Made by a program: the position numbers and the translations under genes. From assembly GCF_012933555.1 (NCBI RefSeq), contig NZ_JABBPK010000001.1:4070001-4134000 (forward strand): 64,000 nucleotides of DNA, written 5' to 3'. Positions 1-64,000 of this stretch are shown here, in pieces. Origin of the DNA: Niallia alba. GTDB lineage: Bacteria > Bacillota > Bacilli > Bacillales > Cytobacillaceae. The notes beneath the pieces were generated by a model. That model ran no database searches, was not told the origin of the DNA, and saw only the letters and a program-made list of their open reading frames with translations. The stretch's first letter is position 1. Every line of letters begins with the position of its first letter.

Positions 1-149
1 TCCCAAATTGCCGTTCCATATGGTCGAATGATCATCGAACCTCTTACACTGGAATAATCAATTAGTTCTGCTTTTGTTACAACATCTGTATACCACTGGG
101 CAAAATCGTCTTCCATACTGGTAATGCTTTTTACAAAATCCTTTGCCAT
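1..149 (-). CDS. proS: Prolyl-tRNA synthetase, N-terminal fragment (runs off the left edge)
   Basis: Only the first ~49 codons are inside the window, starting at an ATG behind a GGAGG ribosome site. The translation begins [16 protein letters not shown] and continues with [19 protein letters not shown], which I recognise as the start of the shorter, archaeal/eukaryote-like class of bacterial ProRS that charges tRNA(Pro) in the cytoplasm. The gene is preceded by a T-box leader, which fits an aminoacyl-tRNA synthetase controlled by uncharged tRNA. The rest of the protein, including class II motifs 2 and 3, cannot be checked here. Confidence 0.85.
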
Positions 150-214
150 TTTAGGGGCCTCCTATTTTATTAGTCGTTTTTAAAAATATTTCGATTGGCC
201 TTTTCTTTGAAAAA

Positions 215-470
215 AGACCATAAAAAAAAGCTTTGCCATTCATTAGGGACCAAATAATGGCGGTACCACCCTAATTCAAAGCAAAGCTTTACACTCTTCC
301 ATGTTAACGGTCTTGAACCGCTGAATCTTTTTAAACAAAGTCTATTCGATACAGAACGAAAAAGGCAGGTTCAACAGGTGAGCCTATAGGTCCTTTCAGC
401 ATTTAGACCCTCTCTTTAATAGACATTGCTGCATACTATTCCTTTTTATAGTTTCTTTATTCATTTCTTT
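215..470 (-). promoter_or_regulatory. T-box riboswitch leader of proS
   Basis: On the minus strand the leader contains the hallmark AGGGTGGTACCGC T-box sequence (about 260-274). A terminator follows: AAAGCTTTGC pairs with GCAAAGCTTT and a U run comes next (about 220-290). The upstream part has the long stem I region. A CCT (Pro) triplet at about 372-374 in a GAACCTGCC context is a plausible specifier codon, but I did not fold the leader. Binding of uncharged tRNA(Pro) would switch terminator to antiterminator. Confidence 0.85.
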
Positions 471-477
471 GTGAAAA

Positions 478-506
478 ATCATATCGGATAGAAACATTAT
501 TGTCAA
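478..506 (-). promoter_or_regulatory. sigma-A-type promoter of the proS T-box transcript
   Basis: The minus strand reads TTGACA (501-506), a 17 bp spacer, then TATGAT (478-483), immediately upstream of the T-box leader. Spacing and both hexamers fit the housekeeping consensus. Confidence 0.7.
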
Positions 507-539
507 TATGGATTTTTTTTATTCTTTTTAGAAACTATT

Positions 540-1152
540 TTATCCCACTCTTAACGGACAGTAAGACTCCCACCTCAAGCTTAGGAGAATACAAGGAAGA
601 TAGGTGGGAGATCAACTGTCCGTAAAGGTCCGATTGGTTCAACTAACCATCAGTGGGGAGGAAGGCCCCCCCACTGATAGAAGTTTCACTTTATCCCACT
701 CTTAACGGACAGTAAGACTCCCACCTCAAGCTTAGGAGAATACAAGGAAGATAGGTGGGAGATCAACTGTCCGTAAAGGTCCGATTGGTTCAACTAACCA
801 TCAGTGGGGAGGAAGGCCCCCCCCACTGATAGAAGTTTCACTTTATCCCACTCTTAACGGACAGTAAGACTCCCACCTCAAGCTTAGGAGAATACAAGGA
901 AGATAGGTGGGAGATCAACTGTCCGTAAAGGTCCGATTGGTTCAACTAACCATCAGTGGGGAGGAAGGCCCCCCCCACTGATAGAAGTTTCACTTTATCC
1001 CACTCTTAACGGACAGTAAGACTCCCCCTCAAGCATAGGAGAATACGAGAAAGAAAGGTGGGAGATCAACTGTCCGTAAAGGTCCGATTGGTTCAACTAA
1101 CCATCAGTGGGGGAGGACGGAAACCCCTCACTGATGGAAGTTTCACTTTATA
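540..1152. repeat. Four tandem copies of a ~152 bp structured intergenic repeat
   Basis: Copies begin at about 540, 691, 843 and 995. The first three are almost identical and the fourth diverges. Each unit contains nested inverted repeats: an outer ACGGACAGT/ACTGTCCGT stem, an inner CTCCCACCT/AGGTGGGAG stem, a small GGTT/AACC hairpin, and a perfect ATCAGTGGGG/CCCCACTGAT hairpin. No open frame is conserved, so this looks like a structured non-coding element. A degenerate single copy lies at about 13775-13906. The array sits between the 3' end of pucG and the proS promoter and could end pucG transcripts. Confidence 0.9.
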
Positions 1153-1161
1153 GTATCCCTT

Positions 1162-2391
1162 CTAATCTCTTGAATAAAAATCTAATGTTGCCTGGAGTGC
1201 CTGACCAGCTGGGATTTTCACTCCGTGTCTGATGAGACAGGCTTCTAGACTGGCAAGCACAAATAGGACGTTTTCTTTTCGGCAGCTATAGCCCATCGTT
1301 CCGATTCTCCATATTTTCCCGTGTAAAGGACCAAAGGAGCTTGCAATTTCTACACCGAATTGCTGGAGCATCATACTCCGTACAGACTCTGCATCGATTC
1401 CTTCTGGTACTTTAATACATGTTACAGTTGGCAGTTTCCATCTTCTATCACCGAACAATTCAAGACCCATTCCTTCTATTCCTTCGATTAGTGCTTGTTC
1501 ATGGTATTGATGACGCGCAAATCTAGTCTCCAAGCCTTCGTCTAATACTATTCTTAAACCTTCATATAGTGCGTACAACATCGAAGTTGCTTCTGTATGA
1601 TGATTCAATCTTCTTGGACTCCAATAATCCTGTAATTGTGCTAAGTCTAAATAATTGGAACGAATAGGAGCATGCATTTTTTTCTCTGCTAATTCACTAT
1701 CGGTTGCTATCCCACGTTCTACTTTTTTCCGCGCATTTAATACCTTTTCAATGCGTTCATTATAAGTGATTGGAGCATTGCCTGATGGCACAGATAAACA
1801 TTTTTGATTTCCACCTATAACTGCATCTATATACCAATTATCTGATTGAACATCTACTCCACCAATTGTCGCAACCGCGTCAACGATAAAGAGAATATCT
1901 TGTTCACGACATGCTCTGCCAACCTCTTCTAACGGTTGCATGCACCCAGTTGATGTTTCTCCATGAACAAGAGCAACAATTTTCGGCTTCACTTTTTTCA
2001 TTTCCGCAATAATTACGTCTGGATCAAAAACTTCTCCCCATTCGCAATGAAGCAAATGAATATCTGCACCATATCTTTCGGAAATCTCTGTTAATAAATG
2101 TCCAAATCTCCCATAAATAGGGATTAACACTTTATCTCCTGGCTCGATGACACTGGCCAATACAGCTTCAAGGCCTGATCTTGATGTCCCATCTATCGGA
2201 AATGCCCACTGGTTCTTTGTTTGAAAAACTTGTTGTATCATTCCCATCACATCATTCATAATAGCCGTAAACGCAGGATCAAATTGACCTAAAATCGGTG
2301 TACTCAATGCCCTTAACACTCTCGGATCCACTTCAACTGGTCCTGGTGTCATAATCGTTCTTAAGGGTGTGCTTAATTCTGAAAAAGTCAT
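1162..2391 (-). CDS. pucG: PucG-like (S)-ureidoglycine-glyoxylate aminotransferase
   Basis: This 409-residue protein is a PLP-dependent class V aminotransferase that would act in the cytoplasm late in purine breakdown, transferring the amino group of ureidoglycine to glyoxylate. Visible signs are the N-terminal MTPGPVEV motif, IDGTSRSG in the PLP phosphate-binding region, the VDAVAT motif with Asp171, and the Schiff-base lysine in GGNQKCLSVPSG (Lys197). Close relatives are alanine-glyoxylate and serine-pyruvate aminotransferases, so substrate choice rests on context: an M20 amidohydrolase, a PucR-type regulator and a nucleobase permease are next door. The start is the ATG behind AAAGGATG. A cre-like site lies just upstream. 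Confidence 0.82.
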   Translation of the reverse strand: MTFSELSTPLRTIMTPGPVEVDPRVLRALSTPILGQFDPAFTAIMNDVMGMIQQVFQTKNQWAFPIDGTSRSGLEAVLASVIEPGDKVLIPIYGRFGHLLTEISERYGADIHLLHCEWGEVFDPDVIIAEMKKVKPKIVALVHGETSTGCMQPLEEVGRACREQDILFIVDAVATIGGVDVQSDNWYIDAVIGGNQKCLSVPSGNAPITYNERIEKVLNARKKVERGIATDSELAEKKMHAPIRSNYLDLAQLQDYWSPRRLNHHTEATSMLYALYEGLRIVLDEGLETRFARHQYHEQALIEGIEGMGLELFGDRRWKLPTVTCIKVPEGIDAESVRSMMLQQFGVEIASSFGPLHGKIWRIGTMGYSCRKENVLFVLASLEACLIRHGVKIPAGQALQATLDFYSRD

Positions 2392-2419
2392 TGTTTACAT
2401 CCTTTCTTTATCTATATTT

Positions 2420-2433
2420 TGAAAGCGCTAGAT
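2420..2433. promoter_or_regulatory. Candidate cre (CcpA) site upstream of pucG
   Basis: TGAAAGCGCTAGAT matches 13 of 14 positions of the TGWAARCGYTWNCW consensus. It lies about 30 bp before the pucG start codon, where CcpA could repress or roadblock. Confidence 0.45.
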
Positions 2434-2456
2434 TAATTTGTTTTATTTTTACTTTT

Positions 2457-2976
2457 GATGAACGCCGCTTTTCCCCTTATGCCTCTGTTTTTTGGCTTTC
2501 ATTCGCTTGATGAAAACCACTTTTCCCTTTGCTCCTCTGCTTTTTGGCTTTCATTCACTTGATGAAAACCACTTTTCCCTTTGCGCCTCTGCTTTTTGGC
2601 TTTCATTCACTTGATGAAAACCACTTTTCCCTTTGCGCCTCTGCTTTTTGGCTTTCATTCACTTGATGAAAACCACTTTTCTCTTTGCTCCTCTGCTTTT
2701 TGGCGTTCATTCGCTTGATGAACACCACTTTTCCCTTTGCTCCTCTGCTTTTTGGCTTTCATTCACTTGATGAAAACCACTTTTCCCTTTGCGCCTCTGC
2801 TTTTTGGCTTTCATTCACCCGATGAACACCACTTTTCTCTTTGCTCCTCTACTTTTTGGCTTTCATTCACTTGATGAAAACCACTTTTCTCTTTGATCCT
2901 CTGCTTTTTGGCGTTCATTCGCTTGATGAACACCACTTTTCCCTTTGCTCCTCTGCTTTTTTGGCGTTCATTCACT
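2457..2976. repeat. Ten tandem copies of an exact-period 52 bp repeat
   Basis: A GATGAA anchor recurs at 2457, 2509, 2561, 2613, 2665, 2717, 2769, 2821, 2873 and 2925, exactly 52 bp apart each time. Units differ by a few substitutions (TTTGGCTTTC versus TTTGGCGTTC, GCGCC versus GCTCC), and each contains a small TTCAT...ATGAA inverted repeat. The period is not a multiple of three and no frame stays open as a gene. The array fills the gap between the amidohydrolase stop and pucG, which run in the same direction. Confidence 0.95.
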
Positions 2977-2986
2977 GGCTAACATT

Positions 2987-4222
2987 TTAATAAGCCAATC
3001 GATACAATAATTCAATTAGTACTATAATGCCTCTCGTTAAATCTTCCAGTTTTGTGTATTCCTTTGGTGAATGACTGATTCCCCCTACACTTGGAACAAA
3101 TACTAACGCTGTCGAACAGTATGTTCCAAAGACTTGTGCATCATGTCCTGCTCCACTGATCATTTTTCGATAAGGAATATCCATTTCTTGAACAATTGTA
3201 TAGGCTAGTTCTGTTAATTTATCATCCATCGCAACAGCCTTAACATCCAGCCATTGCTCCCACTCCACATTCATGCCAGCTGCTTTACATTTCTGTTCAA
3301 AACAAGCAAAAACTTTCTCACAATAGTAATCTAGCACTTCTTCTTGGTGATGCCTAACATCTAATGTAAAGGTAACTTCTTTCGCAATAACATTGGGAAC
3401 GTTGGGTATTGCAAGTATTCTTCCAACTGTCGCAACTAACTGAGAGTCAATTTCGGTAACTTGTTTGAGTGCATATGTAATTAATTCGGCTGCGATATGC
3501 ATACTGTCCTTCCGATAAGGCATTGGTGTTGTACCTGCATGGTTACTCTCGCCCTTTACTTTAATAGTAAACCTTCTTTGTCCAACGATATGGGAGACAA
3601 TGCCAATGGACTTTTTCTCCTTCTCTAATACAGCACCTTGTTCTATATGCATTTCTATAAAGCAATCAATATCATCTCGTTTTACTTGTTCTTTATCTGT
3701 TTGCAATCCCATGGATTTCATCGCATGAGAAAATGAAACCTTCTTCGTATCGTATAAACCAGAGCAATCCTCCCTATTAAACTTACCCGTAATTGATCCA
3801 GATCCCCAGAATGCTAAAGGAAATCTACTCCCTTCTTCCTCACATAGAGATACAACTTCTATCGATTTTTGGGGTGATCCATAGCGTTGCTTTAAATAAT
3901 TTACAGCAATGAGACTTGCAATTATTCCATATGCACCATCATATTTACCACCATCTATAACTGTATCAATATGGGAACCTGTTAAAATAGTTTTCTCGCC
4001 TTTTTCCGTCCCATCTAGCCTGCCAAACAGATTGCCGACACCATCAAAATGTGTCTTTAAACCACTTTCATTCATTTTTTGAAAAAGGGAATTTTGCGCT
4101 AACCGCCAATTTTCATCATAGAGAAGTCGTGTAACCCCACCGTTTTTCGTGTATCCAAATCCAGCCAGCCAGTCTATCCACTCACCCACCTCTTTTGTAT
4201 CTATATCAATAGATGTCTTCAT
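2987..4222 (-). CDS. pucF: M20-family amidohydrolase, probable allantoate deiminase
   Basis: This 411-residue zinc hydrolase belongs to the allantoate amidohydrolase / N-carbamoyl-amino-acid hydrolase group. Metal-site motifs are in order: GSHIDTV (His), DGAYG (bridging Asp), CEEEGSRFP (Glu pair), MHIEQG (His) and SGAGHDAQ (His). Family enzymes release ammonia and CO2 from allantoate or hydrolyse N-carbamoyl amino acids. The neighbouring PucG-like aminotransferase uses the product of allantoate deimination, so allantoate is the likely substrate. The start ATG follows GAGGAGCG. It diverges from the regulator gene at 4479. Confidence 0.78.
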   Translation of the reverse strand: MKTSIDIDTKEVGEWIDWLAGFGYTKNGGVTRLLYDENWRLAQNSLFQKMNESGLKTHFDGVGNLFGRLDGTEKGEKTILTGSHIDTVIDGGKYDGAYGIIASLIAVNYLKQRYGSPQKSIEVVSLCEEEGSRFPLAFWGSGSITGKFNREDCSGLYDTKKVSFSHAMKSMGLQTDKEQVKRDDIDCFIEMHIEQGAVLEKEKKSIGIVSHIVGQRRFTIKVKGESNHAGTTPMPYRKDSMHIAAELITYALKQVTEIDSQLVATVGRILAIPNVPNVIAKEVTFTLDVRHHQEEVLDYYCEKVFACFEQKCKAAGMNVEWEQWLDVKAVAMDDKLTELAYTIVQEMDIPYRKMISGAGHDAQVFGTYCSTALVFVPSVGGISHSPKEYTKLEDLTRGIIVLIELLYRLAY

Positions 4223-4407
4223 TTCTATCGCTCCTCTCGCTGATTCACCCTATTCATTCAAAATACACCTAAAACCTACGGAAGCTTTTTGTTATTTTCC
4301 AATAATATTTTTCTGATATATAAAAACATTAACTACGCGCTATTATTATGTAACCATTATTTTAATAAGCACCTTCTAGCAATACATTAGATAAAGTGTT
4401 AGAATTA

Positions 4408-4434
4408 TCTAAATACTTTGTGTAAAATAACTAA
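4408..4434. promoter_or_regulatory. Candidate operator shared by the regulator and the permease
   Basis: This 27 bp stretch (TCTAAATAC..., ...TTTGTGTAAAATAAC...) matches 6146-6172 at 22 of 27 positions. It lies about 45 bp before the PucR-type gene, while the second copy lies about 90 bp before the permease. Sharing between the regulator and an adjacent target suggests a binding site, probably for the PucR-type protein. That assignment is inference. Confidence 0.45.
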
Positions 4435-4478
4435 ATTATATTTATTGATAATAAAGAAATTGCTTTAGGAGGAATACG

Positions 4479-6128
4479 ATGAAATTAGCAGAAATTCTAC
4501 AGAAACCTGTCTTTGATAAAGTAGAAGTAATTGCAGGTCACACCGGATTAAATAAAGAAATAAAGCATATTACAATGATGGATGCACCTGATATCGTGGA
4601 CTACTTAAACCCGAACGATTTACTAGTCACTACTGCCTACCACCTAAAAGATAAGCCTGGTGTCTTGCTTTCTTTAATAAAAAGTATGCAGGAAAAAGAT
4701 TGTACTGCTTTAGGAATTAAATCAAAAAGATTTTTAGGACATATACCAAATGAAGCGATACAATTTGCCAATGATAAAGGCTTTCCACTTTTAGAAATTC
4801 CTTTAGAAACATCCCTTGGTGAAATCGTTAATGCCTCTTTAAATTATATGTTGAGTCAGAGAACAGCAGAATTAACTACAGCATTTGAAACCCATCGTAA
4901 ATTCACACAACATATACTAAAAGGGAAAGGTATAAAACGACTTGTTGATGACTTATCTCATATGATTAACAAGCGTATTGTCTTATTTGATGCACATTTT
5001 CAGCTGCATACGTCTTCTTATAATAGAAATTCCATTGAGAACTTTTTTAGTTCGCTCCATACAAGTGGATTTGAATTTTTACTACCAAACTCGCCCTATT
5101 CTTATTTTTCGAGCAGAAATACAGAAGAGGTTTTTACTATCTTCCCTATTTATACGCACATGAAAAAACCAGCTTTTTTAGTTGTGCTAGGGGAAATCCC
5201 ACTAGAAGACCAAAGCTTACTTCTTACAATTGAACAAGCAACTAACGTCCTCTCCTTTGAACTAATGAGGGAAAACACAGTTAAACAATATACCAGAAGA
5301 GCAAGAAATGATTTCTTCACTCATTTTGTGGAAGGAAAGTTTACTTTTGCTGAGGAAATCGAAAGTAGAGCTAAAGAATTTTCCTTAAAGAGAGAACAAG
5401 CTTCCATCGCAATCATAGGCAAAATGGATAGCAGCGAGCAATATAAATCCTTTACCCAACATTCTGTAGAAATCGATTATATTTATGAATTCTTAGAAAC
5501 TGAAATAAAGAAAGCACCTTTCGCTTCCCAGCTTTTTATAAAAGATGATCATTGTATTCTTATCATGGAAGTCGTGCATTCCTCTTATGATCTAGACAGC
5601 TCCATTCTTCCTTATTTGCAAAATATTCAAAGTTATATTGCAAACACCTTTAAAAGACATATGTCACTTGGTATAAGCAACGTTTACCAGCAACTCTTAA
5701 ATTTACCTAATGCTTATAGAGAAGCTCTTAGTGCTTTACATACTGGAAACCTTTCTGGAAATACGCCTTTTATTCAGATCCATCGCCCAAAGGATGTCTT
5801 TGAAATGTTAAGAATCATTCCAACAAAGGACCTTCTGGAATTTTATGATCATATTTTTCAAGCATTCTCAAGCAATCATCAGCAGGACGAAGAACAAATA
5901 CTACTCAACACACTTTCTGTTTACTTAGAGACCCATTGTCAAATTTCCGAAACTGCAAAACGTCTTTATGTCCATCGCAACACAGTAATCTATCGATTGG
6001 AGAAATGCGAAGAACTATTAGGAAAAAGCCTAAAGGATCCTGAAACTACCTTCCATCTTCGCTTTGCTTTCCGGATAAAATCGATTTTAAAAACAAATGA
6101 AAGAAAAAAACAGACGCCAATATATTAG
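4479..6128 (+). CDS. pucR: PucR-family transcriptional regulator of purine catabolism
   Basis: This 549-residue protein has the PucR layout: an N-terminal PucR ligand domain (about 1-125, containing ITMMDAPDIVDYLNPNDLLVTTAY), a middle GGDEF-like/regulatory region, and a C-terminal PucR helix-turn-helix (about 485-540, containing LSVYLETHCQISETAKRLYV and HRNTVIYRLEK). Proteins of this family switch on purine and ureide degradation genes when intermediates accumulate. The start ATG follows TTAGGAGGAATACG. The gene is divergent from the amidohydrolase and directly precedes the permease. Related PucR-domain proteins control other amine and amino-acid pathways, so the effector is inferred from context. 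Confidence 0.82.
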   Translation: MKLAEILQKPVFDKVEVIAGHTGLNKEIKHITMMDAPDIVDYLNPNDLLVTTAYHLKDKPGVLLSLIKSMQEKDCTALGIKSKRFLGHIPNEAIQFANDKGFPLLEIPLETSLGEIVNASLNYMLSQRTAELTTAFETHRKFTQHILKGKGIKRLVDDLSHMINKRIVLFDAHFQLHTSSYNRNSIENFFSSLHTSGFEFLLPNSPYSYFSSRNTEEVFTIFPIYTHMKKPAFLVVLGEIPLEDQSLLLTIEQATNVLSFELMRENTVKQYTRRARNDFFTHFVEGKFTFAEEIESRAKEFSLKREQASIAIIGKMDSSEQYKSFTQHSVEIDYIYEFLETEIKKAPFASQLFIKDDHCILIMEVVHSSYDLDSSILPYLQNIQSYIANTFKRHMSLGISNVYQQLLNLPNAYREALSALHTGNLSGNTPFIQIHRPKDVFEMLRIIPTKDLLEFYDHIFQAFSSNHQQDEEQILLNTLSVYLETHCQISETAKRLYVHRNTVIYRLEKCEELLGKSLKDPETTFHLRFAFRIKSILKTNERKKQTPIY

Positions 6129-6145
6129 ATATATAATCTATATTT

Positions 6146-6172
6146 TCTAAATATTTTGTACAATATAACCAA
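6146..6172. promoter_or_regulatory. Second copy of the candidate operator, upstream of the permease
   Basis: It matches 4408-4434 at 22 of 27 positions (TCTAAATA...TTTGT...ATAAC). It sits right after the stop codon of the regulator gene and ahead of the permease. Confidence 0.45.
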
Positions 6173-6262
6173 TGACTTCTTTCTCCTTGCTAACTATTAT
6201 GTTAATTAACATAACTATACGTGTTATCATTTCTAACACAAAGGAGAAAAGGAGTGTAAATA

Positions 6263-7600
6263 ATGGCTCAGAGCGAAGAAAAGGGTTTGAAAATTTTTTC
6301 TTTAGGACTACAGCATGTGCTAGCGATGTATGCAGGTGCTATACTGGTCCCACTATTAGTTGGTAGGGCATTAAATTTAACCACAGAACAACTTGCATAC
6401 CTTGTTGCAATTGATTTATTAACATGCGGTATTGCTACATTGCTTCAAGCTTGGAAAAATAAATATTTAGGAATTGGCTTACCTGTTATACTCGGTAGTT
6501 CCTTTGTCGCTGTTACCCCAATGATTTCAATTGGTACAAATTATGGGGTAACAGCAATTTATGGAGCTATTATTATTACTGGACTATTCATGATTATTTG
6601 TGCTCCTTTTTTCAGCAAAATTACAAAGCTTTTTCCTCCTGTTGTAATCGGAACTGTTGTAACAATTATTGGATTATCGCTTATTCCATCAGGCATTAAA
6701 AATATGGGCGGCGGTGCAACAAGTGACGATTTTGGATCCATTGAAAATCTGCTGCTTTCATTCGGTGTTTTATTGTTCATTCTTTTACTAAACCGTTTCA
6801 CGAAAGGATTTATGCAATCATTATCTGTCTTAATCGGAATTATAGTAGGTTCTGTTGTTGCTGCCTTTCTTGGAAAAGTGAATCTTTCCCCAGTAAAAGA
6901 GGCTGGGTGGTTCCATTTCCCTGAACTATTTTATTTTGGAACTCCTAGCTTTGAAATTGGCCCGATTCTTACGATGTTAATTGTTGGTTTAGTCATTGTC
7001 ATAGAATCAACTGGAGTTTTTTTTGCACTAAGTAAAATTACCGATACGCCACTAAGTGAAAAAGATTTAACGAGGGGGTATCGCGCGGAAGGTCTAGCAA
7101 TTACTATCGGTGGGCTCTTTAATGCATTTCCGTATAATACCTTTGCCCAAAACGTCGGTCTTGTGCAACTTTCAAAAGTCAAAACTGTAAATGTCGTTAT
7201 CGCAGCAGGTGGGATCCTCGTTTTCTTAGGGTTTATTCCTAAAATCGCCGCTTTTGCGACTATTATTCCTACACCAATTTTGGGAGGGGCAACAGTTGTT
7301 ATGTTTGGGATGGTTGTTGCTTCTGGCATTAGAATGCTGAGCAAAGTTGATTTCACGAATCAAGCTAACCTATTAATAATGGCTTGTTCCATTTCCATTG
7401 GTTTAGGTGCAACAGCGGTTCCTACACTGTTTGATCAACTTCCCTCTGCACTTCGTATTATTGTAAGTGATGGAATTATTACTGGAAGTCTAGCAGCGAT
7501 TTTCTTAAATCTTCTTTTTAATGTAAAAGCAAGTAAAAAAAGCACTAGTGCCTCCCTTCTTAACAAACAAGAGGTAAGTGAAACACATACCATTTCATAA
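6263..7600 (+). CDS. NCS2-family purine (xanthine/uric acid) permease
   Basis: This 445-residue membrane protein of the nucleobase:cation symporter-2 family should import xanthine or uric acid with a cation. Hydrophobic segments run through the whole chain, beginning LGLQHVLAMYAGAILVPLLV. Other family landmarks are the GSSFVAVTP segment, VIESTGVFFALSK, and the signature FPYNTFAQNVGLVQLSKV (about residues 293-310). The start ATG follows AAAGGAGAAAAGGAG. Position beside the PucR-type gene with a shared upstream motif argues for a purine ring substrate rather than uracil. Xanthine and urate carriers cannot be separated by eye. Confidence 0.82.
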   Translation: MAQSEEKGLKIFSLGLQHVLAMYAGAILVPLLVGRALNLTTEQLAYLVAIDLLTCGIATLLQAWKNKYLGIGLPVILGSSFVAVTPMISIGTNYGVTAIYGAIIITGLFMIICAPFFSKITKLFPPVVIGTVVTIIGLSLIPSGIKNMGGGATSDDFGSIENLLLSFGVLLFILLLNRFTKGFMQSLSVLIGIIVGSVVAAFLGKVNLSPVKEAGWFHFPELFYFGTPSFEIGPILTMLIVGLVIVIESTGVFFALSKITDTPLSEKDLTRGYRAEGLAITIGGLFNAFPYNTFAQNVGLVQLSKVKTVNVVIAAGGILVFLGFIPKIAAFATIIPTPILGGATVVMFGMVVASGIRMLSKVDFTNQANLLIMACSISIGLGATAVPTLFDQLPSALRIIVSDGIITGSLAAIFLNLLFNVKASKKSTSASLLNKQEVSETHTIS

Positions 7601-7633
7601 AGGCTGTTTTCGTTGTTATCACTCGCAGTCTAA

Positions 7634-7671
7634 CTAAAAGAGGCAGTTCATTGAACTAGCCTCTTTTATTA
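7634..7671 (+). terminator. Rho-independent terminator after the permease
   Basis: AAAAGAGGC...GCCTCTTTT forms an inverted repeat with a GTTCA/TGAAC extension, followed by a T-rich tract. It lies just downstream of the permease stop. Confidence 0.75.
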
Positions 7672-7679
7672 TAGAAAAG

Positions 7680-8421
7680 AAAACCCTGGGCTATGCCTAG
7701 GGTTCCAAAAAGCTTACAGCGTGGTATTAAAAAAACTTCCTCGTGGTGCTAAAATATTTTTTGGTTCGCCAACCGAAAATAAATAGCCAGGAGGAAGTCC
7801 TTATGTCAAAAGACAATAATAGTTTAGCACACACAACTTGGAATTGTAAGTATCACATAGTATTTGCACCAAAATATAGAAGACAAATAATTTACGGGAA
7901 AATAAAGAAAGATATTGGGCAAATCTTACGTACCTTGTGTGAGAGGAAAGGCGTAGAGATAATAGAAGCAACTGCGTGTAAGGACCACGTACATATGTTA
8001 GTGAGTATTCCGCCAAAATTAAGTGTATCAGCATTCGTAGGATATCTAAAAGGAAAAAGTAGCTTGATGATATTTGATAGACATGCACAACTGAAATATA
8101 AGTATGGAAATCGAAAATTTTGGTGTACAGGATATTATGTAGATACGGTAGGAAGAAACAAGAAGGTAATTGAAGAATATATCCGTAATCAAATACAAGA
8201 TGATCTAGTCGCAGAACAATTAACGATTATGGAATATATTGATCCATTTACAGGGGAAGAAGTGAAGAAAAAGAAACGAAAAAATTAGGAGAGAAGGCCT
8301 TTGAGGTCTGGCCAGTAGAAGTAGTACAATTGGCGAACCTTTCAGTAGCCCTTTAGGGTTTGGTCAGTAACAAAGGCTTTCAGCCGCAGAGAAAACCACC
8401 CGTTCTCACGGGTGGTCCTTA
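7680..8421 (+). mobile_element. IS200-like insertion sequence (single tnpA)
   Basis: A lone IS200-type transposase gene is flanked by subterminal hairpins rather than terminal inverted repeats. On the left, AACCCTGGGC...GCCTAGGGTT lies at about 7681-7704. On the right, ACCACCCG...CGGGTGGT lies at about 8395-8416. A hairpin-rich leader before tnpA and the absence of tnpB fit the IS200 subgroup. Exact cleavage points are not determined. Confidence 0.75.
7803..8288 (+). CDS. tnpA: IS200-type Y1 HUH transposase
   Basis: This 161-residue transposase would cut and join single-stranded DNA at hairpin ends. The HUH motif is His62-Val-His64 in KDHVHML, and the catalytic tyrosine is probably Tyr126 in VIEEYIRNQ, close to its place in known IS200/IS605 TnpA proteins. 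I chose the ATG at 7803 because AGGAGGAAGTCC lies right before it; a longer upstream frame has no ribosome site. A basic KKKKRKN tail ends the protein. The frame is intact. Confidence 0.88.
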   Translation: MSKDNNSLAHTTWNCKYHIVFAPKYRRQIIYGKIKKDIGQILRTLCERKGVEIIEATACKDHVHMLVSIPPKLSVSAFVGYLKGKSSLMIFDRHAQLKYKYGNRKFWCTGYYVDTVGRNKKVIEEYIRNQIQDDLVAEQLTIMEYIDPFTGEEVKKKKRKN

Positions 8422-8440
8422 TTAGTACCTATATTTACTT

Positions 8441-9667
8441 CTATATTGCCGTCAATTTCATTGTTTTCAATCTCACTTGCTCTGGATCAACTTGAATTCT
8501 AGCTACATTTGTTTCCATGGCTGCTTTTGCAACAGCAGCTGCTACAGCTGGAGCTACTCTGGGATCAAAAGGACTTGGAATTACATAATCCGCCGTCAAC
8601 TCTGAATCCGCAATTAAAGCTGCAATGGCTTCAGCAGCTGCTTTTTTCATTTCTTCATTAATTGTAGTTGCACGAACATCAAGAGCGCCACGAAAAATAC
8701 CTGGGAATGCTAATACATTATTCACTTGGTTCGGAAAATCAGATCGTCCTGTTCCTACTATAATAGCACCTGCTGCTTTTGCATCAGCGGGACTTATTTC
8801 TGGTACCGGATTAGCCAAGGCAAAGATAATCGCATCTTCCTTCATCGTCTGCACCATCTCTAATGTTAAGGTATCTGCAACAGAAACACCAATGAATACG
8901 TCCGCTCCTTTCATTACATCACTTAAATAGCCTTTTTCTCCCTTAGCATTTGTATATATCGCGACAGATTCTTTTGCTGGATTCATGCTAACTGGCCTTC
9001 CAGCATATATCGCCCCCTTTGTATCACATATAATCATATTAGTTACACCATAAGAATAGAGAAGCCTTGAAATAGCTATTCCCGATGCACCAGCCCCGTT
9101 TATAACAACTTTCAAATCATTCATTTTTTTCTTAACAATCTTAAGAGCATTGACTAACCCTGCCAATGTAACAATGGCAGTACCATGCTGATCATCATGA
9201 TATACAGGAATTGTTAGTTCTTTGTTTAGTCGTTCTTCTATTTCAAAACAATCTGGTGCAGCAATATCCTCTAAATGGATCCCGCCAAATGTAGGGGCCA
9301 TCAGTTTAACTGTTTCAACTATTTTATCTACATCGGTTGTATTTAAGGCAATCGGAAAAGCATCTACCCCAGCAAAGCTTTTAAATAAGATTGCTTTCCC
9401 CTCCATAACTGGAAGGGATGCCTCTGCTCCAATATTCCCTAAACCAAGTACAGATGTACCATTTGTTACTAAACCAACCATATTGCCTTTCATCGTAAAA
9501 TCATATACCTTTTCCGGATTTTCAAAAATTTCTTTACACGGTTCTGCCACCCCTGGAGAATAGGCTAAACTTAAATCTTGGGCATTTTTCACTTCCACCT
9601 TCGCCTGGATTTCCAATTTCCCTTGTTTGACTTGATGCATATGTAAAGCATCTTCTCGTAAAGACAT
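8441..9667 (-). CDS. ytsJ: NAD(P)-dependent malic enzyme, YtsJ-like
   Basis: This 408-residue enzyme would oxidatively decarboxylate malate to pyruvate in the cytoplasm. The start MSLREDALHMHQVKQGKLE and length closely recall Bacillus YtsJ (about 410 residues). Key segments are SLAYSPGVAEPC with the catalytic tyrosine, the metal-binding IHLEDIAAPDCFEIE, IPVYHDDQHGTAIV, and the Rossmann motif INGAGASGIA. The start ATG follows AAAAGGGAGAG. It appears monocistronic; a cre-like site lies ~115 bp upstream. NAD versus NADP preference cannot be told from the sequence. Confidence 0.88.
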   Translation of the reverse strand: MSLREDALHMHQVKQGKLEIQAKVEVKNAQDLSLAYSPGVAEPCKEIFENPEKVYDFTMKGNMVGLVTNGTSVLGLGNIGAEASLPVMEGKAILFKSFAGVDAFPIALNTTDVDKIVETVKLMAPTFGGIHLEDIAAPDCFEIEERLNKELTIPVYHDDQHGTAIVTLAGLVNALKIVKKKMNDLKVVINGAGASGIAISRLLYSYGVTNMIICDTKGAIYAGRPVSMNPAKESVAIYTNAKGEKGYLSDVMKGADVFIGVSVADTLTLEMVQTMKEDAIIFALANPVPEISPADAKAAGAIIVGTGRSDFPNQVNNVLAFPGIFRGALDVRATTINEEMKKAAAEAIAALIADSELTADYVIPSPFDPRVAPAVAAAVAKAAMETNVARIQVDPEQVRLKTMKLTAI

Positions 9668-9782
9668 TCTATCTCTCCCTTTTAGCGCATTTTCCTCTTA
9701 CATGATTGCTGCCTTCAATTTGCCGCATTTCTTGATAAGGATTCCCCTCCCTATCTAAGATGATATACCGTATAAATAAAAA

Positions 9783-9796
9783 AAGAAACGCTTTCA
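9783..9796. promoter_or_regulatory. Candidate cre site upstream of the malic enzyme gene
   Basis: On the minus strand this reads TGAAAGCGTTTCTT, 13 of 14 to the CcpA consensus. It lies about 116 bp before the start codon. Confidence 0.4.
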
Positions 9797-9850
9797 AGAA
9801 AATATAAAGAATATCTTAAAATCTGCTCAAATCAATTTAGATAGACTTAT

Positions 9851-9904
9851 TTTTTACGGACAGTTGTCCTTTCCGAAATAGCAAGGATCACCTGTCTGTA
9901 AAAA
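9851..9904. repeat. Short inverted repeat related to the 152 bp family
   Basis: TTTTTACGGACAG and CTGTCTGTAAAAA form a long imperfect hairpin (with TTGTCCTT/AAGGATCA continuing the arms) between the malic enzyme gene and rpiA. The ACGGACAG/CTGTCCGT-type core is the same as the outer stem of the 540-1152 units, so it may be a minimal family member or simply a terminator-like structure after rpiA. Confidence 0.5.
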
Positions 9905-9960
9905 CGGAGTACTTTCCAATACTCATTAAAATCCATCCACTAACGTCCTTTTCCAAAGCG

Positions 9961-10647
9961 TTAATTTTGAACATATTCTACGCTAATTTCTTTATGCTCC
10001 TTAATAGAAATTAATACGTCTACCATATCAATAAAGAGGCCATTTTCTACTACCCCTACTATATTATTCAAGTCCTGCTGTAATTGAGTGGGATTTTGGA
10101 TACTAGAAAAAGAACAATCCACAATATAATTTCCGTTGTCTGTTACGAAAATCTCCCCATCTTTTTCCCGTATCTCTGTTTTGCAACCAAATTTTCGGAT
10201 TGCTCTCTCGGTTTGTTTATAGCCAAAGGGAACCACTTCAATAGGGAGAGGAAATTTACCCAATGATTGAACTTTTTTACTTCCATCAGCAACAACAATA
10301 AAGGTTTTAGCAGCATTAGCAATTATTTTCTCTCGCAACAATGCTCCGCCTCCCCCTTTAGTGGCATAGAAATTAGCATCAATTTCATCCGCTCCATCGA
10401 TGGCAAGATCTAATTCTTCTACCTCATTTATATCAATCAATTGAATCCCGCATTCAATTGCTAATTTTTCTGTGGCTTTTGAAGTTGCAACTCCTTTTAG
10501 TGTCATGCCAGCTTTAATCATTTCTCCCATTTTTTTTATGACATAATAAGCTGTAGAGCCTGTACCTAGTCCAATTGTCATTCCATCCTTTACAAATTGA
10601 GTAGCTGCCGCTTCCCCTACTAACGCTTTTTCATTCTGTCTATCCAT
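9961..10647 (-). CDS. rpiA: Ribose-5-phosphate isomerase A
   Basis: This 228-residue enzyme interconverts ribose 5-phosphate and ribulose 5-phosphate in the pentose phosphate pathway. Diagnostic segments are GLGTGSTAYYVI (phosphate binding), DGADEID (catalytic Asp pair), KGGGGALLREKI (catalytic Glu/Lys region) and VVADGSKKV. I use the ATG at 10647, behind AGGTGA, rather than a GTG three codons upstream. The window also holds an unrelated RpiB isomerase in the PTS operon (58876-59322), so this copy is presumably the housekeeping one. Confidence 0.93.
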   Translation of the reverse strand: MDRQNEKALVGEAAATQFVKDGMTIGLGTGSTAYYVIKKMGEMIKAGMTLKGVATSKATEKLAIECGIQLIDINEVEELDLAIDGADEIDANFYATKGGGGALLREKIIANAAKTFIVVADGSKKVQSLGKFPLPIEVVPFGYKQTERAIRKFGCKTEIREKDGEIFVTDNGNYIVDCSFSSIQNPTQLQQDLNNIVGVVENGLFIDMVDVLISIKEHKEISVEYVQN

Positions 10648-10739
10648 CTTATTCACCTACACACTTATTTTATATTTATCTAAATAGTTATCTTCCTTCT
10701 ATAATAGATGATAACTCCTACTCTTTCATCTATTTTTCA

Positions 10740-11598
10740 TTAGAAATTATCTCCTAAATAAACTTTCACTTTATTTATCACCTGCTCCATTTTATCTGCA
10801 TTTTTTCTATACATGGCTTTTGCTTCTTGATTATCTGTTTGTAACGAAAACATTTCTAAATCTGCTTCTACTTTTTTTATTGTTGCTAGCAACAGTGGTC
10901 TTTCCTGTGCCTCTGCTAGCTTGATTTTATCATCAAATATATCTATGGTTAGTTCTCCATATGAGTTTACCTGCCCTAGAAATACATTATCTAATGTTAC
11001 ACCTAATTTTTCTAATTCCATATGCAACCAGGCCGGTGTTTTTCCTGCTTTTGTTAAAGAATCGTAAACGATATTGCCATCCATAATAATCGTTTGCGGT
11101 GCTTTTTCACTTGGCATTTTCATATTTAAATCTTTAGGGGTAAGTGGTCTATTTTCCTTTTTCAGTAAAACACTAAGCATTCCCTTTGGCTCGAGAATAG
11201 CATAATCAATTTCAGCTAAGCTAAAAACGTCTTTTTGTCGCAATAATGTAGAGAAATCGTCAATTGTATAATGCTCTTTCTTCAGATTTTCCTCTAACAG
11301 CTTTCCATCTTCCACTAAGACTGTTCCAGTTCCTTCAATCACATTACGCAATCTCTTACTTTTTAAGGAAATCACATCAGCTAAATAGGATATTACCGCA
11401 AATACAAAAATCCCAAGAATCCCATGCATAACACTAAGACTAGAATTTAATATTACCTCTCCTGCTATATCTCCCAGTGTAATACCTGCTATGTATTCAA
11501 AAAGTGACAGCTGGGAGATATGTTTTTTTTCCTAATAGCTTTGTTGTAATAAATAGAACAATTACAAATAGCAAAGCACGCAAAACTACTGCTAACAT
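10740..11598 (-). pseudogene. DUF421 membrane protein with C-terminal DUF1657, split by a poly-A frameshift
   Basis: The long frame (from 11429) carries most of a DUF421 (YetF/YrbG-like) domain plus a DUF1657-like tail. Its missing N-terminus is present upstream in another frame: an ATG at 11598 starts MLAVVLRALLFVIVLF...LLGKK, and after an A8 run (11523-11530) the frame is lost. Removing one A restores GKKHISQLSLFEYIAG leading directly into the annotated part, about 285 residues in all. The product would be an inner-membrane protein with a cytoplasmic YetF-like domain. It could be a true frameshift, slippage-corrected, or a homopolymer sequencing error. Two DUF1657 genes lie immediately upstream. 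Confidence 0.8.
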
Positions 11599-11616
11599 GT
11601 TTTCACCATCCCGTTA

Positions 11617-11823
11617 TTATGAAGAACTATATTCCTTTTCTTCTCGCTCTAATTGATACACCCTTAATTGAATATCGTTTTTAATCTCTCCAACTAATAC
11701 CATTGCGTCATGAAAAGCCTTTTGGGCCTCTTCTTCCATGGAATTCAAAGCAAAAGCAGATAGCTGTGACTCAATTCCTTTTAAACTCGCTAAAGTCTGT
11801 TTTACATTTGATGCAACCGTCAT
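11617..11823 (-). CDS. DUF1657 small protein
   Basis: This 68-residue protein starts MTVASNVKQTLASLKGIESQL and continues as a helical, glutamine/glutamate-rich DUF1657 protein. I place the start at the ATG behind GGAGGGAAGG, not at an upstream in-frame codon. DUF1657 genes typically occur in the mobile spoVA (spoVA2mob) operons of spore formers next to a DUF421 gene, as here, but no spoVAC/AD/AEb genes are present. Its biochemical role is unknown. Confidence 0.8.
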   Translation of the reverse strand: MTVASNVKQTLASLKGIESQLSAFALNSMEEEAQKAFHDAMVLVGEIKNDIQLRVYQLEREEKEYSSS

Positions 11824-11912
11824 ACCTTCCCTCCAATAAAAGAGAAGCCGTTGAATTAGAAGGGAAGTCAATTCTCCTCGAAAACGGCTTCTCGATTTTT
11901 TGCTAGCATGAA

Positions 11913-12119
11913 TTATTGTTGAGCATATTGTGGTTCTTCTTGCTCGATTTCTTGTAAACGTGGATTTAAGGAATCAATAATTTGTTGTGTTTGTTGCGCA
12001 GCAGTCTGATATACCTGCTTTGCCGATTGGTTATCTGTGGATAAAGCAAAGGTTTCTAAACTTGCTTGTGCACTTTTTAGCCCAGCGATTGTTTGTTTTA
12101 CATTTGTAATTACAGTCAT
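11913..12119 (-). CDS. DUF1657 small protein (second copy)
   Basis: This 68-residue paralogue of the neighbouring gene (MTVITNVKQTIAGLKSAQASLE, with TDNQSAKQVYQTAAQQTQQ and a C-terminal QEEPQYAQQ) is the first gene of the three-gene DUF1657-DUF1657-DUF421 set. The ATG at 12119 has GGATGGTGG upstream; another ATG five codons earlier lacks proper spacing. It has no signal peptide and is predicted soluble and helical. Function unknown. Confidence 0.8.
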   Translation of the reverse strand: MTVITNVKQTIAGLKSAQASLETFALSTDNQSAKQVYQTAAQQTQQIIDSLNPRLQEIEQEEPQYAQQ

Positions 12120-12294
12120 GTCAGCTGCCACCATCCTTAAATTTTTTTGTTACTCTTATATGATTTCATTTAATTCCTTTGTTATTCCGTTAAAATGTTT
12201 CCAATTCGAGAGAGAAAATATCTTTAGCTAATTTTGTAACTTTTGAAGGCTATTGTCGTATGATTAGTAAAACAAAAATAAGGGAGTTAAAAAA

Positions 12295-12516
12295 ATGATT
12301 ACTATCATTATTGTTTTAGCTGTATTCTCCATTCCCCTAGCCGGTATCATAACTGATCATTTGGAAAAAAAGGCAAAACTTAACCATGCTATGTTAAAGG
12401 ATCAATTGGAGCTTGAAAGATTAAAACATGAAAACTTTTTAATAGAAACGGATAAATTAAAATTAGAAGTGGTGAAAATGGAAAAAGAAAATAATTTATT
12501 GGAAAAGAGGGAATGA
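12295..12516 (+). CDS. Small membrane-anchored coiled-coil protein, function unknown
   Basis: This 73-residue protein has one N-terminal membrane helix (about residues 2-19, ITIIIVLAVFSIPLAGII) followed by a highly charged heptad-like region rich in Lys/Glu/Leu that should form a coiled coil. The start ATG follows AGGGAG at good spacing, and a strong terminator follows within 25 bp, so it is probably a monocistronic real gene. The layout recalls PspB-like or YtxH-like membrane coiled-coil proteins, but I do not recognise a family. Confidence 0.6.
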   Translation: MITIIIVLAVFSIPLAGIITDHLEKKAKLNHAMLKDQLELERLKHENFLIETDKLKLEVVKMEKENNLLEKRE

Positions 12517-12535
12517 TGATTTTTATTGTAAAATA

Positions 12536-12572
12536 AAAAGCTTCCAAAGTCGTAAAAACTTGGAAGCTTTTG
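12536..12572 (+). terminator. Terminator after the coiled-coil gene
   Basis: AAAAGCTTCCAAAGT...ACTTGGAAGCTTTT is a near-perfect hairpin with a T run, 20 bp after the stop codon. Confidence 0.8.
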
Positions 12573-12591
12573 TTTGTTCATTTAATGAGAC

Positions 12592-12801
12592 CTGCTGTTT
12601 TCGTAAAGTTTGTTGCGATTACCCGCAGCCGGAATACACTTCGCTTTCCGTGGGGCTAAGCTTAAGCCTCCTCAGCTTCGCTTCCGGGGTCTCAGACTGT
12701 CTCGCTAATCCTCGTGGCGTCTTCGTGTATTCCGGCTGCTCCATTTTTCCAACTAATTCTTTTTCCCTATTGAAAAAACAACAATCCTTTAGAAAACAGC
12801 C
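12592..12801. repeat. Nested palindromic intergenic repeat, copy A
   Basis: The outer ends are imperfect inverted repeats (CTGTTTTCGTAAAGTTTGTTG and its partner ending CTTTAGAAAACAG). Inside is a second, perfect 15 bp inverted repeat, GCAGCCGGAATACAC (12625-12639) and its complement (12725-12739). A GC-rich core lies between. A second full copy is at 58664-58868 and an outer-arm-only copy at 60676-60730. No coding frame is kept. Confidence 0.85.
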
Positions 12802-12814
12802 TATTTCAACAATG

Positions 12815-13624
12815 TTATATGAACAACAACAAGCTTACTGCCATGACTGCCATTCCAGCTATTAGACCGTATATCGAGAGGTGTCCTTCGTCGTATTTCT
12901 TAGCAGCTGGTAATAATTCGTCTAAAGAAATAAATACCATGATTCCTGCAACTGCTGCAAATATTAGACCGAACATAACATCATTTAGAAATGGCATTAA
13001 GATGAGGAAAGCAACTAATGCGCCAACTGGTTCTGCTAATCCTGATAAAAAGGAAAGCTTAAATGCCTTTTTTCGATCACCTGTGGCAAAATATACGGGC
13101 ACTGCTACTGCGATTCCTTCTGGAATATTATGTATTGCTATTGCGACTGTAATTGCTACACCTAGCCCTGGATCTTGTAAAGCTGCAGTAAAGGTTGCAA
13201 TTCCTTCTGGAAAGTTATGAATAGCAATAGCTAGTGCTGTAAAACTTCCCATTTTTAATAAAGAATGGTCTGTCTGTTTCACATTTGATTTATTAATTTC
13301 TTCTACTTTCTTTAACTCATGTGGGTTTCCTTGCTCTGGTACAAATTTATCAATTAAAGCAATTAGCAAGATTCCTCCAAAGAATCCTGCAACGGTAAGC
13401 CAATTACCGGTTTGTTGCCCCAATGATCCGACTAGCGCATCTTTTGCTTTTACAAATATCTCAATCATTGATACATAAATCATGACTCCGGCAGAAAATC
13501 CAAGCATCCATGAAAGAAATTTCGTATTCGTCGTTGAAGTAAAAAAAGCAAGCATACTTCCTATTCCCGTAGCAAGACCTGCTAATAAGGTTAAACCAAA
13601 GGCAATCAATAAATTTTCGGGCAT
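12815..13624 (-). CDS. zupT: ZIP-family zinc/metal transporter
   Basis: This 269-residue integral membrane protein has about eight hydrophobic helices. The two metal-site motifs of ZupT-type transporters are both intact: AIHNFPEGIATF and AIHNIPEGIAVAVP, followed by SGLAEPVGA. It would bring Zn(II) and possibly other divalent metals into the cell. The start ATG follows AAGGGGGATTTAA. It appears monocistronic. No Zur-type operator is obvious upstream, and a degenerate repeat sits at 13775-13906. Confidence 0.88.
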   Translation of the reverse strand: MPENLLIAFGLTLLAGLATGIGSMLAFFTSTTNTKFLSWMLGFSAGVMIYVSMIEIFVKAKDALVGSLGQQTGNWLTVAGFFGGILLIALIDKFVPEQGNPHELKKVEEINKSNVKQTDHSLLKMGSFTALAIAIHNFPEGIATFTAALQDPGLGVAITVAIAIHNIPEGIAVAVPVYFATGDRKKAFKLSFLSGLAEPVGALVAFLILMPFLNDVMFGLIFAAVAGIMVFISLDELLPAAKKYDEGHLSIYGLIAGMAVMAVSLLLFI

Positions 13625-13774
13625 TTAAATCCCCCTTAATCTTTCTGTAGTTTCTACGTTTTTTCATTTATATAAAAATTATATCTTGATTTAAAAATGT
13701 TTCTCTTAGGAAAAATTTTAACCAAAATCCAAATATTCGTCAATCCATATATACATATTATGTGTAAATTGTAT

Positions 13775-13906
13775 TTATCCCACTCTTAACGGATAGTAAG
13801 ACTCATCCGTAAGCTTATGAAAAATCGAGAAAGATAGATGGGATATCTACTATAGTTCGACTAACCATGAGTAGGGAATGAAAGTCCCCCCATTGATGGA
13901 ACCATT
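13775..13906. repeat. Degenerate single copy of the 152 bp repeat
   Basis: It begins TTATCCCACTCTTAACGGA like the units at 540-1152 and keeps the same order of blocks (AGTAAGACTC, AAGCTTA, GATAGATGGGA, TCGACTAACCAT, CCCCCATTGATGG). The pairing arms are eroded. Together with the array it shows a dispersed family. The rest of the 13625-13988 gap shows nothing else. Confidence 0.7.
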
Positions 13907-13988
13907 AAGATAACTTATTTAAATTATACGTAAAAAAGTAAATTTCTTTCCTCTCTTTTATGTATTTTCGAAATCTATATCTTGAAAT

Positions 13989-14291
13989 TTATTTGATTGT
14001 TTTTTTTCCTTTATTATTCATCCCTTTATACACTCTTTTTACTCCTTCTGTAATAATAGTACTTCCAATTAAATCAATAATGATATTCCCATTAATCATT
14101 TTAACTAAATAATATGACAAGGTACCAATCCCCATATCCATCATAAAAAATCTTTTCATTTGCGAAAGTTCTATAATTACAATAATTACTTCTTTTCTGT
14201 TATCATTCATTTCTTCCATCGCCCCTTTGCATTTAGCGTATGAAAGAAAGAGATTGTCCAATGTCCGCAAATGATCCATACAGTCGAACAT
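13989..14291 (-). CDS. Possible small hydrophobic protein, unrecognised
   Basis: This 100-codon frame encodes a protein with a hydrophobic C-terminal half (NIIIDLIGSTIITEG) and an internal IIVIIELS segment. No good ribosome site precedes the first ATG, and I recognise no family. Codon usage is not unlike the neighbours. It could be a real small membrane protein or a chance frame. Confidence 0.3.
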   Translation of the reverse strand: MFDCMDHLRTLDNLFLSYAKCKGAMEEMNDNRKEVIIVIIELSQMKRFFMMDMGIGTLSYYLVKMINGNIIIDLIGSTIITEGVKRVYKGMNNKGKKTIK

Positions 14292-14328
14292 TCACTTCAT
14301 AATCAATAATTGCACAATAAAAGGTTCA

Positions 14329-14353
14329 AATCAAAAGCGATTTGAACCTTTTA
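14329..14353. terminator. Bidirectional terminator downstream of the flavoprotein gene
   Basis: AAAAGGTTCAAATC...GATTTGAACCTTTT is a perfect hairpin with flanking A/T runs. It lies between the flavoprotein stop and the small frame at 13989-14291. Confidence 0.8.
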
Positions 14354-14407
14354 CATCCCCTATAGTACAGTCCAGCAGAGCTAAACTTTTACTTGAATTT
14401 ATAATAC

Positions 14408-15925
14408 TTATTGTGCATTTACATAATCAACGGATTTCACACCAGCTTGACGACCAAAGATAATAATTTCAGCAACTGAATTTCCGCCGATTCTATTTTC
14501 ACCGTGCAGACCACCCGTTACTTCTCCTGCGGCAAATAATCCTGGGATTGGTTCTCCCTCTTTATTAAGCACCTCTGTATTTGTATTAATTTTTACTCCT
14601 CCCATCGTATAATGGATGCCTGGAGCAATTTTTATTGCATAGAAAGGTGCAGTAGATAAATCATTTTCTATTCCTGTTGTTCTTCCAAAAGCTTTATCGT
14701 CTTTACTGTTAACAGCACTATTCCATGTTTCTAGCGTTGTTTTTAACTCTTCAGCAGAAACATTCATCTTTTCAGCAAGAGCTTCGATTGTTTCCCCTTC
14801 TAATACAAAGCCCATTTTTTCATATTGTTCAATAGCTTTCGCACGAGATTTCACACCAGCATCAAACACTAAATATGCAGATTTTTCTGGAAGCTCATTG
14901 ATTGCTGCAGTAACTTTATCACGTGTATCTAATTCATTGGAAAATCTTTTTCCATCTGCAGAAACCATTATTGCTCCTTCGCCACGAACAGCTTCACCAA
15001 TTAAGTAAGATTCATCTTGTTGCACAGTTGGATGGACCTGAATTTGATCTAAATCAACTGTTGTCCCGCCTAATTTTTCGATCATTTTAATTCCATCACC
15101 AGTGCTACCAGCTTGGTTTGTTGTTACATAGTCTCCTAAATCACTTCTTACTTCTTTGATCATTTCCATATTAGAACCGAATCCACCAGTAGTGACAACG
15201 ACTGCTTTAGCAGTAATTGTTTTTTCATCGGTTTGATTGAATAAAACGTTAACTCCATTTACAGTTCCATCATTTTCCGTTATTTCCTTCACTTCTGCAT
15301 TAACGAATAGGGGAATGCCTTTTTCTTGCACATTTTTCAATAGCCCATCTACTATGTACTGTCCTACCGCTGAGCCATCTTCAGGACGGTGGGTACGTTT
15401 TTCGCTCATTCCACCTGTAATAGTTAAATTATTCAAACGAATACCAATTGAATCTAACCATTCAATCGCACTTGCAGAGTTATCAACAAAGAAACGTAAC
15501 ATTTCTTTATCATTTGTTTCATGTCCACCTTTTAATGTCTCTTCATAAAAATTATCATTATTATCCTCTATACCTTGTTCTTTTTGAAACTTAGTTTCAG
15601 AAGCATTCATTCCGGAAGAGGCTTTTGTTGTATTTCCTCCCGCAACCGGCATTTTTTCAAAAATAACTGGGTTTAATCCTTTTTCCTTTGCCTCCAATGC
15701 AGCTGTCATTCCAGCTCCACCAGCTCCAACAATAATAATATCATAACTATCTTTAAGTTCTTCATACGGTGTGTAGCTCGTTTGAGATGCTCCTGATACA
15801 GCTTCAGCTTCCTTTTCTTCTTTTTCTTGTTTTGACGTGTTACTCGCTTTATCATTTCCACAGCCAGCAAGAACAAGCACTAGCGAAAAAGCAAAAATAA
15901 AAGCAGCTGTTAATTTCTTTTTCAT
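14408..15925 (-). CDS. Secreted lipoprotein FAD-dependent reductase, flavocytochrome c / fumarate reductase-like
   Basis: This 505-residue protein has an N-terminal lipoprotein signal (hydrophobic stretch then LAGC, Cys22), a short charged linker, then the flavoprotein subunit fold. Visible parts are DIIIVGAGGAGMTAALEA (FAD binding), GGNTTKASSGMNAS, the active-site-like THRPEDGSAVGQ, and the C-terminal GGVKINTNTEVL...GLFAAGEVTGGLHGENRIGGNS. Such enzymes reduce fumarate, urocanate or related unsaturated acids outside the membrane. It lacks the FMN-binding domain often fused in relatives, so the electron source is unclear. I use the ATG at 15925 behind GGAGGAAAAAAG rather than an upstream frame extension. 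Confidence 0.82.
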   Translation of the reverse strand: MKKKLTAAFIFAFSLVLVLAGCGNDKASNTSKQEKEEKEAEAVSGASQTSYTPYEELKDSYDIIIVGAGGAGMTAALEAKEKGLNPVIFEKMPVAGGNTTKASSGMNASETKFQKEQGIEDNNDNFYEETLKGGHETNDKEMLRFFVDNSASAIEWLDSIGIRLNNLTITGGMSEKRTHRPEDGSAVGQYIVDGLLKNVQEKGIPLFVNAEVKEITENDGTVNGVNVLFNQTDEKTITAKAVVVTTGGFGSNMEMIKEVRSDLGDYVTTNQAGSTGDGIKMIEKLGGTTVDLDQIQVHPTVQQDESYLIGEAVRGEGAIMVSADGKRFSNELDTRDKVTAAINELPEKSAYLVFDAGVKSRAKAIEQYEKMGFVLEGETIEALAEKMNVSAEELKTTLETWNSAVNSKDDKAFGRTTGIENDLSTAPFYAIKIAPGIHYTMGGVKINTNTEVLNKEGEPIPGLFAAGEVTGGLHGENRIGGNSVAEIIIFGRQAGVKSVDYVNAQ

Positions 15926-16065
15926 CTTTTTTCCTCCATTAAAATTACATAATCTGATAATTGCTCTGATGCATTCCTCTACCAAAGTATAGCATCATAA
16001 TTATAGTTTGTGCATAAGTTCACAAAAAATTAAAAATTCCTTTTAATTCTAGAAAAGGTAGGAAT

Positions 16066-16112
16066 CAAAAAAGCTGTCGATTTTCTTTTTTGAAAAGGTT
16101 ATCGACAGCTTG
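16066..16112 (-). terminator. Terminator ending the sulfur operon
   Basis: On the minus strand AAGCTGTCGAT...ATCGACAGCTT is followed by a T run. It lies about 120 bp past the TauE-type gene, the last gene of the cluster. The 15926-16233 gap holds nothing else I can identify. Confidence 0.8.
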
Positions 16113-16233
16113 AGTTATTTTAACTAGATTAAATACATATTGCTATCTAAAGTAATTTTATCCACACTATTTTAGACGATTTAATATCTCCTGTCTTAAT
16201 GCTATGATTGAGACTTATTTAATCAATAAATAT

Positions 16234-17010
16234 TTATAATATTTCCATCCAAGTCTTCACTGCTGTCGCTAAAATTAAAATTCCCATTATTCCTTGTAAG
16301 ACCCTTGTATTGACCTTTTTTCCAACGTTAGCTCCTATAGGTGAAGCAATCAGACTGGCAACAACCAAAATAAGAGAAGGCAATATAGGTACATGGCCTG
16401 TTGAGATTTTTCCTGAGACAGTTCCTATTGATGAAATAAGCGTAATGGCTAAGGATGATGCAATGGTCATTCTTGTTGGTATTTTTAATAGGACAAGCAT
16501 GATAGGAACTAATAAGAATGCTCCTCCTGCTCCTACAATACCTGATCCTACACCTACGATAAAGGCAAATGAAGCAGCTAGCCATTTATTAAACTTGACT
16601 TGATCTAAACGGTTAGCATCGATTTCTTTTTTAGGTACAAACATTAAAATAACAGCAATAATAGCTAAAATGCCATATACGATATTAATTCCACTATCCG
16701 ACATGTGAGTGGAACTCATTCCCCCAATAAAACTCCCAATTAAAACGCTAATTCCCATATTAACAATTAATGTTTTATTTAAATATCCGCCACTACGATA
16801 AGCCCAAACACCACCAAGCGTCGCAAAGAACACTTGGATGGCTGTAATTACTGAAACTTCATGTGATGTAAAATGACCCACCCCTAAAATTACTGGAATA
16901 TATAATAACATTGGATAATTTATAATGGCTCCTCCTATTCCTAACATTCCAGAAAGAAAGGAACCAATAAAGCCAATTGTGAAAATAGTGATGATGAAAT
17001 TAATATCCAT
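16234..17010 (-). CDS. TauE/SafE-family sulfite/organosulfur exporter
   Basis: This 258-residue membrane protein has about eight helices and the two half-repeats typical of TauE/SafE, each with a glycine-rich signature ([23 protein letters not shown] near the N-terminus; [20 protein letters not shown] in the second half). These carriers move sulfite, thiosulfate or sulfonates. As the final gene of a CstR-controlled sulfane-sulfur set it probably expels sulfite made by persulfide oxidation. The start ATG follows AGGGGGGATC. Confidence 0.8.
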
Positions 17011-17063
17011 ATAGATCCCCCCTCTTTAGAAAAAAAAGGAACCTTAATTGGTCCCCTTATAGT

Positions 17064-17297
17064 TCAACCTTTTTTAATCCAAAATTTCAACACTCCGTTT
17101 TCATCTTCGTGTTGTAATAATTCATGCCCTCCTGATTTAGCCCAAGCAGTTAAATCATTTTTAGCCCCTTTATCAGTTGTATGAACTTCTAATACCTGAC
17201 CTGATTCCATCTCTCCCATTGTTTTTTTTGTCTTTACAATCGGCATGGGGCAAGCTAACCCTTTTGCATCTAATACTTTAGTTGATTCCATTATCAT
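17064..17297 (-). CDS. tusA: TusA-like sulfur carrier protein
   Basis: This 77-residue single-domain TusA/SirA protein has the persulfide-carrying cysteine in LACPMPIVKTKK, followed by QVLEVHTTDKGAKNDLTAWAK and a C-terminal LKFWIKK. It would pass sulfane sulfur between rhodanese, DsrE-type and dioxygenase partners. It is very like the stand-alone TusA at 20825-21052, suggesting duplication. The start has AGGAGG five bases upstream; a second ATG two codons in is also possible. Confidence 0.85.
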   Translation of the reverse strand: MIMESTKVLDAKGLACPMPIVKTKKTMGEMESGQVLEVHTTDKGAKNDLTAWAKSGGHELLQHEDENGVLKFWIKKG

Positions 17298-17317
17298 ATT
17301 TTCCTCCTATTTATAAA

Positions 17318-18445
17318 TTATCGGACTGCACAACGGTTTGGCCCTATTTCCATCTCACGTTGTTTATCTAAGTCTGGACTAATTTTCCCCATATTTGTTT
17401 CACGAATTTCTTGATAAGCGTTTGGTTGTGGTGGTAGGTTCTCTGTTACAAGTCTTCTAAACTCATTTTCGTCTTCCATATTTAAACCATGATTTTTCTC
17501 AAACAATGTACCTAATCTTTCTGATACACTACCGTCTTCATTCAGTTCATCAATAATCATAAAGTGAGCTGGAAGTACAATTAGTTCTTCTGAAAGTTCT
17601 CTGTAACGAGAGTAGAGGCTTTCACGTAAATCTGCTACCCAATCTTCTGCCATTCCTGCTAAATCGGGTCTTCCAATTGAATCAATAAATAAGATGTCAC
17701 CTGACAGAAGGAATTTCCCATCCACAACAAATGATGTAGAACCGATTGTGTGACCTGGAGAGTACAGCGCATGAATATCAATTTCTGTTTTTCCGATTGT
17801 CACTACTTCGCCGCCTTCTAGAGCGTTGTATTCAAAAGTTACCTCCGTCGCATCTTTTGGAGGTAACCAGTATGTTGCACCTGTTTTTTCAGCGATGACT
17901 CTTCCTCCTGAAATATGATCTGCATGAAGATGAGTATCAAAAACATGTGTGATTTTTACTCCCATTTCATTCGCAAAGTCTAGAAAAATATCTGTCATAC
18001 GAGTGGCGTCTATAATTGCAGCTTCTCCGTTAGAAATCACCATATAGGATAGACAACCTTTTCCGATGCGAACAAATTGGTGTAATTCTCCACCTTCCGT
18101 TAAATTCCCAATCTTTACAGGCTCTAAATGTTCACTCCATGCCTTCATACCACCTTGCAAATAAGAAACAGTTAAACCTTGTTCTGAAAGCATCTCTGCC
18201 ACCATTACAGAAGAACCCTCTTTAGCACAAACAACTAATATTTCTTTTGTAGCAGGCAGTTTTTCTAAAATTTCTTCCACTCCATCAAGTAATTCAAAAT
18301 ACGGGATATTTAAATAATCAAAGTTTTCCCCTTCAATTTTCCAATCCTTAAAATCACTTTCGTTACGAACATCTAGAATAAATAATTCTTCTTTGTTAAA
18401 TATTTTTTTAGTTACTTCTTTTGTCTGCATAACTTTAACAGTCAT
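17318..18445 (-). CDS. Rhodanese-MBL-fold protein, probable persulfide dioxygenase
   Basis: This 375-residue protein has an N-terminal rhodanese domain (about 1-105; LDVRNES, cysteine in VVCAKEGSS) followed by an ETHE1/CstB-type metallo-beta-lactamase domain with [18 protein letters not shown] and [10 protein letters not shown] metal ligands. Family members oxidise glutathione or coenzyme A persulfides, releasing sulfite. In CstB the order is MBL then rhodaneses, so this is a reversed arrangement. The start ATG follows GGGGGTAAATGAT and lies against the stop of the DsrE-like gene. With TauE downstream, sulfite made here could be exported. Confidence 0.82.
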
Positions 18446-18446
18446 A

Positions 18447-18824
18447 TCATTTACCCCCTATGGTATATTTTTGGTTAAAAAAATAATAAACCCTCTTAAA
18501 AGTTAGTGTTGCGTCTGCATCTTTAGCAAATTCTAAAGAGGTTACTGCTCCTCCTACTTCCATTCCATCAACAAAAGCATCTTTTTCTAATCCCATAACA
18601 TTCATTGTCATTTGGCAACCAATGAATTTAACACCCATTTCTTGGGCCATTGCAACTAATTCGAAAATAGTTGGTACATTTGCATTAGCAAACCCTTGCG
18701 CGAAATGTTCTTTACATTGAGGCATTGGTAGCTGTTTGTATTCATTTTTATAAATTAAGTTCCCCCCTTCAAAAGTAAAGAAAATGGCCACTTCAATATC
18801 TGTTGCTGCTGTTTGTTGTTTCAA
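18447..18824 (-). CDS. DsrE-like protein, truncated at the N-terminus
   Basis: This frame of 125 codons starts at a TTG (AAAGGTGAAAG upstream). Its homology to DsrE begins only at [12 protein letters not shown], matching residue ~35 of normal DsrE-like proteins such as the gene at 20281-20760. The missing first ~35 residues include the first strand-helix of the fold. The conserved cysteine region [12 protein letters not shown] is kept. The sequence just upstream is a piece of a glutaredoxin gene (18793-18924), so a deletion has probably fused two genes. Whether the stub folds or is made is doubtful. Confidence 0.6.
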
Positions 18825-18924
18825 CTTTCACCTTTAGGAAAGGAACAGTGTGTTCTGCCAAAAAAGTTTTTAACAGAACACACTATGGACAACATGAATT
18901 AGTATATACTGTTACTTCGTCCAT
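18793..18924 (-). pseudogene. Glutaredoxin-like remnant with an in-frame stop inside the active site
   Basis: An ATG at 18924 behind AGAGAG begins MDEVTVYTNSCCP, then TAG at 18883-18885, then [21 protein letters not shown] in the same frame up to a TGA at 18793-18795. This is the N-terminal thioredoxin fold of a glutaredoxin with the usual CPYC site, where the tyrosine codon has become a stop. After about 40 codons the similarity ends and the frame shifts into the DsrE-like coding region. It lies 10 bp after the TusA-rhodanese gene, in operon position. Confidence 0.7.
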
Positions 18925-18934
18925 ATTAATCTCT

Positions 18935-19510
18935 CTATTTGATTAAAGAATCCGATTTCCCTGTCCAAGCACTCATGCCTGGAACCACATTAATCACATT
19001 ATCAAAACCCTTTTCAGCTAACTTTTGAGCAGCAAGATCACTACGGTTACCTGTGCGACATACCACATAGATTTCATCATCTGCTTTTAATTCGTTTAAA
19101 CGCAATTCTAATTCTCCTAACGGAATCGAAACCGCATTAGGTATATGATTAAATGCATATTCAGCTTCTTCCCTTACATCAAGAACCACGATGTTTTCAT
19201 TCGTTTCTAGCTTCTTTTCAAGTGCTTCATTGCTAGTTACATTGGGATGTTTTCTTTCAATTGAAGCATCATTAGATGATTTTCTTAAATAATGTTTTAA
19301 TATATTGTCTTCTTCAATTGTGCCAAGATAATGATGACCAGCACTATTAGCCCATGCTTGAATATCAGCTTTTGAGCCCTTATCTGTTGCTTGAACTTCT
19401 AAGACCTGACCAGCTTGTAAATCATTCATTGCTTTTTTTGTTCTTACGATTGGCATGGGGCAAGCTAACCCTTTTGCATCTAATAAAAAATCTGTTTTTA
19501 ATGATTCCAT
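18935..19510 (-). CDS. TusA-rhodanese fusion protein
   Basis: This 191-residue protein joins a TusA domain (about 1-75, LACPMPIVRTKKAM) to a rhodanese domain (about 90-188, VVLDVREEAEY and the active-site loop VVCRTGNRSD). Physical fusion implies direct sulfur hand-off from the rhodanese cysteine to the TusA cysteine. The start ATG follows GGGAGG. A CstR-type palindrome lies 20 bp upstream, so this may be an internal regulated start point within the cluster. Confidence 0.87.
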   Translation of the reverse strand: MESLKTDFLLDAKGLACPMPIVRTKKAMNDLQAGQVLEVQATDKGSKADIQAWANSAGHHYLGTIEEDNILKHYLRKSSNDASIERKHPNVTSNEALEKKLETNENIVVLDVREEAEYAFNHIPNAVSIPLGELELRLNELKADDEIYVVCRTGNRSDLAAQKLAEKGFDNVINVVPGMSAWTGKSDSLIK

Positions 19511-19530
19511 CTTATTAAAACCTCCCGTTT

Positions 19531-19545
19531 TACCCCATTGGGTAT
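19531..19545. promoter_or_regulatory. Candidate CstR operator before the TusA-rhodanese gene
   Basis: TACCCCATTGGGTAT is an inverted repeat of the ACCC-N-GGGT type that recurs in this cluster. Confidence 0.55.
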
Positions 19546-19563
19546 TTGATTAACCGAAAATAT

Positions 19564-19860
19564 TTACTTCGTCTCGCCTTCCCATGCAAGCATTCCACCA
19601 GTCATATTTATTACTTTAAATCCATGATCTTCTAGAAATTGACTTGCTTGACCACTTCTTGCACCAGAACGGCAAACCATGATATATTCTTTAGATTTAT
19701 CTAATTCATGCATACGGAATTCTACTAGCCCTAGTGGGATATGAATGGCTCCTTGGATCTTACCAGTTGCAACTTCATCAACTTCTCGAACATCAATAAT
19801 ATTTAACGCTTTACCTTCTCTTAAAAGTTTCTCTACTTCTTTTGCAGTTAATTGTTTCAT
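19564..19860 (-). CDS. Single-domain rhodanese
   Basis: This 98-residue cytoplasmic rhodanese has IIDVREVDEVATG and the cysteine loop MVCRSGARSGQA, close to the consensus for thiosulfate or persulfide sulfurtransferases. It has no signal or membrane segment. The start ATG follows AAGGAGGCAAAAGT. It lies 12 bp after the membrane-anchored rhodanese, consistent with one transcript. Confidence 0.87.
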   Translation of the reverse strand: MKQLTAKEVEKLLREGKALNIIDVREVDEVATGKIQGAIHIPLGLVEFRMHELDKSKEYIMVCRSGARSGQASQFLEDHGFKVINMTGGMLAWEGETK

Positions 19861-19872
19861 ACTTTTGCCTCC

Positions 19873-20238
19873 TTATGATCTCCAGCCGCTCATTCCGCCT
19901 TTTACATTGGTCACTTTAGTATATCCTAATTTTTTTAACATTTTAATTGCGTTTTGACTTCTCATTCCACTTTGGCAAATAACAATTACTTCTTTATCTT
20001 TTGAGAGTTCTTTCTCCGCTTTTTGCATAATTTGTTGAAGTGGAAGATTTTTAAATCCTTTAATATTGTTTACTCTATATTCCCCAGGAGTACGGACATC
20101 AATAAATTGTTTATTTTTATCCTTTAACTCATCCCGTAGCTCTAATGCTGTAATCTGTCTTACACCTTTTGTAGGAATGAATCGTCTAATAATAAAAATT
20201 AACAGTAGCCCAATTATTATATAGTTTAGATATTCCAA
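19873..20238 (-). CDS. Membrane-anchored rhodanese
   Basis: This 121-residue protein has one N-terminal membrane helix (LNYIIIGLLLIFIIRRF) followed by a rhodanese domain with FIDVRTPGEY and the active loop VICQSGMRSQ. The domain would face the cytoplasm on the inner leaflet. It starts at a TTG with AAAAGGGAGAG upstream. It probably handles sulfane sulfur near a membrane carrier or quinone-linked reaction; that role is inference. Confidence 0.82.
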   Translation of the reverse strand: MEYLNYIIIGLLLIFIIRRFIPTKGVRQITALELRDELKDKNKQFIDVRTPGEYRVNNIKGFKNLPLQQIMQKAEKELSKDKEVIVICQSGMRSQNAIKMLKKLGYTKVTNVKGGMSGWRS

Positions 20239-20280
20239 GATTATCTCTCCCTTTTATGCAGGGAAGAATCCCCTACTGAT

Positions 20281-20760
20281 TTAGATAAATAGGTTTACAT
20301 TTCCATCTTCTGCATCACCCAAATAAGCAGCAACACCTGCATATTCAATATTATCCAACAGTTCTTCTTTTTGAAGTCCTAATAAATCCATTGTCATCGT
20401 ACAGGCAACAAGCTTTATATCTTGTTCTCTTGCCATTTCGATTAAATCTGGAAGTGGCATTGCATTGTGTTTTTTAATCACATTTTTAATCATTTTAGGA
20501 CCAAAACCAGCAAAGTTCATTTTTGACAGCCCCATTTTATCTGCACCTTTTGGCATCATTCTACCAAATATTTTTTCCATGAAGCCTTTTTTCACTTGAA
20601 TATCTGCATCTTTTCGCAAGGCATTTAGTCCCCAAAATGTGTGAAAAATGGTTACTTCATGATCATACGCTGCTGCCCCGTTCGCAATGATATAAGCTGC
20701 CATCGCTTTATCATAATCGCCACTAAATAATACAATCGTTGTTTTTTTCTTTTCTGTCAT
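20281..20760 (-). CDS. DsrE/DsrF-like sulfur-transfer protein
   Basis: This 159-residue protein has the full DsrE-like fold: N-terminal KTTIVLFSGDYDKAMAAYIIANGAAA, then HTFWGLNALRK, and the conserved cysteine segment VACTMTMDLLGL (about residue 117). Such proteins accept or donate sulfane sulfur with TusA partners. The gene follows a stand-alone tusA and has a CstR-type site upstream. The start ATG follows GAGGAAC. It shows what the truncated copy at 18447 has lost. Confidence 0.85.
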   Translation of the reverse strand: MTEKKKTTIVLFSGDYDKAMAAYIIANGAAAYDHEVTIFHTFWGLNALRKDADIQVKKGFMEKIFGRMMPKGADKMGLSKMNFAGFGPKMIKNVIKKHNAMPLPDLIEMAREQDIKLVACTMTMDLLGLQKEELLDNIEYAGVAAYLGDAEDGNVNLFI

Positions 20761-20789
20761 TGTAGTTCCTCCTCATGTATCAGTCACCC

Positions 20790-20806
20790 TTACCTGTATG
20801 GGTATA
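20790..20806. promoter_or_regulatory. Candidate CstR operator before the DsrE-like gene
   Basis: TTACCTGTATGGGTATA has the TACC-N-GGGTA inverted repeat seen elsewhere in the cluster. Confidence 0.5.
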
Positions 20807-20824
20807 TTTATAAACAAAAAAATT

Positions 20825-21052
20825 TTAACCTTTTTTAATCCAAAACTTTAATACATCATTCGCTTCTTCATATTTTAGTAGCTTATGTCCACCCGATTTT
20901 GCCCAAGCAGTGAGATCGTTCTTTGCACCTTTATCAGTAGTATGGATTTCTAATACTTGACCAGCAGTTAATTCGTTTATTGCCTTCTTTGTTTTTACAA
21001 TTGGCATTGGACATGCTAATCCTTTTGTATCTAACAATTTATCTATATTCAT
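20825..21052 (-). CDS. tusA: TusA-like sulfur carrier protein
   Basis: This 75-residue TusA protein (LACPMPIVKTKKAI, DKGAKNDLTAWAKSGGH, VLKFWIKKG) is nearly the twin of the one at 17064-17297. I use the ATG at 21052 because AAAGGAGAG precedes it; the longer upstream frame reads through the CstR-type operator. It is first after cstR and likely co-regulated. Confidence 0.87.
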   Translation of the reverse strand: MNIDKLLDTKGLACPMPIVKTKKAINELTAGQVLEIHTTDKGAKNDLTAWAKSGGHKLLKYEEANDVLKFWIKKG

Positions 21053-21082
21053 TCTATTAACTCTCCTTTCATCATTTACATT

Positions 21083-21096
21083 TACCCATATGGGTA
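21083..21096. promoter_or_regulatory. CstR operator (perfect palindrome) between cstR and tusA
   Basis: TACCCATATGGGTA is a perfect 14 bp palindrome in the cstR-tusA gap, matching the ATACCC/GGGTAT pattern of CsoR/CstR operators. Confidence 0.65.
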
Positions 21097-21138
21097 TAAT
21101 AGTAATAAAAATAAAAGTGGGTGTCAACCCTTTTATTT

Positions 21139-21402
21139 TTATCTACTTTTCACAAGCAGATTTACAGCTTCTTTTACTAAATCTTCTGTGTTTTTTTCTC
21201 CACTTTCTTCTGCATTGCGCACACACTCTACTAAATTAGAACTAACCACAACACCAATTGTCCGATCAATAGCAGCACGTGTTGCAGATAGCTGAGTTAT
21301 AACATCCTTACAGTCTTTGTTTTCTTCCATCATCCTTAAAATTCCTCTAAGTTGGCCTTCAATACGTTTTACTCTATTTTTCATTTGCTCATTGTACTCC
21401 AT
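21139..21402 (-). CDS. cstR: CstR persulfide-sensing repressor
   Basis: This 87-residue CsoR/RcnR/CstR-family helical repressor keeps the two cysteines of CstR at Cys31 and Cys60. It has asparagine (Asn56) near where CsoR proteins carry the copper-ligand histidine. That pattern marks a sensor of per- and polysulfides rather than copper: the cysteines crosslink by sulfur chains and DNA is released. Its neighbours are all sulfane-sulfur genes and several have matching palindromes. The start ATG follows AAGGAGGATAATC. Confidence 0.85.
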   Translation of the reverse strand: MEYNEQMKNRVKRIEGQLRGILRMMEENKDCKDVITQLSATRAAIDRTIGVVVSSNLVECVRNAEESGEKNTEDLVKEAVNLLVKSR

Positions 21403-21451
21403 ATGATTATCCTCCTTAACAAATAATTACTTTTTAACTTGTCTCCTATCG

Positions 21452-21802
21452 TTACCTATGTTCTCCCATTTCATACTCATCAAAAAGGATATATCCAACT
21501 ATCTTGAAACCTTTTTGGCTTAATAAACGAATTCCTACATTCTTTTCCAAGCGATTCGAAGCTACTACAATCAGATCGCTTTTTGATATATCTGTGTAAT
21601 GCCTATTTATATAAGAAACTGGAATGTTAATCGCACCTTGTATAGGGCTTTTATAAGAAACATTATAATCTCTTATATCTACAACATTCAACATACTTAA
21701 TTCAATATCTTTTTTATTTATTTGTGGAACCCCAATTATTGGGATATTCCTTCTAAAGATAAAGTAACCAATAATGATAAAACTTAAAATAGCAATAGTC
21801 AT
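21452..21802 (-). CDS. Membrane-anchored rhodanese-like protein without the catalytic cysteine
   Basis: This 116-residue protein starts with a membrane helix (TIAILSFIIIGYFIF) and a rhodanese-type fold containing VVDIRDYNVSY. Where an active rhodanese has C-x-x-G-x-R-S this protein reads VVASNRLEKN, so it cannot carry a persulfide. It could be a binding or scaffold module for the active membrane rhodanese at 19873. I use the ATG at 21802 behind AGGAGGAAAGATTC. It is first gene of the cstR operon. Confidence 0.75.
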   Translation of the reverse strand: MTIAILSFIIIGYFIFRRNIPIIGVPQINKKDIELSMLNVVDIRDYNVSYKSPIQGAINIPVSYINRHYTDISKSDLIVVASNRLEKNVGIRLLSQKGFKIVGYILFDEYEMGEHR

Positions 21803-21853
21803 ATGAATCTTTCCTCCTAAATTAAAGAGGCAGGAATAACTGACAAAATCTAT

Positions 21854-21880
21854 ATTATACCCCAATAGGTATTTTGTCAA
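21854..21880 (-). promoter_or_regulatory. cstR operon promoter with embedded CstR operator
   Basis: The minus strand reads TTGACA (21875-21880), a 15 bp spacer, then TATAAT (21854-21859). The palindrome ATACCTATTGGGGTAT (21858-21873) fills the spacer. Repressor there would block polymerase directly and gives autoregulation. The rest of the 21803-22094 gap shows no gene. Confidence 0.65.
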
Positions 21881-22094
21881 CACTCCTTTTTGTTTTTATT
21901 ACTTAATCACTGGACATCTTCTTACTCAAGAGCACAAGCATTTGAAAACCTTGATAATATCGAATAAGTATAATTGCTGTTATTACCTCCTATTATTTTA
22001 ACTTTTGGATTTCAATCCATTGAGTTTTTTTAATTACTCATTTATAATACCAAGTATTACAATATGATTTTAAGGTTATTGTGGAGGTGCCATT

Positions 22095-22271
22095 ATGAGT
22101 TTATTTAAAACTTTATTTAGCGAAAAGTGCCCTGAATGTAAGAAAACGTTAGTAACGGATAAAACAGCTTTTATGAATTCAATAGTAAAAAAGTCTTGTC
22201 CTGATAATCATTATCAAAAAGAATATCATCCAGCTCTTGAAACGTATGTTGAAAGCAATCATGTTTCTTAA
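22095..22271 (+). CDS. 58-residue zinc-ribbon-like protein
   Basis: A short gene starts at an ATG behind a strong GGAGGTG site. The product begins MSLFKTLFSEKCPECKK and has Cys12, Cys15, Cys35 and His39/His45 as possible zinc ligands (CPEC ... SCPDNH). The N-terminal helix is amphipathic. It is the only plus-strand gene in the sulfur region. I know of no function; small CPxC proteins of this size occur in other Bacillaceae as uncharacterised proteins. Confidence 0.6.
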   Translation: MSLFKTLFSEKCPECKKTLVTDKTAFMNSIVKKSCPDNHYQKEYHPALETYVESNHVS

Positions 22272-22471
22272 AAAATATTAAAATGACAGGAATCATAAAT
22301 TTTATGGGAACTAAGACTATATCCTCCAACAAAGAATGAGTATACAAAAACATTAGTTATTAATTATATTCCCTAATGCCGTACTGTTAACTTTGACAGA
22401 TTATTTTACGAAAGATAAAAAGTATGACTCCAAGAGGCATGCTTTTAAAAGTATTTTTGATTAAACAGAAG

Positions 22472-24439
22472 TTAAATGCTTCCCTTTAATTTTTCTTCAT
22501 TTTTTTCAATCCAAAATTTAATCACTTTTTCCTCTTGTTTTGTTTTTAAAAGGGTATGTCCGGCATTTTTTGACCATGCAGGCAGATCATTTAATGCACC
22601 TTTATCTGTCACATGGATTTCTAATATTTGACCGCTATCCAACTGCTCAATCGCCTTTTTTAGTTTTACAATCGGCATTGGGCAAGATAAACCAGTAACA
22701 TCAACAACAGCATTCACCTGTATTTCATCAATATGTTCTGTATCTGATTCCCCAATTTGATTTGTTTTCGTTTCAATCGTTTTGTTTATAACGCTTCTAA
22801 ATACAGAGGAATACGTTTTAAAACCTCCATCAACATTTTTAACAATGTATCCACTATTCTTTAATATCCTGCTTGCCAGATATCCCCTTAATCCAACTTG
22901 ACAACTGACATATATTGTTTGCTCTTTTGGAAGACTATCTAATCTGTTCCTTATTTCATCTAACGGAATATTCAAGGAACCTTTAATATATCCAAATTCC
23001 CTTTCCATTGGCTCGCGCACATCAATCAATAACCCTCCATCTTTAACAATCTCATCGATTTCATGCCACTGAACCATTTCTAATTCACCTTCAATTATGT
23101 TAGAAGCTACATAGCCAGCCATATTAACAGGATCTTTTGCTGAAGAATATGGAGGAGCATAAGATAATTCTAAATTGGTCAAATCATTCACCTTTAATCC
23201 ACCTTTTATTGCTGTTGCGATTACGTCAATCCGTTTATCAACTCCATCTGCTCCTATAGCTTGTGCACCAAGTATTTTTCCAGTTTCTTTATCAAAGATT
23301 AATTTTAAAGCAATTGGTACTGCTTCTGGGTAATACCCTGCATGAGAACTTGGATGAATATGAACAACTTCATATGAAACTCCTAAGCGTTTCAGCGTCT
23401 TTTCATTATTGCCAGTTGCCGCAACCGTTAAATCAAATACTTTAGCAATGGAAGTTCCCAATGTGCCATGATACTTCTCCTTTTTCCCCATCATGTTATT
23501 TGCCGCAATTCTGCCTTGTCTGTTAGCCGGCCCTGCAAGTGGAATCATAGCTTTTTTCCCGCTAATATAATCTACCACCTCAACTGCATCCCCGACAGCA
23601 TAAATATCTTCATTAGAAGTCTGAAGGTATTCATTTACAACAATTCCTCCACGCTCGCCTAATTCAAGTCCTGCTACTTTAGCTAATTCATTTTCCGATT
23701 TAACACCTATAGAAAGAATGGTCATATCGGTTTCTATTTCTGTTCCATCAGAGAGAATAACTTTCTTTCCCTTATTAGCAAATGCTTGGACCCCGTTTTC
23801 TAATATTAGATTCACACCTTTTTCTTTTATGTTTCCGTGTAAAATACTAGCCATTTCTAAATCAATTGGTGCCATAATTTGCTTTGTCATTTCAATAATC
23901 GTTACTTCTACTCCTCTTTCTAACAAGTTTTCAGCCATTTCAATTCCAATAAATCCTCCGCCAATTACAATCGCCTTTTTAGGATGATTGGTATCAATAT
24001 ATTTTTTTATTTTATCTGTATCTGGAATATTTCTTAATGTAAATAATACCTCATTTTCACTTAATCCTGGAATTGGTGGAATGATTGGTTTAGCCCCTGG
24101 TGATAATAATAACTTGTCATAGGATTCCTTATACTCTTTCCCAGATTGTAAATTCTTAATGGTAACTTTTTTATTTTTAGGATCAACGCATAATACTTCA
24201 CTTAAATTCCGAATGTCCAAATTGAATCGATCTGACATCCCTTTAACAGTTTGGACTAATAATTTGCTTCTGTCTTTGATTGTTTCCCCAATATAATAAG
24301 GAAGTCCGCAATTAGCAAATGAAATATACTCTCCCCTTTCTACAAGAACAATTTCTACATCTTCACTTATTCTTCTTAATCTTGCTGCAGCTGTGGCTCC
24401 ACCTGCAACTCCACCTACGATAATGAATTTCTGTGACAT
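22472..24439 (-). CDS. CoA-disulfide reductase / persulfide reductase fused to rhodanese and TusA
   Basis: This 655-residue three-domain protein begins with a flavin disulfide reductase (about 1-450): IIVGGVAGGATAAARLRR, active cysteine Cys44 in FANCGLPYY, and NAD-binding IGGGFIGIEMAE. A rhodanese follows (about 460-550; LIDVREPMER, cysteine in VSCQVGLRGY), and then a TusA domain (about 575-650; LSCPMPIVKLKKAI). NADH-dependent CoA-disulfide/persulfide reductases reduce CoA persulfide and polysulfide; the added domains would deliver sulfur to the flavin site. The start ATG follows TGGAGGGAATAAC and two CstR-type palindromes lie upstream. Confidence 0.87.
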   Translation of the reverse strand: MSQKFIIVGGVAGGATAAARLRRISEDVEIVLVERGEYISFANCGLPYYIGETIKDRSKLLVQTVKGMSDRFNLDIRNLSEVLCVDPKNKKVTIKNLQSGKEYKESYDKLLLSPGAKPIIPPIPGLSENEVLFTLRNIPDTDKIKKYIDTNHPKKAIVIGGGFIGIEMAENLLERGVEVTIIEMTKQIMAPIDLEMASILHGNIKEKGVNLILENGVQAFANKGKKVILSDGTEIETDMTILSIGVKSENELAKVAGLELGERGGIVVNEYLQTSNEDIYAVGDAVEVVDYISGKKAMIPLAGPANRQGRIAANNMMGKKEKYHGTLGTSIAKVFDLTVAATGNNEKTLKRLGVSYEVVHIHPSSHAGYYPEAVPIALKLIFDKETGKILGAQAIGADGVDKRIDVIATAIKGGLKVNDLTNLELSYAPPYSSAKDPVNMAGYVASNIIEGELEMVQWHEIDEIVKDGGLLIDVREPMEREFGYIKGSLNIPLDEIRNRLDSLPKEQTIYVSCQVGLRGYLASRILKNSGYIVKNVDGGFKTYSSVFRSVINKTIETKTNQIGESDTEHIDEIQVNAVVDVTGLSCPMPIVKLKKAIEQLDSGQILEIHVTDKGALNDLPAWSKNAGHTLLKTKQEEKVIKFWIEKNEEKLKGSI

Positions 24440-24488
24440 GTTATTCCCTCCAACTATTTATTATTTCATTCGCATCAATATTTTTAAA

Positions 24489-24521
24489 TATACCCCATTA
24501 GGTTTATACCTATATGGGTAT
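24489..24521. promoter_or_regulatory. Two adjacent CstR-type operators upstream of the CoA-disulfide reductase gene
   Basis: ATACCCCATTAGGTTT (24489-24504) is followed at once by ATACCTATATGGGTAT (24506-24521). The second is a near-perfect palindrome. They lie 50-80 bp upstream of the start codon. Confidence 0.6.
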
Positions 24522-24655
24522 TATAGAATATAAATTCCTTTTGTGAAGATTATTTGGATTTCTTTCACAATATCTTCACATTTGAATCAATTTCATAATC
24601 CCTTATTTTAAAGAAACACAGTTTTGCAGAATTTCGCTTCATCGATTTTTAAAAA

Positions 24656-25282
24656 TTATGCTGCTTGTTTTTGATTGTTCAAAGCTGTGTTCAGTCGATC
24701 AACAGTTAATTTTGAAGCATTATAAACTAAGGTCACTAGATCAAAGTGAACTTTAGCACGTTTTCCTGTCCGGTAGCGAACATTGTCTAATTGAAAGTAT
24801 AATTTTAGATACGCATTCACTCTTTCCACGGCAGTTCGGCGTTTAAAGATGGTTTTCCAAGCTTTTGAACCACGAGCTGGTGCTGTATATTTCCGTAGAT
24901 CTGTAGTGATTTTCACTTTATATATCTTTTGACAACTATCTTCATCGGCGAGCGGACAGTTTTTACATTCCTTTGGACGTGTATATTTAAGTGTTTCATA
25001 CTTGATATCAAAACTATCATATCGGTACGAATGTTCTCGGAAACAAGTAGGTGCGAAATGTATATCAAACCCTATTGGCTCAGGCTCGTTACGCTTGTTA
25101 TAAGCAATAACCGATTGGTGATCCATTCGATGAATTTGTTCATATATTGGTTCATAATCATAACCTGCATCCATTGTTTGATAACGTAGCGTTGGAAGTT
25201 GAAAGCGTTTAAAAAATTTAAACTCAGTGTGCGGAACTAAAAAGAACCTGATCTTATTACATGGAATCAAGTCTTGAATCAC
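24656..25282 (-). pseudogene. IS1182-type transposase, C-terminal remnant
   Basis: About 200 codons of the C-terminal half of a DDE transposase remain: MDAGYDYEPIYEQI, then KECKNCPLADEDSCQKIYK (zinc-like cysteines) and RRTAVERVNAYLKLYF, ending in the usual NASKLTVDR region. The N-terminal half and its first catalytic aspartate are absent; the frame simply begins at a break near 25285. No intact inverted repeats were seen. It marks an old insertion beside the Tn7-like insertion site. Confidence 0.7.
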
Positions 25283-25334
25283 CCATACAGAGTTTCAAGG
25301 ATTAAGGAGACTTTATAACTTAACTACTTCAACT

Positions 25335-25539
25335 TTAAGTTTTATATTCTTTTATTAATACAGCCAATGAAACCGTCTCACTATCTTGTGCAAGTTTCTT
25401 GATTTCTTCATTATTTACTAAATTAGCTAAAGCTGTTGGCCTAGACATGCCAATTTTAGTTTTTCCCCGGTCAGTATAACCAATCATTTTACATGATAGG
25501 AAATTCCAATTAACAAATTCTCCTTTAACACCCTATGTG
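25335..25539 (-). pseudogene. Unidentified protein fragment
   Basis: The minus strand holds about 65 codons free of stops ending MIGYTDRGKTKIGMSRPTA...LAVLIKEYKT with a normal TAA. There is no start or ribosome site and a stop lies just upstream. The composition looks protein-like, so it is probably the C-terminus of a lost gene. I do not recognise the family. The remaining 25283-26293 sequence holds the terminator and transposon ends listed separately, otherwise nothing. Confidence 0.3.
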
Positions 25540-25762
25540 CTTTATGTAGGTTACAAACCTCTAAAACTTTATAGTAAGATTCAAACTCTCGTCCTTACTC
25601 CTGTAATTTTTCTTTAATATCAATCATCCATAAAACACCAAACACTTTATCAATATATTGATAAATTACTTGAAATTACGCTGTACATTACTTCATCCTT
25701 GTATGGATAAGAAACATGAAATCATTCTCTCTCTTCTTATTTTTCAGAAAAAAAACTATAAA

Positions 25763-25805
25763 AAAACCTCTACGTCATCTATGAGCAGAGGTTTTCTGTT
25801 TTTTA
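25763..25805 (+). terminator. Terminator-like hairpin
   Basis: AAAACCTCT(ac)...(ag)AGAGGTTTT forms an inverted repeat followed by TTTCTGTTTTTT. No gene lies immediately upstream on the plus strand, so it may be a relic. Confidence 0.5.
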
Positions 25806-25921
25806 TATAATTTATTTTCCTTTAGATATTTAGTTATTTGTATTTTCTTTAAATCAGTAAAGAACATTTTTGCAAATCTAGAACTTTTTTTTAATGCAAC
25901 TAACTCAATTATATTCGAATT

Positions 25922-25961
25922 GTTATGACAAATCATTCCGGGTAATTATGAAAACCACACA
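25922..25961 (+). repeat. Right end of an older, related Tn7-like element
   Basis: The plus strand ends CATTCCGGG, TAATTATGAAAAC, CACACA at 25961. Reverse-complemented, it starts TGTGTGGTTTTCATAATTAC and then CCGGAATG, the same terminal plan as the right end at 54152. It abuts the TTTTT duplication of the present element and has the same orientation as the right end. An upstream degenerate repeat (GTCATAACAATTCGAAT in reverse) may be a second transposase site. Confidence 0.7.
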
Positions 25962-25966
25962 TTTTT

Positions 25967-26097
25967 TGTTATTTTTCATAATCTTTCGGAATGCAATCTT
26001 GCTAAAGCGCCTATTTTTTTATTGTTTTCTTCATAATTATCAGGAACGGTCATTTTAATAGATAAACACTAATTATTTTTTCATATTTAATCGGAAA
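25967..26097. repeat. Left end of the Tn7-like element with three TnsB-type sites
   Basis: Sites read TTTTTCATAATCTTTCGGAATG at about 25972, TCTTCATAATTATCAGGAACGG at about 26028 and TTTTTCATATTTAATCGGAA at about 26076. The spacing is loose, as in Tn7 left ends. No gene lies between here and the NACHT stop at 26294. Confidence 0.8.
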
Positions 26098-26293
26098 AAA
26101 TATTTTGTTTTCTATTAGAAATAATATATTAGCTACAGAACTACAAAGAATATAAAGGTGGCTATGCAGGAGGAAGAGCAACTTTTGGGGCAAAAATAAT
26201 TCAAAAAAGCTACACAAATGATAAAATAATCAAAATGTGTAACTTTAAATTTGGGTGTAAATTTTAGGATTTTAATTAACTCTCTATATAATA

Positions 26294-28444
26294 CTAATCA
26301 ACCCAATTTATTGATTTCAAGTCTTGCTCTAGCCATTTATAAATAATGTCAGTTATTGGTGTATCCTCGAATATATCTAATACTTGACCAGTACGAGTCA
26401 CACTTAACCACATACAATCATCTCGACGATATTCTTTAATTTTTTTACCAATTTCATAGATAATATTATCATCAAGATGAAAATCATCTGAATCTTCTTT
26501 TGTAAATTGGATATCTAAAATAAAATCTTTATAATCTGACGGCAAAGGTTCTAAGTGCCAATTTAATCCCGGACCCGCAGAGAATCCATCTGTTTCTTTA
26601 GGTGCTTGTAAATCTCCTTTTAGAGTAAAAGGATAAAGTACAAACTTCCTTAACCTATTTTTTAATAATGGGAAGAATGTTTCAACAATCTCTTTATATC
26701 CAATAATCACTTCTTTATAAATTTTTACAGTTCTTATATATAGCTGTTCATCGGAGTAGGCACTCCATACCCAATCGTCTTTAGGATTTTCAATATCCTC
26801 CCCAGGTATCGGACATTCTACAACATTAATACCTTTAATCTCTAAATTTGCAATGTAATCCTTATACAATGACATTGGAACTCGTTTTTTATTTACATTT
26901 ATATCTGAAATATTCTGATATTCTTTTTCAATTCTAGATTTTATTTCATTTATACTGATACTTTTGGTGTATAAAGAGCCTTTCCTGACTATTTTTAAGG
27001 AAGTGCTCCACATTAATTCTTTATAAATTATCTCTGTACAGATGGGCAATGCCTTATTTTTAATTATTTTTGTTAATTTACCCCTTAATTCCTCGAATGT
27101 CCATCTCCAATACCAACTTGATCTATCACCTGGTCTAGCTCCTTTATAACTTAGCCAGTCATATTCAATCTTATTTCCATCTAGGATATTGATTTCAGGC
27201 AGTTTTTTTCTTCCCCTATACCAAGATATATATAACCATTCGTCATCTTTCATTATTCCAATAGGTAGGATAGTTCGATTCATATCCACTGGTGCAATAA
27301 TATCAGCTAAGATGCCTAAAGATTTTATCCAAGAACTCATGGTCATTCTAATTTTTTCTCCACATTCTTGTGTTGATAAAGAGGTTATATCATTATGAAT
27401 TCCCCATTTTTTTATACTTTCCTCTATTAGTACTGAAGCAAAACCTGGTACCTTTTCTACAATTTCGCGAAGAATATTGTCAATAGTATCCTCCTTAAAT
27501 ATGGTAATTAGAATAATAAGAGGATATTTCCAGTAATCTAAAGTACCCTTTTCAATTATGTGATTAATATTTATCATATTTTCGGATAACGACTTAGCAG
27601 CAAACCATTGATTCAATATCGGAAGAACAAATGATATGTAACCATTTTCTTCAATAATCAAACCACTGTTTAAGAGACTCCTAACTTCGACAATGTCACC
27701 TATTTCAGTCTTTTTAACAGGAACATTTCCACTGCTAGTACTTATCATAGCTAAATTCATTAGTAACTGATTTGTATTTGATTCATTTATTTCTACATTT
27801 TTAAAGGCGTTTTCTATTAAGTATGCTAGTAGTTCGCCACTGGTATTTGGGATTATATTATTTGTTTTTCTTAAATATAATCCAAGTAAAATCGCGAAAA
27901 GAGGACGTTGAATTACTACTTCTATGTCTTTAGGTAGATTGTAAAAATGATAAAGTTTTTGCTGATTGTTGATAAAATTTACTATCTCTAATGCTTCATC
28001 TTCATTCAAACCTTTCATTCTTATCTTTTCAGAGATATTAGCAAAAATACTTAATGGTCTGCTTGTAAGGATTATGCAGAGATTATCCCATCTTTCAATA
28101 GCTATACGCATATTTTCTAATATATTTGATGCGATTGATACTGATACTTCATCCATTCCATCTACTATAATCCAGTATCTTTTTGATTTATCAAGAACTA
28201 TTTTTTCTAGATACTTTTGAACGTCAATGTCTAATTGTGCTGCATTTATACATATCGGAATAGGAAAATCAAATTCATTCTCTGCTCTTAATAACAAATC
28301 TAAATAAATCTTATCAATAGCAAAAGATTTACCTAGTCCAAACTCACCTTCTATTACTACTAATCGTTTTTCGTCAGTTGGCTTTAAATATTCAAAATTA
28401 TAGTGTTTATTCTCTAAAAAATATAAAGCTTGTTCTTTATCCAA
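26294..28444 (-). CDS. NACHT-type STAND NTPase, candidate anti-phage sensor
   Basis: This 716-residue protein (from a TTG) has a NACHT-type P-loop module at the N-terminus: Walker A GEFGLGKS (33-40), Walker B YWIIVDGMDEV (90-100), and sensor LTSRPLS. A winged-helix-like region follows, then a long C-terminal part (about 380-716) with no repeat pattern I recognise. NACHT and related STAND ATPases oligomerise on sensing a phage product and activate an attached effector. Upstream, the same frame stays open back to the A10 run in the hydrolase gene (28507-28516), so both may make one ~1010-residue fusion. No ribosome site precedes the TTG. Confidence 0.75.
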   Translation of the reverse strand: MDKEQALYFLENKHYNFEYLKPTDEKRLVVIEGEFGLGKSFAIDKIYLDLLLRAENEFDFPIPICINAAQLDIDVQKYLEKIVLDKSKRYWIIVDGMDEVSVSIASNILENMRIAIERWDNLCIILTSRPLSIFANISEKIRMKGLNEDEALEIVNFINNQQKLYHFYNLPKDIEVVIQRPLFAILLGLYLRKTNNIIPNTSGELLAYLIENAFKNVEINESNTNQLLMNLAMISTSSGNVPVKKTEIGDIVEVRSLLNSGLIIEENGYISFVLPILNQWFAAKSLSENMININHIIEKGTLDYWKYPLIILITIFKEDTIDNILREIVEKVPGFASVLIEESIKKWGIHNDITSLSTQECGEKIRMTMSSWIKSLGILADIIAPVDMNRTILPIGIMKDDEWLYISWYRGRKKLPEINILDGNKIEYDWLSYKGARPGDRSSWYWRWTFEELRGKLTKIIKNKALPICTEIIYKELMWSTSLKIVRKGSLYTKSISINEIKSRIEKEYQNISDINVNKKRVPMSLYKDYIANLEIKGINVVECPIPGEDIENPKDDWVWSAYSDEQLYIRTVKIYKEVIIGYKEIVETFFPLLKNRLRKFVLYPFTLKGDLQAPKETDGFSAGPGLNWHLEPLPSDYKDFILDIQFTKEDSDDFHLDDNIIYEIGKKIKEYRRDDCMWLSVTRTGQVLDIFEDTPITDIIYKWLEQDLKSINWVD

Positions 28445-28503
28445 ACCATTTGCCTTAAGTCGTGAAATAGATTTTGCTAAAGTTAGCTTTCTTTGCTCAT
28501 CTA

Positions 28504-29325
28504 TTATTTTTTTTTTAATACAATATCTCTTTCAAAAATCTCATTTACTGCTTCACTAACATGTCTGTAACTTATAGAACTATGATTTTCTACTTTCAAG
28601 ATCCCACTATGATCTCCTGGAAGAGGAATTCCTCCTGTCCATTTCGATCTGACAATATGTGGAATGGCGCTGTTTTCTGGCACAATAGTATCCTCTGTTC
28701 CAAAGAAAAATTTAAAATCTAAATTAATTGTTTCTAAATGCTTTTGCCATAATCTTATCGTTTCATCTAAAAAACTGCTATTAGGCTCTAAAGATGGAAT
28801 TTGAGCATGCTTGTTTATACTTTTTATTAATTGATTATATAAAGCAAATGAAGAACCATTATATGGTGTAGCTAAACTAATCATACCTTTTACATTATGA
28901 GTTTGATTATGTTCAAGTTCCTCGAGAATATATCTTATAGCTACTAATCCACCCATACTATGACCGATTAATAATACATTTTTATATTGCTTAATTTTTT
29001 TAGAGTCAATTTCTCTTTTTAATTCCCTAGCCAAAGTTTCAATAGTAGTAAAAGGACCTTTTCCAACAGAAAAACTTTTAAATTTACCTAGTTTAAGTTT
29101 TTTAATTCCCATTAGAGCCAATAATCCGTTTGCTAAATGGAATGTATCATAAGTTATTTCCGCTACATCTACATTTTTAAATGTATCATCAGTTAAAAAT
29201 AGATCTATCCATGAAATACCATCCTGTTTCCATGTATTATCAGATGCACCAAGTCCATGTATCAGTACGATTAAATTATCATTTTTTATATCATTTTTTT
29301 TATGTAACAATAAATTTAACGCCAA
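28504..29325 (-). CDS. Alpha/beta serine hydrolase (PGAP1/lipase-like), partner of the NACHT protein
   Basis: This 273-residue hydrolase has the oxyanion segment VLIHGLGASDNTW, nucleophile Ser123 in GHSMGG, likely acid Asp212 in FGTEDTIVP, and His239 in PGDHSGI. It resembles PGAP1-like esterases and lipases. It starts at a TTG behind GAGGGATTTGAA. The end is unusual: GTATT then A10, giving LKKK and a stop. One extra A would join it to the NACHT frame. In STAND defence proteins an N-terminal hydrolase is often the toxic effector, so membrane lipid or ester cleavage on activation is a reasonable guess. Confidence 0.8.
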   Translation of the reverse strand: MALNLLLHKKNDIKNDNLIVLIHGLGASDNTWKQDGISWIDLFLTDDTFKNVDVAEITYDTFHLANGLLALMGIKKLKLGKFKSFSVGKGPFTTIETLARELKREIDSKKIKQYKNVLLIGHSMGGLVAIRYILEELEHNQTHNVKGMISLATPYNGSSFALYNQLIKSINKHAQIPSLEPNSSFLDETIRLWQKHLETINLDFKFFFGTEDTIVPENSAIPHIVRSKWTGGIPLPGDHSGILKVENHSSISYRHVSEAVNEIFERDIVLKKK

Positions 29326-29732
29326 TTCAAATCCCTCATTTATCCATATAACAAAATGTTAACACTCATAGTCAATTATACCAAGATATGCTTCATCATT
29401 CATTACAATAAGCGAAATACATTGAAACTTCGCTATCTTTCAAAATTACTAACTTTCACCATCTCTTTATCTTTTGAAACAAGATTGTAAGTTTGATTAG
29501 AGTTCATTATATCAATTTCTATCTGGAACGAAAAAATCATAATAATCACCTTGTATAATTATTCTGCTCCCATAGCGACAAAAGGAAGAGAAGTTCCATT
29601 TATTCAAGGGAAGCACCCATTTGTTTAAGTACATTTTTTTACAAGCTCTTCTTCTTAACTTAGTATTGGATATATAACACTTTTGCAAAAAAGACCCCAA
29701 GTACTCTACACCCGAGATCTAAATGTTAATTT

Positions 29733-31376
29733 TTATTTATTCTTCATATAATTTTGGTAATTCTTATTTCCACCAGAAAGATTATATATATCATTAAACC
29801 CTAAGTTACGCAAAACATTTTGTGCAGCATTCCCAGTGACTCCACCATTACAGTAAGTTACGGTTGGTAAGTTACGATCAAGCTCTCTACTTTTCACACG
29901 CAATTCACCTAGTGGTATATTTATCGCACTCTCCACTTTTGATACATTATGTTGTTTTGGTGCTCTGGTATCAATTACTTGAAGAGCTTCTCCTTTTTTT
30001 ATTCTCTCCGTTAGTTCCTTTGGTGTCATCAACTTATTTTTCTTTTCGATAGCATTTTGCAGAGCCATTCCAGTGTACATTACTGGATCTTTTGTTGTAC
30101 TGAATGGAGGTGCATAGGCAAGATCAAGATGGAATAAATCTTCTGCTTTTGCTTTAAACGTCATTGCCGTTACAAATACATCAATTCGTTTATCCACACC
30201 TTCTTCTCCTACTATTTGGACACCTAATACTCTGCCAGATTCTCTATCTGCAATTGCTTTAATAACTAATTCTTTTCCTCCGAGGTACTCTGCTCTAGCT
30301 GGCTTAATATTATGAAGTATTTCAATATCATATCCTTCTTCTAAAGCTTCCACCTCATTCATACCTGTTTGACCAACAGCCAAATCAAATACTCTTAAGA
30401 TACCAGTACCTAAAATACCTCGGTGTTCTAAAGAACCTCCCGTTATTACATCTCCAGCTATTCTTCCCATTTTATTAGCTGTACTTCCTAATGGACGATA
30501 GATAGGTTTTCCTGTAATAACGGAGTAGCTTTCAGCAACATCACCAACAGCATAAACATCAGGAAGGTTAGTCTGCATTTTGGAGTTAACTGCAATAGCT
30601 CCAGTACTACCAATTTCAACACCGATTTCCTTAGCCAATTGTGTATTTGGACGAACACCCGTAGCTAATATAACAATATCCGTTTCAATAGCTTTTCCTG
30701 ATTTAGTTTGTACTTCCTTCTTGCTTATCGCAGTTACCTCATCATTTAAGATGAGATTGACTCCTTTTTTAACTAAGTGTTCTTCCACTCGTGAAGCGAT
30801 ATCTTTATCCATATGTGCCATTACATGATTACTACGTTGTACGATTGTTACCTCTAAACCTCTATGAGTAAGCTGTTCTGCCATTTCTAATCCAATATAG
30901 CCAGCTCCTATGATGGTTGCTTTCTTTGGTTGGTTTGCTTTCATATATTGATCAATAGCTGCTGTATTTTGTATCGTACGAACTTGGAAAACATGCTCTC
31001 CATCTACTCCATCAATATCAGGTTTAATTGGAGAAGCCCCTGTTGCAAAAACCAATACATCATAAGAGTCTTCTTTTATTTCATTTGTATCTAAGTTCTT
31101 CACTTGAACTTTCTTCTGCTCGGCATCAATTGTAGTTACTTCATGACGAGTAAAAATATCTACGTTATATCGCTTTTTAAACCAAGCAGCACTTCTTGGA
31201 GTTAATGTTTCCAGATTTTCTACTTCTCCACCTAGAAAATAAGGAATACCGCATATGGAATAAGAAATGTCATAGTCTGCATTATATAGAGTGATTTCCG
31301 CATTTTCATCGTTCCTACGTGCCTTTGCTGCTACAGATGTTCCTGCTGCTACAGATCCTATAATTAGTACTTTCAT
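29733..31376 (-). CDS. CoA-disulfide reductase with C-terminal rhodanese
   Basis: This 547-residue protein has a flavin disulfide reductase (about 1-440; LIIGSVAAGTSVAAKARR, Cys42 in YSICGIPYF, IGAGYIGLEMAE) and then a rhodanese domain (VIDTRAPKQHNV; cysteine in VTYCNGGVTG). Unlike the 655-residue chromosomal protein it lacks TusA and is clearly a separate lineage. I start at the ATG at 31376 behind GGAGGATATAA. It follows arsB in the transposon arsenic cluster. A role in thiol/persulfide balance during metalloid stress is inference. The 29326-29732 gap holds nothing clear. Confidence 0.85.
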   Translation of the reverse strand: MKVLIIGSVAAGTSVAAKARRNDENAEITLYNADYDISYSICGIPYFLGGEVENLETLTPRSAAWFKKRYNVDIFTRHEVTTIDAEQKKVQVKNLDTNEIKEDSYDVLVFATGASPIKPDIDGVDGEHVFQVRTIQNTAAIDQYMKANQPKKATIIGAGYIGLEMAEQLTHRGLEVTIVQRSNHVMAHMDKDIASRVEEHLVKKGVNLILNDEVTAISKKEVQTKSGKAIETDIVILATGVRPNTQLAKEIGVEIGSTGAIAVNSKMQTNLPDVYAVGDVAESYSVITGKPIYRPLGSTANKMGRIAGDVITGGSLEHRGILGTGILRVFDLAVGQTGMNEVEALEEGYDIEILHNIKPARAEYLGGKELVIKAIADRESGRVLGVQIVGEEGVDKRIDVFVTAMTFKAKAEDLFHLDLAYAPPFSTTKDPVMYTGMALQNAIEKKNKLMTPKELTERIKKGEALQVIDTRAPKQHNVSKVESAINIPLGELRVKSRELDRNLPTVTYCNGGVTGNAAQNVLRNLGFNDIYNLSGGNKNYQNYMKNK

Positions 31377-31436
31377 ATTTATATCCTCCAAAATTAGTAT
31401 CAATATTACTCTGTATAATTAACAATTCCCGTTCAT

Positions 31437-32735
31437 TTATGAAAGAATGGAAAGCCACAGATATAAGCCGATTAGAGTTATCAAAAGGGTTGGAATAGTT
31501 AAGACAATACCTGTTTTAAAATAAGTTCCCCATGATATTTTTACACCTTTTTGAGATAAAACATGGAGCCATAACAACGTTGCTAATGAACCAATTGGTG
31601 TAATCTTAGGACCTAAATCAGATCCAATAACATTGGCATAAATTAACCCTTCTTTTATTACTCCTGTAGCATTTGTATCTGCAATTGCTAATGCATCAAT
31701 AAGTACAGTTGGCATATTATTCATTATGGACGATATGATTGCTGCAATGAATCCCATTCCCATGGTTGCAACAAACAATCCTTGGTCTGCAGCTGCTTGA
31801 ATAACACTAGATAGCAGGTCTGTTAAACCTACATTACGCAATCCATAAATTACGACATACATTCCAATAGAGAAGAATACAATTGCCCACGGAGCACCCT
31901 TTACTACTTTCTTAATAGATACAGCAGCGCTTCTTCTTGCAAATACAAGGAAAATAATCGCAATTACACCTGCTATGATTGAGACTGGAATAGACAGGAA
32001 TTCACTCACGAAATAGCCAATAAGTAAAACAGCTAAAATCATCCAAGATAAACGAAACATCTTTAAATCTTTTATTGCTTCTTGTGGTACTTTTAATTGA
32101 TTTAAATCATAAACCTTTGGAATTCTTTTACGGAAATATAAGTACAACACCAGGATACTTGCTATTAAAGAAAAAATATTTGGCACAATCATTCTGGATG
32201 CATATTCTACAAATCCGATATCAAAGAAATCAGCAGAAACAATGTTGACCAAATTACTAACAACTAAAGGTAATGATGTAGTGTCTGCTATAAAACCACT
32301 TGCAATGATAAACGGAAAAACCATTTTCTCGTCTAACTTTAAAGCTCTAACCATCGCTAAAACGATTGGTGTTAAAATTAGTGCTGCCCCATCGTTTGCA
32401 AAAAACGCTGCAACAATAGCACCTAAAATAGCAACGTAAACAAACATCTTGAGTCCATTACCACCAGCAACTCTTGCCATATGTAAAGCTGCCCATTCAA
32501 AAAATCCTATTTCATCTAAGATTAAAGAAATAATAATGATTGCGACAAATGCAAGTGTTGCATTCCAAACAATTCCAGTTACGTCAATGACATCATAGAA
32601 ATCAACTACACCAACAAGAAGAGCTAATATTGCCCCGCCACATGCTGACCAACCAATCGAAAGATTTTTCGGTTGCCAGATAACTAATGTCAGTGTTACT
32701 AAAAAGATAATTATTGCTAATATAGTTTGTAACAA
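31437..32735 (-). CDS. arsB: Arsenite efflux pump ArsB
   Basis: This 432-residue membrane protein has 10-12 helices and the ArsB pattern: [56 protein letters not shown] and a mirrored second half with [13 protein letters not shown]. It extrudes arsenite or antimonite using proton motive force; no arsA is present. It starts at a TTG with GGAGGTTAAC upstream, immediately after arsR. Confidence 0.92.
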
Positions 32736-32750
32736 AGCTGTTAACCTCCA

Positions 32751-33080
32751 TTAATTACATATAATTCTTAAACCCTTTTCCTCCAGCCATTGAAATTTTT
32801 CTCTCTGACTTGGTACATGTTTTAATAACTCTTTTACTAATGCATAGTATTCACTTGATGTGTTTAAAGAATAAACCACCCATTGACCTTTTCTTTGTTC
32901 TTTAACAATTCCAAGATCTCGCATCTTCCGTAAATGCTGGCTAATAGAAGGTTGTGACATATTAAAAATTTCAACAAATTCACAGACACAACATTCCTGT
33001 TCATCCAACATGCTTACCATAGATAATCTTGTTTTATCTCCTAAAAGCTTTAATACATTTGCAGTATCCTTTAAATCCAT
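32751..33080 (-). CDS. arsR: ArsR-type arsenite-responsive repressor (copy next to arsB)
   Basis: This 109-residue winged-helix repressor has the metalloid site ECCVCEF and recognition helix MSQPSISQHLRKMRDLGIV. The annotated ATG is 22 bp from GGGAGG. A CTG four codons earlier (33092) is 9 bp from it and lengthens the N-terminus to match the sister ArsR (ATVMDLKDTANVLKLLGD). CTG may be the real start. It probably represses the arsB transcript. Confidence 0.88.
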   Translation of the reverse strand: MDLKDTANVLKLLGDKTRLSMVSMLDEQECCVCEFVEIFNMSQPSISQHLRKMRDLGIVKEQRKGQWVVYSLNTSSEYYALVKELLKHVPSQREKFQWLEEKGLRIICN

Positions 33081-33203
33081 TACAGTTGCCAGATTTATTT
33101 ACCTCCCTTAGTATCTTCAAAAAAAAATGGTACTCATGTAACAAACCAAAGATATTAATGAAGAACTCATTTGCGTATATAATTATATGCTTATATGTTA
33201 ATT

Positions 33204-33234
33204 ATAAAAAAAGTTAATGTCAACGACATTAACC
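33204..33234 (-). terminator. Terminator after the upstream arsR
   Basis: On the minus strand GTTAATGTC GTT GACATTAAC is a perfect 9 bp hairpin followed by seven T. It separates the upstream ars transcript from arsR-arsB. Confidence 0.8.
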
Positions 33235-33247
33235 CTTATTATTTTAT

Positions 33248-33586
33248 TTATTCACAAGAAATACGCATTCCGTTTTCCTCAAGCCAAATAAATTTTTCAT
33301 TTTGATTTGGAATGTAATTTAAAATGTTTTTAATCATAGGGAAATATTGATTTCCTTGGTCTAGAGAATAGATAACCCATTTGCCTTTTCTTTGCTCTTT
33401 AACCAGACCAGCATCTTTTAATTTTCTCAAATGTTGACTTATAGCTGGCTGTGACATTTGAAACACATCCACAAATTCACATACACAGCAGTCATTTATC
33501 ATTAGCATTCCCATTATGGATAACCTTGTCTTATCACCTAGTAGTTTCAAAATATTCGCAGTAGTATCTATTTGTTCAATAGTCAT
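33248..33586 (-). CDS. arsR: ArsR-type repressor (second copy)
   Basis: This 112-residue ArsR-family protein is closely related to the downstream copy, with DCCVCEFVDVF and MSQPAISQHLRKLKDAGLV. Start ATG follows GGATGATTATAC. The two repressors are separated by a terminator, so each may control a different transcript or have different inducers. Confidence 0.88.
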   Translation of the reverse strand: MTIEQIDTTANILKLLGDKTRLSIMGMLMINDCCVCEFVDVFQMSQPAISQHLRKLKDAGLVKEQRKGKWVIYSLDQGNQYFPMIKNILNYIPNQNEKFIWLEENGMRISCE

Positions 33587-33699
33587 GTATAATCATCCGT
33601 TCCATTTGAATTACTTTTATACTAAATGGAGTAGTCATAGTATGCAAGAAAATAAGAGTTAGTTGAACTCTTATTTTCTCTTTTCAATAGTATATTTAA

Positions 33700-33909
33700 T
33701 TAATGAGCTATTTCCTTCTCTAATTCGCAATAAGCTCGAATGAAATTATTATAGGATATAGATCCAAGTGTATTTTCTTTATTGCTAAATAATCTTGCAA
33801 AAGCCTTTTCTCTTGCTAATTCAATGGAAACTTCCAAACTATTCATGATTAATTTCATGTAAGCTTTAAAATAATCTTTACTTAGATTGCCACCTTTATT
33901 TATAACCAT
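33700..33909 (-). CDS. Small protein in the arsenic cluster, function unknown
   Basis: This 69-residue predicted soluble, helical protein (MVINKGGNLSKDYFKAYMKLI...CELEKEIAH) lies between the FAD monooxygenase and arsR genes. A GGGAGATAT ribosome site supports the start. I do not recognise the family; position suggests a metalloid-related role. Confidence 0.6.
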   Translation of the reverse strand: MVINKGGNLSKDYFKAYMKLIMNSLEVSIELAREKAFARLFSNKENTLGSISYNNFIRAYCELEKEIAH

Positions 33910-33931
33910 ATATCTCCCTCACTCTTAATTA

Positions 33932-35305
33932 TTAGGAGCAACACGAATTCGTCTCACAACTATTATTAGTTGTAATATTAGAGAAACTCACGCTACAAAC
34001 CCCTGTCTCAGGTAAATCTAGTTCCACTTTTTCAGAAGATTCTATATCTCCTGCCATAAATGCTGCTATTGAACGTACCTGTTCATATCCTGTAGCCATT
34101 AAGAAGGTTGGAGCTCGACCATAGCTTTTAGATCCAACAATATATAGATTCTTCTCAGGCTGCCTCAATTCTTTTTCACCATGTGGACGAACTGTTCCAC
34201 AGCTATGCAAATTAGGATCAATTAAAGGAGAAATTGCCTCTACACTTTCAGTAGCAAAATCAACTTTTGTACGTAATTCATTTAAAAAAGAGTAACTAGG
34301 TCGATTTCCTGTATTGACAATAACTTCATCAATCGATTCAATTTCCAGCTTTACACCGTTCACTTCTCCTATAATATTTAGCGTTGAGGTATTATTCCTT
34401 TTTATCAACTGATCTACTCTAAAGGAAGTGTGTACTTGAACGATCCCTTTATCCACCAATCCATGAATCCTGCTGCCTAATAATCCTCTTGCTTCTAAGG
34501 CATCCTTTTCCTCTCCACCATATGCATCCTCTACCCGTTCTTTGCGGATAATCCATATAATTTCTGTTTTAGGGTTCTTTTCCTTTAAAATCCCTAATTC
34601 TAATAAAGCATTAATGGCAGAGTGACCGCTTCCTATAACTGCTACTTTCTTATTTTTGTAGCGTTTTATACTTTCTCCCAAGATATCAGGTAACCCATAA
34701 AAAATGTTGTCCTTCAGGGATTTTTCTGATTCTAACCAAACTCCATTGGAGTTAGCTGGATTAGGATTTCCCCATGTACCAGTAGCATCAATGACAGCTC
34801 TTGCCTCAAGAACTTGAATAGTCCCTTTATACTCTGTATAAATAACAAATGGGACATTCTCTCTGTTAGCTGTCTTCATTTTATCGGTATTTTTTTTGGC
34901 TATAGAAATGACTTTTGTATTTAAAGCTATTACTTCTTGTAATTCTGGAATCTTTGATAAAGGGATTAAATAATTTTCCACAAGTTCTTTACCAGTAGGT
35001 ATTTCCTCAAGATTCGGTTGTTCCCATCCATATCTCTCTAATAAAGTAGATGCTGCTTTATCGATGTTGTATTTCCATTGTGAGAATAGTTTTATATGCT
35101 TCCAAGTAAGGATGTTTGCTCCAACTTCAGTTCCAGCTTCTAGAATAATCACTTTTTGCTTATATTGAATGAAATGAGCTGCAGCAGCTAAACCTACAGG
35201 ACCCGCACCGATAATAGCTATAGGTAATTCTTTTTCAATATAATCATTTTCTTCAATCGCACTAGAAGGCTTACAGCAAGTTGATAGGATATTGAATTCT
35301 GACAT
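33932..35305 (-). CDS. FAD-dependent monooxygenase of arsenic operons (ArsO-like)
   Basis: This 457-residue flavoprotein has an N-terminal FAD fold (IAIIGAGPVGLAAAAHFI), the FSQW...YNID stretch typical of flavin monooxygenases, and a central NADP fold (VAVIGSGHSAINALLE). The C-terminus ends in a cysteine-rich SCETNSCCS tail, and CC also occurs near the N-terminus. Similar genes sit next to arsN1 and arsR in many ars clusters; the reaction is not settled. It lies 1-2 bp after arsN and ends just before the small gene. Start follows AAAGGAGAGTAA. Confidence 0.75.
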   Translation of the reverse strand: MSEFNILSTCCKPSSAIEENDYIEKELPIAIIGAGPVGLAAAAHFIQYKQKVIILEAGTEVGANILTWKHIKLFSQWKYNIDKAASTLLERYGWEQPNLEEIPTGKELVENYLIPLSKIPELQEVIALNTKVISIAKKNTDKMKTANRENVPFVIYTEYKGTIQVLEARAVIDATGTWGNPNPANSNGVWLESEKSLKDNIFYGLPDILGESIKRYKNKKVAVIGSGHSAINALLELGILKEKNPKTEIIWIIRKERVEDAYGGEEKDALEARGLLGSRIHGLVDKGIVQVHTSFRVDQLIKRNNTSTLNIIGEVNGVKLEIESIDEVIVNTGNRPSYSFLNELRTKVDFATESVEAISPLIDPNLHSCGTVRPHGEKELRQPEKNLYIVGSKSYGRAPTFLMATGYEQVRSIAAFMAGDIESSEKVELDLPETGVCSVSFSNITTNNSCETNSCCS

Positions 35306-35306
35306 A

Positions 35307-35834
35307 TTATTTACTCTCCTTTGTTTTTAACAAATAATAATCTTGATCAAAAAGCAATTTTTCCATAATCATTACATCTACAAATTCCCCTCTTAATTTT
35401 CCTTGATTTTTAAGTAATCCAACTTTCCTATAATTCTGCTTTCGATAAAGACCTTGACCTAAAGCATTGATAGGGAATGTAAAGAGCACTAACTTGTAAA
35501 AACCATGTGATTTTGCTTCTTCTTCTAAGACCCGTAATAATTGTTGACCTATTCCTTTCCCCCTAAATCCCCTATGTATATATATGGATAGTTCTCCTAC
35601 ACCCTGGTAAACAGCTCTTGTATTATAAGCATTTATGGAAGCCCAACCAGTTATTTCTCCTTGTTCGTTTGTTGCTACGAAAGCACAATATCTTCCATTA
35701 TGGAGATTAAACCACTTGTAAATATAGTTTTCGTCTTTAAGTTCTTCTTCAAAGGTGGCTATTCCATCTTCAATTCCTTGATTATAAATCTCTAATATAG
35801 CCAATAAATCCCTTTCCTCTACTTTTCTAATCAT
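35307..35834 (-). CDS. arsN1: ArsN1-type GNAT N-acetyltransferase
   Basis: This 175-residue GNAT protein of the phosphinothricin/arsinothricin acetyltransferase type begins MIRKVEERDLLAILEIYNQGI and has GVGELSIYIHRGFRGKGIGQQLL for acetyl-CoA binding. ArsN1 detoxifies arsinothricin, an organoarsenical antibiotic. Adjacent arsenic genes support that reading over herbicide resistance. Start ATG follows AAGGAGTTGG. Confidence 0.8.
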   Translation of the reverse strand: MIRKVEERDLLAILEIYNQGIEDGIATFEEELKDENYIYKWFNLHNGRYCAFVATNEQGEITGWASINAYNTRAVYQGVGELSIYIHRGFRGKGIGQQLLRVLEEEAKSHGFYKLVLFTFPINALGQGLYRKQNYRKVGLLKNQGKLRGEFVDVMIMEKLLFDQDYYLLKTKESK

Positions 35835-35903
35835 TTTTCCAACTCCTTAATTGACTTTCACATTAATTGACTTTATCAATTATAATATTTAATGAAAGCC
35901 ACC

Positions 35904-36362
35904 TTATTTGGTGGCACAACTACCTAGCCCATTGTTTTTATTCATTGCATATAGAAGCAAACTTAGACTTTCCATTACCTGTTGATGTTTATCTTCCTGA
36001 ATATGTTGAAAAATATTACCTAGATACTCTAACATTTGATTGGAAATTTCCTCTGCCTTCAATTCCCCTTCATCCGTAAGTGACAAAAGGACATACCTTC
36101 TATCATTAGGATCTGGAACTCTTAAAATAAAGTTAAGTTCAACCAGTTTATTTACCTGTCTACTTAAAAGCCCTGTATCCATCATTAACTTTTCTGCCAA
36201 TGTCTGTAGAGATATATTTGGGCTCTTACTTAACTCATAAACAATGTGACTTTGTGATACTGTAATTCCACAACAATCAGATCCGTCTTTCTGAAGAAGA
36301 CCAAAGTCCCTTACCAATTGCTGGAGCAATTCACGTATTTGAATTTTATCCTGTGTTTTCAT
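35904..36362 (-). CDS. MarR-family regulator of the arsenic cluster
   Basis: This 152-residue winged-helix protein of the MarR family (VVSLTDEG-like RRYVLLSLTDEGELKAEEI wing) starts MKTQDKIQIRELLQQLV and has a CC pair (SDCCGITVSQSH) near the N-terminus that could bind arsenite. It is the first gene of the arsN1-monooxygenase transcript and its own promoter carries an inverted repeat. Start ATG follows AGAGGCGATAAT. Confidence 0.8.
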   Translation of the reverse strand: MKTQDKIQIRELLQQLVRDFGLLQKDGSDCCGITVSQSHIVYELSKSPNISLQTLAEKLMMDTGLLSRQVNKLVELNFILRVPDPNDRRYVLLSLTDEGELKAEEISNQMLEYLGNIFQHIQEDKHQQVMESLSLLLYAMNKNNGLGSCATK

Positions 36363-36382
36363 ATATTATCGCCTCTAATTAG

Positions 36383-36411
36383 ATGTTATCATCATTAATT
36401 GATAATGTCAA
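36383..36411 (-). promoter_or_regulatory. Promoter and putative operator of the marR-arsN transcript
   Basis: Minus strand TTGACA (36406-36411), 17 bp, TAACAT (36383-36388). The spacer contains TTATCAATTAATGATGATAA, an imperfect palindrome of MarR-site type. Confidence 0.6.
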
Positions 36412-36534
36412 ATAATATTTTGAACTTATACCTTATTCAACTCCCCCTTTAGTTACACAAGAGACTCCTCCACTAAAATAAAATGAGTGTTAACTTTTAA
36501 ATTAAGCGTTAATTACTATTAACCTTAAATCTCA

Positions 36535-36578
36535 TAAAAAACGTCTAATCCCTTATGAAACAAGGTTCTAGACGTTTA
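36535..36578 (-). terminator. Terminator after tnsC
   Basis: On the minus strand TAAACGTCTAGAACC...GGGATTAGACGTTT forms a hairpin followed by a T run. It lies ~70 bp past the tnsC stop. The rest of the 36363-36646 gap is the marR promoter. Confidence 0.75.
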
Positions 36579-36646
36579 TCAATTATAAAAGCGTTAATAT
36601 TAGTAAAAACGAGTTCATTTATTTTTCACCTTCTTATTACGCGTTA

Positions 36647-37618
36647 TTATATGTATTTTTTCATCCTTTTCTCTTTCTCAAATGCATCAATCAAATTAAA
36701 TTTCTCATCATTAAATGGATTGATAACAAAGGGTCTTGTTGATAATGAAATGGATTTAAATGAAATATACAAGTCATCCTCAGAAATTAAATCACTCCCA
36801 CTTTTTAAAGCCTGTACGGTTGATTCTTCTATTAGTTTTTTTATATAAAATGGATTTCCTTTAGTTGCATAAAAAATCTTCTTTGCTAATACTGGATCAG
36901 CTAAGAAAGCTTGCTCAGGAAAGGGCAGTTGCTTATCTAATCCATTTAAAAACGCTCTAAATTCTATTTCCTCTTCTTTCGATTGGTAGGAAAAAGGCTG
37001 TAAACTTTGCTTTTCACAAAAGCGGCGGTCTAATTGTTCATTATAAACAAAGACTTTATTTGATTCAGGCATTCCGCATACTAATATTGGTATTCTAACT
37101 TCATTAGATAAATTTTTCACCCAATTAGATGCTTTGTTTAATACATTTTTACTTTCGCTATCAATTAAATGTTGAAACTCATCTACTATAATCATTTCAA
37201 CTTCACACTTTTCAACAAAAGATAATATTCTGACAGTCATATTATTCTCTGTACCACGATCATAGTTTGGATCTCCCATATTCAACAATATTTTAGAAGC
37301 CACTGACTTTGGTGTTGCTCCTACAGGAACTGTTAAATATAAAATCGGAATTTTTGTAAAACCATCAATAATTTTTCTCGGATATTTACTTTCATACTCT
37401 TTGAGTAGAGTAGATTTCCCAAGACCAGTTTCACCATATATAAATAAACCATCAGGCTGAACAGAACCAAAGGATAACTGATGGTGTTCTTCTATTTTAT
37501 CTAATATTTTTTTATAACGCGGATATTGAATAATGATACTTTTAACGTGCTCTTTCCTTTTTTTTATTTCTTTGACATCAGGAATTTTACCTTTTAGTGG
37601 CTTAAATAATTCATTCAT
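36647..37618 (-). CDS. tnsC: TnsC-like AAA+ ATPase transposition regulator
   Basis: This 323-residue AAA+ ATPase has Walker A GETGLGKST (62-70) and Walker B MIIVDEFQH (142-150), with arginine-finger-type RRFCEKQSL. TnsC forms ATP-dependent filaments on target DNA chosen by TniQ/TnsD and recruits the TnsAB transposase. It is shorter than Tn7 TnsC (about 550 residues), close to TniB and to TnsC of compact Tn7-like elements. Its start is 10 bp after the tnsB stop. Confidence 0.88.
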   Translation of the reverse strand: MNELFKPLKGKIPDVKEIKKRKEHVKSIIIQYPRYKKILDKIEEHHQLSFGSVQPDGLFIYGETGLGKSTLLKEYESKYPRKIIDGFTKIPILYLTVPVGATPKSVASKILLNMGDPNYDRGTENNMTVRILSFVEKCEVEMIIVDEFQHLIDSESKNVLNKASNWVKNLSNEVRIPILVCGMPESNKVFVYNEQLDRRFCEKQSLQPFSYQSKEEEIEFRAFLNGLDKQLPFPEQAFLADPVLAKKIFYATKGNPFYIKKLIEESTVQALKSGSDLISEDDLYISFKSISLSTRPFVINPFNDEKFNLIDAFEKEKRMKKYI

Positions 37619-37628
37619 CGTTATGACC

Positions 37629-39680
37629 TCATTTTTTGAAACTCACTCCATAATCTGGTAATGAGTCTAAATCAATATAATCACTATTACTTTTCCCAAT
37701 CATTGTTTCTTCATCTTGTAATTGCTCTTTTTTACTTTTAGTTGCATATTTTTTCTGTTTATTTTCCCTTTCTTTCTGTTCATCATAATGAACAACTATT
37801 GTATCAGCTTCAATAGGACTTTCAATTTGTAGTTCCGCTAATCCCATTGAAGAAATACCTTCATAATTATAACTCTTAGGCAAATCTCGTTTATTCAACT
37901 GTTCCAAGTTGCGTTTTTGTTTGTTATATTTCTTTTTATCACAATTTGTGAGCTCTTTTACTTTTCTTATGGTTTTTGCTAAATTAGTTACATCATCTTT
38001 GTTAGCGCCAAGTGTTCTTACCGAAGAGTCTAGTTCTAACTGAGACAAATAAACAGGTAAATTCGTGGGAATTTCCTTTCTTTCAAGAGATGTTTTAAAT
38101 TTATCATAAACATAAACAGATCTCATATCCGCTAAGTCATATCGAACTTTAACAGACCCAATTTTCTTTTCGTGTTTTACCTCGTTAATTAAGTTAGCTC
38201 TAAGTTCCATTAAATCTTTACTATTATAGTATTCGTTTTCTATAACAACGCCTTTATTTTGTATCTTTCTATAATCTATTCCACTCATAAAAATTAATTT
38301 AAGCTCTTTTTTGCTTTGTGGTATAGGTAATTGTAGCAAAGGATTATTCACTAATCCTTTAAGCCATAGATCCTTTGGCTTTCCTCCTCGTCTCTTATCA
38401 TAAGAATTCGCAATTACATCTACCATCACCAGATGAGCCATATAAATAAACGTCTGCATTGTTATACAAGCTTCTCCTACAGAATCATATAATCCTTTCT
38501 CATAAACATTTGAAAAAGTCGTTCCTTTTAATGTATGAATCCATGTAGTGTTAAGTGTTCTAAATCCTCTCTCGATAGTTCCCTTTTGATAACCAGCACC
38601 AACTTTACAAAAGTGAACATTTATATTTAACTGTTGGCAAGTATCCTTAACATCATACGATTCATTTATTATTGAATTATCAAATACTACCTCAGAGGGT
38701 TTTCCATATGCTACCCAATCATTTTCTATTAAGGGATATAATTTTTTCAGGTACGTTTTTGGCATAATAGAATGTAATAGACATTGTTTCACCGCAGATG
38801 CATTTACATCCTTAAATGTTACATAAAATCCTAGTGGATGACCGGTAGCTTTATCTATTGCATAGACTAGCCAAGGACGTTCTGGCTTTAGTGTCGATGG
38901 ATTAATTAATAAGACATCGACAGGTGTCCAATCAATTTCCACTCTTTCCAAGGGTTTAGTAATTACAACTTCTTTTCTAGAACCTTTCTTCCTCAATTCA
39001 GTTTCAACTTTACCAAGCCTAATCTCTTCTTTTCTAAATTTGTCTTCTATAGTTTTCTTCCTTCTATAAAATGTAGAACGAGATACTATTTTAATTTTAT
39101 TTTTATCATCTCTAAATCTGTTAATTTCTTCGATTCTTAATGAAAATTCAGAAAAAAGATGTTCATCTGTAAACTTTTCACCACTATATTGGAATTCATT
39201 TACCAGTTCTTCTATTAGTTCGACTATCTCTCCCTTTGTATAATGATTTTTGGGACCAGGCTTCTTTTTTACAAGAGTTCGAATATCTTCATATTTTTCC
39301 CATCTACTCTTCCATTCATAAAAGGTTGTTTTACTAACTTTTGGTTCTATCGTATCTAAATAACTCTTAATTTCTGCAGGTAGTATCTCTCCGTCTATCA
39401 CTGGTTTTATAATTTTATACCTTCTTTTAGCCTCGTTAACTGAATCTATATCTAGCAATGAAAAGTCCCTAATTTCAAATTCATTGCTGCGCCAATCGTT
39501 GTTTCTGAATACTAATTCTTCTTTATTCCACTTTTCTAATAAGTGTTCTTTATCCCAAATCTCGATTTTATTGTAATTTAAATTCTCTAGTTCGATTGCT
39601 CCATTTATTTCTCTTCTAACTATATATCTATCTTCATCTATCATTAACTTTGTTCCTGCTAAAAATGCAAACATACTCAT
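37629..39680 (-). CDS. tnsB: TnsB-like DDE transposase
   Basis: This 683-residue Mu/TniA-type transposase makes the 3'-end cuts and joins ends to target. After N-terminal helix-turn-helix DNA-binding regions (about 95-220) the RNase H core shows Asp250 (VEIDWTPVD), Asp334 (VVFDNS) and Glu370 (GTIERGF). The beta-barrel and linker follow (LPVYLSQLEL region) and a charged C-terminal tail for TnsC contact. It should bind the TTTTCATAATT-type repeats at both ends. Originally 6 bp after tnsA; now separated by an IS4-family copy. Confidence 0.9.
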   Translation of the reverse strand: MSMFAFLAGTKLMIDEDRYIVRREINGAIELENLNYNKIEIWDKEHLLEKWNKEELVFRNNDWRSNEFEIRDFSLLDIDSVNEAKRRYKIIKPVIDGEILPAEIKSYLDTIEPKVSKTTFYEWKSRWEKYEDIRTLVKKKPGPKNHYTKGEIVELIEELVNEFQYSGEKFTDEHLFSEFSLRIEEINRFRDDKNKIKIVSRSTFYRRKKTIEDKFRKEEIRLGKVETELRKKGSRKEVVITKPLERVEIDWTPVDVLLINPSTLKPERPWLVYAIDKATGHPLGFYVTFKDVNASAVKQCLLHSIMPKTYLKKLYPLIENDWVAYGKPSEVVFDNSIINESYDVKDTCQQLNINVHFCKVGAGYQKGTIERGFRTLNTTWIHTLKGTTFSNVYEKGLYDSVGEACITMQTFIYMAHLVMVDVIANSYDKRRGGKPKDLWLKGLVNNPLLQLPIPQSKKELKLIFMSGIDYRKIQNKGVVIENEYYNSKDLMELRANLINEVKHEKKIGSVKVRYDLADMRSVYVYDKFKTSLERKEIPTNLPVYLSQLELDSSVRTLGANKDDVTNLAKTIRKVKELTNCDKKKYNKQKRNLEQLNKRDLPKSYNYEGISSMGLAELQIESPIEADTIVVHYDEQKERENKQKKYATKSKKEQLQDEETMIGKSNSDYIDLDSLPDYGVSFKK

Positions 39681-39740
39681 TAGTAACTATCCCCTCACAA
39701 TATCTATAAAAGTTTCATCATTGAGTAATTCATTTATGAG

Positions 39741-41145
39741 CACTAGTGTTGCATAAATAGTGTCATAATTTTCAGTTTACTCACCTTCCCTGTTTAGAGG
39801 CAAAAAAGTAAATACCCAATCAAAGGTGGCCCCATCCATTTGGAAATTTATTTACAATTAGACTTTTGCAACGACGACAATTTGCATATTTAAGGGATGG
39901 CTTTTCCTTCAATCTTTCGAAGCCAAACATTCGCTGGTTTCCACAATGCAGCCCTTAGATAACGGCTAATCTGTAAGGTTTTTCGCTTGCTTCTGGTCTC
40001 GATTTGCACGAGAACATGTAGGCAAAAAACAATTAGTGCGATAAATACTTGATTTTGAATCGCCCATTCGCTTTGACCGTAGAACTTTTTGATGCTGAGA
40101 TGTTGTTTGATCCATTTAAAAAACAGCTCAATTGCCCACCGTGATTTATACATTTCTGAAATTTCTTCGGCGCTTAAATCAAAACGATTTGTAATTAAAT
40201 GAAGTTCATTTCCTTTTGAGTCCATCACTTTTAGAAGCCGAAAGTAATTTTCAGCACGGTTTTGAGTCGTACCTATCAACACCATTTGGTCTGATAAAAC
40301 AGCTGTATCCTTGGGTAGCTTAAAATCGTAAACGTTCCGTATGACTGCATTTTTGCGTAGCCGTGAAAGAAAGAAGTAGCCATCATCAGTCATGCGATCA
40401 AAGCGCTCGTAGTCTAGATAACCACGGTCAAACACATACATGCATTCCTTGTCATCCACCATGATTTCAAGCTGACCACGGTCATGTTCTTTTGCCGTTG
40501 TCATAACGGCCTTTTCAGGATAGGATATACCCTTTTCCATAAACACAAGGCGCAAATGTAACTTTACACCTGCTTTTGTTTTGCGGAATTTAGCCCATTT
40601 ATGATTGGTCAAATTAAGTGGCAATGTGCTTGAATCAATGATTTTTAACGGCATCACGAGTTTCGTGTAATGCGTTTTGGCATGAATTTGTGACACTAAA
40701 TCAAGGAAAAGCCTTTGAAATAGATCAGGGTTTATGCCGTTTAACCGCCGTGACAACTGAGAAATACTAATAGAATCAAGGTCTATCCCTTTTTGAAGCT
40801 GGTCATCGAAAAGACAATCACCCAGCGCATGCAGACTTTCAATTTCTTGTAGCTGCGCAAAAAGTAGTAATTTTAGAAATGACTCTGTCGTTAATTTTTT
40901 CGTATAGTAATCTAATTTCATCGTTTTCACGTTTTCTTCAAATAATTGAAGATTTATAGGTGAAAACCATTGTCCAAATGAAGTTTTTCGTGTAATCTTG
41001 TCCATGTGATGGTCCTTTTTTAGTGGATTTGGACGGGTTACCACCTGACTAATCCATTATAAAGGACTTTTTCTTTGCGCAAAATAATAATATTGAACAT
41101 TTTGAGTATTTTTAATAGTGAATTTAAATTAATGCAACACTAGTG
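39741..41145 (-). mobile_element. IS4-family insertion sequence (IS4Bsu1-like), copy 1
   Basis: This 1405 bp element has ends CACTAGTGTTGCATAAAT / ATTAATGCAACACTAGTG and is flanked by a 9 bp duplication ATTTATGAG (39732-39740, 41146-41154). Size, duplication length and the transposase resemble IS4Bsu1 of Bacillus. It inserted near the 3' end of tnsA. A sister copy lies at 42223-43624. Confidence 0.9.
39890..41005 (-). CDS. IS4-family transposase (copy 1)
   Basis: This 371-residue DDE transposase begins MDKITRKTSFGQWFSPINLQ, with IIDSSTLPLNL, YVFDRGYLDYERFD and the Y-(2)R-(3)E-(6)K-type MYKSRWAIELFFKWIKQH signature. I use the ATG at 41005 behind AAAAAAGGACC rather than an upstream codon. Frame intact and likely active. 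Confidence 0.9.
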   Translation of the reverse strand: MDKITRKTSFGQWFSPINLQLFEENVKTMKLDYYTKKLTTESFLKLLLFAQLQEIESLHALGDCLFDDQLQKGIDLDSISISQLSRRLNGINPDLFQRLFLDLVSQIHAKTHYTKLVMPLKIIDSSTLPLNLTNHKWAKFRKTKAGVKLHLRLVFMEKGISYPEKAVMTTAKEHDRGQLEIMVDDKECMYVFDRGYLDYERFDRMTDDGYFFLSRLRKNAVIRNVYDFKLPKDTAVLSDQMVLIGTTQNRAENYFRLLKVMDSKGNELHLITNRFDLSAEEISEMYKSRWAIELFFKWIKQHLSIKKFYGQSEWAIQNQVFIALIVFCLHVLVQIETRSKRKTLQISRYLRAALWKPANVWLRKIEGKAIP

Positions 41146-41739
41146 ATTTATGAGATCAATATTTAATTGCTGATTATAAATCATATAGTATAAATTCGAA
41201 TAAATTTCTGGACTAGGTATACTATCATCAAACTTTATGATATCTTCCATCTTACTTTTTCCATTTTTTTGTATAAAATTATAAATTTTTATTTTTGTAC
41301 TTTCTTTAGTTAACCTTTCGTCGACTCCTCTAATCTTATCGAGGTTTTGTATTAGATATCCTTGTCTTATATCTTTTTCTGTAACTATTTTGAATTTCCA
41401 TCCTTTTTTTTCACAATATATTTTCCCTACTTCAAATTTAACTTTATTATCTTCTTCTTTAATCTTATCCTCTGGCTTAACTTCAAAAATAATATACTGT
41501 TTATCCTTAGTTTCCACTAAAAAATCAGGAAAATATTTGTATATCTTCCCTTTATATCTGTATTCTATTTTTATTGGTTGAGATTGAATTTTTATGATTG
41601 AAGGATCAAAATCTAAAACCTTAATGAAGTCCTTCTCTAACAGACTCTCCCAAGCAACCATTTCATTAGACTTTTTGCTATTTATAAAGCCTCTAAAGCT
41701 GCCTTTTTTGGATGGTTTTATTTTTCTAACTTGTTCCAT
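41140..41739 (-). CDS. tnsA: TnsA-like endonuclease, C-terminus cut by an IS
   Basis: This restriction-endonuclease-fold subunit makes the 5'-end cuts for cut-and-paste transposition. Catalytic residues appear as Glu31 (WESLLEKD), Asp72 (YFPDFLV) and Glu86-Val-Lys88 (IFEVK). The reading frame ends in the IS sequence (INH then TAG from CACTAG). Without the IS the frame runs on for ELLNDETFIDIVRG and stops 6 bp before tnsB, so ~14 residues are lost from a ~212-residue protein. The nuclease core is complete; TnsC-contacting C-terminal residues may be affected. Start follows AGGTGATAAT. Confidence 0.85.
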   Translation of the reverse strand: MEQVRKIKPSKKGSFRGFINSKKSNEMVAWESLLEKDFIKVLDFDPSIIKIQSQPIKIEYRYKGKIYKYFPDFLVETKDKQYIIFEVKPEDKIKEEDNKVKFEVGKIYCEKKGWKFKIVTEKDIRQGYLIQNLDKIRGVDERLTKESTKIKIYNFIQKNGKSKMEDIIKFDDSIPSPEIYSNLYYMIYNQQLNIDLINH

Positions 41740-41801
41740 ATTATCACCTAGTTTACCAGAGTATTTTTTTGGAGATTATTATATTTGAGGTGAAGAACAT
41801 C

Positions 41802-42222
41802 ATGTTACTTTTTTATTTAAAGCCTAAGAACAACGAAAGCCTTACTGGATTCTTTTATAGGACGGCAAAAGAAAACTTAATGGATAACATAAAATGGATT
41901 AATGATCACTTTTCCGTATTTACAGGTTATCAGCCTAATGTTAATTTAATGAATTGGGGCGAACAAAACCATATTAAAGATACTTCAAACTTTTTACGCA
42001 TCGAATATCAGCTTGCAAACAGTATGACTTTTACTTATCTATTAGAATTTCACGGTTTAAGAGTAGATTATACCAAGAACACTATTAAGTGCCCTTGGTT
42101 TTCATACCAAACAACAAAGGTTTGTCCAGTATGTTTAAAAGAGGAACCGATTCACCGTTTAGACTGGAGTTTTACATATAGTTTTATATGTAGAAAGCAC
42201 AAATTATTTCTAATTGATAAAT
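41802..42222 (+). pseudogene. tniQ: tniQ-2, 5' part (interrupted by IS4-family copy 2)
   Basis: An ATG behind GAGGTGAAG begins MLLFYLKPKNNESLTGFFYRTAKEN, the typical P-x-x-x-E-S start of TniQ/TnsD. Zinc ligands CPVC and ICRKHKLF follow. The frame enters the IS after LIDK. Removing the IS and one 9 bp duplicate joins it perfectly in frame to 43634-45024, giving CMYC to complete a second zinc finger and a 603-residue protein. TniQ/TnsD proteins read the target site. It diverges from tnsA. Confidence 0.85.
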
Positions 42223-43624
42223 CACTAGTGTTGCATAAATGTTGTTAGAATATTCAGTTTAAATATGTCCCCTGTTAAGAGCCAAAAAAGTAAATACCCA
42301 ACTAAAGGTGGATCCATCCATTTGGAAATTTTTTACAATTAGACTTAAGAGACGACGACAATTTGTTTATTAAGGAATGGTTTTTCCTTCAATCTTTCGA
42401 AGCCAAATATGTGCTGGTTTCCACAAAGCTGCCCGTAAATATCGGCTAATTTGTAGGGTTTTTCGTTTACTTTTTGTCTCGATTTGTGCGAGAACATGCA
42501 GGCAAAAAACAATAAGTGCGATAAACACTTGATTCTGAATTGCCCATTCGCTTTGGCCGTAAAACTTTTTGATATGGAGATGTTGTTTAATCCATTTGAA
42601 AAATAACTCAATCGCCCAGCGTGATTTATACATCTTTGAGATTTCTTCAGCACTTAAATCAAAACGATTTGTGATTAAATGAAGCTCATTTCCTTTTGAA
42701 TCAATCACTTTTAGAAGACGAAAGTAATTTTCGGCACGGTTTTGCGTCGTACCAATCAACACCATTTGATCCGACAAAACAGATGTATTCTCGGGTAGTT
42801 TAAAATCGTAAACCTCCCGTATGACTGCGTTTTTTCGCAGCCTAGAAAGGAAAAAGTAGCCGTCATCTGTCATCCGATCAAAGCGTTCGTAGTCTAAGTA
42901 ACCACGGTCAAACACATACATACATTCCTTGTCATCAACCATTACTTCAAGCTGACCGCGGTCATGTTCTTTGGCCGTTGTCATAATGGCCTTTTCGGGA
43001 TAGGATATACCTTTTTCCATAAACACAAGGCGTAAGTGCAATTTAACACCCGCTTTTGTTTTGCGGAATTTTGCCCATTTATGATTAGTCAAATTGAGAG
43101 GCAATGTGCTTGAATCAATGATTTTTAATGGCATCACAAGTTTCGTGTTGTGCGTTTTGGCATGAATTTGTGAAACTAAATCAAGGAAAAGCTTTTGGAA
43201 TAAGTCTGGATTCATGCCATTTAAACGGCGTGAGAGTTGGGAAATACTGATAGAATCAAGATCAATGCCCTTTTGCAGTTGATCATCGAAAAGACAATCG
43301 CTCAGCGCATGCAGACTTTCGACTTCTTCTAGCTGCGCAAAAAGTAATAATTTTAGAAATGACTCTGTCGTTAGTTTTTTCGTATAGAAATCTAATTTCA
43401 ACGTTTTCACGTTTTCTTCAAATAATTGAAGATTTATTGGTGAAAACCATTGTCCAAATGAAGTTTTTCGTGTAATCTTGTCCATGCGATAGTCCTTTTT
43501 AGTGGATTTGGACGGGTTACCACCTAACTTATCCATTATAAAGGACTTTTTCTTTGCATAAAATGATAAAATTGAACATTTCAAGTATTTTTAATAGTTA
43601 AATTAAATTAACGCAACACTAGTG
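42223..43624 (-). mobile_element. IS4-family insertion sequence (IS4Bsu1-like), copy 2
   Basis: 1402 bp, with ends CACTAGTGTTGCATAAAT / ...AACGCAACACTAGTG, and a 9 bp duplication TTGATAAAT (42214-42222, 43625-43633). Closely related to copy 1 but with scattered substitutions, so not a very recent duplicate. Confidence 0.9.
42370..43485 (-). CDS. IS4-family transposase (copy 2)
   Basis: This 371-residue protein differs from copy 1 at a few positions (for example QLEEVESL versus QLQEIESL, FYTKKL versus YYTKKL). All catalytic regions are present. Start chosen as in copy 1. Confidence 0.9.
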   Translation of the reverse strand: MDKITRKTSFGQWFSPINLQLFEENVKTLKLDFYTKKLTTESFLKLLLFAQLEEVESLHALSDCLFDDQLQKGIDLDSISISQLSRRLNGMNPDLFQKLFLDLVSQIHAKTHNTKLVMPLKIIDSSTLPLNLTNHKWAKFRKTKAGVKLHLRLVFMEKGISYPEKAIMTTAKEHDRGQLEVMVDDKECMYVFDRGYLDYERFDRMTDDGYFFLSRLRKNAVIREVYDFKLPENTSVLSDQMVLIGTTQNRAENYFRLLKVIDSKGNELHLITNRFDLSAEEISKMYKSRWAIELFFKWIKQHLHIKKFYGQSEWAIQNQVFIALIVFCLHVLAQIETKSKRKTLQISRYLRAALWKPAHIWLRKIEGKTIP

Positions 43625-43633
43625 TTGATAAAT

Positions 43634-45024
43634 GTATGTATTGTTCTAGAGATATAAATATTAAGACCGTTATTTCCGATAAATGTGTTTGTGGGATGCC
43701 TTTATCTTCAGCTAAACCCAAAAATGTTACATTATCTCTTCTATTTAATTATCAACAAGAGGTTGATAAATTTTTCTCCCATGATAAAACTGTTAATATT
43801 AATGATTGGATTTCAAATTCTTCGACATTCTATTATGCATTAGAGTTTTTAGCAACTTGGATACCACAAACAATCAATATTGATGAGATTATAACATTAG
43901 ATGGTTTTAAATATAGCGGAAACGCAGTTGTTAATAGCCGTTTAAAAAAATCAAAAACACTTATTCAATCTTGTCCTTTATACATACACGCTTACATATT
44001 ATTGAGGGATTGGCCAAAGCAATTTTATACATTCATTAGATTGATGAAAAATAAAAACAACCTTAATAGTTTTCGTCTATTTTGTAATGCTGTTAATAAG
44101 TTAATTGGCACTAATTTGGAACCATTGCACACTGAGTTTATGAACTATATACTTAAGAATCAATTACCAAATAGTTATCCAAATCAATTTATTAGTATAA
44201 AAAAGGCATGTGAAATTACTAAATTAAAAGAAGATACAATTAAAAGAAGTGATTTTTTTCAGCTGTTTATGTGTAACTTCAAGGAAATGGAATTTTTCTT
44301 TGTGAAAAAAATGGAAATCGAAAAATGGTTGTCCCTTTACAAAGAATCGATTTCAAAAGAACACTTACGGAATACTTGGCGGACAAGCCCAAAAGTTACT
44401 TTTAACATACTTTCCAATAATGTATTATGGCCAGCTATTAACATACAAACTGGTTCTGTAATGCAATGGCAAATCCCTATTGGCAAATTAGAAGAAATCA
44501 CTTTAAGGTTACAACAGAGAACCACTCTAATAATTGGACCAAAAATTATTTTAAATAAAGCCTTTCAGTGGGTTGGTGTACATTACTCTTTTGTTGTAAT
44601 TAAAGCAATGTTGGCAGGGTGCTTACCATTCGAATTAGATAAAAAAGTTTTGGGTAATTCTTTGGTTTCAAAAAGAGTACTTTTTAAAATAGTTCGAAAT
44701 ATTGTTGTTAAACTGGCTAAACAAAGTGGAGTTTTATCGCAAAAAGATGTTGCCTTCTTGTTTGGTGTTAAGAAAAAGGATATTGAATATTGGATTTGTA
44801 CAAATAGACTTAAAACTAATAGCTCAGGGGCTATTACAAACGATTCCTTTACTAAATTTGAATCCAAGTACTTTACAACCTTTCAAATTTCCATGATTAA
44901 ATCTATTAGTACAAAAAGAATATTAAAAAAATATAATAAGGGGAAATTGATTGCTGTTTCAGGACCTGAATTAAACGATGGTAAACGCTTATTATTCTTA
45001 AAAAGCGTAATTAACATAATCTAA
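43634..45024 (+). pseudogene. tniQ: tniQ-2, 3' part
   Basis: This holds the remaining ~460 residues of the interrupted TniQ/TnsD-like protein: CMYCSRDINIKT...CVCGMPLS completes the zinc module, followed by long helical C-terminal regions with several helix-turn-helix-like stretches (FISIKKACEITKLKEDTIKRSDF, LSQKDVAFLFGVKKKDIEYWI). The long C-terminus is the target DNA reader in TnsD proteins. Translation from an internal ATG is possible but would lack the TniQ core. Confidence 0.8.
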
Positions 45025-45101
45025 TAAAGATTAAAATAGCTTTCTAATGACTGAATCCTACTGAATTTTATTAATTATTCAAAAAAGCTGAGATTTTATA
45101 T

Positions 45102-45959
45102 TTATTCTTCTATAATTAGCTTTACATCACTTTTACTATATATTTTAAATTTATTCTGGAAATGATTTAATACAGGGCTAATGTCTTTACTAGTTAATGT
45201 GTTTAACAGTAAGTCAATGTCTTGGGAAACAAGATCACTAAGCTGAGATAAATTAATATAATTATTTTTGTATTTTTTTGCTTCATTTACTGAAAAATAT
45301 GGCTTTTCCATTAGTTCGGTTGGTTTTAATAGCCCATATTTGATTAACAAACTAATTTGACTATTTTTTATCCCTAGGTATTTAACTAGTTCCAGTCGAG
45401 ATAATACCCCTTTTCCTGTTTCTAACTTATTTTTTAGTGACTCTTCCCATACTTCATTTTTTCTAATAAGATATCGTTTTAAGCCTGTATCTTTCACTCT
45501 TTTATCAACCACACGTATTTTCCCCTTGACTATAAGTGTAATCATATCGGATAAATTGGTGCCTACTGAATATTTAATACTCTTTGTAATATCTGTTAGC
45601 TCTTCTTCATTACAAGAAATTTGATTACTTTGTAAACAATATCTTTCATACCTTTTCTCTATAATTCGGAAGATTTGGTCAATCTTCCGCCGGTCATATA
45701 ATACTTCATTAGTACCATTAATGATTGGAGAACTTTTTACTTCCAAAAGAGTCTTTTCTAAAGAAATCACACCGTTAAGTGATATGTTTAAAATACTACT
45801 TGTTACTTTTCTATTAACCAAGAATCTTTTATTTGAAAGATATCTATTAACACTTTCTCTCGATATTAATAAAAATTCTTCTCTCTCCTTGGTAATACTC
45901 GCTTTAAGAAATCCATTAGCTATAAGTTTTTTTACAGTAACGTGTTTGCATTTTAACAT
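45102..45959 (-). CDS. Helix-turn-helix-rich companion of TniQ-1 (possible split TnsD C-terminus)
   Basis: This 285-residue protein contains repeated predicted helix-turn-helix segments (VTVKKLIANGFLKASI...LISRESVNRYL; LSRLELVKYLGIKNSQISLLIKYGLL). It starts 7 bp inside the 3' end of tniQ-1, so the two are translationally coupled. Together they total about 630 residues, the size of TniQ-2 or TnsD, with the same N-TniQ, C-HTH order. The simplest reading is a TnsD divided into a TniQ core and a separate DNA-reading subunit. No family name recognised. Confidence 0.65.
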   Translation of the reverse strand: MLKCKHVTVKKLIANGFLKASITKEREEFLLISRESVNRYLSNKRFLVNRKVTSSILNISLNGVISLEKTLLEVKSSPIINGTNEVLYDRRKIDQIFRIIEKRYERYCLQSNQISCNEEELTDITKSIKYSVGTNLSDMITLIVKGKIRVVDKRVKDTGLKRYLIRKNEVWEESLKNKLETGKGVLSRLELVKYLGIKNSQISLLIKYGLLKPTELMEKPYFSVNEAKKYKNNYINLSQLSDLVSQDIDLLLNTLTSKDISPVLNHFQNKFKIYSKSDVKLIIEE

Positions 45960-46943
45960 GTTAGCGACTTGTGTGATAATGAAAGATAATAAGCACTATA
46001 AATATCCTTGTTAAAACTCCTACTATTTGAAATTAATGAACTATCCCAGTTTTTAAATATATAATTTTCAAATTCATTTCTTAAGAAGTCCATTTGAGGA
46101 TGATTATACTTATTATATAAATCAATAAAAAAGTAGCCAAAGTTATTAATATAACTGCCTCTATCATATTTAGGCTTACACTTCTTAAAATTTATGTACA
46201 ATTCCAAAAAATCAGAATAATTAACAGGCCAATTTTCGAATCTTTTTGTAATGTTCATAATTAAGGTAGTAAATTCTCTATCTTCATATTCAAATGGAAT
46301 TGAAATACTCCCTACTCTACTCTTATCTCTATAGTACAATCTTATAAAAAAGTGATAAATCAATAAGATATATTTTAGATCAAGTTTAGTTAACAAATTT
46401 AGATTACTTTCTTTAAAATTTCTGGTATCAGAGTTAAATTTATAATAGATGATTCTCGACACGAAGGAATTGCTTTCGTCAGCATTTTTAACTTTTAAGG
46501 TCCTTAAGTCCTTATTACATTTACAATAATAAAACTTCTTTCTATATTGTTTAATTGGTTTTCCACAGCTACTACATGAAGAAACAAGGAAACAATTATG
46601 TATTGGACATACTAAAAAAATTCTTATATCCCATAATTTATGATGAATACCAACAGTTTCAAGGCATCTAGGACATACCTTAGCATGAGCATTCATCAAA
46701 CTGTCTTGATACAAAGAAAAATTAAAATGCTTAAATTTTCCTTTTTCATAGTCAAACTCGTTATAAAATGTAGTTATTAATAATTCATTAAGTGACAAGC
46801 CAGTTAAATTCATTAAAGATGAAAAATCAAATTTCCATGGTAGCAGATTGCGAGGACCAATATAGTGATTAAAATCAGAATCGTTTAATATCCATGTATT
46901 TGTTTCATACATATTTTCAATTGATAATCTATTAATATAACTA
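45953..46943 (-). pseudogene. tniQ: tniQ-1, 3' part (interrupted by the mer transposon)
   Basis: This part holds most of a TniQ protein: YINRLSIENMYETNTWIL, zinc ligands CPRC...CPIHN and CSSC...CKC. The apparent start (MLSVQNFRNVGCTP, at 46984) is only the translated inverted repeat of the inserted Tn3-family element. The true start is at 53980. Joining the pieces and dropping one AACTA gives an uninterrupted 347-residue frame. Confidence 0.85.
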
Positions 46944-46994
46944 GGGGTACAGCCAACATTTCGGAAATTTTGTACGCTAAGCAAATTTCCATCT

Positions 46995-47037
46995 AAAAAA
47001 GCCGATTTTTCCTACGTTAAGGAATCATCGGCTTGAT
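46995..47037 (-). terminator. Terminator after merA
   Basis: Minus strand AAGCCGATGATTCC...GGAAAAATCGGCTTTTTT: hairpin with a T run 15 bp past the merA stop. Confidence 0.8.
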
Positions 47038-47049
47038 ATTAAGAGATGG

Positions 47050-48690
47050 TTATCCTGCACAACAAGATAGTTTGGATACATCTTTGTCAAACGTTAGAGC
47101 AGCCAGCTTCAGTCCTTCTGCCATTGTCAAATATGGTGCAAGGGTTTCGCGAAGATCCTCTACGGTTAAACCGAATTTGACAGCTAATGTCGCTGCATAA
47201 ATCACGTCTCCTGCGTTTTCTGCCACCACATGAGCCCCTAATATTTTCAACGTTTTCGCGTCCGCAACCAGTTTAAACACGCCTGTTGTTTCCCGATTAA
47301 CCAGTGCTCTTGGAACGGCATCTAACGGCAAGACGGAAGTTTTCACTTCATATCCTTTCTCTTTTGCCTGTTGCTCCGTTAAACCAACTGTTGCAATTGC
47401 TGGAGCTGTAAATGTAACCCCCGGAATCACTTCTAAATTCAGCTTTTTGTTCAGTCCACCGATAGCATTTCCTGCCGCAACTCCACCTTGATAAGCTGCT
47501 ACATATACAAATTGGGAACCAAGCGTGACATCTCCTGCTGCATAGATGCGTGAATTCGTTGTTTTTGAATACTCATCGATTACGATTTCACCACGGGGGC
47601 CTACTTCAACGCCTGCATCCTGTAAATTCAAGGTTGCCGTGTTTGGTGTTCTTCCTGTGGCAACCAGTAATTGATCTGCCTCAATGATTCGCTTCTTGCC
47701 ATTTACCTCAACATGGACCTTTTTAATGTCTCCATCTTGTTCGATTCGTTCAAAAGATGCTCCCGTCACTAAGTTGACCCCTTGTTCTGTCAAGGCTTGC
47801 GTGATTGCTTCTGAAACCTCAGGATCGTACTCCTTTAATAATTGCGGGCTTCTTTGCATCAACGTGACTTCTGAACCTAGATTATGGAAGAGTTGTCCCA
47901 ATTCCATCCCGATATATCCAGAACCGATGACCGTAAGACGCTTAGGCACCTTCTTTAATTCAAGTAGAGTTGTGCTTGTTAAATAATCGACTTCATCCAT
48001 TCCAGGAATGTTTGGCACTGCTGGTGAAGCACCTGTCGCGATTAAGAATCGTTTGGCTGACAACTGCATGCCATTGACTTCAACGGTTTTTTCATCTACG
48101 AATTTCGCTTCGCCTTTGATTAATTCAAAGCCATAGTCATCAATCAAATCCACATATTTTGAGTTTCGAAGATCCGTCACCAGTTCATTTTTCTGCTTGA
48201 TCAATGGTGCCAAATCAACGTCGCCAGCTGACGTGTGCAATCCGATGAATGGATTATTTTTTGCCAGATGATTGATTTCGCCAGCCCGAAGCAAAGTCTT
48301 TGAAGGAACACAGCCGATGTTCACGCATGTTCCACCAACCGTACCACGTTCAATGATTGCCACTTTTGCTCCGTATTTCACGGCTTCGATGGCAGATGAA
48401 AAGGCAGCCCCACCAGAACCGATGATGATGTAGTCATAATCACCTTCATCACCTAACTGCATCATTTCTTGCGATTGTACTTCTTCTGCTTTGCCTGGTT
48501 GATATTTCGCTTCAGCAATCGCTTTTTTCGCTGTTTCAACCTCTAAGCCATTTGGTAGCTCAAATACAGCTTCGCCACGACGAAAATCTACTTCAATCCC
48601 TCTTGCACCCATGTTTTCAAGAGCAACAGCTACATGCTCTTCACAACCCGTACAAGTCATCCCTTGAACGTTCACTCGATATTTTTTCAT
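47050..48690 (-). CDS. merA: Mercuric reductase
   Basis: This 546-residue NADPH-dependent flavoenzyme reduces Hg(II) to volatile Hg(0) in the cytoplasm. One N-terminal heavy-metal domain (GMTCTGC, Cys13/Cys16) is followed by the disulfide reductase with FAD motif [13 protein letters not shown], redox pair [13 protein letters not shown], and the C-terminal vicinal cysteines Cys543-Cys544 (LSCCAG) that hand mercury to the active site. No merB is present, so resistance is to inorganic mercury. Confidence 0.97.
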
Positions 48691-48705
48691 GTTAACCCTC
48701 TCCTT

Positions 48706-49043
48706 TTATTCGACTCCAAGCCCGAAATCCGAAACTGCCGTCTTAATTGCCTGTAAATCCGTTTTCTTATCATCAAAGGAAACCGTTACTTCGCCCTTGC
48801 TTCCACTGACTTTAATGGCTGTTTTGCTAACGCCATCTACCTGTTCCAGGACGCTTTCTACAACAGACGGCGGACAACAATCCATCCCCAAAACCGTGAA
48901 TGTCCCTGTTTTAGATGTTTCAATGGTAGCTTTTGCTTCCTGCTTAGCATCCATAGTATTTTGTGCTTTTTTTCGTTACTACACGCACTAACCACCAGCA
49001 GAAGGGATAATGCCATCATAATCCTGATTATCTGTACTCTCAT
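48706..49043 (-). pseudogene. merP: merP-like mercury-binding lipoprotein, frameshifted
   Basis: The 5' frame begins at an ATG behind GGGGTG with a lipoprotein signal (ALSLLLVVSAC, Cys21). After NEKK it shifts frame at an A7 run near 48969-48975. One extra A links it in frame to AQNTMDAKQEAKATIE and the heavy-metal domain with GMDCCPPSVV, for 112 residues. It would trap Hg(II) outside the membrane for MerT. True mutation, slippage or sequencing error are all possible. Confidence 0.75.
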
Positions 49044-49066
49044 ATATAGCACCCCAATCTTTATAG

Positions 49067-49363
49067 TCAACTTTCAACTAGAAATAAAAAAAGAAACATG
49101 CCGAAAACGAAAAACGTCGTAATCCATAAGCCAATGACAGAACTTTTACTTTTGCCCTTTCTCCCATAAACCATGTAAAACGAGTAAGCAAGAAGGATAA
49201 TGGTAACGATGCTGAACAATAACCGATACTTTAGTGAATAGAAGGCTAATGCTCCTGCAAATCCAGTTAGTCCAAGAGGAATGAAAATCAGTGGACCTAG
49301 GCAGCATGCAGCCATAACAAAAGCTGAAAATACAGTAGCTACTTGCGACACTTTTTCCTTCAT
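49067..49363 (-). CDS. merT: Mercuric ion transporter MerT
   Basis: This 98-residue membrane protein with three helices has the mercury-binding cysteine pair in VMAACCLGPL in the first helix. It carries Hg(II) inward to MerA. It overlaps merE by 4 bp. No second cytoplasmic CC pair is seen, making it a short MerT form as in Bacillus mer operons. Confidence 0.85.
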   Translation of the reverse strand: MKEKVSQVATVFSAFVMAACCLGPLIFIPLGLTGFAGALAFYSLKYRLLFSIVTIILLAYSFYMVYGRKGKSKSSVIGLWITTFFVFGMFLFLFLVES

Positions 49364-49617
49364 GATTTAAACCTCTCCATACTGCAACAATCATGCGTTT
49401 TTGTTTCCTTTTTTGTTTCTGGGTCAAGTTTTCTCCAGCCCTTGAAAAGAGCAAAGACAAATAACAGACCCATCACGATGAAAATAACATCTTTAAAGTC
49501 CGTGAAGTATGAACCCAGTGCCGTTCCTGCAACCAACGGAAGCAGTAAAAACAGATGACACGGGCATGTGATTAGTGCGACAAGAAACCAGCCTGAACTT
49601 TTTATTGTGTTTTTCAT
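49360..49617 (-). CDS. merE: MerE-like mercury transporter
   Basis: This 85-residue membrane protein has two helices and the CPCHL motif (ALITCPCHLFLLLPLVAG) of MerE-type carriers for mercury. A second cysteine pair occurs near the end (HDCCSME). It lies between merR and merT with a 4 bp overlap to merT. Confidence 0.75.
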   Translation of the reverse strand: MKNTIKSSGWFLVALITCPCHLFLLLPLVAGTALGSYFTDFKDVIFIVMGLLFVFALFKGWRKLDPETKKETKTHDCCSMERFKS

Positions 49618-49630
49618 CCTGTTTCACCTC

Positions 49631-50029
49631 TTATTTCTTCATCAATGTTTCAATAATGGGGCATTCGTAAATATCTTTGTTTTCAGGACATCTTTCTTTA
49701 AGATCCATCAGCATTTGTTCAATTCTTTTGAGATCTTGAATTTTATGCTGGATGTCTTCTATCTTAAGAACGGTGAAATCATACATATCACGGCACTTTG
49801 CTTCATCGCGATCGACGACCCCTAGCAATTTGTCAATTTCATTTAAGCTAAATCCTAATTCCTGCATCCGTTTTATGAAATTCAACCGATCGACCGTTTG
49901 TTGTGAATACATTCGGTATCCTTTTTCGGTACGATCAGGCTCTGGAATTAAGCCTAAACGCTCATAATATCGAATGGTCTCTTTGTTAACGTTACACTTC
50001 TCAGCGATTTCCCCGACTCGAAAATGCAA
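49631..50029 (-). CDS. merR: MerR mercury-responsive regulator
   Basis: This 132-residue MerR protein has an N-terminal winged helix (FRVGEIAEKCNVNKETIRYYERLGL) and the three mercury ligands Cys79, Cys114 and Cys123, the exact trio known from the Bacillus protein. It represses and, on binding Hg(II), untwists the promoter to start mer transcription. It is itself the first gene of the operon, as in Gram-positive mer loci. Confidence 0.95.
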   Translation of the reverse strand: MHFRVGEIAEKCNVNKETIRYYERLGLIPEPDRTEKGYRMYSQQTVDRLNFIKRMQELGFSLNEIDKLLGVVDRDEAKCRDMYDFTVLKIEDIQHKIQDLKRIEQMLMDLKERCPENKDIYECPIIETLMKK

Positions 50030-50050
50030 TTTACTTCACCTCACATATAA

Positions 50051-50082
50051 TATAAACCCTGTACCATAGTACAGGGTCAATA
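50051..50082 (-). promoter_or_regulatory. mer promoter and MerR operator
   Basis: ACCCTGTACCATAGTACAGGGT (50056-50077) in two arms forms a near-perfect palindrome. On the minus strand it sits between TTGACC and TATATT with the overlong ~19-20 bp spacing typical of MerR-controlled promoters. Confidence 0.85.
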
Positions 50083-50282
50083 TATTTTTTACTACCTTCA
50101 ATTAAATGATTCCAATACCGAAAACGACCGTTTATGGTACTGATAAATATTTTTTAAAAAACAACCAATTTCTATTAATCTATAGAACCAAAACTCATTC
50201 CCAAAATCAAAGTAACATTTTTAGTATCTAATACCGTTTTTGGTGCTAATATAGGGTTATAAACTACTTTTGCAGGTGATGA

Positions 50283-50837
50283 ATGATGATATTTGGTTAT
50301 GCACGTGTAAGTACGGAGGAACAAAACTTGGATATGCAAGTTGATGCACTTACAAAATTTGGGGTGGAAAAAATTTATAAAGAAAAATTGACCGGAACTA
50401 GAAAAGATAAACCCCAACTTGAAGAACTTCTTAAAGTCTTACGCAGTGGCGACAAAATTGTTGTATATAAACTGGATCGTATTTCACGTTCTACAAAACA
50501 TTTAATTGAACTTAGTGAATTATTCGATGATCTGGGCGTGGATTTTGTCTCTATTAATGACAGTATTGATACTTCAACTGCAATGGGGAAGTTTTTCTTT
50601 CGTACAATGGCAAATATTGCAGAGTTAGAACGAGATATTATTAGCGAAAGGACAAAGTCAGGGCTTCAAGCAGCAAGATCCAGAGGAAGGAAAGGTGGCA
50701 GACCATCGAAGAAAAAGGACAAAGTTGAAATGGCAATAAAAATGTATAAGAGCAAGGATTATACAATCAACCAAATTACAGAAGCAACAGGAATTAGCAA
50801 AACCTCACTGTATAGATACTTAGACAAAGTAAATTAG
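50283..50837 (+). CDS. tnpR: Tn3-family serine resolvase TnpR
   Basis: This 184-residue serine recombinase has catalytic serine in YARVSTEEQNLDMQ, the DRISRSTKHLIEL segment, ERDIISERTKSGL and a C-terminal helix-turn-helix (NQITEATGISKTSLYRYL). It resolves cointegrates at a res site, which is presumably in the 50100-50282 stretch (AT-rich with repeated imperfect arms, no gene). Start follows AGGTGATGA. Confidence 0.9.
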   Translation: MMIFGYARVSTEEQNLDMQVDALTKFGVEKIYKEKLTGTRKDKPQLEELLKVLRSGDKIVVYKLDRISRSTKHLIELSELFDDLGVDFVSINDSIDTSTAMGKFFFRTMANIAELERDIISERTKSGLQAARSRGRKGGRPSKKKDKVEMAIKMYKSKDYTINQITEATGISKTSLYRYLDKVN

Positions 50838-50873
50838 GCTCATACCAAAATTATTAATAAGGATTGATTTAAC

Positions 50874-53822
50874 TTGAGTGTGAAAGAACTGCTGACACAA
50901 GAACAGCGCAAGGAAATTTTAAACCTTAATAATTTATCAGAATTTGAATTTACTTCTTATTACAGTCTATCTGACTATGATATTGATGTTATAAATCGTC
51001 ATAGAAGAGATCATAATCGCTTAGGGTTCGCACTCCAATTATGCATTCTTAGAAATCCCGGTTGTTCTTTAATTAATATGTTAGAAATACCCGAAAACCT
51101 TATTAAATATGTCGCTAATCAAATTAATGTAGATCCAGAGGTTTTCTCTTCATATGCTCAACGTGATACAACTAGACGTGAGCATTTAGAAGAAATACGT
51201 CAAGTATATGGATATAGAAACTTTAATAACAGTGATTATCGTACGATTTCTAATGTTCTTTTAAAAGCCGCATTGGAAAATGGGAATTCAATGTATCTAG
51301 TACGCACAGCAATTGATTTATTAAGAAAGGAAAAAACAATTCTTCCTGCCATACCAACAATCGAAAGGATGGTTTGGATAGCAAGAACGCGTGCAGAGAA
51401 AAAAATATATGCCATACTAACAAGTAATCTTTCCGAAAGACATAAGCGTGAACTAGAAAAGTTAATCGATTTAACGGTAAATAATAATAAAACCCAATTA
51501 GCTTGGCTTCGGGAAATTCCCGGACAGTCGTCACCAGATTCTTTTATAAAAGTCATAAAAAGATTAAAGTACATTAAAGAAATGAATATTGCAGCCAATA
51601 CGGCATTAATACACCCCAATAGACTTTTACAATTGGCACGAATTGGGGCAAGATATGAACCCCATTCTTTTAGAAGATTTAACGAAGATAAAAGATATGC
51701 ATTATTAGTCGCTCACTTAATCACTCTCTCCCAAGACTTAACTGACCATGCCATTGAAATTCATGATAGACAAATGATGGTGTTACAAGCAAAAGGCAGA
51801 AAAACACAAGAAGAGATGCAAAAACAAAATGGAAAGTCAGTAAATGAAAAAGTTGTGCATTACGCAGATATAGGAACGGCTTTAATTAAAGCCAAAGAGG
51901 AAGGTATTGATCCCTATGTGGCATTAGAGCAAGTAATGCCGTGGGATAAAATTGTAGAATCGATTGAGGAAGCTAAATTATTATCAAGACCAATGGATTA
52001 TGATTACCTTGATTTAATAAAAACTCGATATAACTATTTAAGGAAATATACTCCGAGCTTGTTGGATTCTTTAGTGTTCAAATCTACTAAATCAGCAGAG
52101 CCTTTATTAAAAGCATTAGATACCATACGCGAATTAAATGATTCTGGAAAAAGGAAAATCCCTGATGGCTCACCTTTGAGTTTTGTTCCTAAACGTTGGC
52201 AAAAACATGTTTTTGATGATGAAGGTAACATTAACCGTCAATATTATGAAATGGCTGCCTTAACAGAACTCAAAAACTCTATCCGTTCTGGTGATGTTTG
52301 GGTTGAAGGTAGTCGATTACATAAGGATTTTGAAGAATATTTAGTGTCAAAAGATGATTGGGGAAAAGCAAAGACTGAAGGGACTAATATAGCTGTTAAT
52401 ATAAGTTTTGAACAGTATATACAGGAAAGATGCGAAACTTTAAATACTAAACTTCAATGGATTTCTAAAAATATTGATAAAGTTGAAAGTATCAACATTG
52501 AAAAACAAAGGATACATATTGAAAGACTTCAAGCTGATACTCCTGAAGAAGCTAGAAATTTCAGCTTATCGCTTTATAATATGCTTCCTAGAGTTAAACT
52601 TACTGATTTATTAATGGAGGTAGCTGAATGGACTGGATTTGACGAATCATTTGTTCACGCTTCTTCAAATCAACCCCCTAAAGGTGAGGAAAAGTCTATT
52701 GTGATGGCTTCAATAATGGCAATGGGGACAAATATTGGATTAACTAAAATGGCAGAAGCAACTCCTGATATTTCATATCGCCAGATGGCCAATGTTATGC
52801 AATGGAGATTACATGAAGATGCGATGACTCGCGCACAAGCTACACTGGTAAATTATCAGCACCGTATATCATTAACTTCATATTGGGGAGATGGGACAAC
52901 ATCATCTTCTGATGGTATGCGTGTTCCTGTCGGTGTATCATCGTTACATGCAGATTCAAATCCGCATTACGGAACTGGGAAAGGTACGACCATTTATCGT
53001 TTTACAAGTGATCAGTTTTCTTCCTTTTATGCAAAAGTTATTAATACAAATGCAAGGGATGCCGTACATGTGATAGATGGATTATTACATCATGAATCTG
53101 ACCTTTCAATTGAAGAGCATTACACTGATACAGCTGGTTACACGGATCAAGTTTTCGGATTAAGTCATTTGTTAGGGTTTCGTTTTGCACCAAGACTAAG
53201 AGATATAAGTGACGCTAAATTATATACCATTTCTTCTCCTAATAATTTTTCAAACATAAAAGGCATACTTCGAGGAAAGATTAACACAAACGTTATTAAA
53301 GAGAATTTTGATGATGTATTAAGGCTGGCACATTCAATTCGAGAAGGAAGAGTTTCTGGATCATTAATCATGGGGAAATTAAGTTCATATGCAAGACAAA
53401 ATAAAATAGCTACAGCTCTCAGAGAGATTGGGAGAATTGAAAAAACAATCTTTATTCTTGACTATATAACAAATGAAACATTAAGAAGAAGGATACATCG
53501 TGGGTTAAATAAAGGAGAAGCCATGAATGGATTGGCTAGAGCTTTATTTTTTGGTAAACGTGGAGAATTTAGAGAGCGTGGCATACAAGATCAACTACAA
53601 AGAGCCAGTGCGTTAAATATATTGATCAATGCAATTAGCGTATGGAATACTGTGTATTTAAGTGAAGTAACAAAAGAATTTAAGAAAAATAATGTCCTAA
53701 AAGAAGAATTACTTCCACACATTTCACCTTTAGGATGGGAACATATTAATTTTCTTGGAGAATATAAATTTGATTCAAATAGATTACCAGCTAATTCGCT
53801 AAGGCCCTTAAATAGAAACTAA
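50874..53822 (+). CDS. tnpA: Tn3-family transposase TnpA
   Basis: This 982-residue transposase starts MSVKELLTQEQRKEIL and has the C-terminal DDE domain: SYWGDGTTSSSDGMR, HVIDGLLHH and NKGEAMNGLARALFFGKRGEFRER. It is full length and should act on the GGGG-starting ends. It begins 36 bp after tnpR in the same direction. Confidence 0.93.
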   Translation: MSVKELLTQEQRKEILNLNNLSEFEFTSYYSLSDYDIDVINRHRRDHNRLGFALQLCILRNPGCSLINMLEIPENLIKYVANQINVDPEVFSSYAQRDTTRREHLEEIRQVYGYRNFNNSDYRTISNVLLKAALENGNSMYLVRTAIDLLRKEKTILPAIPTIERMVWIARTRAEKKIYAILTSNLSERHKRELEKLIDLTVNNNKTQLAWLREIPGQSSPDSFIKVIKRLKYIKEMNIAANTALIHPNRLLQLARIGARYEPHSFRRFNEDKRYALLVAHLITLSQDLTDHAIEIHDRQMMVLQAKGRKTQEEMQKQNGKSVNEKVVHYADIGTALIKAKEEGIDPYVALEQVMPWDKIVESIEEAKLLSRPMDYDYLDLIKTRYNYLRKYTPSLLDSLVFKSTKSAEPLLKALDTIRELNDSGKRKIPDGSPLSFVPKRWQKHVFDDEGNINRQYYEMAALTELKNSIRSGDVWVEGSRLHKDFEEYLVSKDDWGKAKTEGTNIAVNISFEQYIQERCETLNTKLQWISKNIDKVESINIEKQRIHIERLQADTPEEARNFSLSLYNMLPRVKLTDLLMEVAEWTGFDESFVHASSNQPPKGEEKSIVMASIMAMGTNIGLTKMAEATPDISYRQMANVMQWRLHEDAMTRAQATLVNYQHRISLTSYWGDGTTSSSDGMRVPVGVSSLHADSNPHYGTGKGTTIYRFTSDQFSSFYAKVINTNARDAVHVIDGLLHHESDLSIEEHYTDTAGYTDQVFGLSHLLGFRFAPRLRDISDAKLYTISSPNNFSNIKGILRGKINTNVIKENFDDVLRLAHSIREGRVSGSLIMGKLSSYARQNKIATALREIGRIEKTIFILDYITNETLRRRIHRGLNKGEAMNGLARALFFGKRGEFRERGIQDQLQRASALNILINAISVWNTVYLSEVTKEFKKNNVLKEELLPHISPLGWEHINFLGEYKFDSNRLPANSLRPLNRN

Positions 53823-53831
53823 TCCCTAACA

Positions 53832-53871
53832 TAAGCCAAATCCCTTAGCGTACAGGTATTTGGCTTTTTTT
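53832..53871 (+). terminator. Terminator after tnpA
   Basis: AGCCAAAT...ATTTGGCTTTTTTT, hairpin with T run, 10 bp past the tnpA stop and inside the right inverted repeat region. Confidence 0.8.
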
Positions 53872-53927
53872 GTGTCGAATTTTGCTTACCGTACAAAATT
53901 TCCGAAATGTTGGCTGTACCCCAACTA

Positions 53928-53980
53928 AAGATATTTTCATCTTTTCTAGGTTTAACTACACAAAGTAATTTTTTGTTCAA
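53928..53980 (-). pseudogene. tniQ: tniQ-1, 5' fragment
   Basis: A TTG at 53978-53980 behind GGGGGTGAT starts MNKKLLCVVKPRKDENIFS, the standard TniQ opening (KPRxDE). The frame is cut by the mer transposon at the AACTA duplication and resumes at 46938 as YINRL. The start lies ~170 bp inside the right end. Confidence 0.85.
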
Positions 53981-54081
53981 TAAATAATCACCCCCAAAAA
54001 AGTTATTTTACTTATAAGTTTAAAAGATATAATAATATATAATTGAGTAATCTTAAATCAATTTAAGATTACTCAATTTTT

Positions 54082-54152
54082 CATTCCGAATAATTATGAA
54101 AAACCATTCCGGTCAATTATGAAATTATTCCGGGGAATTAAGAAAAATCACA
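54082..54152. repeat. Right end of the Tn7-like element with packed TnsB-type sites
   Basis: Three abutting repeats of CATTCCG-N-AATTATGAAA are followed by the terminal copy ending AAAAATCACA at 54152. Close packing, compared with the spaced left end, is the Tn7 pattern. The right end faces minJ. Confidence 0.85.
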
Positions 54153-54155
54153 TTT

Positions 54156-55349
54156 TTACACCGCTTCATTCCCATGAACTTTCTCATCCGGAATCAGCAG
54201 TAAGCCTAATTCATGATGATCTCCTTCAAATAAAGCCCTTTGCACAAAACGAATTTCACCATCATTATCAAAGACCTCAAGCTTACAATGGGCTGAATTT
54301 TTCTGTAAAGCTATATATAATTGATTTTTATCTTGGACTGGGATGCTATTTACTTTAGAAATCATCTCTCCAATTCTCAACCCCATTTTGTCTGCAGGAG
54401 AATCTGGAACAATTCCTAATATTACTACCCCATTGTTTTTTCTAGAAAAATAGAAGGACTGATTTTTTTCTTTATTTCTCTGCTTAATTGTAATCCATTC
54501 ACGACCTATAATTGCTACTAGCACTAAACCAATAGAAGCAAGTGGAAAGAAATAAGATGCAGCTCCTCCTACTATTACAATAGAACCAAGAATAATAATA
54601 TTTCGTCCTACATTTCTTAGTGCCCAAAATGGGTGTTCTCCTTGAACTTGCATTTTGGATCCGATCAAGAAAGGAACTAGGATGAGAGAGTATGTTTGGT
54701 TTCCAACAGTAAGCATTGGCCACCATTCCAATGGAATTGATAAGATCCCAGAAGGAACAAATAAAAACACTGGCAATATCCATGCTCTTTCTAAAAGATG
54801 CACGCCGATAACTTGACCTCGTTTACTCTTCCTTAATCTCGGTGAAGTTCCTTTAACACCATTTCCACGAACAAATATTCCCTCGGAAATAATCAAGAAG
54901 CCTAATAAAATGATAGCTGTTGGAAAAATATATTCAGAGGACTGAAGATTACTTTGAGAAAACAAGAAATAATCCCATCCAAGGAAAATCGAAACACTAC
55001 TTACTATTATTCCTAATCCAGCTGTGTATACAGGTGATAATATTCTTGTTTTCCCAATGAGCGCTAATACAACCGTAAAGATCCCTGTATAAATTATAAA
55101 TTCCATAGGAACTACTAAGACAAGGCCGATAGAAAGAATGGATATACACAATCCTACGATCAGCCCGAGTGGTACCATTTGCTTTAATTCAAAATAAGCA
55201 TTCTGTGCTCTTACCGTAAAATTTCTTCTTTCTTTTTTTACTCTATTAACCCCTAAAAAAGCGGCAAATAAAAACGATAAATAAAATACAGGATGCAAAA
55301 ATAATTTACCAAATCCTTTTAAAAGTTCGAGCAACCAATCTTGCCACAT
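54156..55349 (-). CDS. minJ: MinJ-like PDZ-domain division-site protein
   Basis: This 397-residue protein has about eight membrane helices followed by a C-terminal PDZ domain (about 300-385, GVVILGIVPDSPADKMGLRIGEMISKVN). Bacillus MinJ, of the same length, bridges DivIVA to MinCD at the poles. I use the ATG at 55349 behind GGGGGAAG. The TAA stop overlaps the TTTTT duplicated by the Tn7-like element, so the gene is intact but its downstream sequence is now transposon. The 55350-55613 gap has only promoter-like AT-rich DNA. Confidence 0.88.
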   Translation of the reverse strand: MWQDWLLELLKGFGKLFLHPVFYLSFLFAAFLGVNRVKKERRNFTVRAQNAYFELKQMVPLGLIVGLCISILSIGLVLVVPMEFIIYTGIFTVVLALIGKTRILSPVYTAGLGIIVSSVSIFLGWDYFLFSQSNLQSSEYIFPTAIILLGFLIISEGIFVRGNGVKGTSPRLRKSKRGQVIGVHLLERAWILPVFLFVPSGILSIPLEWWPMLTVGNQTYSLILVPFLIGSKMQVQGEHPFWALRNVGRNIIILGSIVIVGGAASYFFPLASIGLVLVAIIGREWITIKQRNKEKNQSFYFSRKNNGVVILGIVPDSPADKMGLRIGEMISKVNSIPVQDKNQLYIALQKNSAHCKLEVFDNDGEIRFVQRALFEGDHHELGLLLIPDEKVHGNEAV

Positions 55350-55613
55350 AAAAACTTCCCCCATCCTTACAATAAGCTTCCAATCTATTCATTCCTCTAA
55401 GTAAAGGAATTTAATCTTTTTATATTATAAATCTATTATATTCTACTAATATGGTAATAGAAAGACTATGGGCAGAATTATTCTCTCTTTGTTATCTTTT
55501 TCTTGTTTGTTTACTAGATTAAATGGAAAAAGAACAATTGATAAAGTGAACCTTCAATCAGTGGGGCTTACTTTCCTTTAATGAAGGATAAGCACCTATG
55601 TAATTTATTCTCA

Positions 55614-55648
55614 ACAAAAAAGCCAATAACCTTAAAAGATTATTGACC
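55614..55648 (-). terminator. Terminator after transketolase
   Basis: Minus strand TCAATAATC...GGTTATTGG then a T run, directly past the tkt stop; ends the PTS operon. Confidence 0.75.
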
Positions 55649-55659
55649 TCTCTTTCCTG

Positions 55660-57675
55660 TTAATTCGTTTTAGCAATTGAAGCTTTTACTTTCACAACTA
55701 CATTTTCTACGGTAAATCCATACTCTTGGAAGAGTTTATCTGCTGGTGCTGATGCACCAAAATGATCAATGGTAATGTGTTCTCCTTTTGCGCCGATATA
55801 TTCTCTCCAACCTAATGATGCACCAGCTTCAATCGCAACACGAGCCTGAATACTTTCTGGCAAGACGCTTTCTTTGTATGTTTCCGTCTGTTCTGCAAAA
55901 CGATCCCAGCTTGGCATACTTACCACATTTACTGAAATTCCTTCTTCTGCTAACGCTGCTTGTGCTTTAATAGCAAGAGACACTTCTGAACCAGTTGCTA
56001 AGATTAATGCTTGTGCTTCTTCTTTTGCAGCGGAAACGGTATACGCTCCTTTTTTTACCCCTTCATATGCTTCTGCTTTCGTTAACGATAATGTTGGCAA
56101 GTTTTGTCGTGTTAATACTAACGCTGTCGGTGTATTTGTACTTTCTAATGCAAGTTGCCATGCTGCTGCTGTTTCTTTGGCATCTGCCGGACGAATAATC
56201 GATAGTCCCGGCATAGCGCGAAGTGAAGCTAATTGTTCAATTGGCTCATGAGTTGGACCATCTTCTCCAACAGCAATACTATCATGTGTAAATACATATG
56301 TTACCGGCAATTTCATTAATGCTGCTAGACGCATGGCTGGACGTAAATAATCAGAGAATACGAAGAAAGTTGCTCCAAATACTTTCACTCCACCATGCAA
56401 TGCTAATCCGTTTAAAGCTGCTCCCATTGCAAATTCACGCACACCAAACCAAATATTTCTGCCAGCATAGCCATCAATCGCAAAGTTTTTCTCAGCAGTC
56501 ATTAATGTTTTATTCGAACCAGCAAGGTCTGCAGATCCACCAAATAAGAATGGGATTTCTTTCGCAGCTGCTTGAATTGTTTTTCCTGAAGAGTCTCTTG
56601 TAGCGATAGAATCTCCAGCATTAAATTCAGGTAGCTTTTCTTGTAAATCAACGGGTAGCTCTCCTTTAATCGCACCTTCTAATTGGGTTGCTAATTCTGG
56701 ATATGCCGTTTTATATCCTTCATATAACTCATTCCAAGCTTGTTCTTTTTCTTCGCCTTCATTAGCCAATTCCGCATAATGCTTCGAAACTTCTGTTGGA
56801 ATATGGAATGCTTCTTCATATTGCCAACCATATGCTTGCTTTGCCAACGCTGTTTCAGAAGCTCCTAACGGCGCACCATGTGAGGCAGATTTTCCACCTT
56901 TGTTTGGTGAACCATAACCAATAACTGTTTTCACTTCGATTAATGTAGGAATATCTGATTGTTTTGCTTTTGTGATGGCTTTATGAATTTCCTCTACATC
57001 ATTTCCATCTTCCACTCGAATTACTTCCCAACCATAAGCTTCAAAACGTTTTTGAACACTTTCAGAGAATGATAGATGCAAATCACCATCTAGGGAAATA
57101 TCATTGGAATCATATAATACTACTAATCTACCTAACTTTAAGTGACCAGCAAGGGATGCAGCTTCAGCAGAAACGCCCTCCATTAAATCACCGTCCCCGC
57201 AAATGCTATACGTATAGTGATCTACTACTGGAAAATTGTCTTTATTATATGTTTCTGCCAAATGCCTTTCCGCCATTGCCATCCCCACTGCCATTGCAAT
57301 ACCTTGTCCTAATGGACCAGTAGTTGCTTCAACACCTGGTGTATGTCCGAATTCTGGATGGCCTGGAGTTTTGCTTTCCCATTGACGGAAGTTCTTTAAG
57401 TCATCAATAGTAACACCATAATTAAATAGATGTAACAAGCTATAAAGAAGCATAGAACCATGTCCTGCTGATAAAACAAAACGGTCACGGTTGAACCAAT
57501 TTGGATTAGCTGGATTATGATTCATTTCTTTTGCCCATAATGCATAAGCCATTGGAGCTGCCCCCATCGGCATTCCTGGGTGACCAGAATTTGATTTTTC
57601 AATGGCATCAATCGATAAAGTACGAATCGTATTAACTGCTAGTTTTTCTACATTTGTCACAACTGTGTTACTCAT
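55660..57675 (-). CDS. tkt: Transketolase
   Basis: This 671-residue thiamine-diphosphate enzyme moves two-carbon units between sugar phosphates. Segments include [23 protein letters not shown], the TPP motif [19 protein letters not shown], and [20 protein letters not shown]. It overlaps the preceding gene by 4 bp (ATGA) and belongs to the sugar-alcohol operon, so it is probably a dedicated copy that disposes of pentulose phosphate. Confidence 0.94.
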
Positions 57676-58565
57676 ATTATCATTCCTTCATATTTTTTAT
57701 TTTGGTAAAGAACGCCATCTTTTTTCACCATTATTTCTCCTGTAGGATGATGATTGTTTAACCACAATACAATCGTTTCTGCTATTTCATTTGCTAATAT
57801 TCGGTCAATCGTTGTTGGATTTGTTCCCATACAAAGTGCTTCATCAATTTCTGTGTATTTCCAATCCACATTCAAATGATTAATTAAATGCTCTTTCACT
57901 CTTTCTCTGTTTGTATGACTGTATACTAATACAGAGGACGTATGAACATGGTTAAAACTACCATCAATTTTATTGGATAAAAGCTCCCCTTCTTCTCGTT
58001 CAAATGGATTTGCTATAAAATGTCCATCTACTGCCATCGAGATATCTTCAAGCATATTAATCGATGGTGATGGTGATCCTTTAATTGAAAAGCCAAATAA
58101 TCTTGGTTTCTCATATTTTAAGGAGTGAATCGTGTCTTTCACTTTTAGAATCATTTGCGTAATACTATTAATAGCCGTGTCATAGCCTAAAGACCAATCA
58201 GAACCTTCGATATCGTTATATATAGAAACAGGAACATATAACGAATGGATTTTTCCGCTTCTTACTAATGATTTCTGCCATTGTTCTTTTGCCTGAGCAT
58301 CACCAATAAAAATAATACTATCCATTGGGGCACAAATTTCTTCCCACCTCACGTTAACTGATAATGTTGAAGGCTTCAGCACTGACTCACTAAGATAGGG
58401 AGAATCATTATTTACAATAAATTCAAGATAGTCTGCTGCTCCTGTTTCTTTCTTTACTTCAATCCCAAACAATTGATGGCATGGAGCCAATTCATTAAAC
58501 ATTTTGTGAATAATTTGTTTAACTCCTGCAGGTAGTACCCCCGCAATAATGATGCCTACTTTCAC
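57672..58565 (-). CDS. Phosphofructokinase-fold protein with an altered active site
   Basis: This 297-residue protein has the length and layout of PfkA. The segment [25 protein letters not shown] matches the PfkA loop TIDNDI-GTD-GFDTA, and RLFGFSIKG matches the following strand. However, the catalytic aspartate of TIDNDI is tyrosine here, and the ATP-loop GGDAPG near the N-terminus is GVLPAG. It therefore probably lacks PFK activity and may bind or sense a sugar phosphate. It starts at GTG behind AGGAGGCATC and lies between rpiB and tkt. Confidence 0.6.
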
Positions 58566-58663
58566 AAAGATGCCTCCTGTTTATCCTTATTTATCAAGCC
58601 TCATAGATTTCTATTCCATTAGCTGTTTAACATCCTTTTATCTTTGTAATTATCTTTTTCTAT

Positions 58664-58868
58664 GGCTTTTTCGTAAAGTTTGTTGCTATCGCCCGCAGCC
58701 GGAATACACTTCGCTTTCCGCGGGGCTCGCGCTGAGCCGCTACGCTCCTGCTTTCTTCTCAGACTGTCTCGATAATCCCACTGGAGTCTATATGTATTCC
58801 GGCTACTCTATTTTTCCAACTAATTCATTTTTCCTTTTGAAAAAACAACAATCTTATAGAAAACTGCC
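58664..58868. repeat. Nested palindromic intergenic repeat, copy B
   Basis: Same plan as copy A (12592-12801): outer arms (TTCGTAAAGTTTGTTGC ... TTATAGAAAA), inner GCAGCCGGAATACAC (58695-58709) with its slightly mutated partner (58792-58806). It lies between rpiB and the PFK-like gene inside the operon. Confidence 0.85.
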
Positions 58869-58875
58869 TTTTCTA

Positions 58876-59322
58876 TCAACAAAGATGTTTCTCTAATTCG
58901 CCAATAGCTCCAACTCTTTTTTCATGTCTGCCACCTAAAAATTCCGCTTGGAGCCATGTTTCTACTATTAATACTGCTAATCCTTCTCCTGTAACTCTCT
59001 CTCCTAAACAAAGGACATTACTATTATTATGTTCTCTTGTAGCCTTTGCTGAGAATACATCACCGACTACAGCGGCACGGATTCCCTTTATTTTATTTGC
59101 TGCAATACTCATTCCAATACCAGTCCCACAACAAAGAATTCCTAATTCATTTTTACCTGCCATAATGGATTCTCCTACTTTTCTTGCGTAGTCTGGAAAA
59201 TCAACACTTTCTCTACTATGACAGCCAAAATCCTCCACTTCTATTTCTTGCTCCAATAAATATTTTTTTACTGCTTCTTTTAATGAAAATCCACCATGAT
59301 CACATGCAATGGCTAACTTCAT
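58876..59322 (-). CDS. rpiB: Ribose-5-phosphate isomerase B (RpiB/LacAB family)
   Basis: This 148-residue isomerase of the RpiB/LacA/LacB family begins MKLAIACDHGGFSLKEAV and has LGILCCGTGIGMSIAANK with the catalytic cysteine region and REHNNSNVLCLGER. It converts ribulose 5-phosphate or a related phosphopentulose. The ATG at 59322 fits AAAGGA spacing better than one three codons upstream. A cre-like site lies 155 bp upstream. Confidence 0.88.
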   Translation of the reverse strand: MKLAIACDHGGFSLKEAVKKYLLEQEIEVEDFGCHSRESVDFPDYARKVGESIMAGKNELGILCCGTGIGMSIAANKIKGIRAAVVGDVFSAKATREHNNSNVLCLGERVTGEGLAVLIVETWLQAEFLGGRHEKRVGAIGELEKHLC

Positions 59323-59477
59323 GCTCCTCATCCTTTCTATTAATCAACTCTATTAGCTAGATAAGCTATTCACCTAATAAAAACCTAGCAATAGAGGATT
59401 TCATGAAACAATTAACTTCCATTACATTCCATTATTCTTCTTGACATGTTCATTTTATCACATGAAATACAGCTTAT

Positions 59478-59491
59478 TGTATACGTTTTCA
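59478..59491. promoter_or_regulatory. Candidate cre site within the PTS operon
   Basis: Minus strand TGAAAACGTATACA, 13 of 14 to consensus, in the 284 bp gap upstream of rpiB. It suggests a CcpA-controlled internal promoter. Confidence 0.4.
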
Positions 59492-59615
59492 TCTTCAATA
59501 TTGTCTACCCTTTTGTAAACTATAGTGATTTGGTATTTCCATTTATCCAAGTAAACAAATAAAAATACTCCACTTTAACGATGTAAGAGGAGTATTTTTT
59601 ATCTTATTGCAGTGC

Positions 59616-60647
59616 TTATGATTCAATTAAAACTTTTATTTCGTCACCAGCCATTACTTTTTCAAAACCATTGCGCCATTCTTCAAGTGATACGACTTTT
59701 GTAATCATTTTATCGGTATCAATTTTTCCATCCTCAAGTAATTTCAAAGCAATATCCCAAGAGCTAGGTTTTTGAGAACGACATCCGATATAGTTAATTT
59801 CTCGTTGAATGATAGATTCTTGATCAATCTCATTTGTTTTATTCGCAAATAGTCCTACTTGGACGAAAGTACCTTTTTTCTTCGTTAATGCAAGACCTTG
59901 GTTTACGGCTGGAACAGCACCAGAGCAATCAAACACTTTATCCGCGCCATAACCATTGGTATGTTGATTAACAATTTCGCTCAAATCTTCTTGTAAAAGA
60001 TCAACCACAACATCTATGCCCAACTCTTTTGCAAGATCTAATCTTTTTCTATCTTTTGTGATTCCAGCCAAAATAACGAAGGCACCTTGTGCTTTTACTA
60101 CTTGGCTTAATAACAATCCAATTGGACCAGGACCGAATACTAATACAGTATCGTTTTCTTCAATTGTTGTTTTTTCTAATGCTGCATGGACACAACAAGC
60201 TAATGGCTCTGTCAGTGCTGCTGCTTCTAGGCTAACATTCTCATTTAATACATGTACACTTTCTTCTCTAGCAATCACATACTCTGCCATACTACCATTT
60301 ACTTGTGTACCAAGACCTGTTCGGTTTGGACATAGGTTATAGTCTTTTTCTTGGCAATAAATGCATTCTCCACAAGTTGTAAAGGTTGTTTCACTTGTTA
60401 CTCGGTCACCGACTTTTACTGTGGAGACATCTTTACCAACTTCTACTACTACACCAGAAAATTCATGACCCAATACTACAGGAGTATTTTTGCTATTGTA
60501 TTCACCTTTAAAAGTATGGATATCCGAACCACAAATACCTGTATAAGCAACTTTTATTTTTACTTTATCATCATAAGCAGAGGGCTCATCAATATCGACT
60601 AGCTCCATTTCATCATAGCCAGATTTTAATTTTGTTACAGCTTTCAT
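59616..60647 (-). CDS. Zinc-dependent polyol(-phosphate) dehydrogenase
   Basis: This 343-residue medium-chain dehydrogenase has catalytic zinc ligands CGSDIHTF and GHEFSGVV, the structural zinc cysteines CGECIYCQEKDYNLC, and the NAD motif VFGPGPIGLL. It resembles sorbitol, xylitol and galactitol-1-phosphate dehydrogenases. Since the operon PTS phosphorylates its substrate, a pentitol 5-phosphate to pentulose 5-phosphate reaction is likely. Start follows GAGGAGGATTTATGCA. Confidence 0.85.
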   Translation of the reverse strand: MKAVTKLKSGYDEMELVDIDEPSAYDDKVKIKVAYTGICGSDIHTFKGEYNSKNTPVVLGHEFSGVVVEVGKDVSTVKVGDRVTSETTFTTCGECIYCQEKDYNLCPNRTGLGTQVNGSMAEYVIAREESVHVLNENVSLEAAALTEPLACCVHAALEKTTIEENDTVLVFGPGPIGLLLSQVVKAQGAFVILAGITKDRKRLDLAKELGIDVVVDLLQEDLSEIVNQHTNGYGADKVFDCSGAVPAVNQGLALTKKKGTFVQVGLFANKTNEIDQESIIQREINYIGCRSQKPSSWDIALKLLEDGKIDTDKMITKVVSLEEWRNGFEKVMAGDEIKVLIES

Positions 60648-60675
60648 TGCATAAATCCTCCTCGTTATTTTTAAT

Positions 60676-60730
60676 GGCTATTTCCGTAAAGTTTGTTGCT
60701 GTTGAAAACAACATTCTTTAGAAAATAGCC
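60676..60730. repeat. Outer-arm-only copy (C) of the nested palindrome
   Basis: GGCTATTTCCGTAAAGTTTG and its partner CTTTAGAAAATAGCC form one compact 55 bp hairpin between EIIC and the dehydrogenase. The inner GC-rich module of copies A and B is absent. Confidence 0.75.
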
Positions 60731-60752
60731 TTTTTAATCAATTAAATATGGA

Positions 60753-62024
60753 TTAAATTACACCTTGGAAAAGTTGAGAAACCTTTAAAACTAACCAGTT
60801 CAGCAAGTTTCCTCCAGTGTCTAAATTGGATACTTGAGTAGCTCCGCCCGGCATTTCAAATGATCCACCTGCAAGCATTTGAGTAAATACTGGTGCAAAA
60901 TCTGTTGCCATATATAGGGAAAGCGCTATCATAATTGTACCCACAATAACGGAGTGGATGATATTTCCTTTTCTAGAACCAACAATGAATGCTACTAAAA
61001 ATGGAATGGTTGCTAAGTCTCCAAAAGGTAGCACTTGGTTACCTGGAAGAACTACTGCTAAGAACAATGTAATTGGTACTAAAATAAGTGCAGTTGCCAT
61101 AACTGCTGGATGTCCTACAGCTAATGCTGCATCTAGACCAATATATAATTCTCTGCCAGCATAACGTTTTCTTAAATACTCACGTGCAGCTTCAGAAATT
61201 GGTAATAAACCTTCCATTAAGATCTTAACCATACGCGGTAATAATAGCATAACGGCACCCATTGAAATACCAACTTGGAATACGTCGCCTACGTTGTAAC
61301 CAGCTAAAATACCAATGACAATTCCTAAGATAAAGCCCATCATCATAGGCTCTCCGAAAATACCCATTCTTTTTTGAATAACATCCGGATCTGCTTTTAT
61401 CTTTTGAAGTCCTGGGATTTTTTCAATCAATAAACCTATTAAAATACCAAGTGGTGCAAATGATGCTGTTGAAGCTGTTGGAAATGTAATACCTGGTAAA
61501 CCGTAAAATTTTTCAACCATTGGCTGTGTTTTATCTGCAATAATTAATACAATTACTTCATAAACTACCGCACAAAGGATTGCAAATATCCAGCTATTTG
61601 TTAAAATATAACCAGTTGCACCAGCGGCGATAAAATGCCAGTAATTCCAAATATCTACATTTAATGTTTTTGTTAATTTTAAGAAAATCATTAATAAGTT
61701 TACGCCCAAACAAATCGGTAAAAGAATTGCTGCAACTGGTGATGCCCAAGCACCTGCTGCCGCCGCTGGCCAACCAGCATCAATTACGTGTAAATTCAAG
61801 CCAAATCTTTCAACCATTGCTTGTGCAGCTGGCCCTAAGCTGCCTGTTAGAACTCCAATAACTAAGTTAATGCCGACAAAACCAATTCCAATTGTTAAAC
61901 CTGAACGAAATGCCTTTTTGAATCCTGTACGAAAAATAAGTCCAATAATAAGTATGGCAATTGGCAAGATAACGGTTGGTCCTAAACTTAGGACGTACTG
62001 TACTCCATCTAAAAGTTGACCCAT
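60753..62024 (-). CDS. gatC: Galactitol-type PTS permease, EIIC
   Basis: This 423-residue membrane protein of the GatC family has about 10 helices; begins MGQLLDGVQYVLSLGPTVILPIAILIIGL, with GLPGITFPTASTASFAPLG and LDAALAVGHPAVMATALI. It imports and, with EIIA/EIIB, phosphorylates a sugar alcohol. Neighbouring pentose enzymes suggest a pentitol (arabitol, ribitol or xylitol) rather than galactitol. Start follows GAGGAGATTC. Confidence 0.88.
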   Translation of the reverse strand: MGQLLDGVQYVLSLGPTVILPIAILIIGLIFRTGFKKAFRSGLTIGIGFVGINLVIGVLTGSLGPAAQAMVERFGLNLHVIDAGWPAAAAGAWASPVAAILLPICLGVNLLMIFLKLTKTLNVDIWNYWHFIAAGATGYILTNSWIFAILCAVVYEVIVLIIADKTQPMVEKFYGLPGITFPTASTASFAPLGILIGLLIEKIPGLQKIKADPDVIQKRMGIFGEPMMMGFILGIVIGILAGYNVGDVFQVGISMGAVMLLLPRMVKILMEGLLPISEAAREYLRKRYAGRELYIGLDAALAVGHPAVMATALILVPITLFLAVVLPGNQVLPFGDLATIPFLVAFIVGSRKGNIIHSVIVGTIMIALSLYMATDFAPVFTQMLAGGSFEMPGGATQVSNLDTGGNLLNWLVLKVSQLFQGVI

Positions 62025-62163
62025 TTTGAATCTCCTCTCATCATATGTTATTTATATTTGTGTATCCTATACACCACTTTTGGAAAGGGATTGTAGTAGG
62101 CAGGTTTCCCCGCCTCTACTTTTTGGCAAGATGTTCTTCTAGGATGTAACCCTTTTTAAGAAA

Positions 62164-62448
62164 TTACTTTTTAAAATGACCAAGAATTTGCTGATCAATT
62201 TGCTCCATACCGATTCCACTAATATAACCAGTTGCTACAATAGCAGGAATATCATATTGTTTTGGAAGGATTGTTGTTGATACAATTAAATCTGCATCTG
62301 CTTGAAGTGAAGAAACCTCTGCTATTTTACATTGAACTACTTCAGCGTTTAAGTTATTATCTTTCACCAAATTTTCTACACGGTTACATACTACTGTTGA
62401 TGTTGCAATACCAGCTCCACAAGCTACAAGAATTTTACCTTTTTTCAT
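62164..62448 (-). CDS. gatB: Galactitol-type PTS EIIB (first copy)
   Basis: This 94-residue EIIB carries the phospho-cysteine in ILVACGAGIATSTVV (Cys10). It is a clear paralogue of the gene just upstream (62530-62814); about two thirds of residues agree. Start ATG follows GAAGGGAGATT. Confidence 0.88.
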   Translation of the reverse strand: MKKGKILVACGAGIATSTVVCNRVENLVKDNNLNAEVVQCKIAEVSSLQADADLIVSTTILPKQYDIPAIVATGYISGIGMEQIDQQILGHFKK

Positions 62449-62529
62449 TTTAATAATCTCCCTTCAATTTTCGTAATATCTATATAGAAGCAATTCATTT
62501 TTTTGCTATCTAACCTTTTATGCATTTCA

Positions 62530-62814
62530 TTATTTTTTTAAATAACTTAAAATTTCTTTGTCTAATTCTTCCATTCCTATCCCACTAATATAAGCGGTTG
62601 CACTAAGAGCCGGAATCGAATATTTTGTTGGTAATATTGTGCTCGAAACGATTAAATCTGCATTAGACTGTAAACTAGCAACTTCTGCTATTTTGCATTG
62701 AACAAGCTCCACCTTTAGATTTTCTCGTTCAACTAATTCTTCTAAATGATCAAGAACAACAGTCGATGTAGCAATCCCTGCGCCACAAGCAACCAGTATT
62801 GTTTGCCTGTTCAA
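62530..62814 (-). CDS. gatB: Galactitol-type PTS EIIB (second copy)
   Basis: This ~94-residue EIIB starts most naturally at a TTG (62814) behind GGTGGTGAG, giving MNRQTILVACGAGIATSTVV, aligned with the sister protein; GTG codons four and three codons earlier are alternatives. The phospho-cysteine is present. Two tandem EIIB genes feeding one EIIC is unusual. Confidence 0.85.
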   Translation of the reverse strand: MNRQTILVACGAGIATSTVVLDHLEELVERENLKVELVQCKIAEVASLQSNADLIVSSTILPTKYSIPALSATAYISGIGMEELDKEILSYLKK

Positions 62815-62830
62815 TTTACTCACCACCCTT

Positions 62831-63298
62831 TCAGGAAACGTTAATACTTTGAAATAATGCTGTTATATCTGATTTATCCTTCGCATGAATAAGCTTTTCT
62901 AAATGATCTTCTACTTGGATTACCTGCATTAATTCTTGTAGAACTTCAATTTGACTATGTGGCTGATTCAGGCCAAGCATCAATACCGCCTGAACTTCCG
63001 TTGTTTTTGTGTTATCTTCCATTAAATGAAAGGATACGGGTTTTTCTAAAACTGAAACAGCGATAAATTGCTCCACTACATGCTCCGGATCAGTATGAGG
63101 GATAGCGATACTATACTCATTGACACTTAGTCCTGTTGGGAAGATCGATTCTCTCTCCTTAATTTTTGGTAGGAATGTTTCTTTTACAAAACCCTGCTCA
63201 TATGCCTTTTCAAACATTGCATTAAAAAGCTGATCTTGATTTTCCACCTTTAATCCGACGTTCACTAAGCTTTCTTTAATAAATGAAGCAACTGCCAT
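62831..63298 (-). CDS. gatA: PTS EIIA (fructose/galactitol-type)
   Basis: This 155-residue PTS_EIIA type 2 protein has the phospho-histidine in YSIAIPHTDPEHV. I use the ATG at 63298 behind GTGGAGGAG, not the upstream in-frame GTG. It passes phosphate from HPr to EIIB. It starts about 30 bp after the regulator stop, in the same operon. Confidence 0.85.
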   Translation of the reverse strand: MAVASFIKESLVNVGLKVENQDQLFNAMFEKAYEQGFVKETFLPKIKERESIFPTGLSVNEYSIAIPHTDPEHVVEQFIAVSVLEKPVSFHLMEDNTKTTEVQAVLMLGLNQPHSQIEVLQELMQVIQVEDHLEKLIHAKDKSDITALFQSINVS

Positions 63299-63325
63299 TT
63301 TAAACTCCTCCACTTTCACTTAACT

Positions 63326-64000
63326 TTAAGAATATTTTTTGATAATTTCATATAATTGCTCTGGATTTTTGCTGATCTTTAGATTACTGATTTCTTCGCC
63401 ATTTTTTGATATGCTCATAAGCTGTCTTAGCGCGTAAAGATGTTTATGCTTATCTGTAGATGCAAGCACTACGATAAAATGGACTCTAACCTTCTCATTA
63501 AATGGGATACCATCTTCTATTTTTAATAAGCTCATGCCGACTCTATTTACGCCAGCTTCAGGATCAGCATGAGGAATGGCAATCACATTTCTTAATACGA
63601 TATGTTGAACCATTGCTGGATACTGTTTCAACATTTCTTCTACATAATTTTCTGTGATGCTTCCATTTTTCAATAGCTGACCAGCTGCTATTTGTATTCC
63701 TTGCTGCCAGTCTTCTACGCTTTGTACGACTGTAATCATTTCAGGAGTTAGTAAAGATGCGAGCGATAAATCCGTTTTTGTCATTGGCTCCTGAGTTTCA
63801 CTGGTTGTCGTAATAGTAAAATGTTCTTGCAACGCATCTCTCAAAGATTCTTTATCCTTTATAGACGCATATTTCTCGATTTTCCCCATTAATTGCTCAA
63901 TATTTATTACACTTGTATTTAAGTCAAATATTTCTCTAAGTACCCTCTGTCTAAGTTGAACTTTTTCAAAGTCTGATAGTATCCGATTGATAACAAATTG
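63326..64000 (-). CDS. PRD-type transcriptional regulator, C-terminal EIIA domain (5' end outside the window)
   Basis: The frame stays open to the right edge, beyond the first internal ATG, so this is the C-terminus (at least 224 residues) of a longer protein. It contains a PTS EIIA domain with VIAIPHADPEAGV (phospho-histidine). A lone second EIIA at the head of a PTS operon following a non-catalytic stretch (INRILSDFEKVQLRQRVLREIFDL) fits a BglG/MtlR-like activator whose activity is set by phosphorylation. The DNA-binding and PRD domains must lie past 64000. Confidence 0.7.
   Translation of the reverse strand, partial: QFVINRILSDFEKVQLRQRVLREIFDLNTSVINIEQLMGKIEKYASIKDKESLRDALQEHFTITTTSETQEPMTKTDLSLASLLTPEMITVVQSVEDWQQGIQIAAGQLLKNGSITENYVEEMLKQYPAMVQHIVLRNVIAIPHADPEAGVNRVGMSLLKIEDGIPFNEKVRVHFIVVLASTDKHKHLYALRQLMSISKNGEEISNLKISKNPEQLYEIIKKYS

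Follow-up and report, generated by a model that had tools for sequence, protein, structure and literature searches.

A Tn7-like transposon in Niallia alba is inserted at the 3′ end of minJ, and minJ is a recurrent address of related Tn7-like elements across its bacterial family. Taken as a whole, the evidence is very probably best explained by a heteromeric Tn7-like transposon that homes to the minJ 3′ end, through target-choice steps that we assign to TniQ proteins. The element lies in a 64,000-nucleotide stretch of DNA, which we call the window; its ends and its target are laid out as follows.

25967..54152, no strand: the Tn7-like element in full, from its left to its right end (TGT/ACA ends, TTTTT duplication, near-identical copy with the same boundaries)
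25962..25966, no strand: TTTTT, left-hand copy of the 5-bp duplication
54153..54157, no strand: TTTTT, right-hand copy of the 5-bp duplication, which overlaps the minJ stop at 54156-54158
25967..26097, plus strand: left end with three TnsB-site-like repeats (25974-25993, 26029-26048, 26079-26097), putatively bound by TnsB
54082..54152, minus strand: right end with three repeats (54082-54101, 54105-54124, 54126-54145), matching model R1 at E 1.5e-18
54041..54078, minus strand: terminator-like hairpin just inside the right end (-17.5 kcal/mol; tail T-rich but broken)
54156..55364, minus strand: minJ, the target gene, intact, with a PDZ domain; we take the product to be MinJ, as did the preliminary description
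54191..54230, minus strand: conserved minJ coding block (…EGDHHELG…), the predicted TniQ1 recognition region, from conservation in 35 junctions

Boundaries of the element

The left end opens with TGT at 25967 and ACA closes the right end at 54152. The repeat CATTCCGGNNAATTATGAAA matches the window six times with at most three mismatches, against 0.08 matches expected, so that a chance origin of the repeats is rejected; one of the six (25934) falls outside the element. At another site, G175 contig C2 and G171 contig C67 carry near-identical elements that align exactly from 25967 to 54152, and because they break at precisely these bases, both boundaries are independently supported. The ends, internal repeats and TTTTT duplication that the preliminary description had proposed were thus all found where it placed them, as were the overlap of TTTTT with the minJ stop and the intact minJ itself. 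In the frame reading TG|TRA, a stop is present in all 22 right ends compared. The idea that stops in all three frames come with the right end holds only in part: 7 of the 22 have them within 24 nt, against 9% of shuffles.

Transposition genes and damage to the window copy

TnsA, TnsB, TnsC and a TniQ-domain protein are all present by Pfam, and their genes are intact in G175. In the window they share the element with cargo genes and three insertions.

26294..36362, minus strand: cargo (NACHT protein, LmuA-like hydrolase, redox protein, ArsB, two ArsR, FAD protein, acetyltransferase, MarR; the name ArsN1 for the acetyltransferase comes from a N. circulans record)
36647..37618, minus strand: tnsC, a TniB/AAA ATPase (Pfam TniB 4.8e-29; nearest solved structure Tn6677 TnsC)
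37629..39680, minus strand: tnsB, a DDE transposase (Mu-transpos_C 3.8e-9; PDB TnsB matches)
39741..41145, minus strand: insertion sequence copy 1, DUF4372/DDE transposase (Pfam; breakpoints with 9-bp overlap)
41140..41739, minus strand: tnsA (Tn7_TnsA-like_N 5e-20), 199 aa where G175 has 212 aa, with a changed end at the insertion sequence
41769..45024, plus strand: tniQ2, split by an insertion sequence into 41769-42233 and 43618-45021; 614 aa and intact in G175
42223..43624, minus strand: insertion sequence copy 2, inside tniQ2 (Pfam; breakpoints)
45102..46984, minus strand: tniQ1 (TniQ 2.2e-10), pieces 45953-46984 and 45102-45959 with a frameshift between them; 630 aa and intact in G175
46944..53922, no strand: Tn3-family transposon with mer-type genes, inside tniQ1 (breakpoints with 5-bp overlap)

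The Tn3-family transposon encodes a Tn3 transposase, a resolvase, MerR, MerE, a weak MerT and a mercuric-reductase-like protein. Together with the frameshift it breaks tniQ1, whose start-proximal piece lies beyond it near 53.92-54.0 kb, and the last tnsA codons were lost to an insertion sequence. The element had been called complete, a description that holds for its boundaries and fails for its genes. Since both tniQ genes are broken, the window copy, judged from its sequence, has probably lost autonomous movement.

TniQ1 (630 aa) and TniQ2 (614 aa) are both TnsD-sized and fall into separate clades of the tree. The TniQ1 fold model matches TniQ and, weakly, Xis/MerR-type proteins, and its architecture comprises a TniQ core followed by predicted winged-helix repeats. 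Selector identity is 23-32% in the pairs compared, mostly between elements that share their target gene. Between G102 and G090, both inserted at minJ, TnsB is 94% and TniQ2 84% identical, and TniQ1 29%.

A second address on a plasmid

A Niallia circulans plasmid carries a copy 99.7-100% identical to the window element, inserted at the stop of a DUF3854 gene, 60 bp from its KGID codon, and flanked by a perfect duplication, TTAAT. The same gene holds a second insertion, offset by 2 bp; the G175/G171 plasmid copy is without a matching duplication. Since this plasmid gene, too, has the element at its stop, minJ is not the only address, and the near-identity of the copies suggests one element with two precise addresses. 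Right ends were found at 2 of 14 DUF3854 3′ ends in the family (G171 and G175, one shared insertion) and at none of the 12 readable order-level ones, so that across the family and order-level 3′ ends this address is confined to one genus.

On balance we lean, by a narrow measure, towards a two-address transposon, in which TniQ1 would direct insertion to chromosomal minJ and TniQ2 to the DUF3854 3′ end of plasmid backbones, two TnsD-type proteins replacing the TnsD/TnsE pair. We infer one selector per address, with TniQ2 for DUF3854. As part of this reading, and with the same slight preference, the minJ selector would have been swapped between elements with its target unchanged, as in G102 and G090. 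Less probable, though a serious competitor, is that TniQ1 alone reads both minJ and DUF3854 and that TniQ2 is an accessory TniQ. Both genes place a conserved motif ~60 bp from the stop, and TniQ2-bearing elements of other genera were seen at minJ and none at DUF3854, as a single selector would have it. A further point for a single selector is the borderline resemblance of the DNA upstream of the two targets, at 43% against 36% shuffled (p 0.05), or 41% (p 0.10). That resemblance is, however, not clearly above shuffles, and the TnsD size of both proteins and their distinct clades argue for two selectors.

minJ as a recurrent address

The right-end model gave 58 matches (E<=5.8e-5) in 193 family genomes, and 42 of these, in 11 genera, lie at the minJ 3′ end; without the 13 rows used for the model, the count is 31 of 45. 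For 39 of the matches the minJ 3′ end was defined as the same-strand interval between -5 and 120 bp of where the MinJ match stops, and 38 of these 39 fall within 28 bp, with G114 at 93. The match count is a lower bound, since the filters of the search were stricter and its scoring took in 25 candidates per genome. MinJ itself has one match in 191 of the 193 genomes and two or three pieces in a few. Relatives at random sites, the outcome that would have refuted the first proposal, are not what the matches show; the Tn7-like identity and the minJ targeting proposed from the window alone both stand.

The tniQ1 gene adjoins minJ in eight genomes of other genera. Among other minJ-inserted elements, six show perfect 5-bp duplications, with both copies on a single contig in four cases and on two different contigs in the remaining two, and such duplications flank 9 of the 12 elements with both ends found; G052 has no matching duplication, and in G056 the left end is altered. 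Twelve of 13 genus relatives are without a right-end match at minJ. TniQ1-clade rows occur at two other places (G182, at cotF-like genes, and G070 C104).

That the minJ right ends are vertically inherited remnants of a single ancient insertion, with no repeated homing, is very unlikely. For many right ends no TnsB was found (it matched in 15 of 193 genomes), and near-copies exist in sister species (G048/G049, B. velezensis/B. siamensis), both as descent would predict. Yet the insertion coordinates differ, the duplicated 5-mers vary (26 different ones in 35 junctions) and matching duplications differ between elements; the window also shows a tandem arrangement and G191 a left end-TTTGA-right end junction, and the window element is 99.7-100% identical to a copy on a plasmid.

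Spacing to the conserved HELG block

Among minJ junctions, insertion is oriented and at a fixed distance from a conserved part of the gene's 3′ end. The HELG codon lies 59-65 bp from the terminal TGT in 50 of 51 junction rows, which represent about 49 genomes, since Mesobacillus zeae and G100, and FJAT-27225 and G024, are probably the same genomes twice; eight named rows were taken with a pattern that itself limits the spacing. These eight belong to the 35-junction set, where the TGT was the best-scoring one from 12 bp before to 110 bp after the MinJ match end; in the remaining rows the best TGT at 40-90 bp past HELG was taken. L232, L241, L250, L299 and L314, each with minJ and a right end, were left out of the 35 as known or likely repeats or near-copies. 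Individual rows depart in detail: G070 keeps 61 bp with a broken minJ frame, G113 (outside the 51 rows) reads 60 bp by eye with TAT for the terminal TGT, G045 has no TGT 40-90 bp after HELG, and G060 and G114 score weakly in that search.

The measured reference thus seems to be a coding motif ~60 bp upstream and not the stop codon itself, which amends the earlier view that the minJ stop codon is targeted while keeping the minJ 3′ end as the site. In G023, G022 and FJAT-27225 the minJ frame now runs to a stop within the element, and this widens the range of stop offsets; G087, B. velezensis, B. siamensis and Fictibacillus are the informative rows. The notion that insertion merely follows local sequence in A+T-rich stop or terminator regions, with minJ a chance preference, can be set aside almost entirely: the insertion points are A+T-rich and related right ends lie at or near other gene ends (a DNA methyltransferase-like gene in G186 and a large protein in G034 and G056, names read from translations), but 42 of 58 right-end matches fall at one gene among thousands, no 5-mer is common to the junctions, and the HELG distance is kept in those four informative rows, where the MinJ tail differs in length.

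Relation to known elements

The right end of Tn7 faces its target gene, as it does in the window element. Tn7 further shares TnsA/B/C, a TniQ-domain selector, the 5-bp duplication and the reading of a conserved 3′ coding region, recognition here being predicted; counted from the centre of the duplication, its TnsD spans +23 to +58 (PMC2918618). The window element differs in its target, minJ and not glmS, in inserting at the stop rather than ~20 bp after it, and in carrying a second long TniQ instead of TnsE, a family absent from the 23 element ORFs scanned with Pfam. Tn7 proper is therefore rejected, and the arrangement is the Tn7/glmS geometry at a new gene, minJ. A CRISPR-associated transposon (CAST) is likewise rejected: the same 23 ORFs contain no Cas family, and the only short-spaced direct repeats of >=20 nt are two right-end copies, leaving no array.

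The best matches of TniQ1, TnsB and TnsC among solved structures are I-F3 proteins. In these best matches, and in its two TniQ proteins, the element resembles Tn7017 and, close to the I-F3 CASTs, the dual tniQ-tnsD branch. That branch is mostly without Cascade as well, but its second TniQ is usually much smaller (PMC10293859), whereas both TniQ proteins here exceed 600 aa. Tn7017 targets parE (PMC11406308) and has Cascade, unlike the window element, which is at minJ with no Cas family found. The Bacillus cereus ATCC 10987 island BCEGI-1, with two Tn7-like tnsABCD sets in one island of a Bacillus (PMC2359905), lies after glmS and not minJ. Tn6022, with TnsF at comM, is a Tn7-like element that reads a conserved coding motif (PMC10293859), as is predicted here, but it inserts into comM and splits it via a tyrosine-recombinase-like selector; minJ is intact in the window. 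A literature search, with supplements outside its reach, found no relevant paper joining Tn7 with minJ or DUF3854.

Predicted pathway and implications

The ends, 5-bp duplications, TnsA/B/C, two tniQ genes, minJ recurrence and motif distance are read from sequence, and the following steps would connect them. TniQ1 would bind the conserved HELG-coding block of minJ and recruit TnsC and TnsAB, which would insert the element ~60 bp downstream of the block with the right end towards minJ. With a terminator-like hairpin in the right end, which can also provide a stop codon, the gene would stay usable. TniQ2 may serve the plasmid DUF3854 address with the same spacing, giving a Tn7-style two-pathway life, chromosomal and plasmid-borne, that relies on a pair of TnsD-like proteins in place of TnsE.

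minJ joins the Tn7 attachment genes as a chromosomal site where elements of Bacillus-like bacteria have landed widely, with natural junctions numerous enough for reading the spacing rule. Selectors only 23-32% identical, mostly at the same target gene, make DNA reading by TnsD-type proteins testable, and minJ ends may serve as insertion sites for Bacillales genetic tools.

An older element beside the left end

The window element stands in tandem with the remains of an older one.

25934..25959, minus strand: outermost right-end part of the older element, beside the left duplication (repeats; weak R1 match 25917-25954)
16110..25933, no strand: older inserted block containing genes of sulfur metabolism and the remnant of an IS1182, with no tns genes found

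The conserved downstream chromosome does not begin again until ~16.05-16.1 kb, so that ~38 kb separate minJ from its old neighbour. A search for the left end of the older element (expected duplication plus TGT) gave just two chance-like matches, in chromosome genes, and tblastn for tns genes left of its right end returned none, only the IS1182 remnant. An exact empty site was not found among relatives, which carry different DNA, ~0.7-8.5 kb, after minJ. The nearest relatives, G166 and G167, read TAAAAATGTAC after minJ, in agreement with the TAAAAATG that adjoins the older right end.

minJ is an insertion address across genera

The preliminary description had a Tn7-like element targeting the 3' end of minJ, and this main point is correct. 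The analysis adds that minJ is an address in use in many genera and that its insertions follow a spacing rule that can be measured. The features concerned are as follows.

25934–25959: right end of an older element, immediately left of the left duplication
25967–54152: the Tn7-like element
54156–55364, minus strand: minJ (stop codon 54156–54158)

Relatives of tniQ1, one of the element's two TnsD-sized TniQ genes, were present in 26 of 193 family genomes (E ≤ 0.001), and in eight of these, all of other genera, the gene adjoins minJ; the adjacency check covered 30 of the 40 listed places, 1.5 kb either side. A sequence-only model was built on 13 right ends, of which 11 are at minJ; across the 193 genomes it produced 58 matches at E ≤ 5.8e-5. 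Forty-two matches (39 from one scan, plus G165, G113 and G070) are on the correct strand at the 3' end of minJ, spread over 11 genera, and 31 of 45 do so once the 13 model rows are removed; these figures count genomes, not insertion events. Weaker matches in G179 and G026 are also at minJ. Within the window's own genus, a match at minJ occurs in this genome only (1/13).

Two of the 16 other matches are left ends of elements at minJ (G061, G102), one is a copy situated 5.3 kb past minJ (G113) and two are plasmid copies (G175, G171); the rest lie in G182 (three), G186, G034 (two), contig C66 of G056 (two), contig C104 of G070 and contig C33 of G191 (two). Among the matches listed in a DNA pattern scan, 13 of 118 named stretches contain minJ, and in every one of the 13 a right end stands at the stop; they include Bacillus velezensis NRRL B-41580, B. 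siamensis KCTC 13613, Neobacillus bataviensis, Mesobacillus zeae, Fredinandcohnia and Fictibacillus; the other 105 are without MinJ and were treated as chance.

Two observations accompany the scan. After minJ and the right end in B. velezensis NRRL B-41580 (L230, ~5609–6384), short TnsA-, TnsB- and TniQ-like fragments stand in a row within 0.8 kb, the remains of a decayed element, here in a member of the B. subtilis group. One chromosome, that of Allobaculum mucilyticum (NZ_CP078089.1; L200, L201, L217 and others), has at least 10 right-end pattern matches, probably a repeat family without relation to minJ.

By title, literature on Tn7 and minJ held nothing on Tn7-like targeting, and likewise for Tn7 and DUF3854; supplementary tables were outside this scope, and the minJ site may stand there. 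The related titles covered made no mention of minJ. We drew on parts of PMC10293859, PMC8649781, PMC2918618, PMC11406308 and PMC2359905.

Insertion occurs at a fixed distance from a conserved MinJ block

From the codons of HELG, conserved MinJ residues near the C-terminus, to the TGT of the element is 59–64 bp in 35 of 35 junction rows, and 60–65 bp in 15 of 16 further rows. The distance is unchanged despite MinJ ending early (G087) or late (B. velezensis, B. siamensis, Fictibacillus). The block LYEGDHHELG.LFV is conserved, and the 5-mers preceding TGT are of 26 kinds among the 35 rows. Measured from the centre of the duplication, Tn7 TnsD covers +23 to +58, as given in a part of PMC2918618; by arithmetic from the junction rows, the conserved stretch of minJ spans roughly +36 to +75. 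In G023, the insertion lies within the minJ stop codon and the element end provides a new stop.

Perfect 5-bp duplications flank nine of the 12 elements having both ends found. The three others are G056, whose left end is altered, and G052 and the copy shared by G175 and G171, whose flanks differ.

Elements with perfect 5-bp duplications
Window element: TTTTT
G061, G101, G023, G090: on a single contig
G102, G165: spanning two contigs
G182, at cotF-like genes: spanning two contigs
Niallia plasmid copy

The cotF-like site in G182 is another address. There, two TnsB and two TniQ2 sets (C8 from 124315 and C5 to 41095; L193, L194, L087, L197) are bounded by ends with matching TTTAA/TTAAA duplications, and the element is possibly composite.

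Each of the 23 right ends tested (three are near-copies of a single element) has a hairpin 60–140 bp inside, followed by nine bases of which five or more are T (span searched, 60–230 bp). Mononucleotide shuffles matched once (1/20, G154).

The window copy is bounded exactly and probably unable to transpose alone

A sequence check confirmed both termini, the repeats and the duplicated TTTTT at the positions given in the preliminary description. Near-identical elements at another location (G175 contig C2, G171 contig C67) align to the window from exactly 25967 to exactly 54152; since they break at the same bases, the boundaries are independent of visual reading. The element encodes tnsC, tnsB, tnsA and two tniQ genes, with arsenic genes among its cargo, and contains further insertions, namely one insertion sequence in two copies and a Tn3-family transposon that carries mer-type genes. 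Compared with the G175 reference, tniQ1 (630 aa there) is interrupted near its start by the Tn3-family transposon and frameshifted, an insertion sequence divides tniQ2 (614 aa there), and tnsA has 199 rather than 212 aa, being shortened at another insertion sequence. Both ends are complete. We infer that autonomous transposition of this copy has probably been lost.

A cargo hydrolase (28504–29325) fits the Lamassu LmuA model (PADLOC E 6.9e-20) and adjoins a NACHT protein (26294–28444); the two are possibly defence genes.

The same element has a second address at a plasmid gene

A single record of the plasmid database, NZ_CP053316 (Niallia circulans GN03), contains the core; other TniQ1/TniQ2 matches were distant only. 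This element (11969–41840) is 99.7–100% identical to the window over five segments and has TTAAT on both flanks, the right-hand TTAAT containing the stop of a DUF3854 gene. The G175/G171 element lies at the same stop region, with the duplication absent from its left flank; its 2-bp offset makes the two copies look like two insertions. On plasmids that lack the element (Niallia sp. Man26, Sutcliffiella horikoshii), the DUF3854 gene terminates at the insertion point. From the codons of KGID, conserved residues of the DUF3854 protein, to the element is 60 bp in N. circulans and 58 bp in G175/G171. In Man26 the DUF3854 gene lies next to PrgI, pilin and DUF87 genes, such as occur in transfer regions. 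Among 14 DUF3854 3' ends inspected across the family, two (G171, G175) have a right end, as do none of the 12 readable of 17 in an order sample of 397 genomes, so this address is so far known from one genus.

Elsewhere, the DUF3854 gene lies in two pieces ~2.7 kb apart (G045 C11, G048 C2, G049 C2; L354–L356, L364–L366), and on a Cytobacillus firmus plasmid a group II intron gene adjoins it. Candidate further target genes are a DNA-methyltransferase-like gene directly before a related right end (L186; G186 C2 67511) and large genes ending LNFHRN(H/Q) before two others (L187, G034 C18 66538; L188, G056 C66).

Elements appear to exchange selectors and keep the address

A tree of 27 TniQ N-terminal parts places TniQ2 in a clade of its own (100/99), and the eight minJ-adjacent rows fall inside an 11-row TniQ1 group (83/92) that also includes the plasmid copy, G182 (cotF-like) and G070 C104. 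The G102 and G090 elements, both at minJ, share 94% identity in TnsB, 84% in TniQ2 and 29% in TniQ1, the two-contig link in G102 depending on its matching duplication. Selectors, the TniQ proteins predicted to choose the target site, thus appear to be exchanged between elements with the address unchanged; the parts of PMC10293859 drawn on describe just a few mixed pairs of this type.

By sequence, the closest solved structures to TniQ1, TnsB and TnsC are those of I-F3 CAST. The predicted TniQ1 fold (pLDDT 76, pTM 0.52) matches I-F3 TniQ at TM 0.33 by query length, and its matches to excisionase/MerR-type proteins are below significance. DNA before the DUF3854 insertion is 43% identical, ungapped, to that before the minJ insertion in N. 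circulans (shuffles 36%, p 0.05) and 41% in G175 (shuffles 37%, p 0.10), a likeness not clear enough to decide for or against one shared reader. TniQ2 would be the selector for the DUF3854 address.

An older right end points to tandem insertion

Between the older right end and ~16.1 kb lie sulfur-metabolism genes and an IS1182 remnant; a tblastn search using the proteins of the element gave no tns/tniQ remnants in this block. The conserved chromosome downstream of minJ restarts at ~16.05–16.1 kb, by comparison with G166, G167, G169 and G175. In G191, a left end is followed by five bases (TTTGA) and then another right end, a second sign of tandem insertion.

Farther out, relatives align several times to 2458–2971, each time shifted by 52 bp, which marks a ~52-bp tandem repeat in or near the gene at 2987–4222. 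About 1.8–5.4 kb right of the window end (L063) lies a second transketolase-kinase-isomerase stretch, ~76–77% identical to that of G167.
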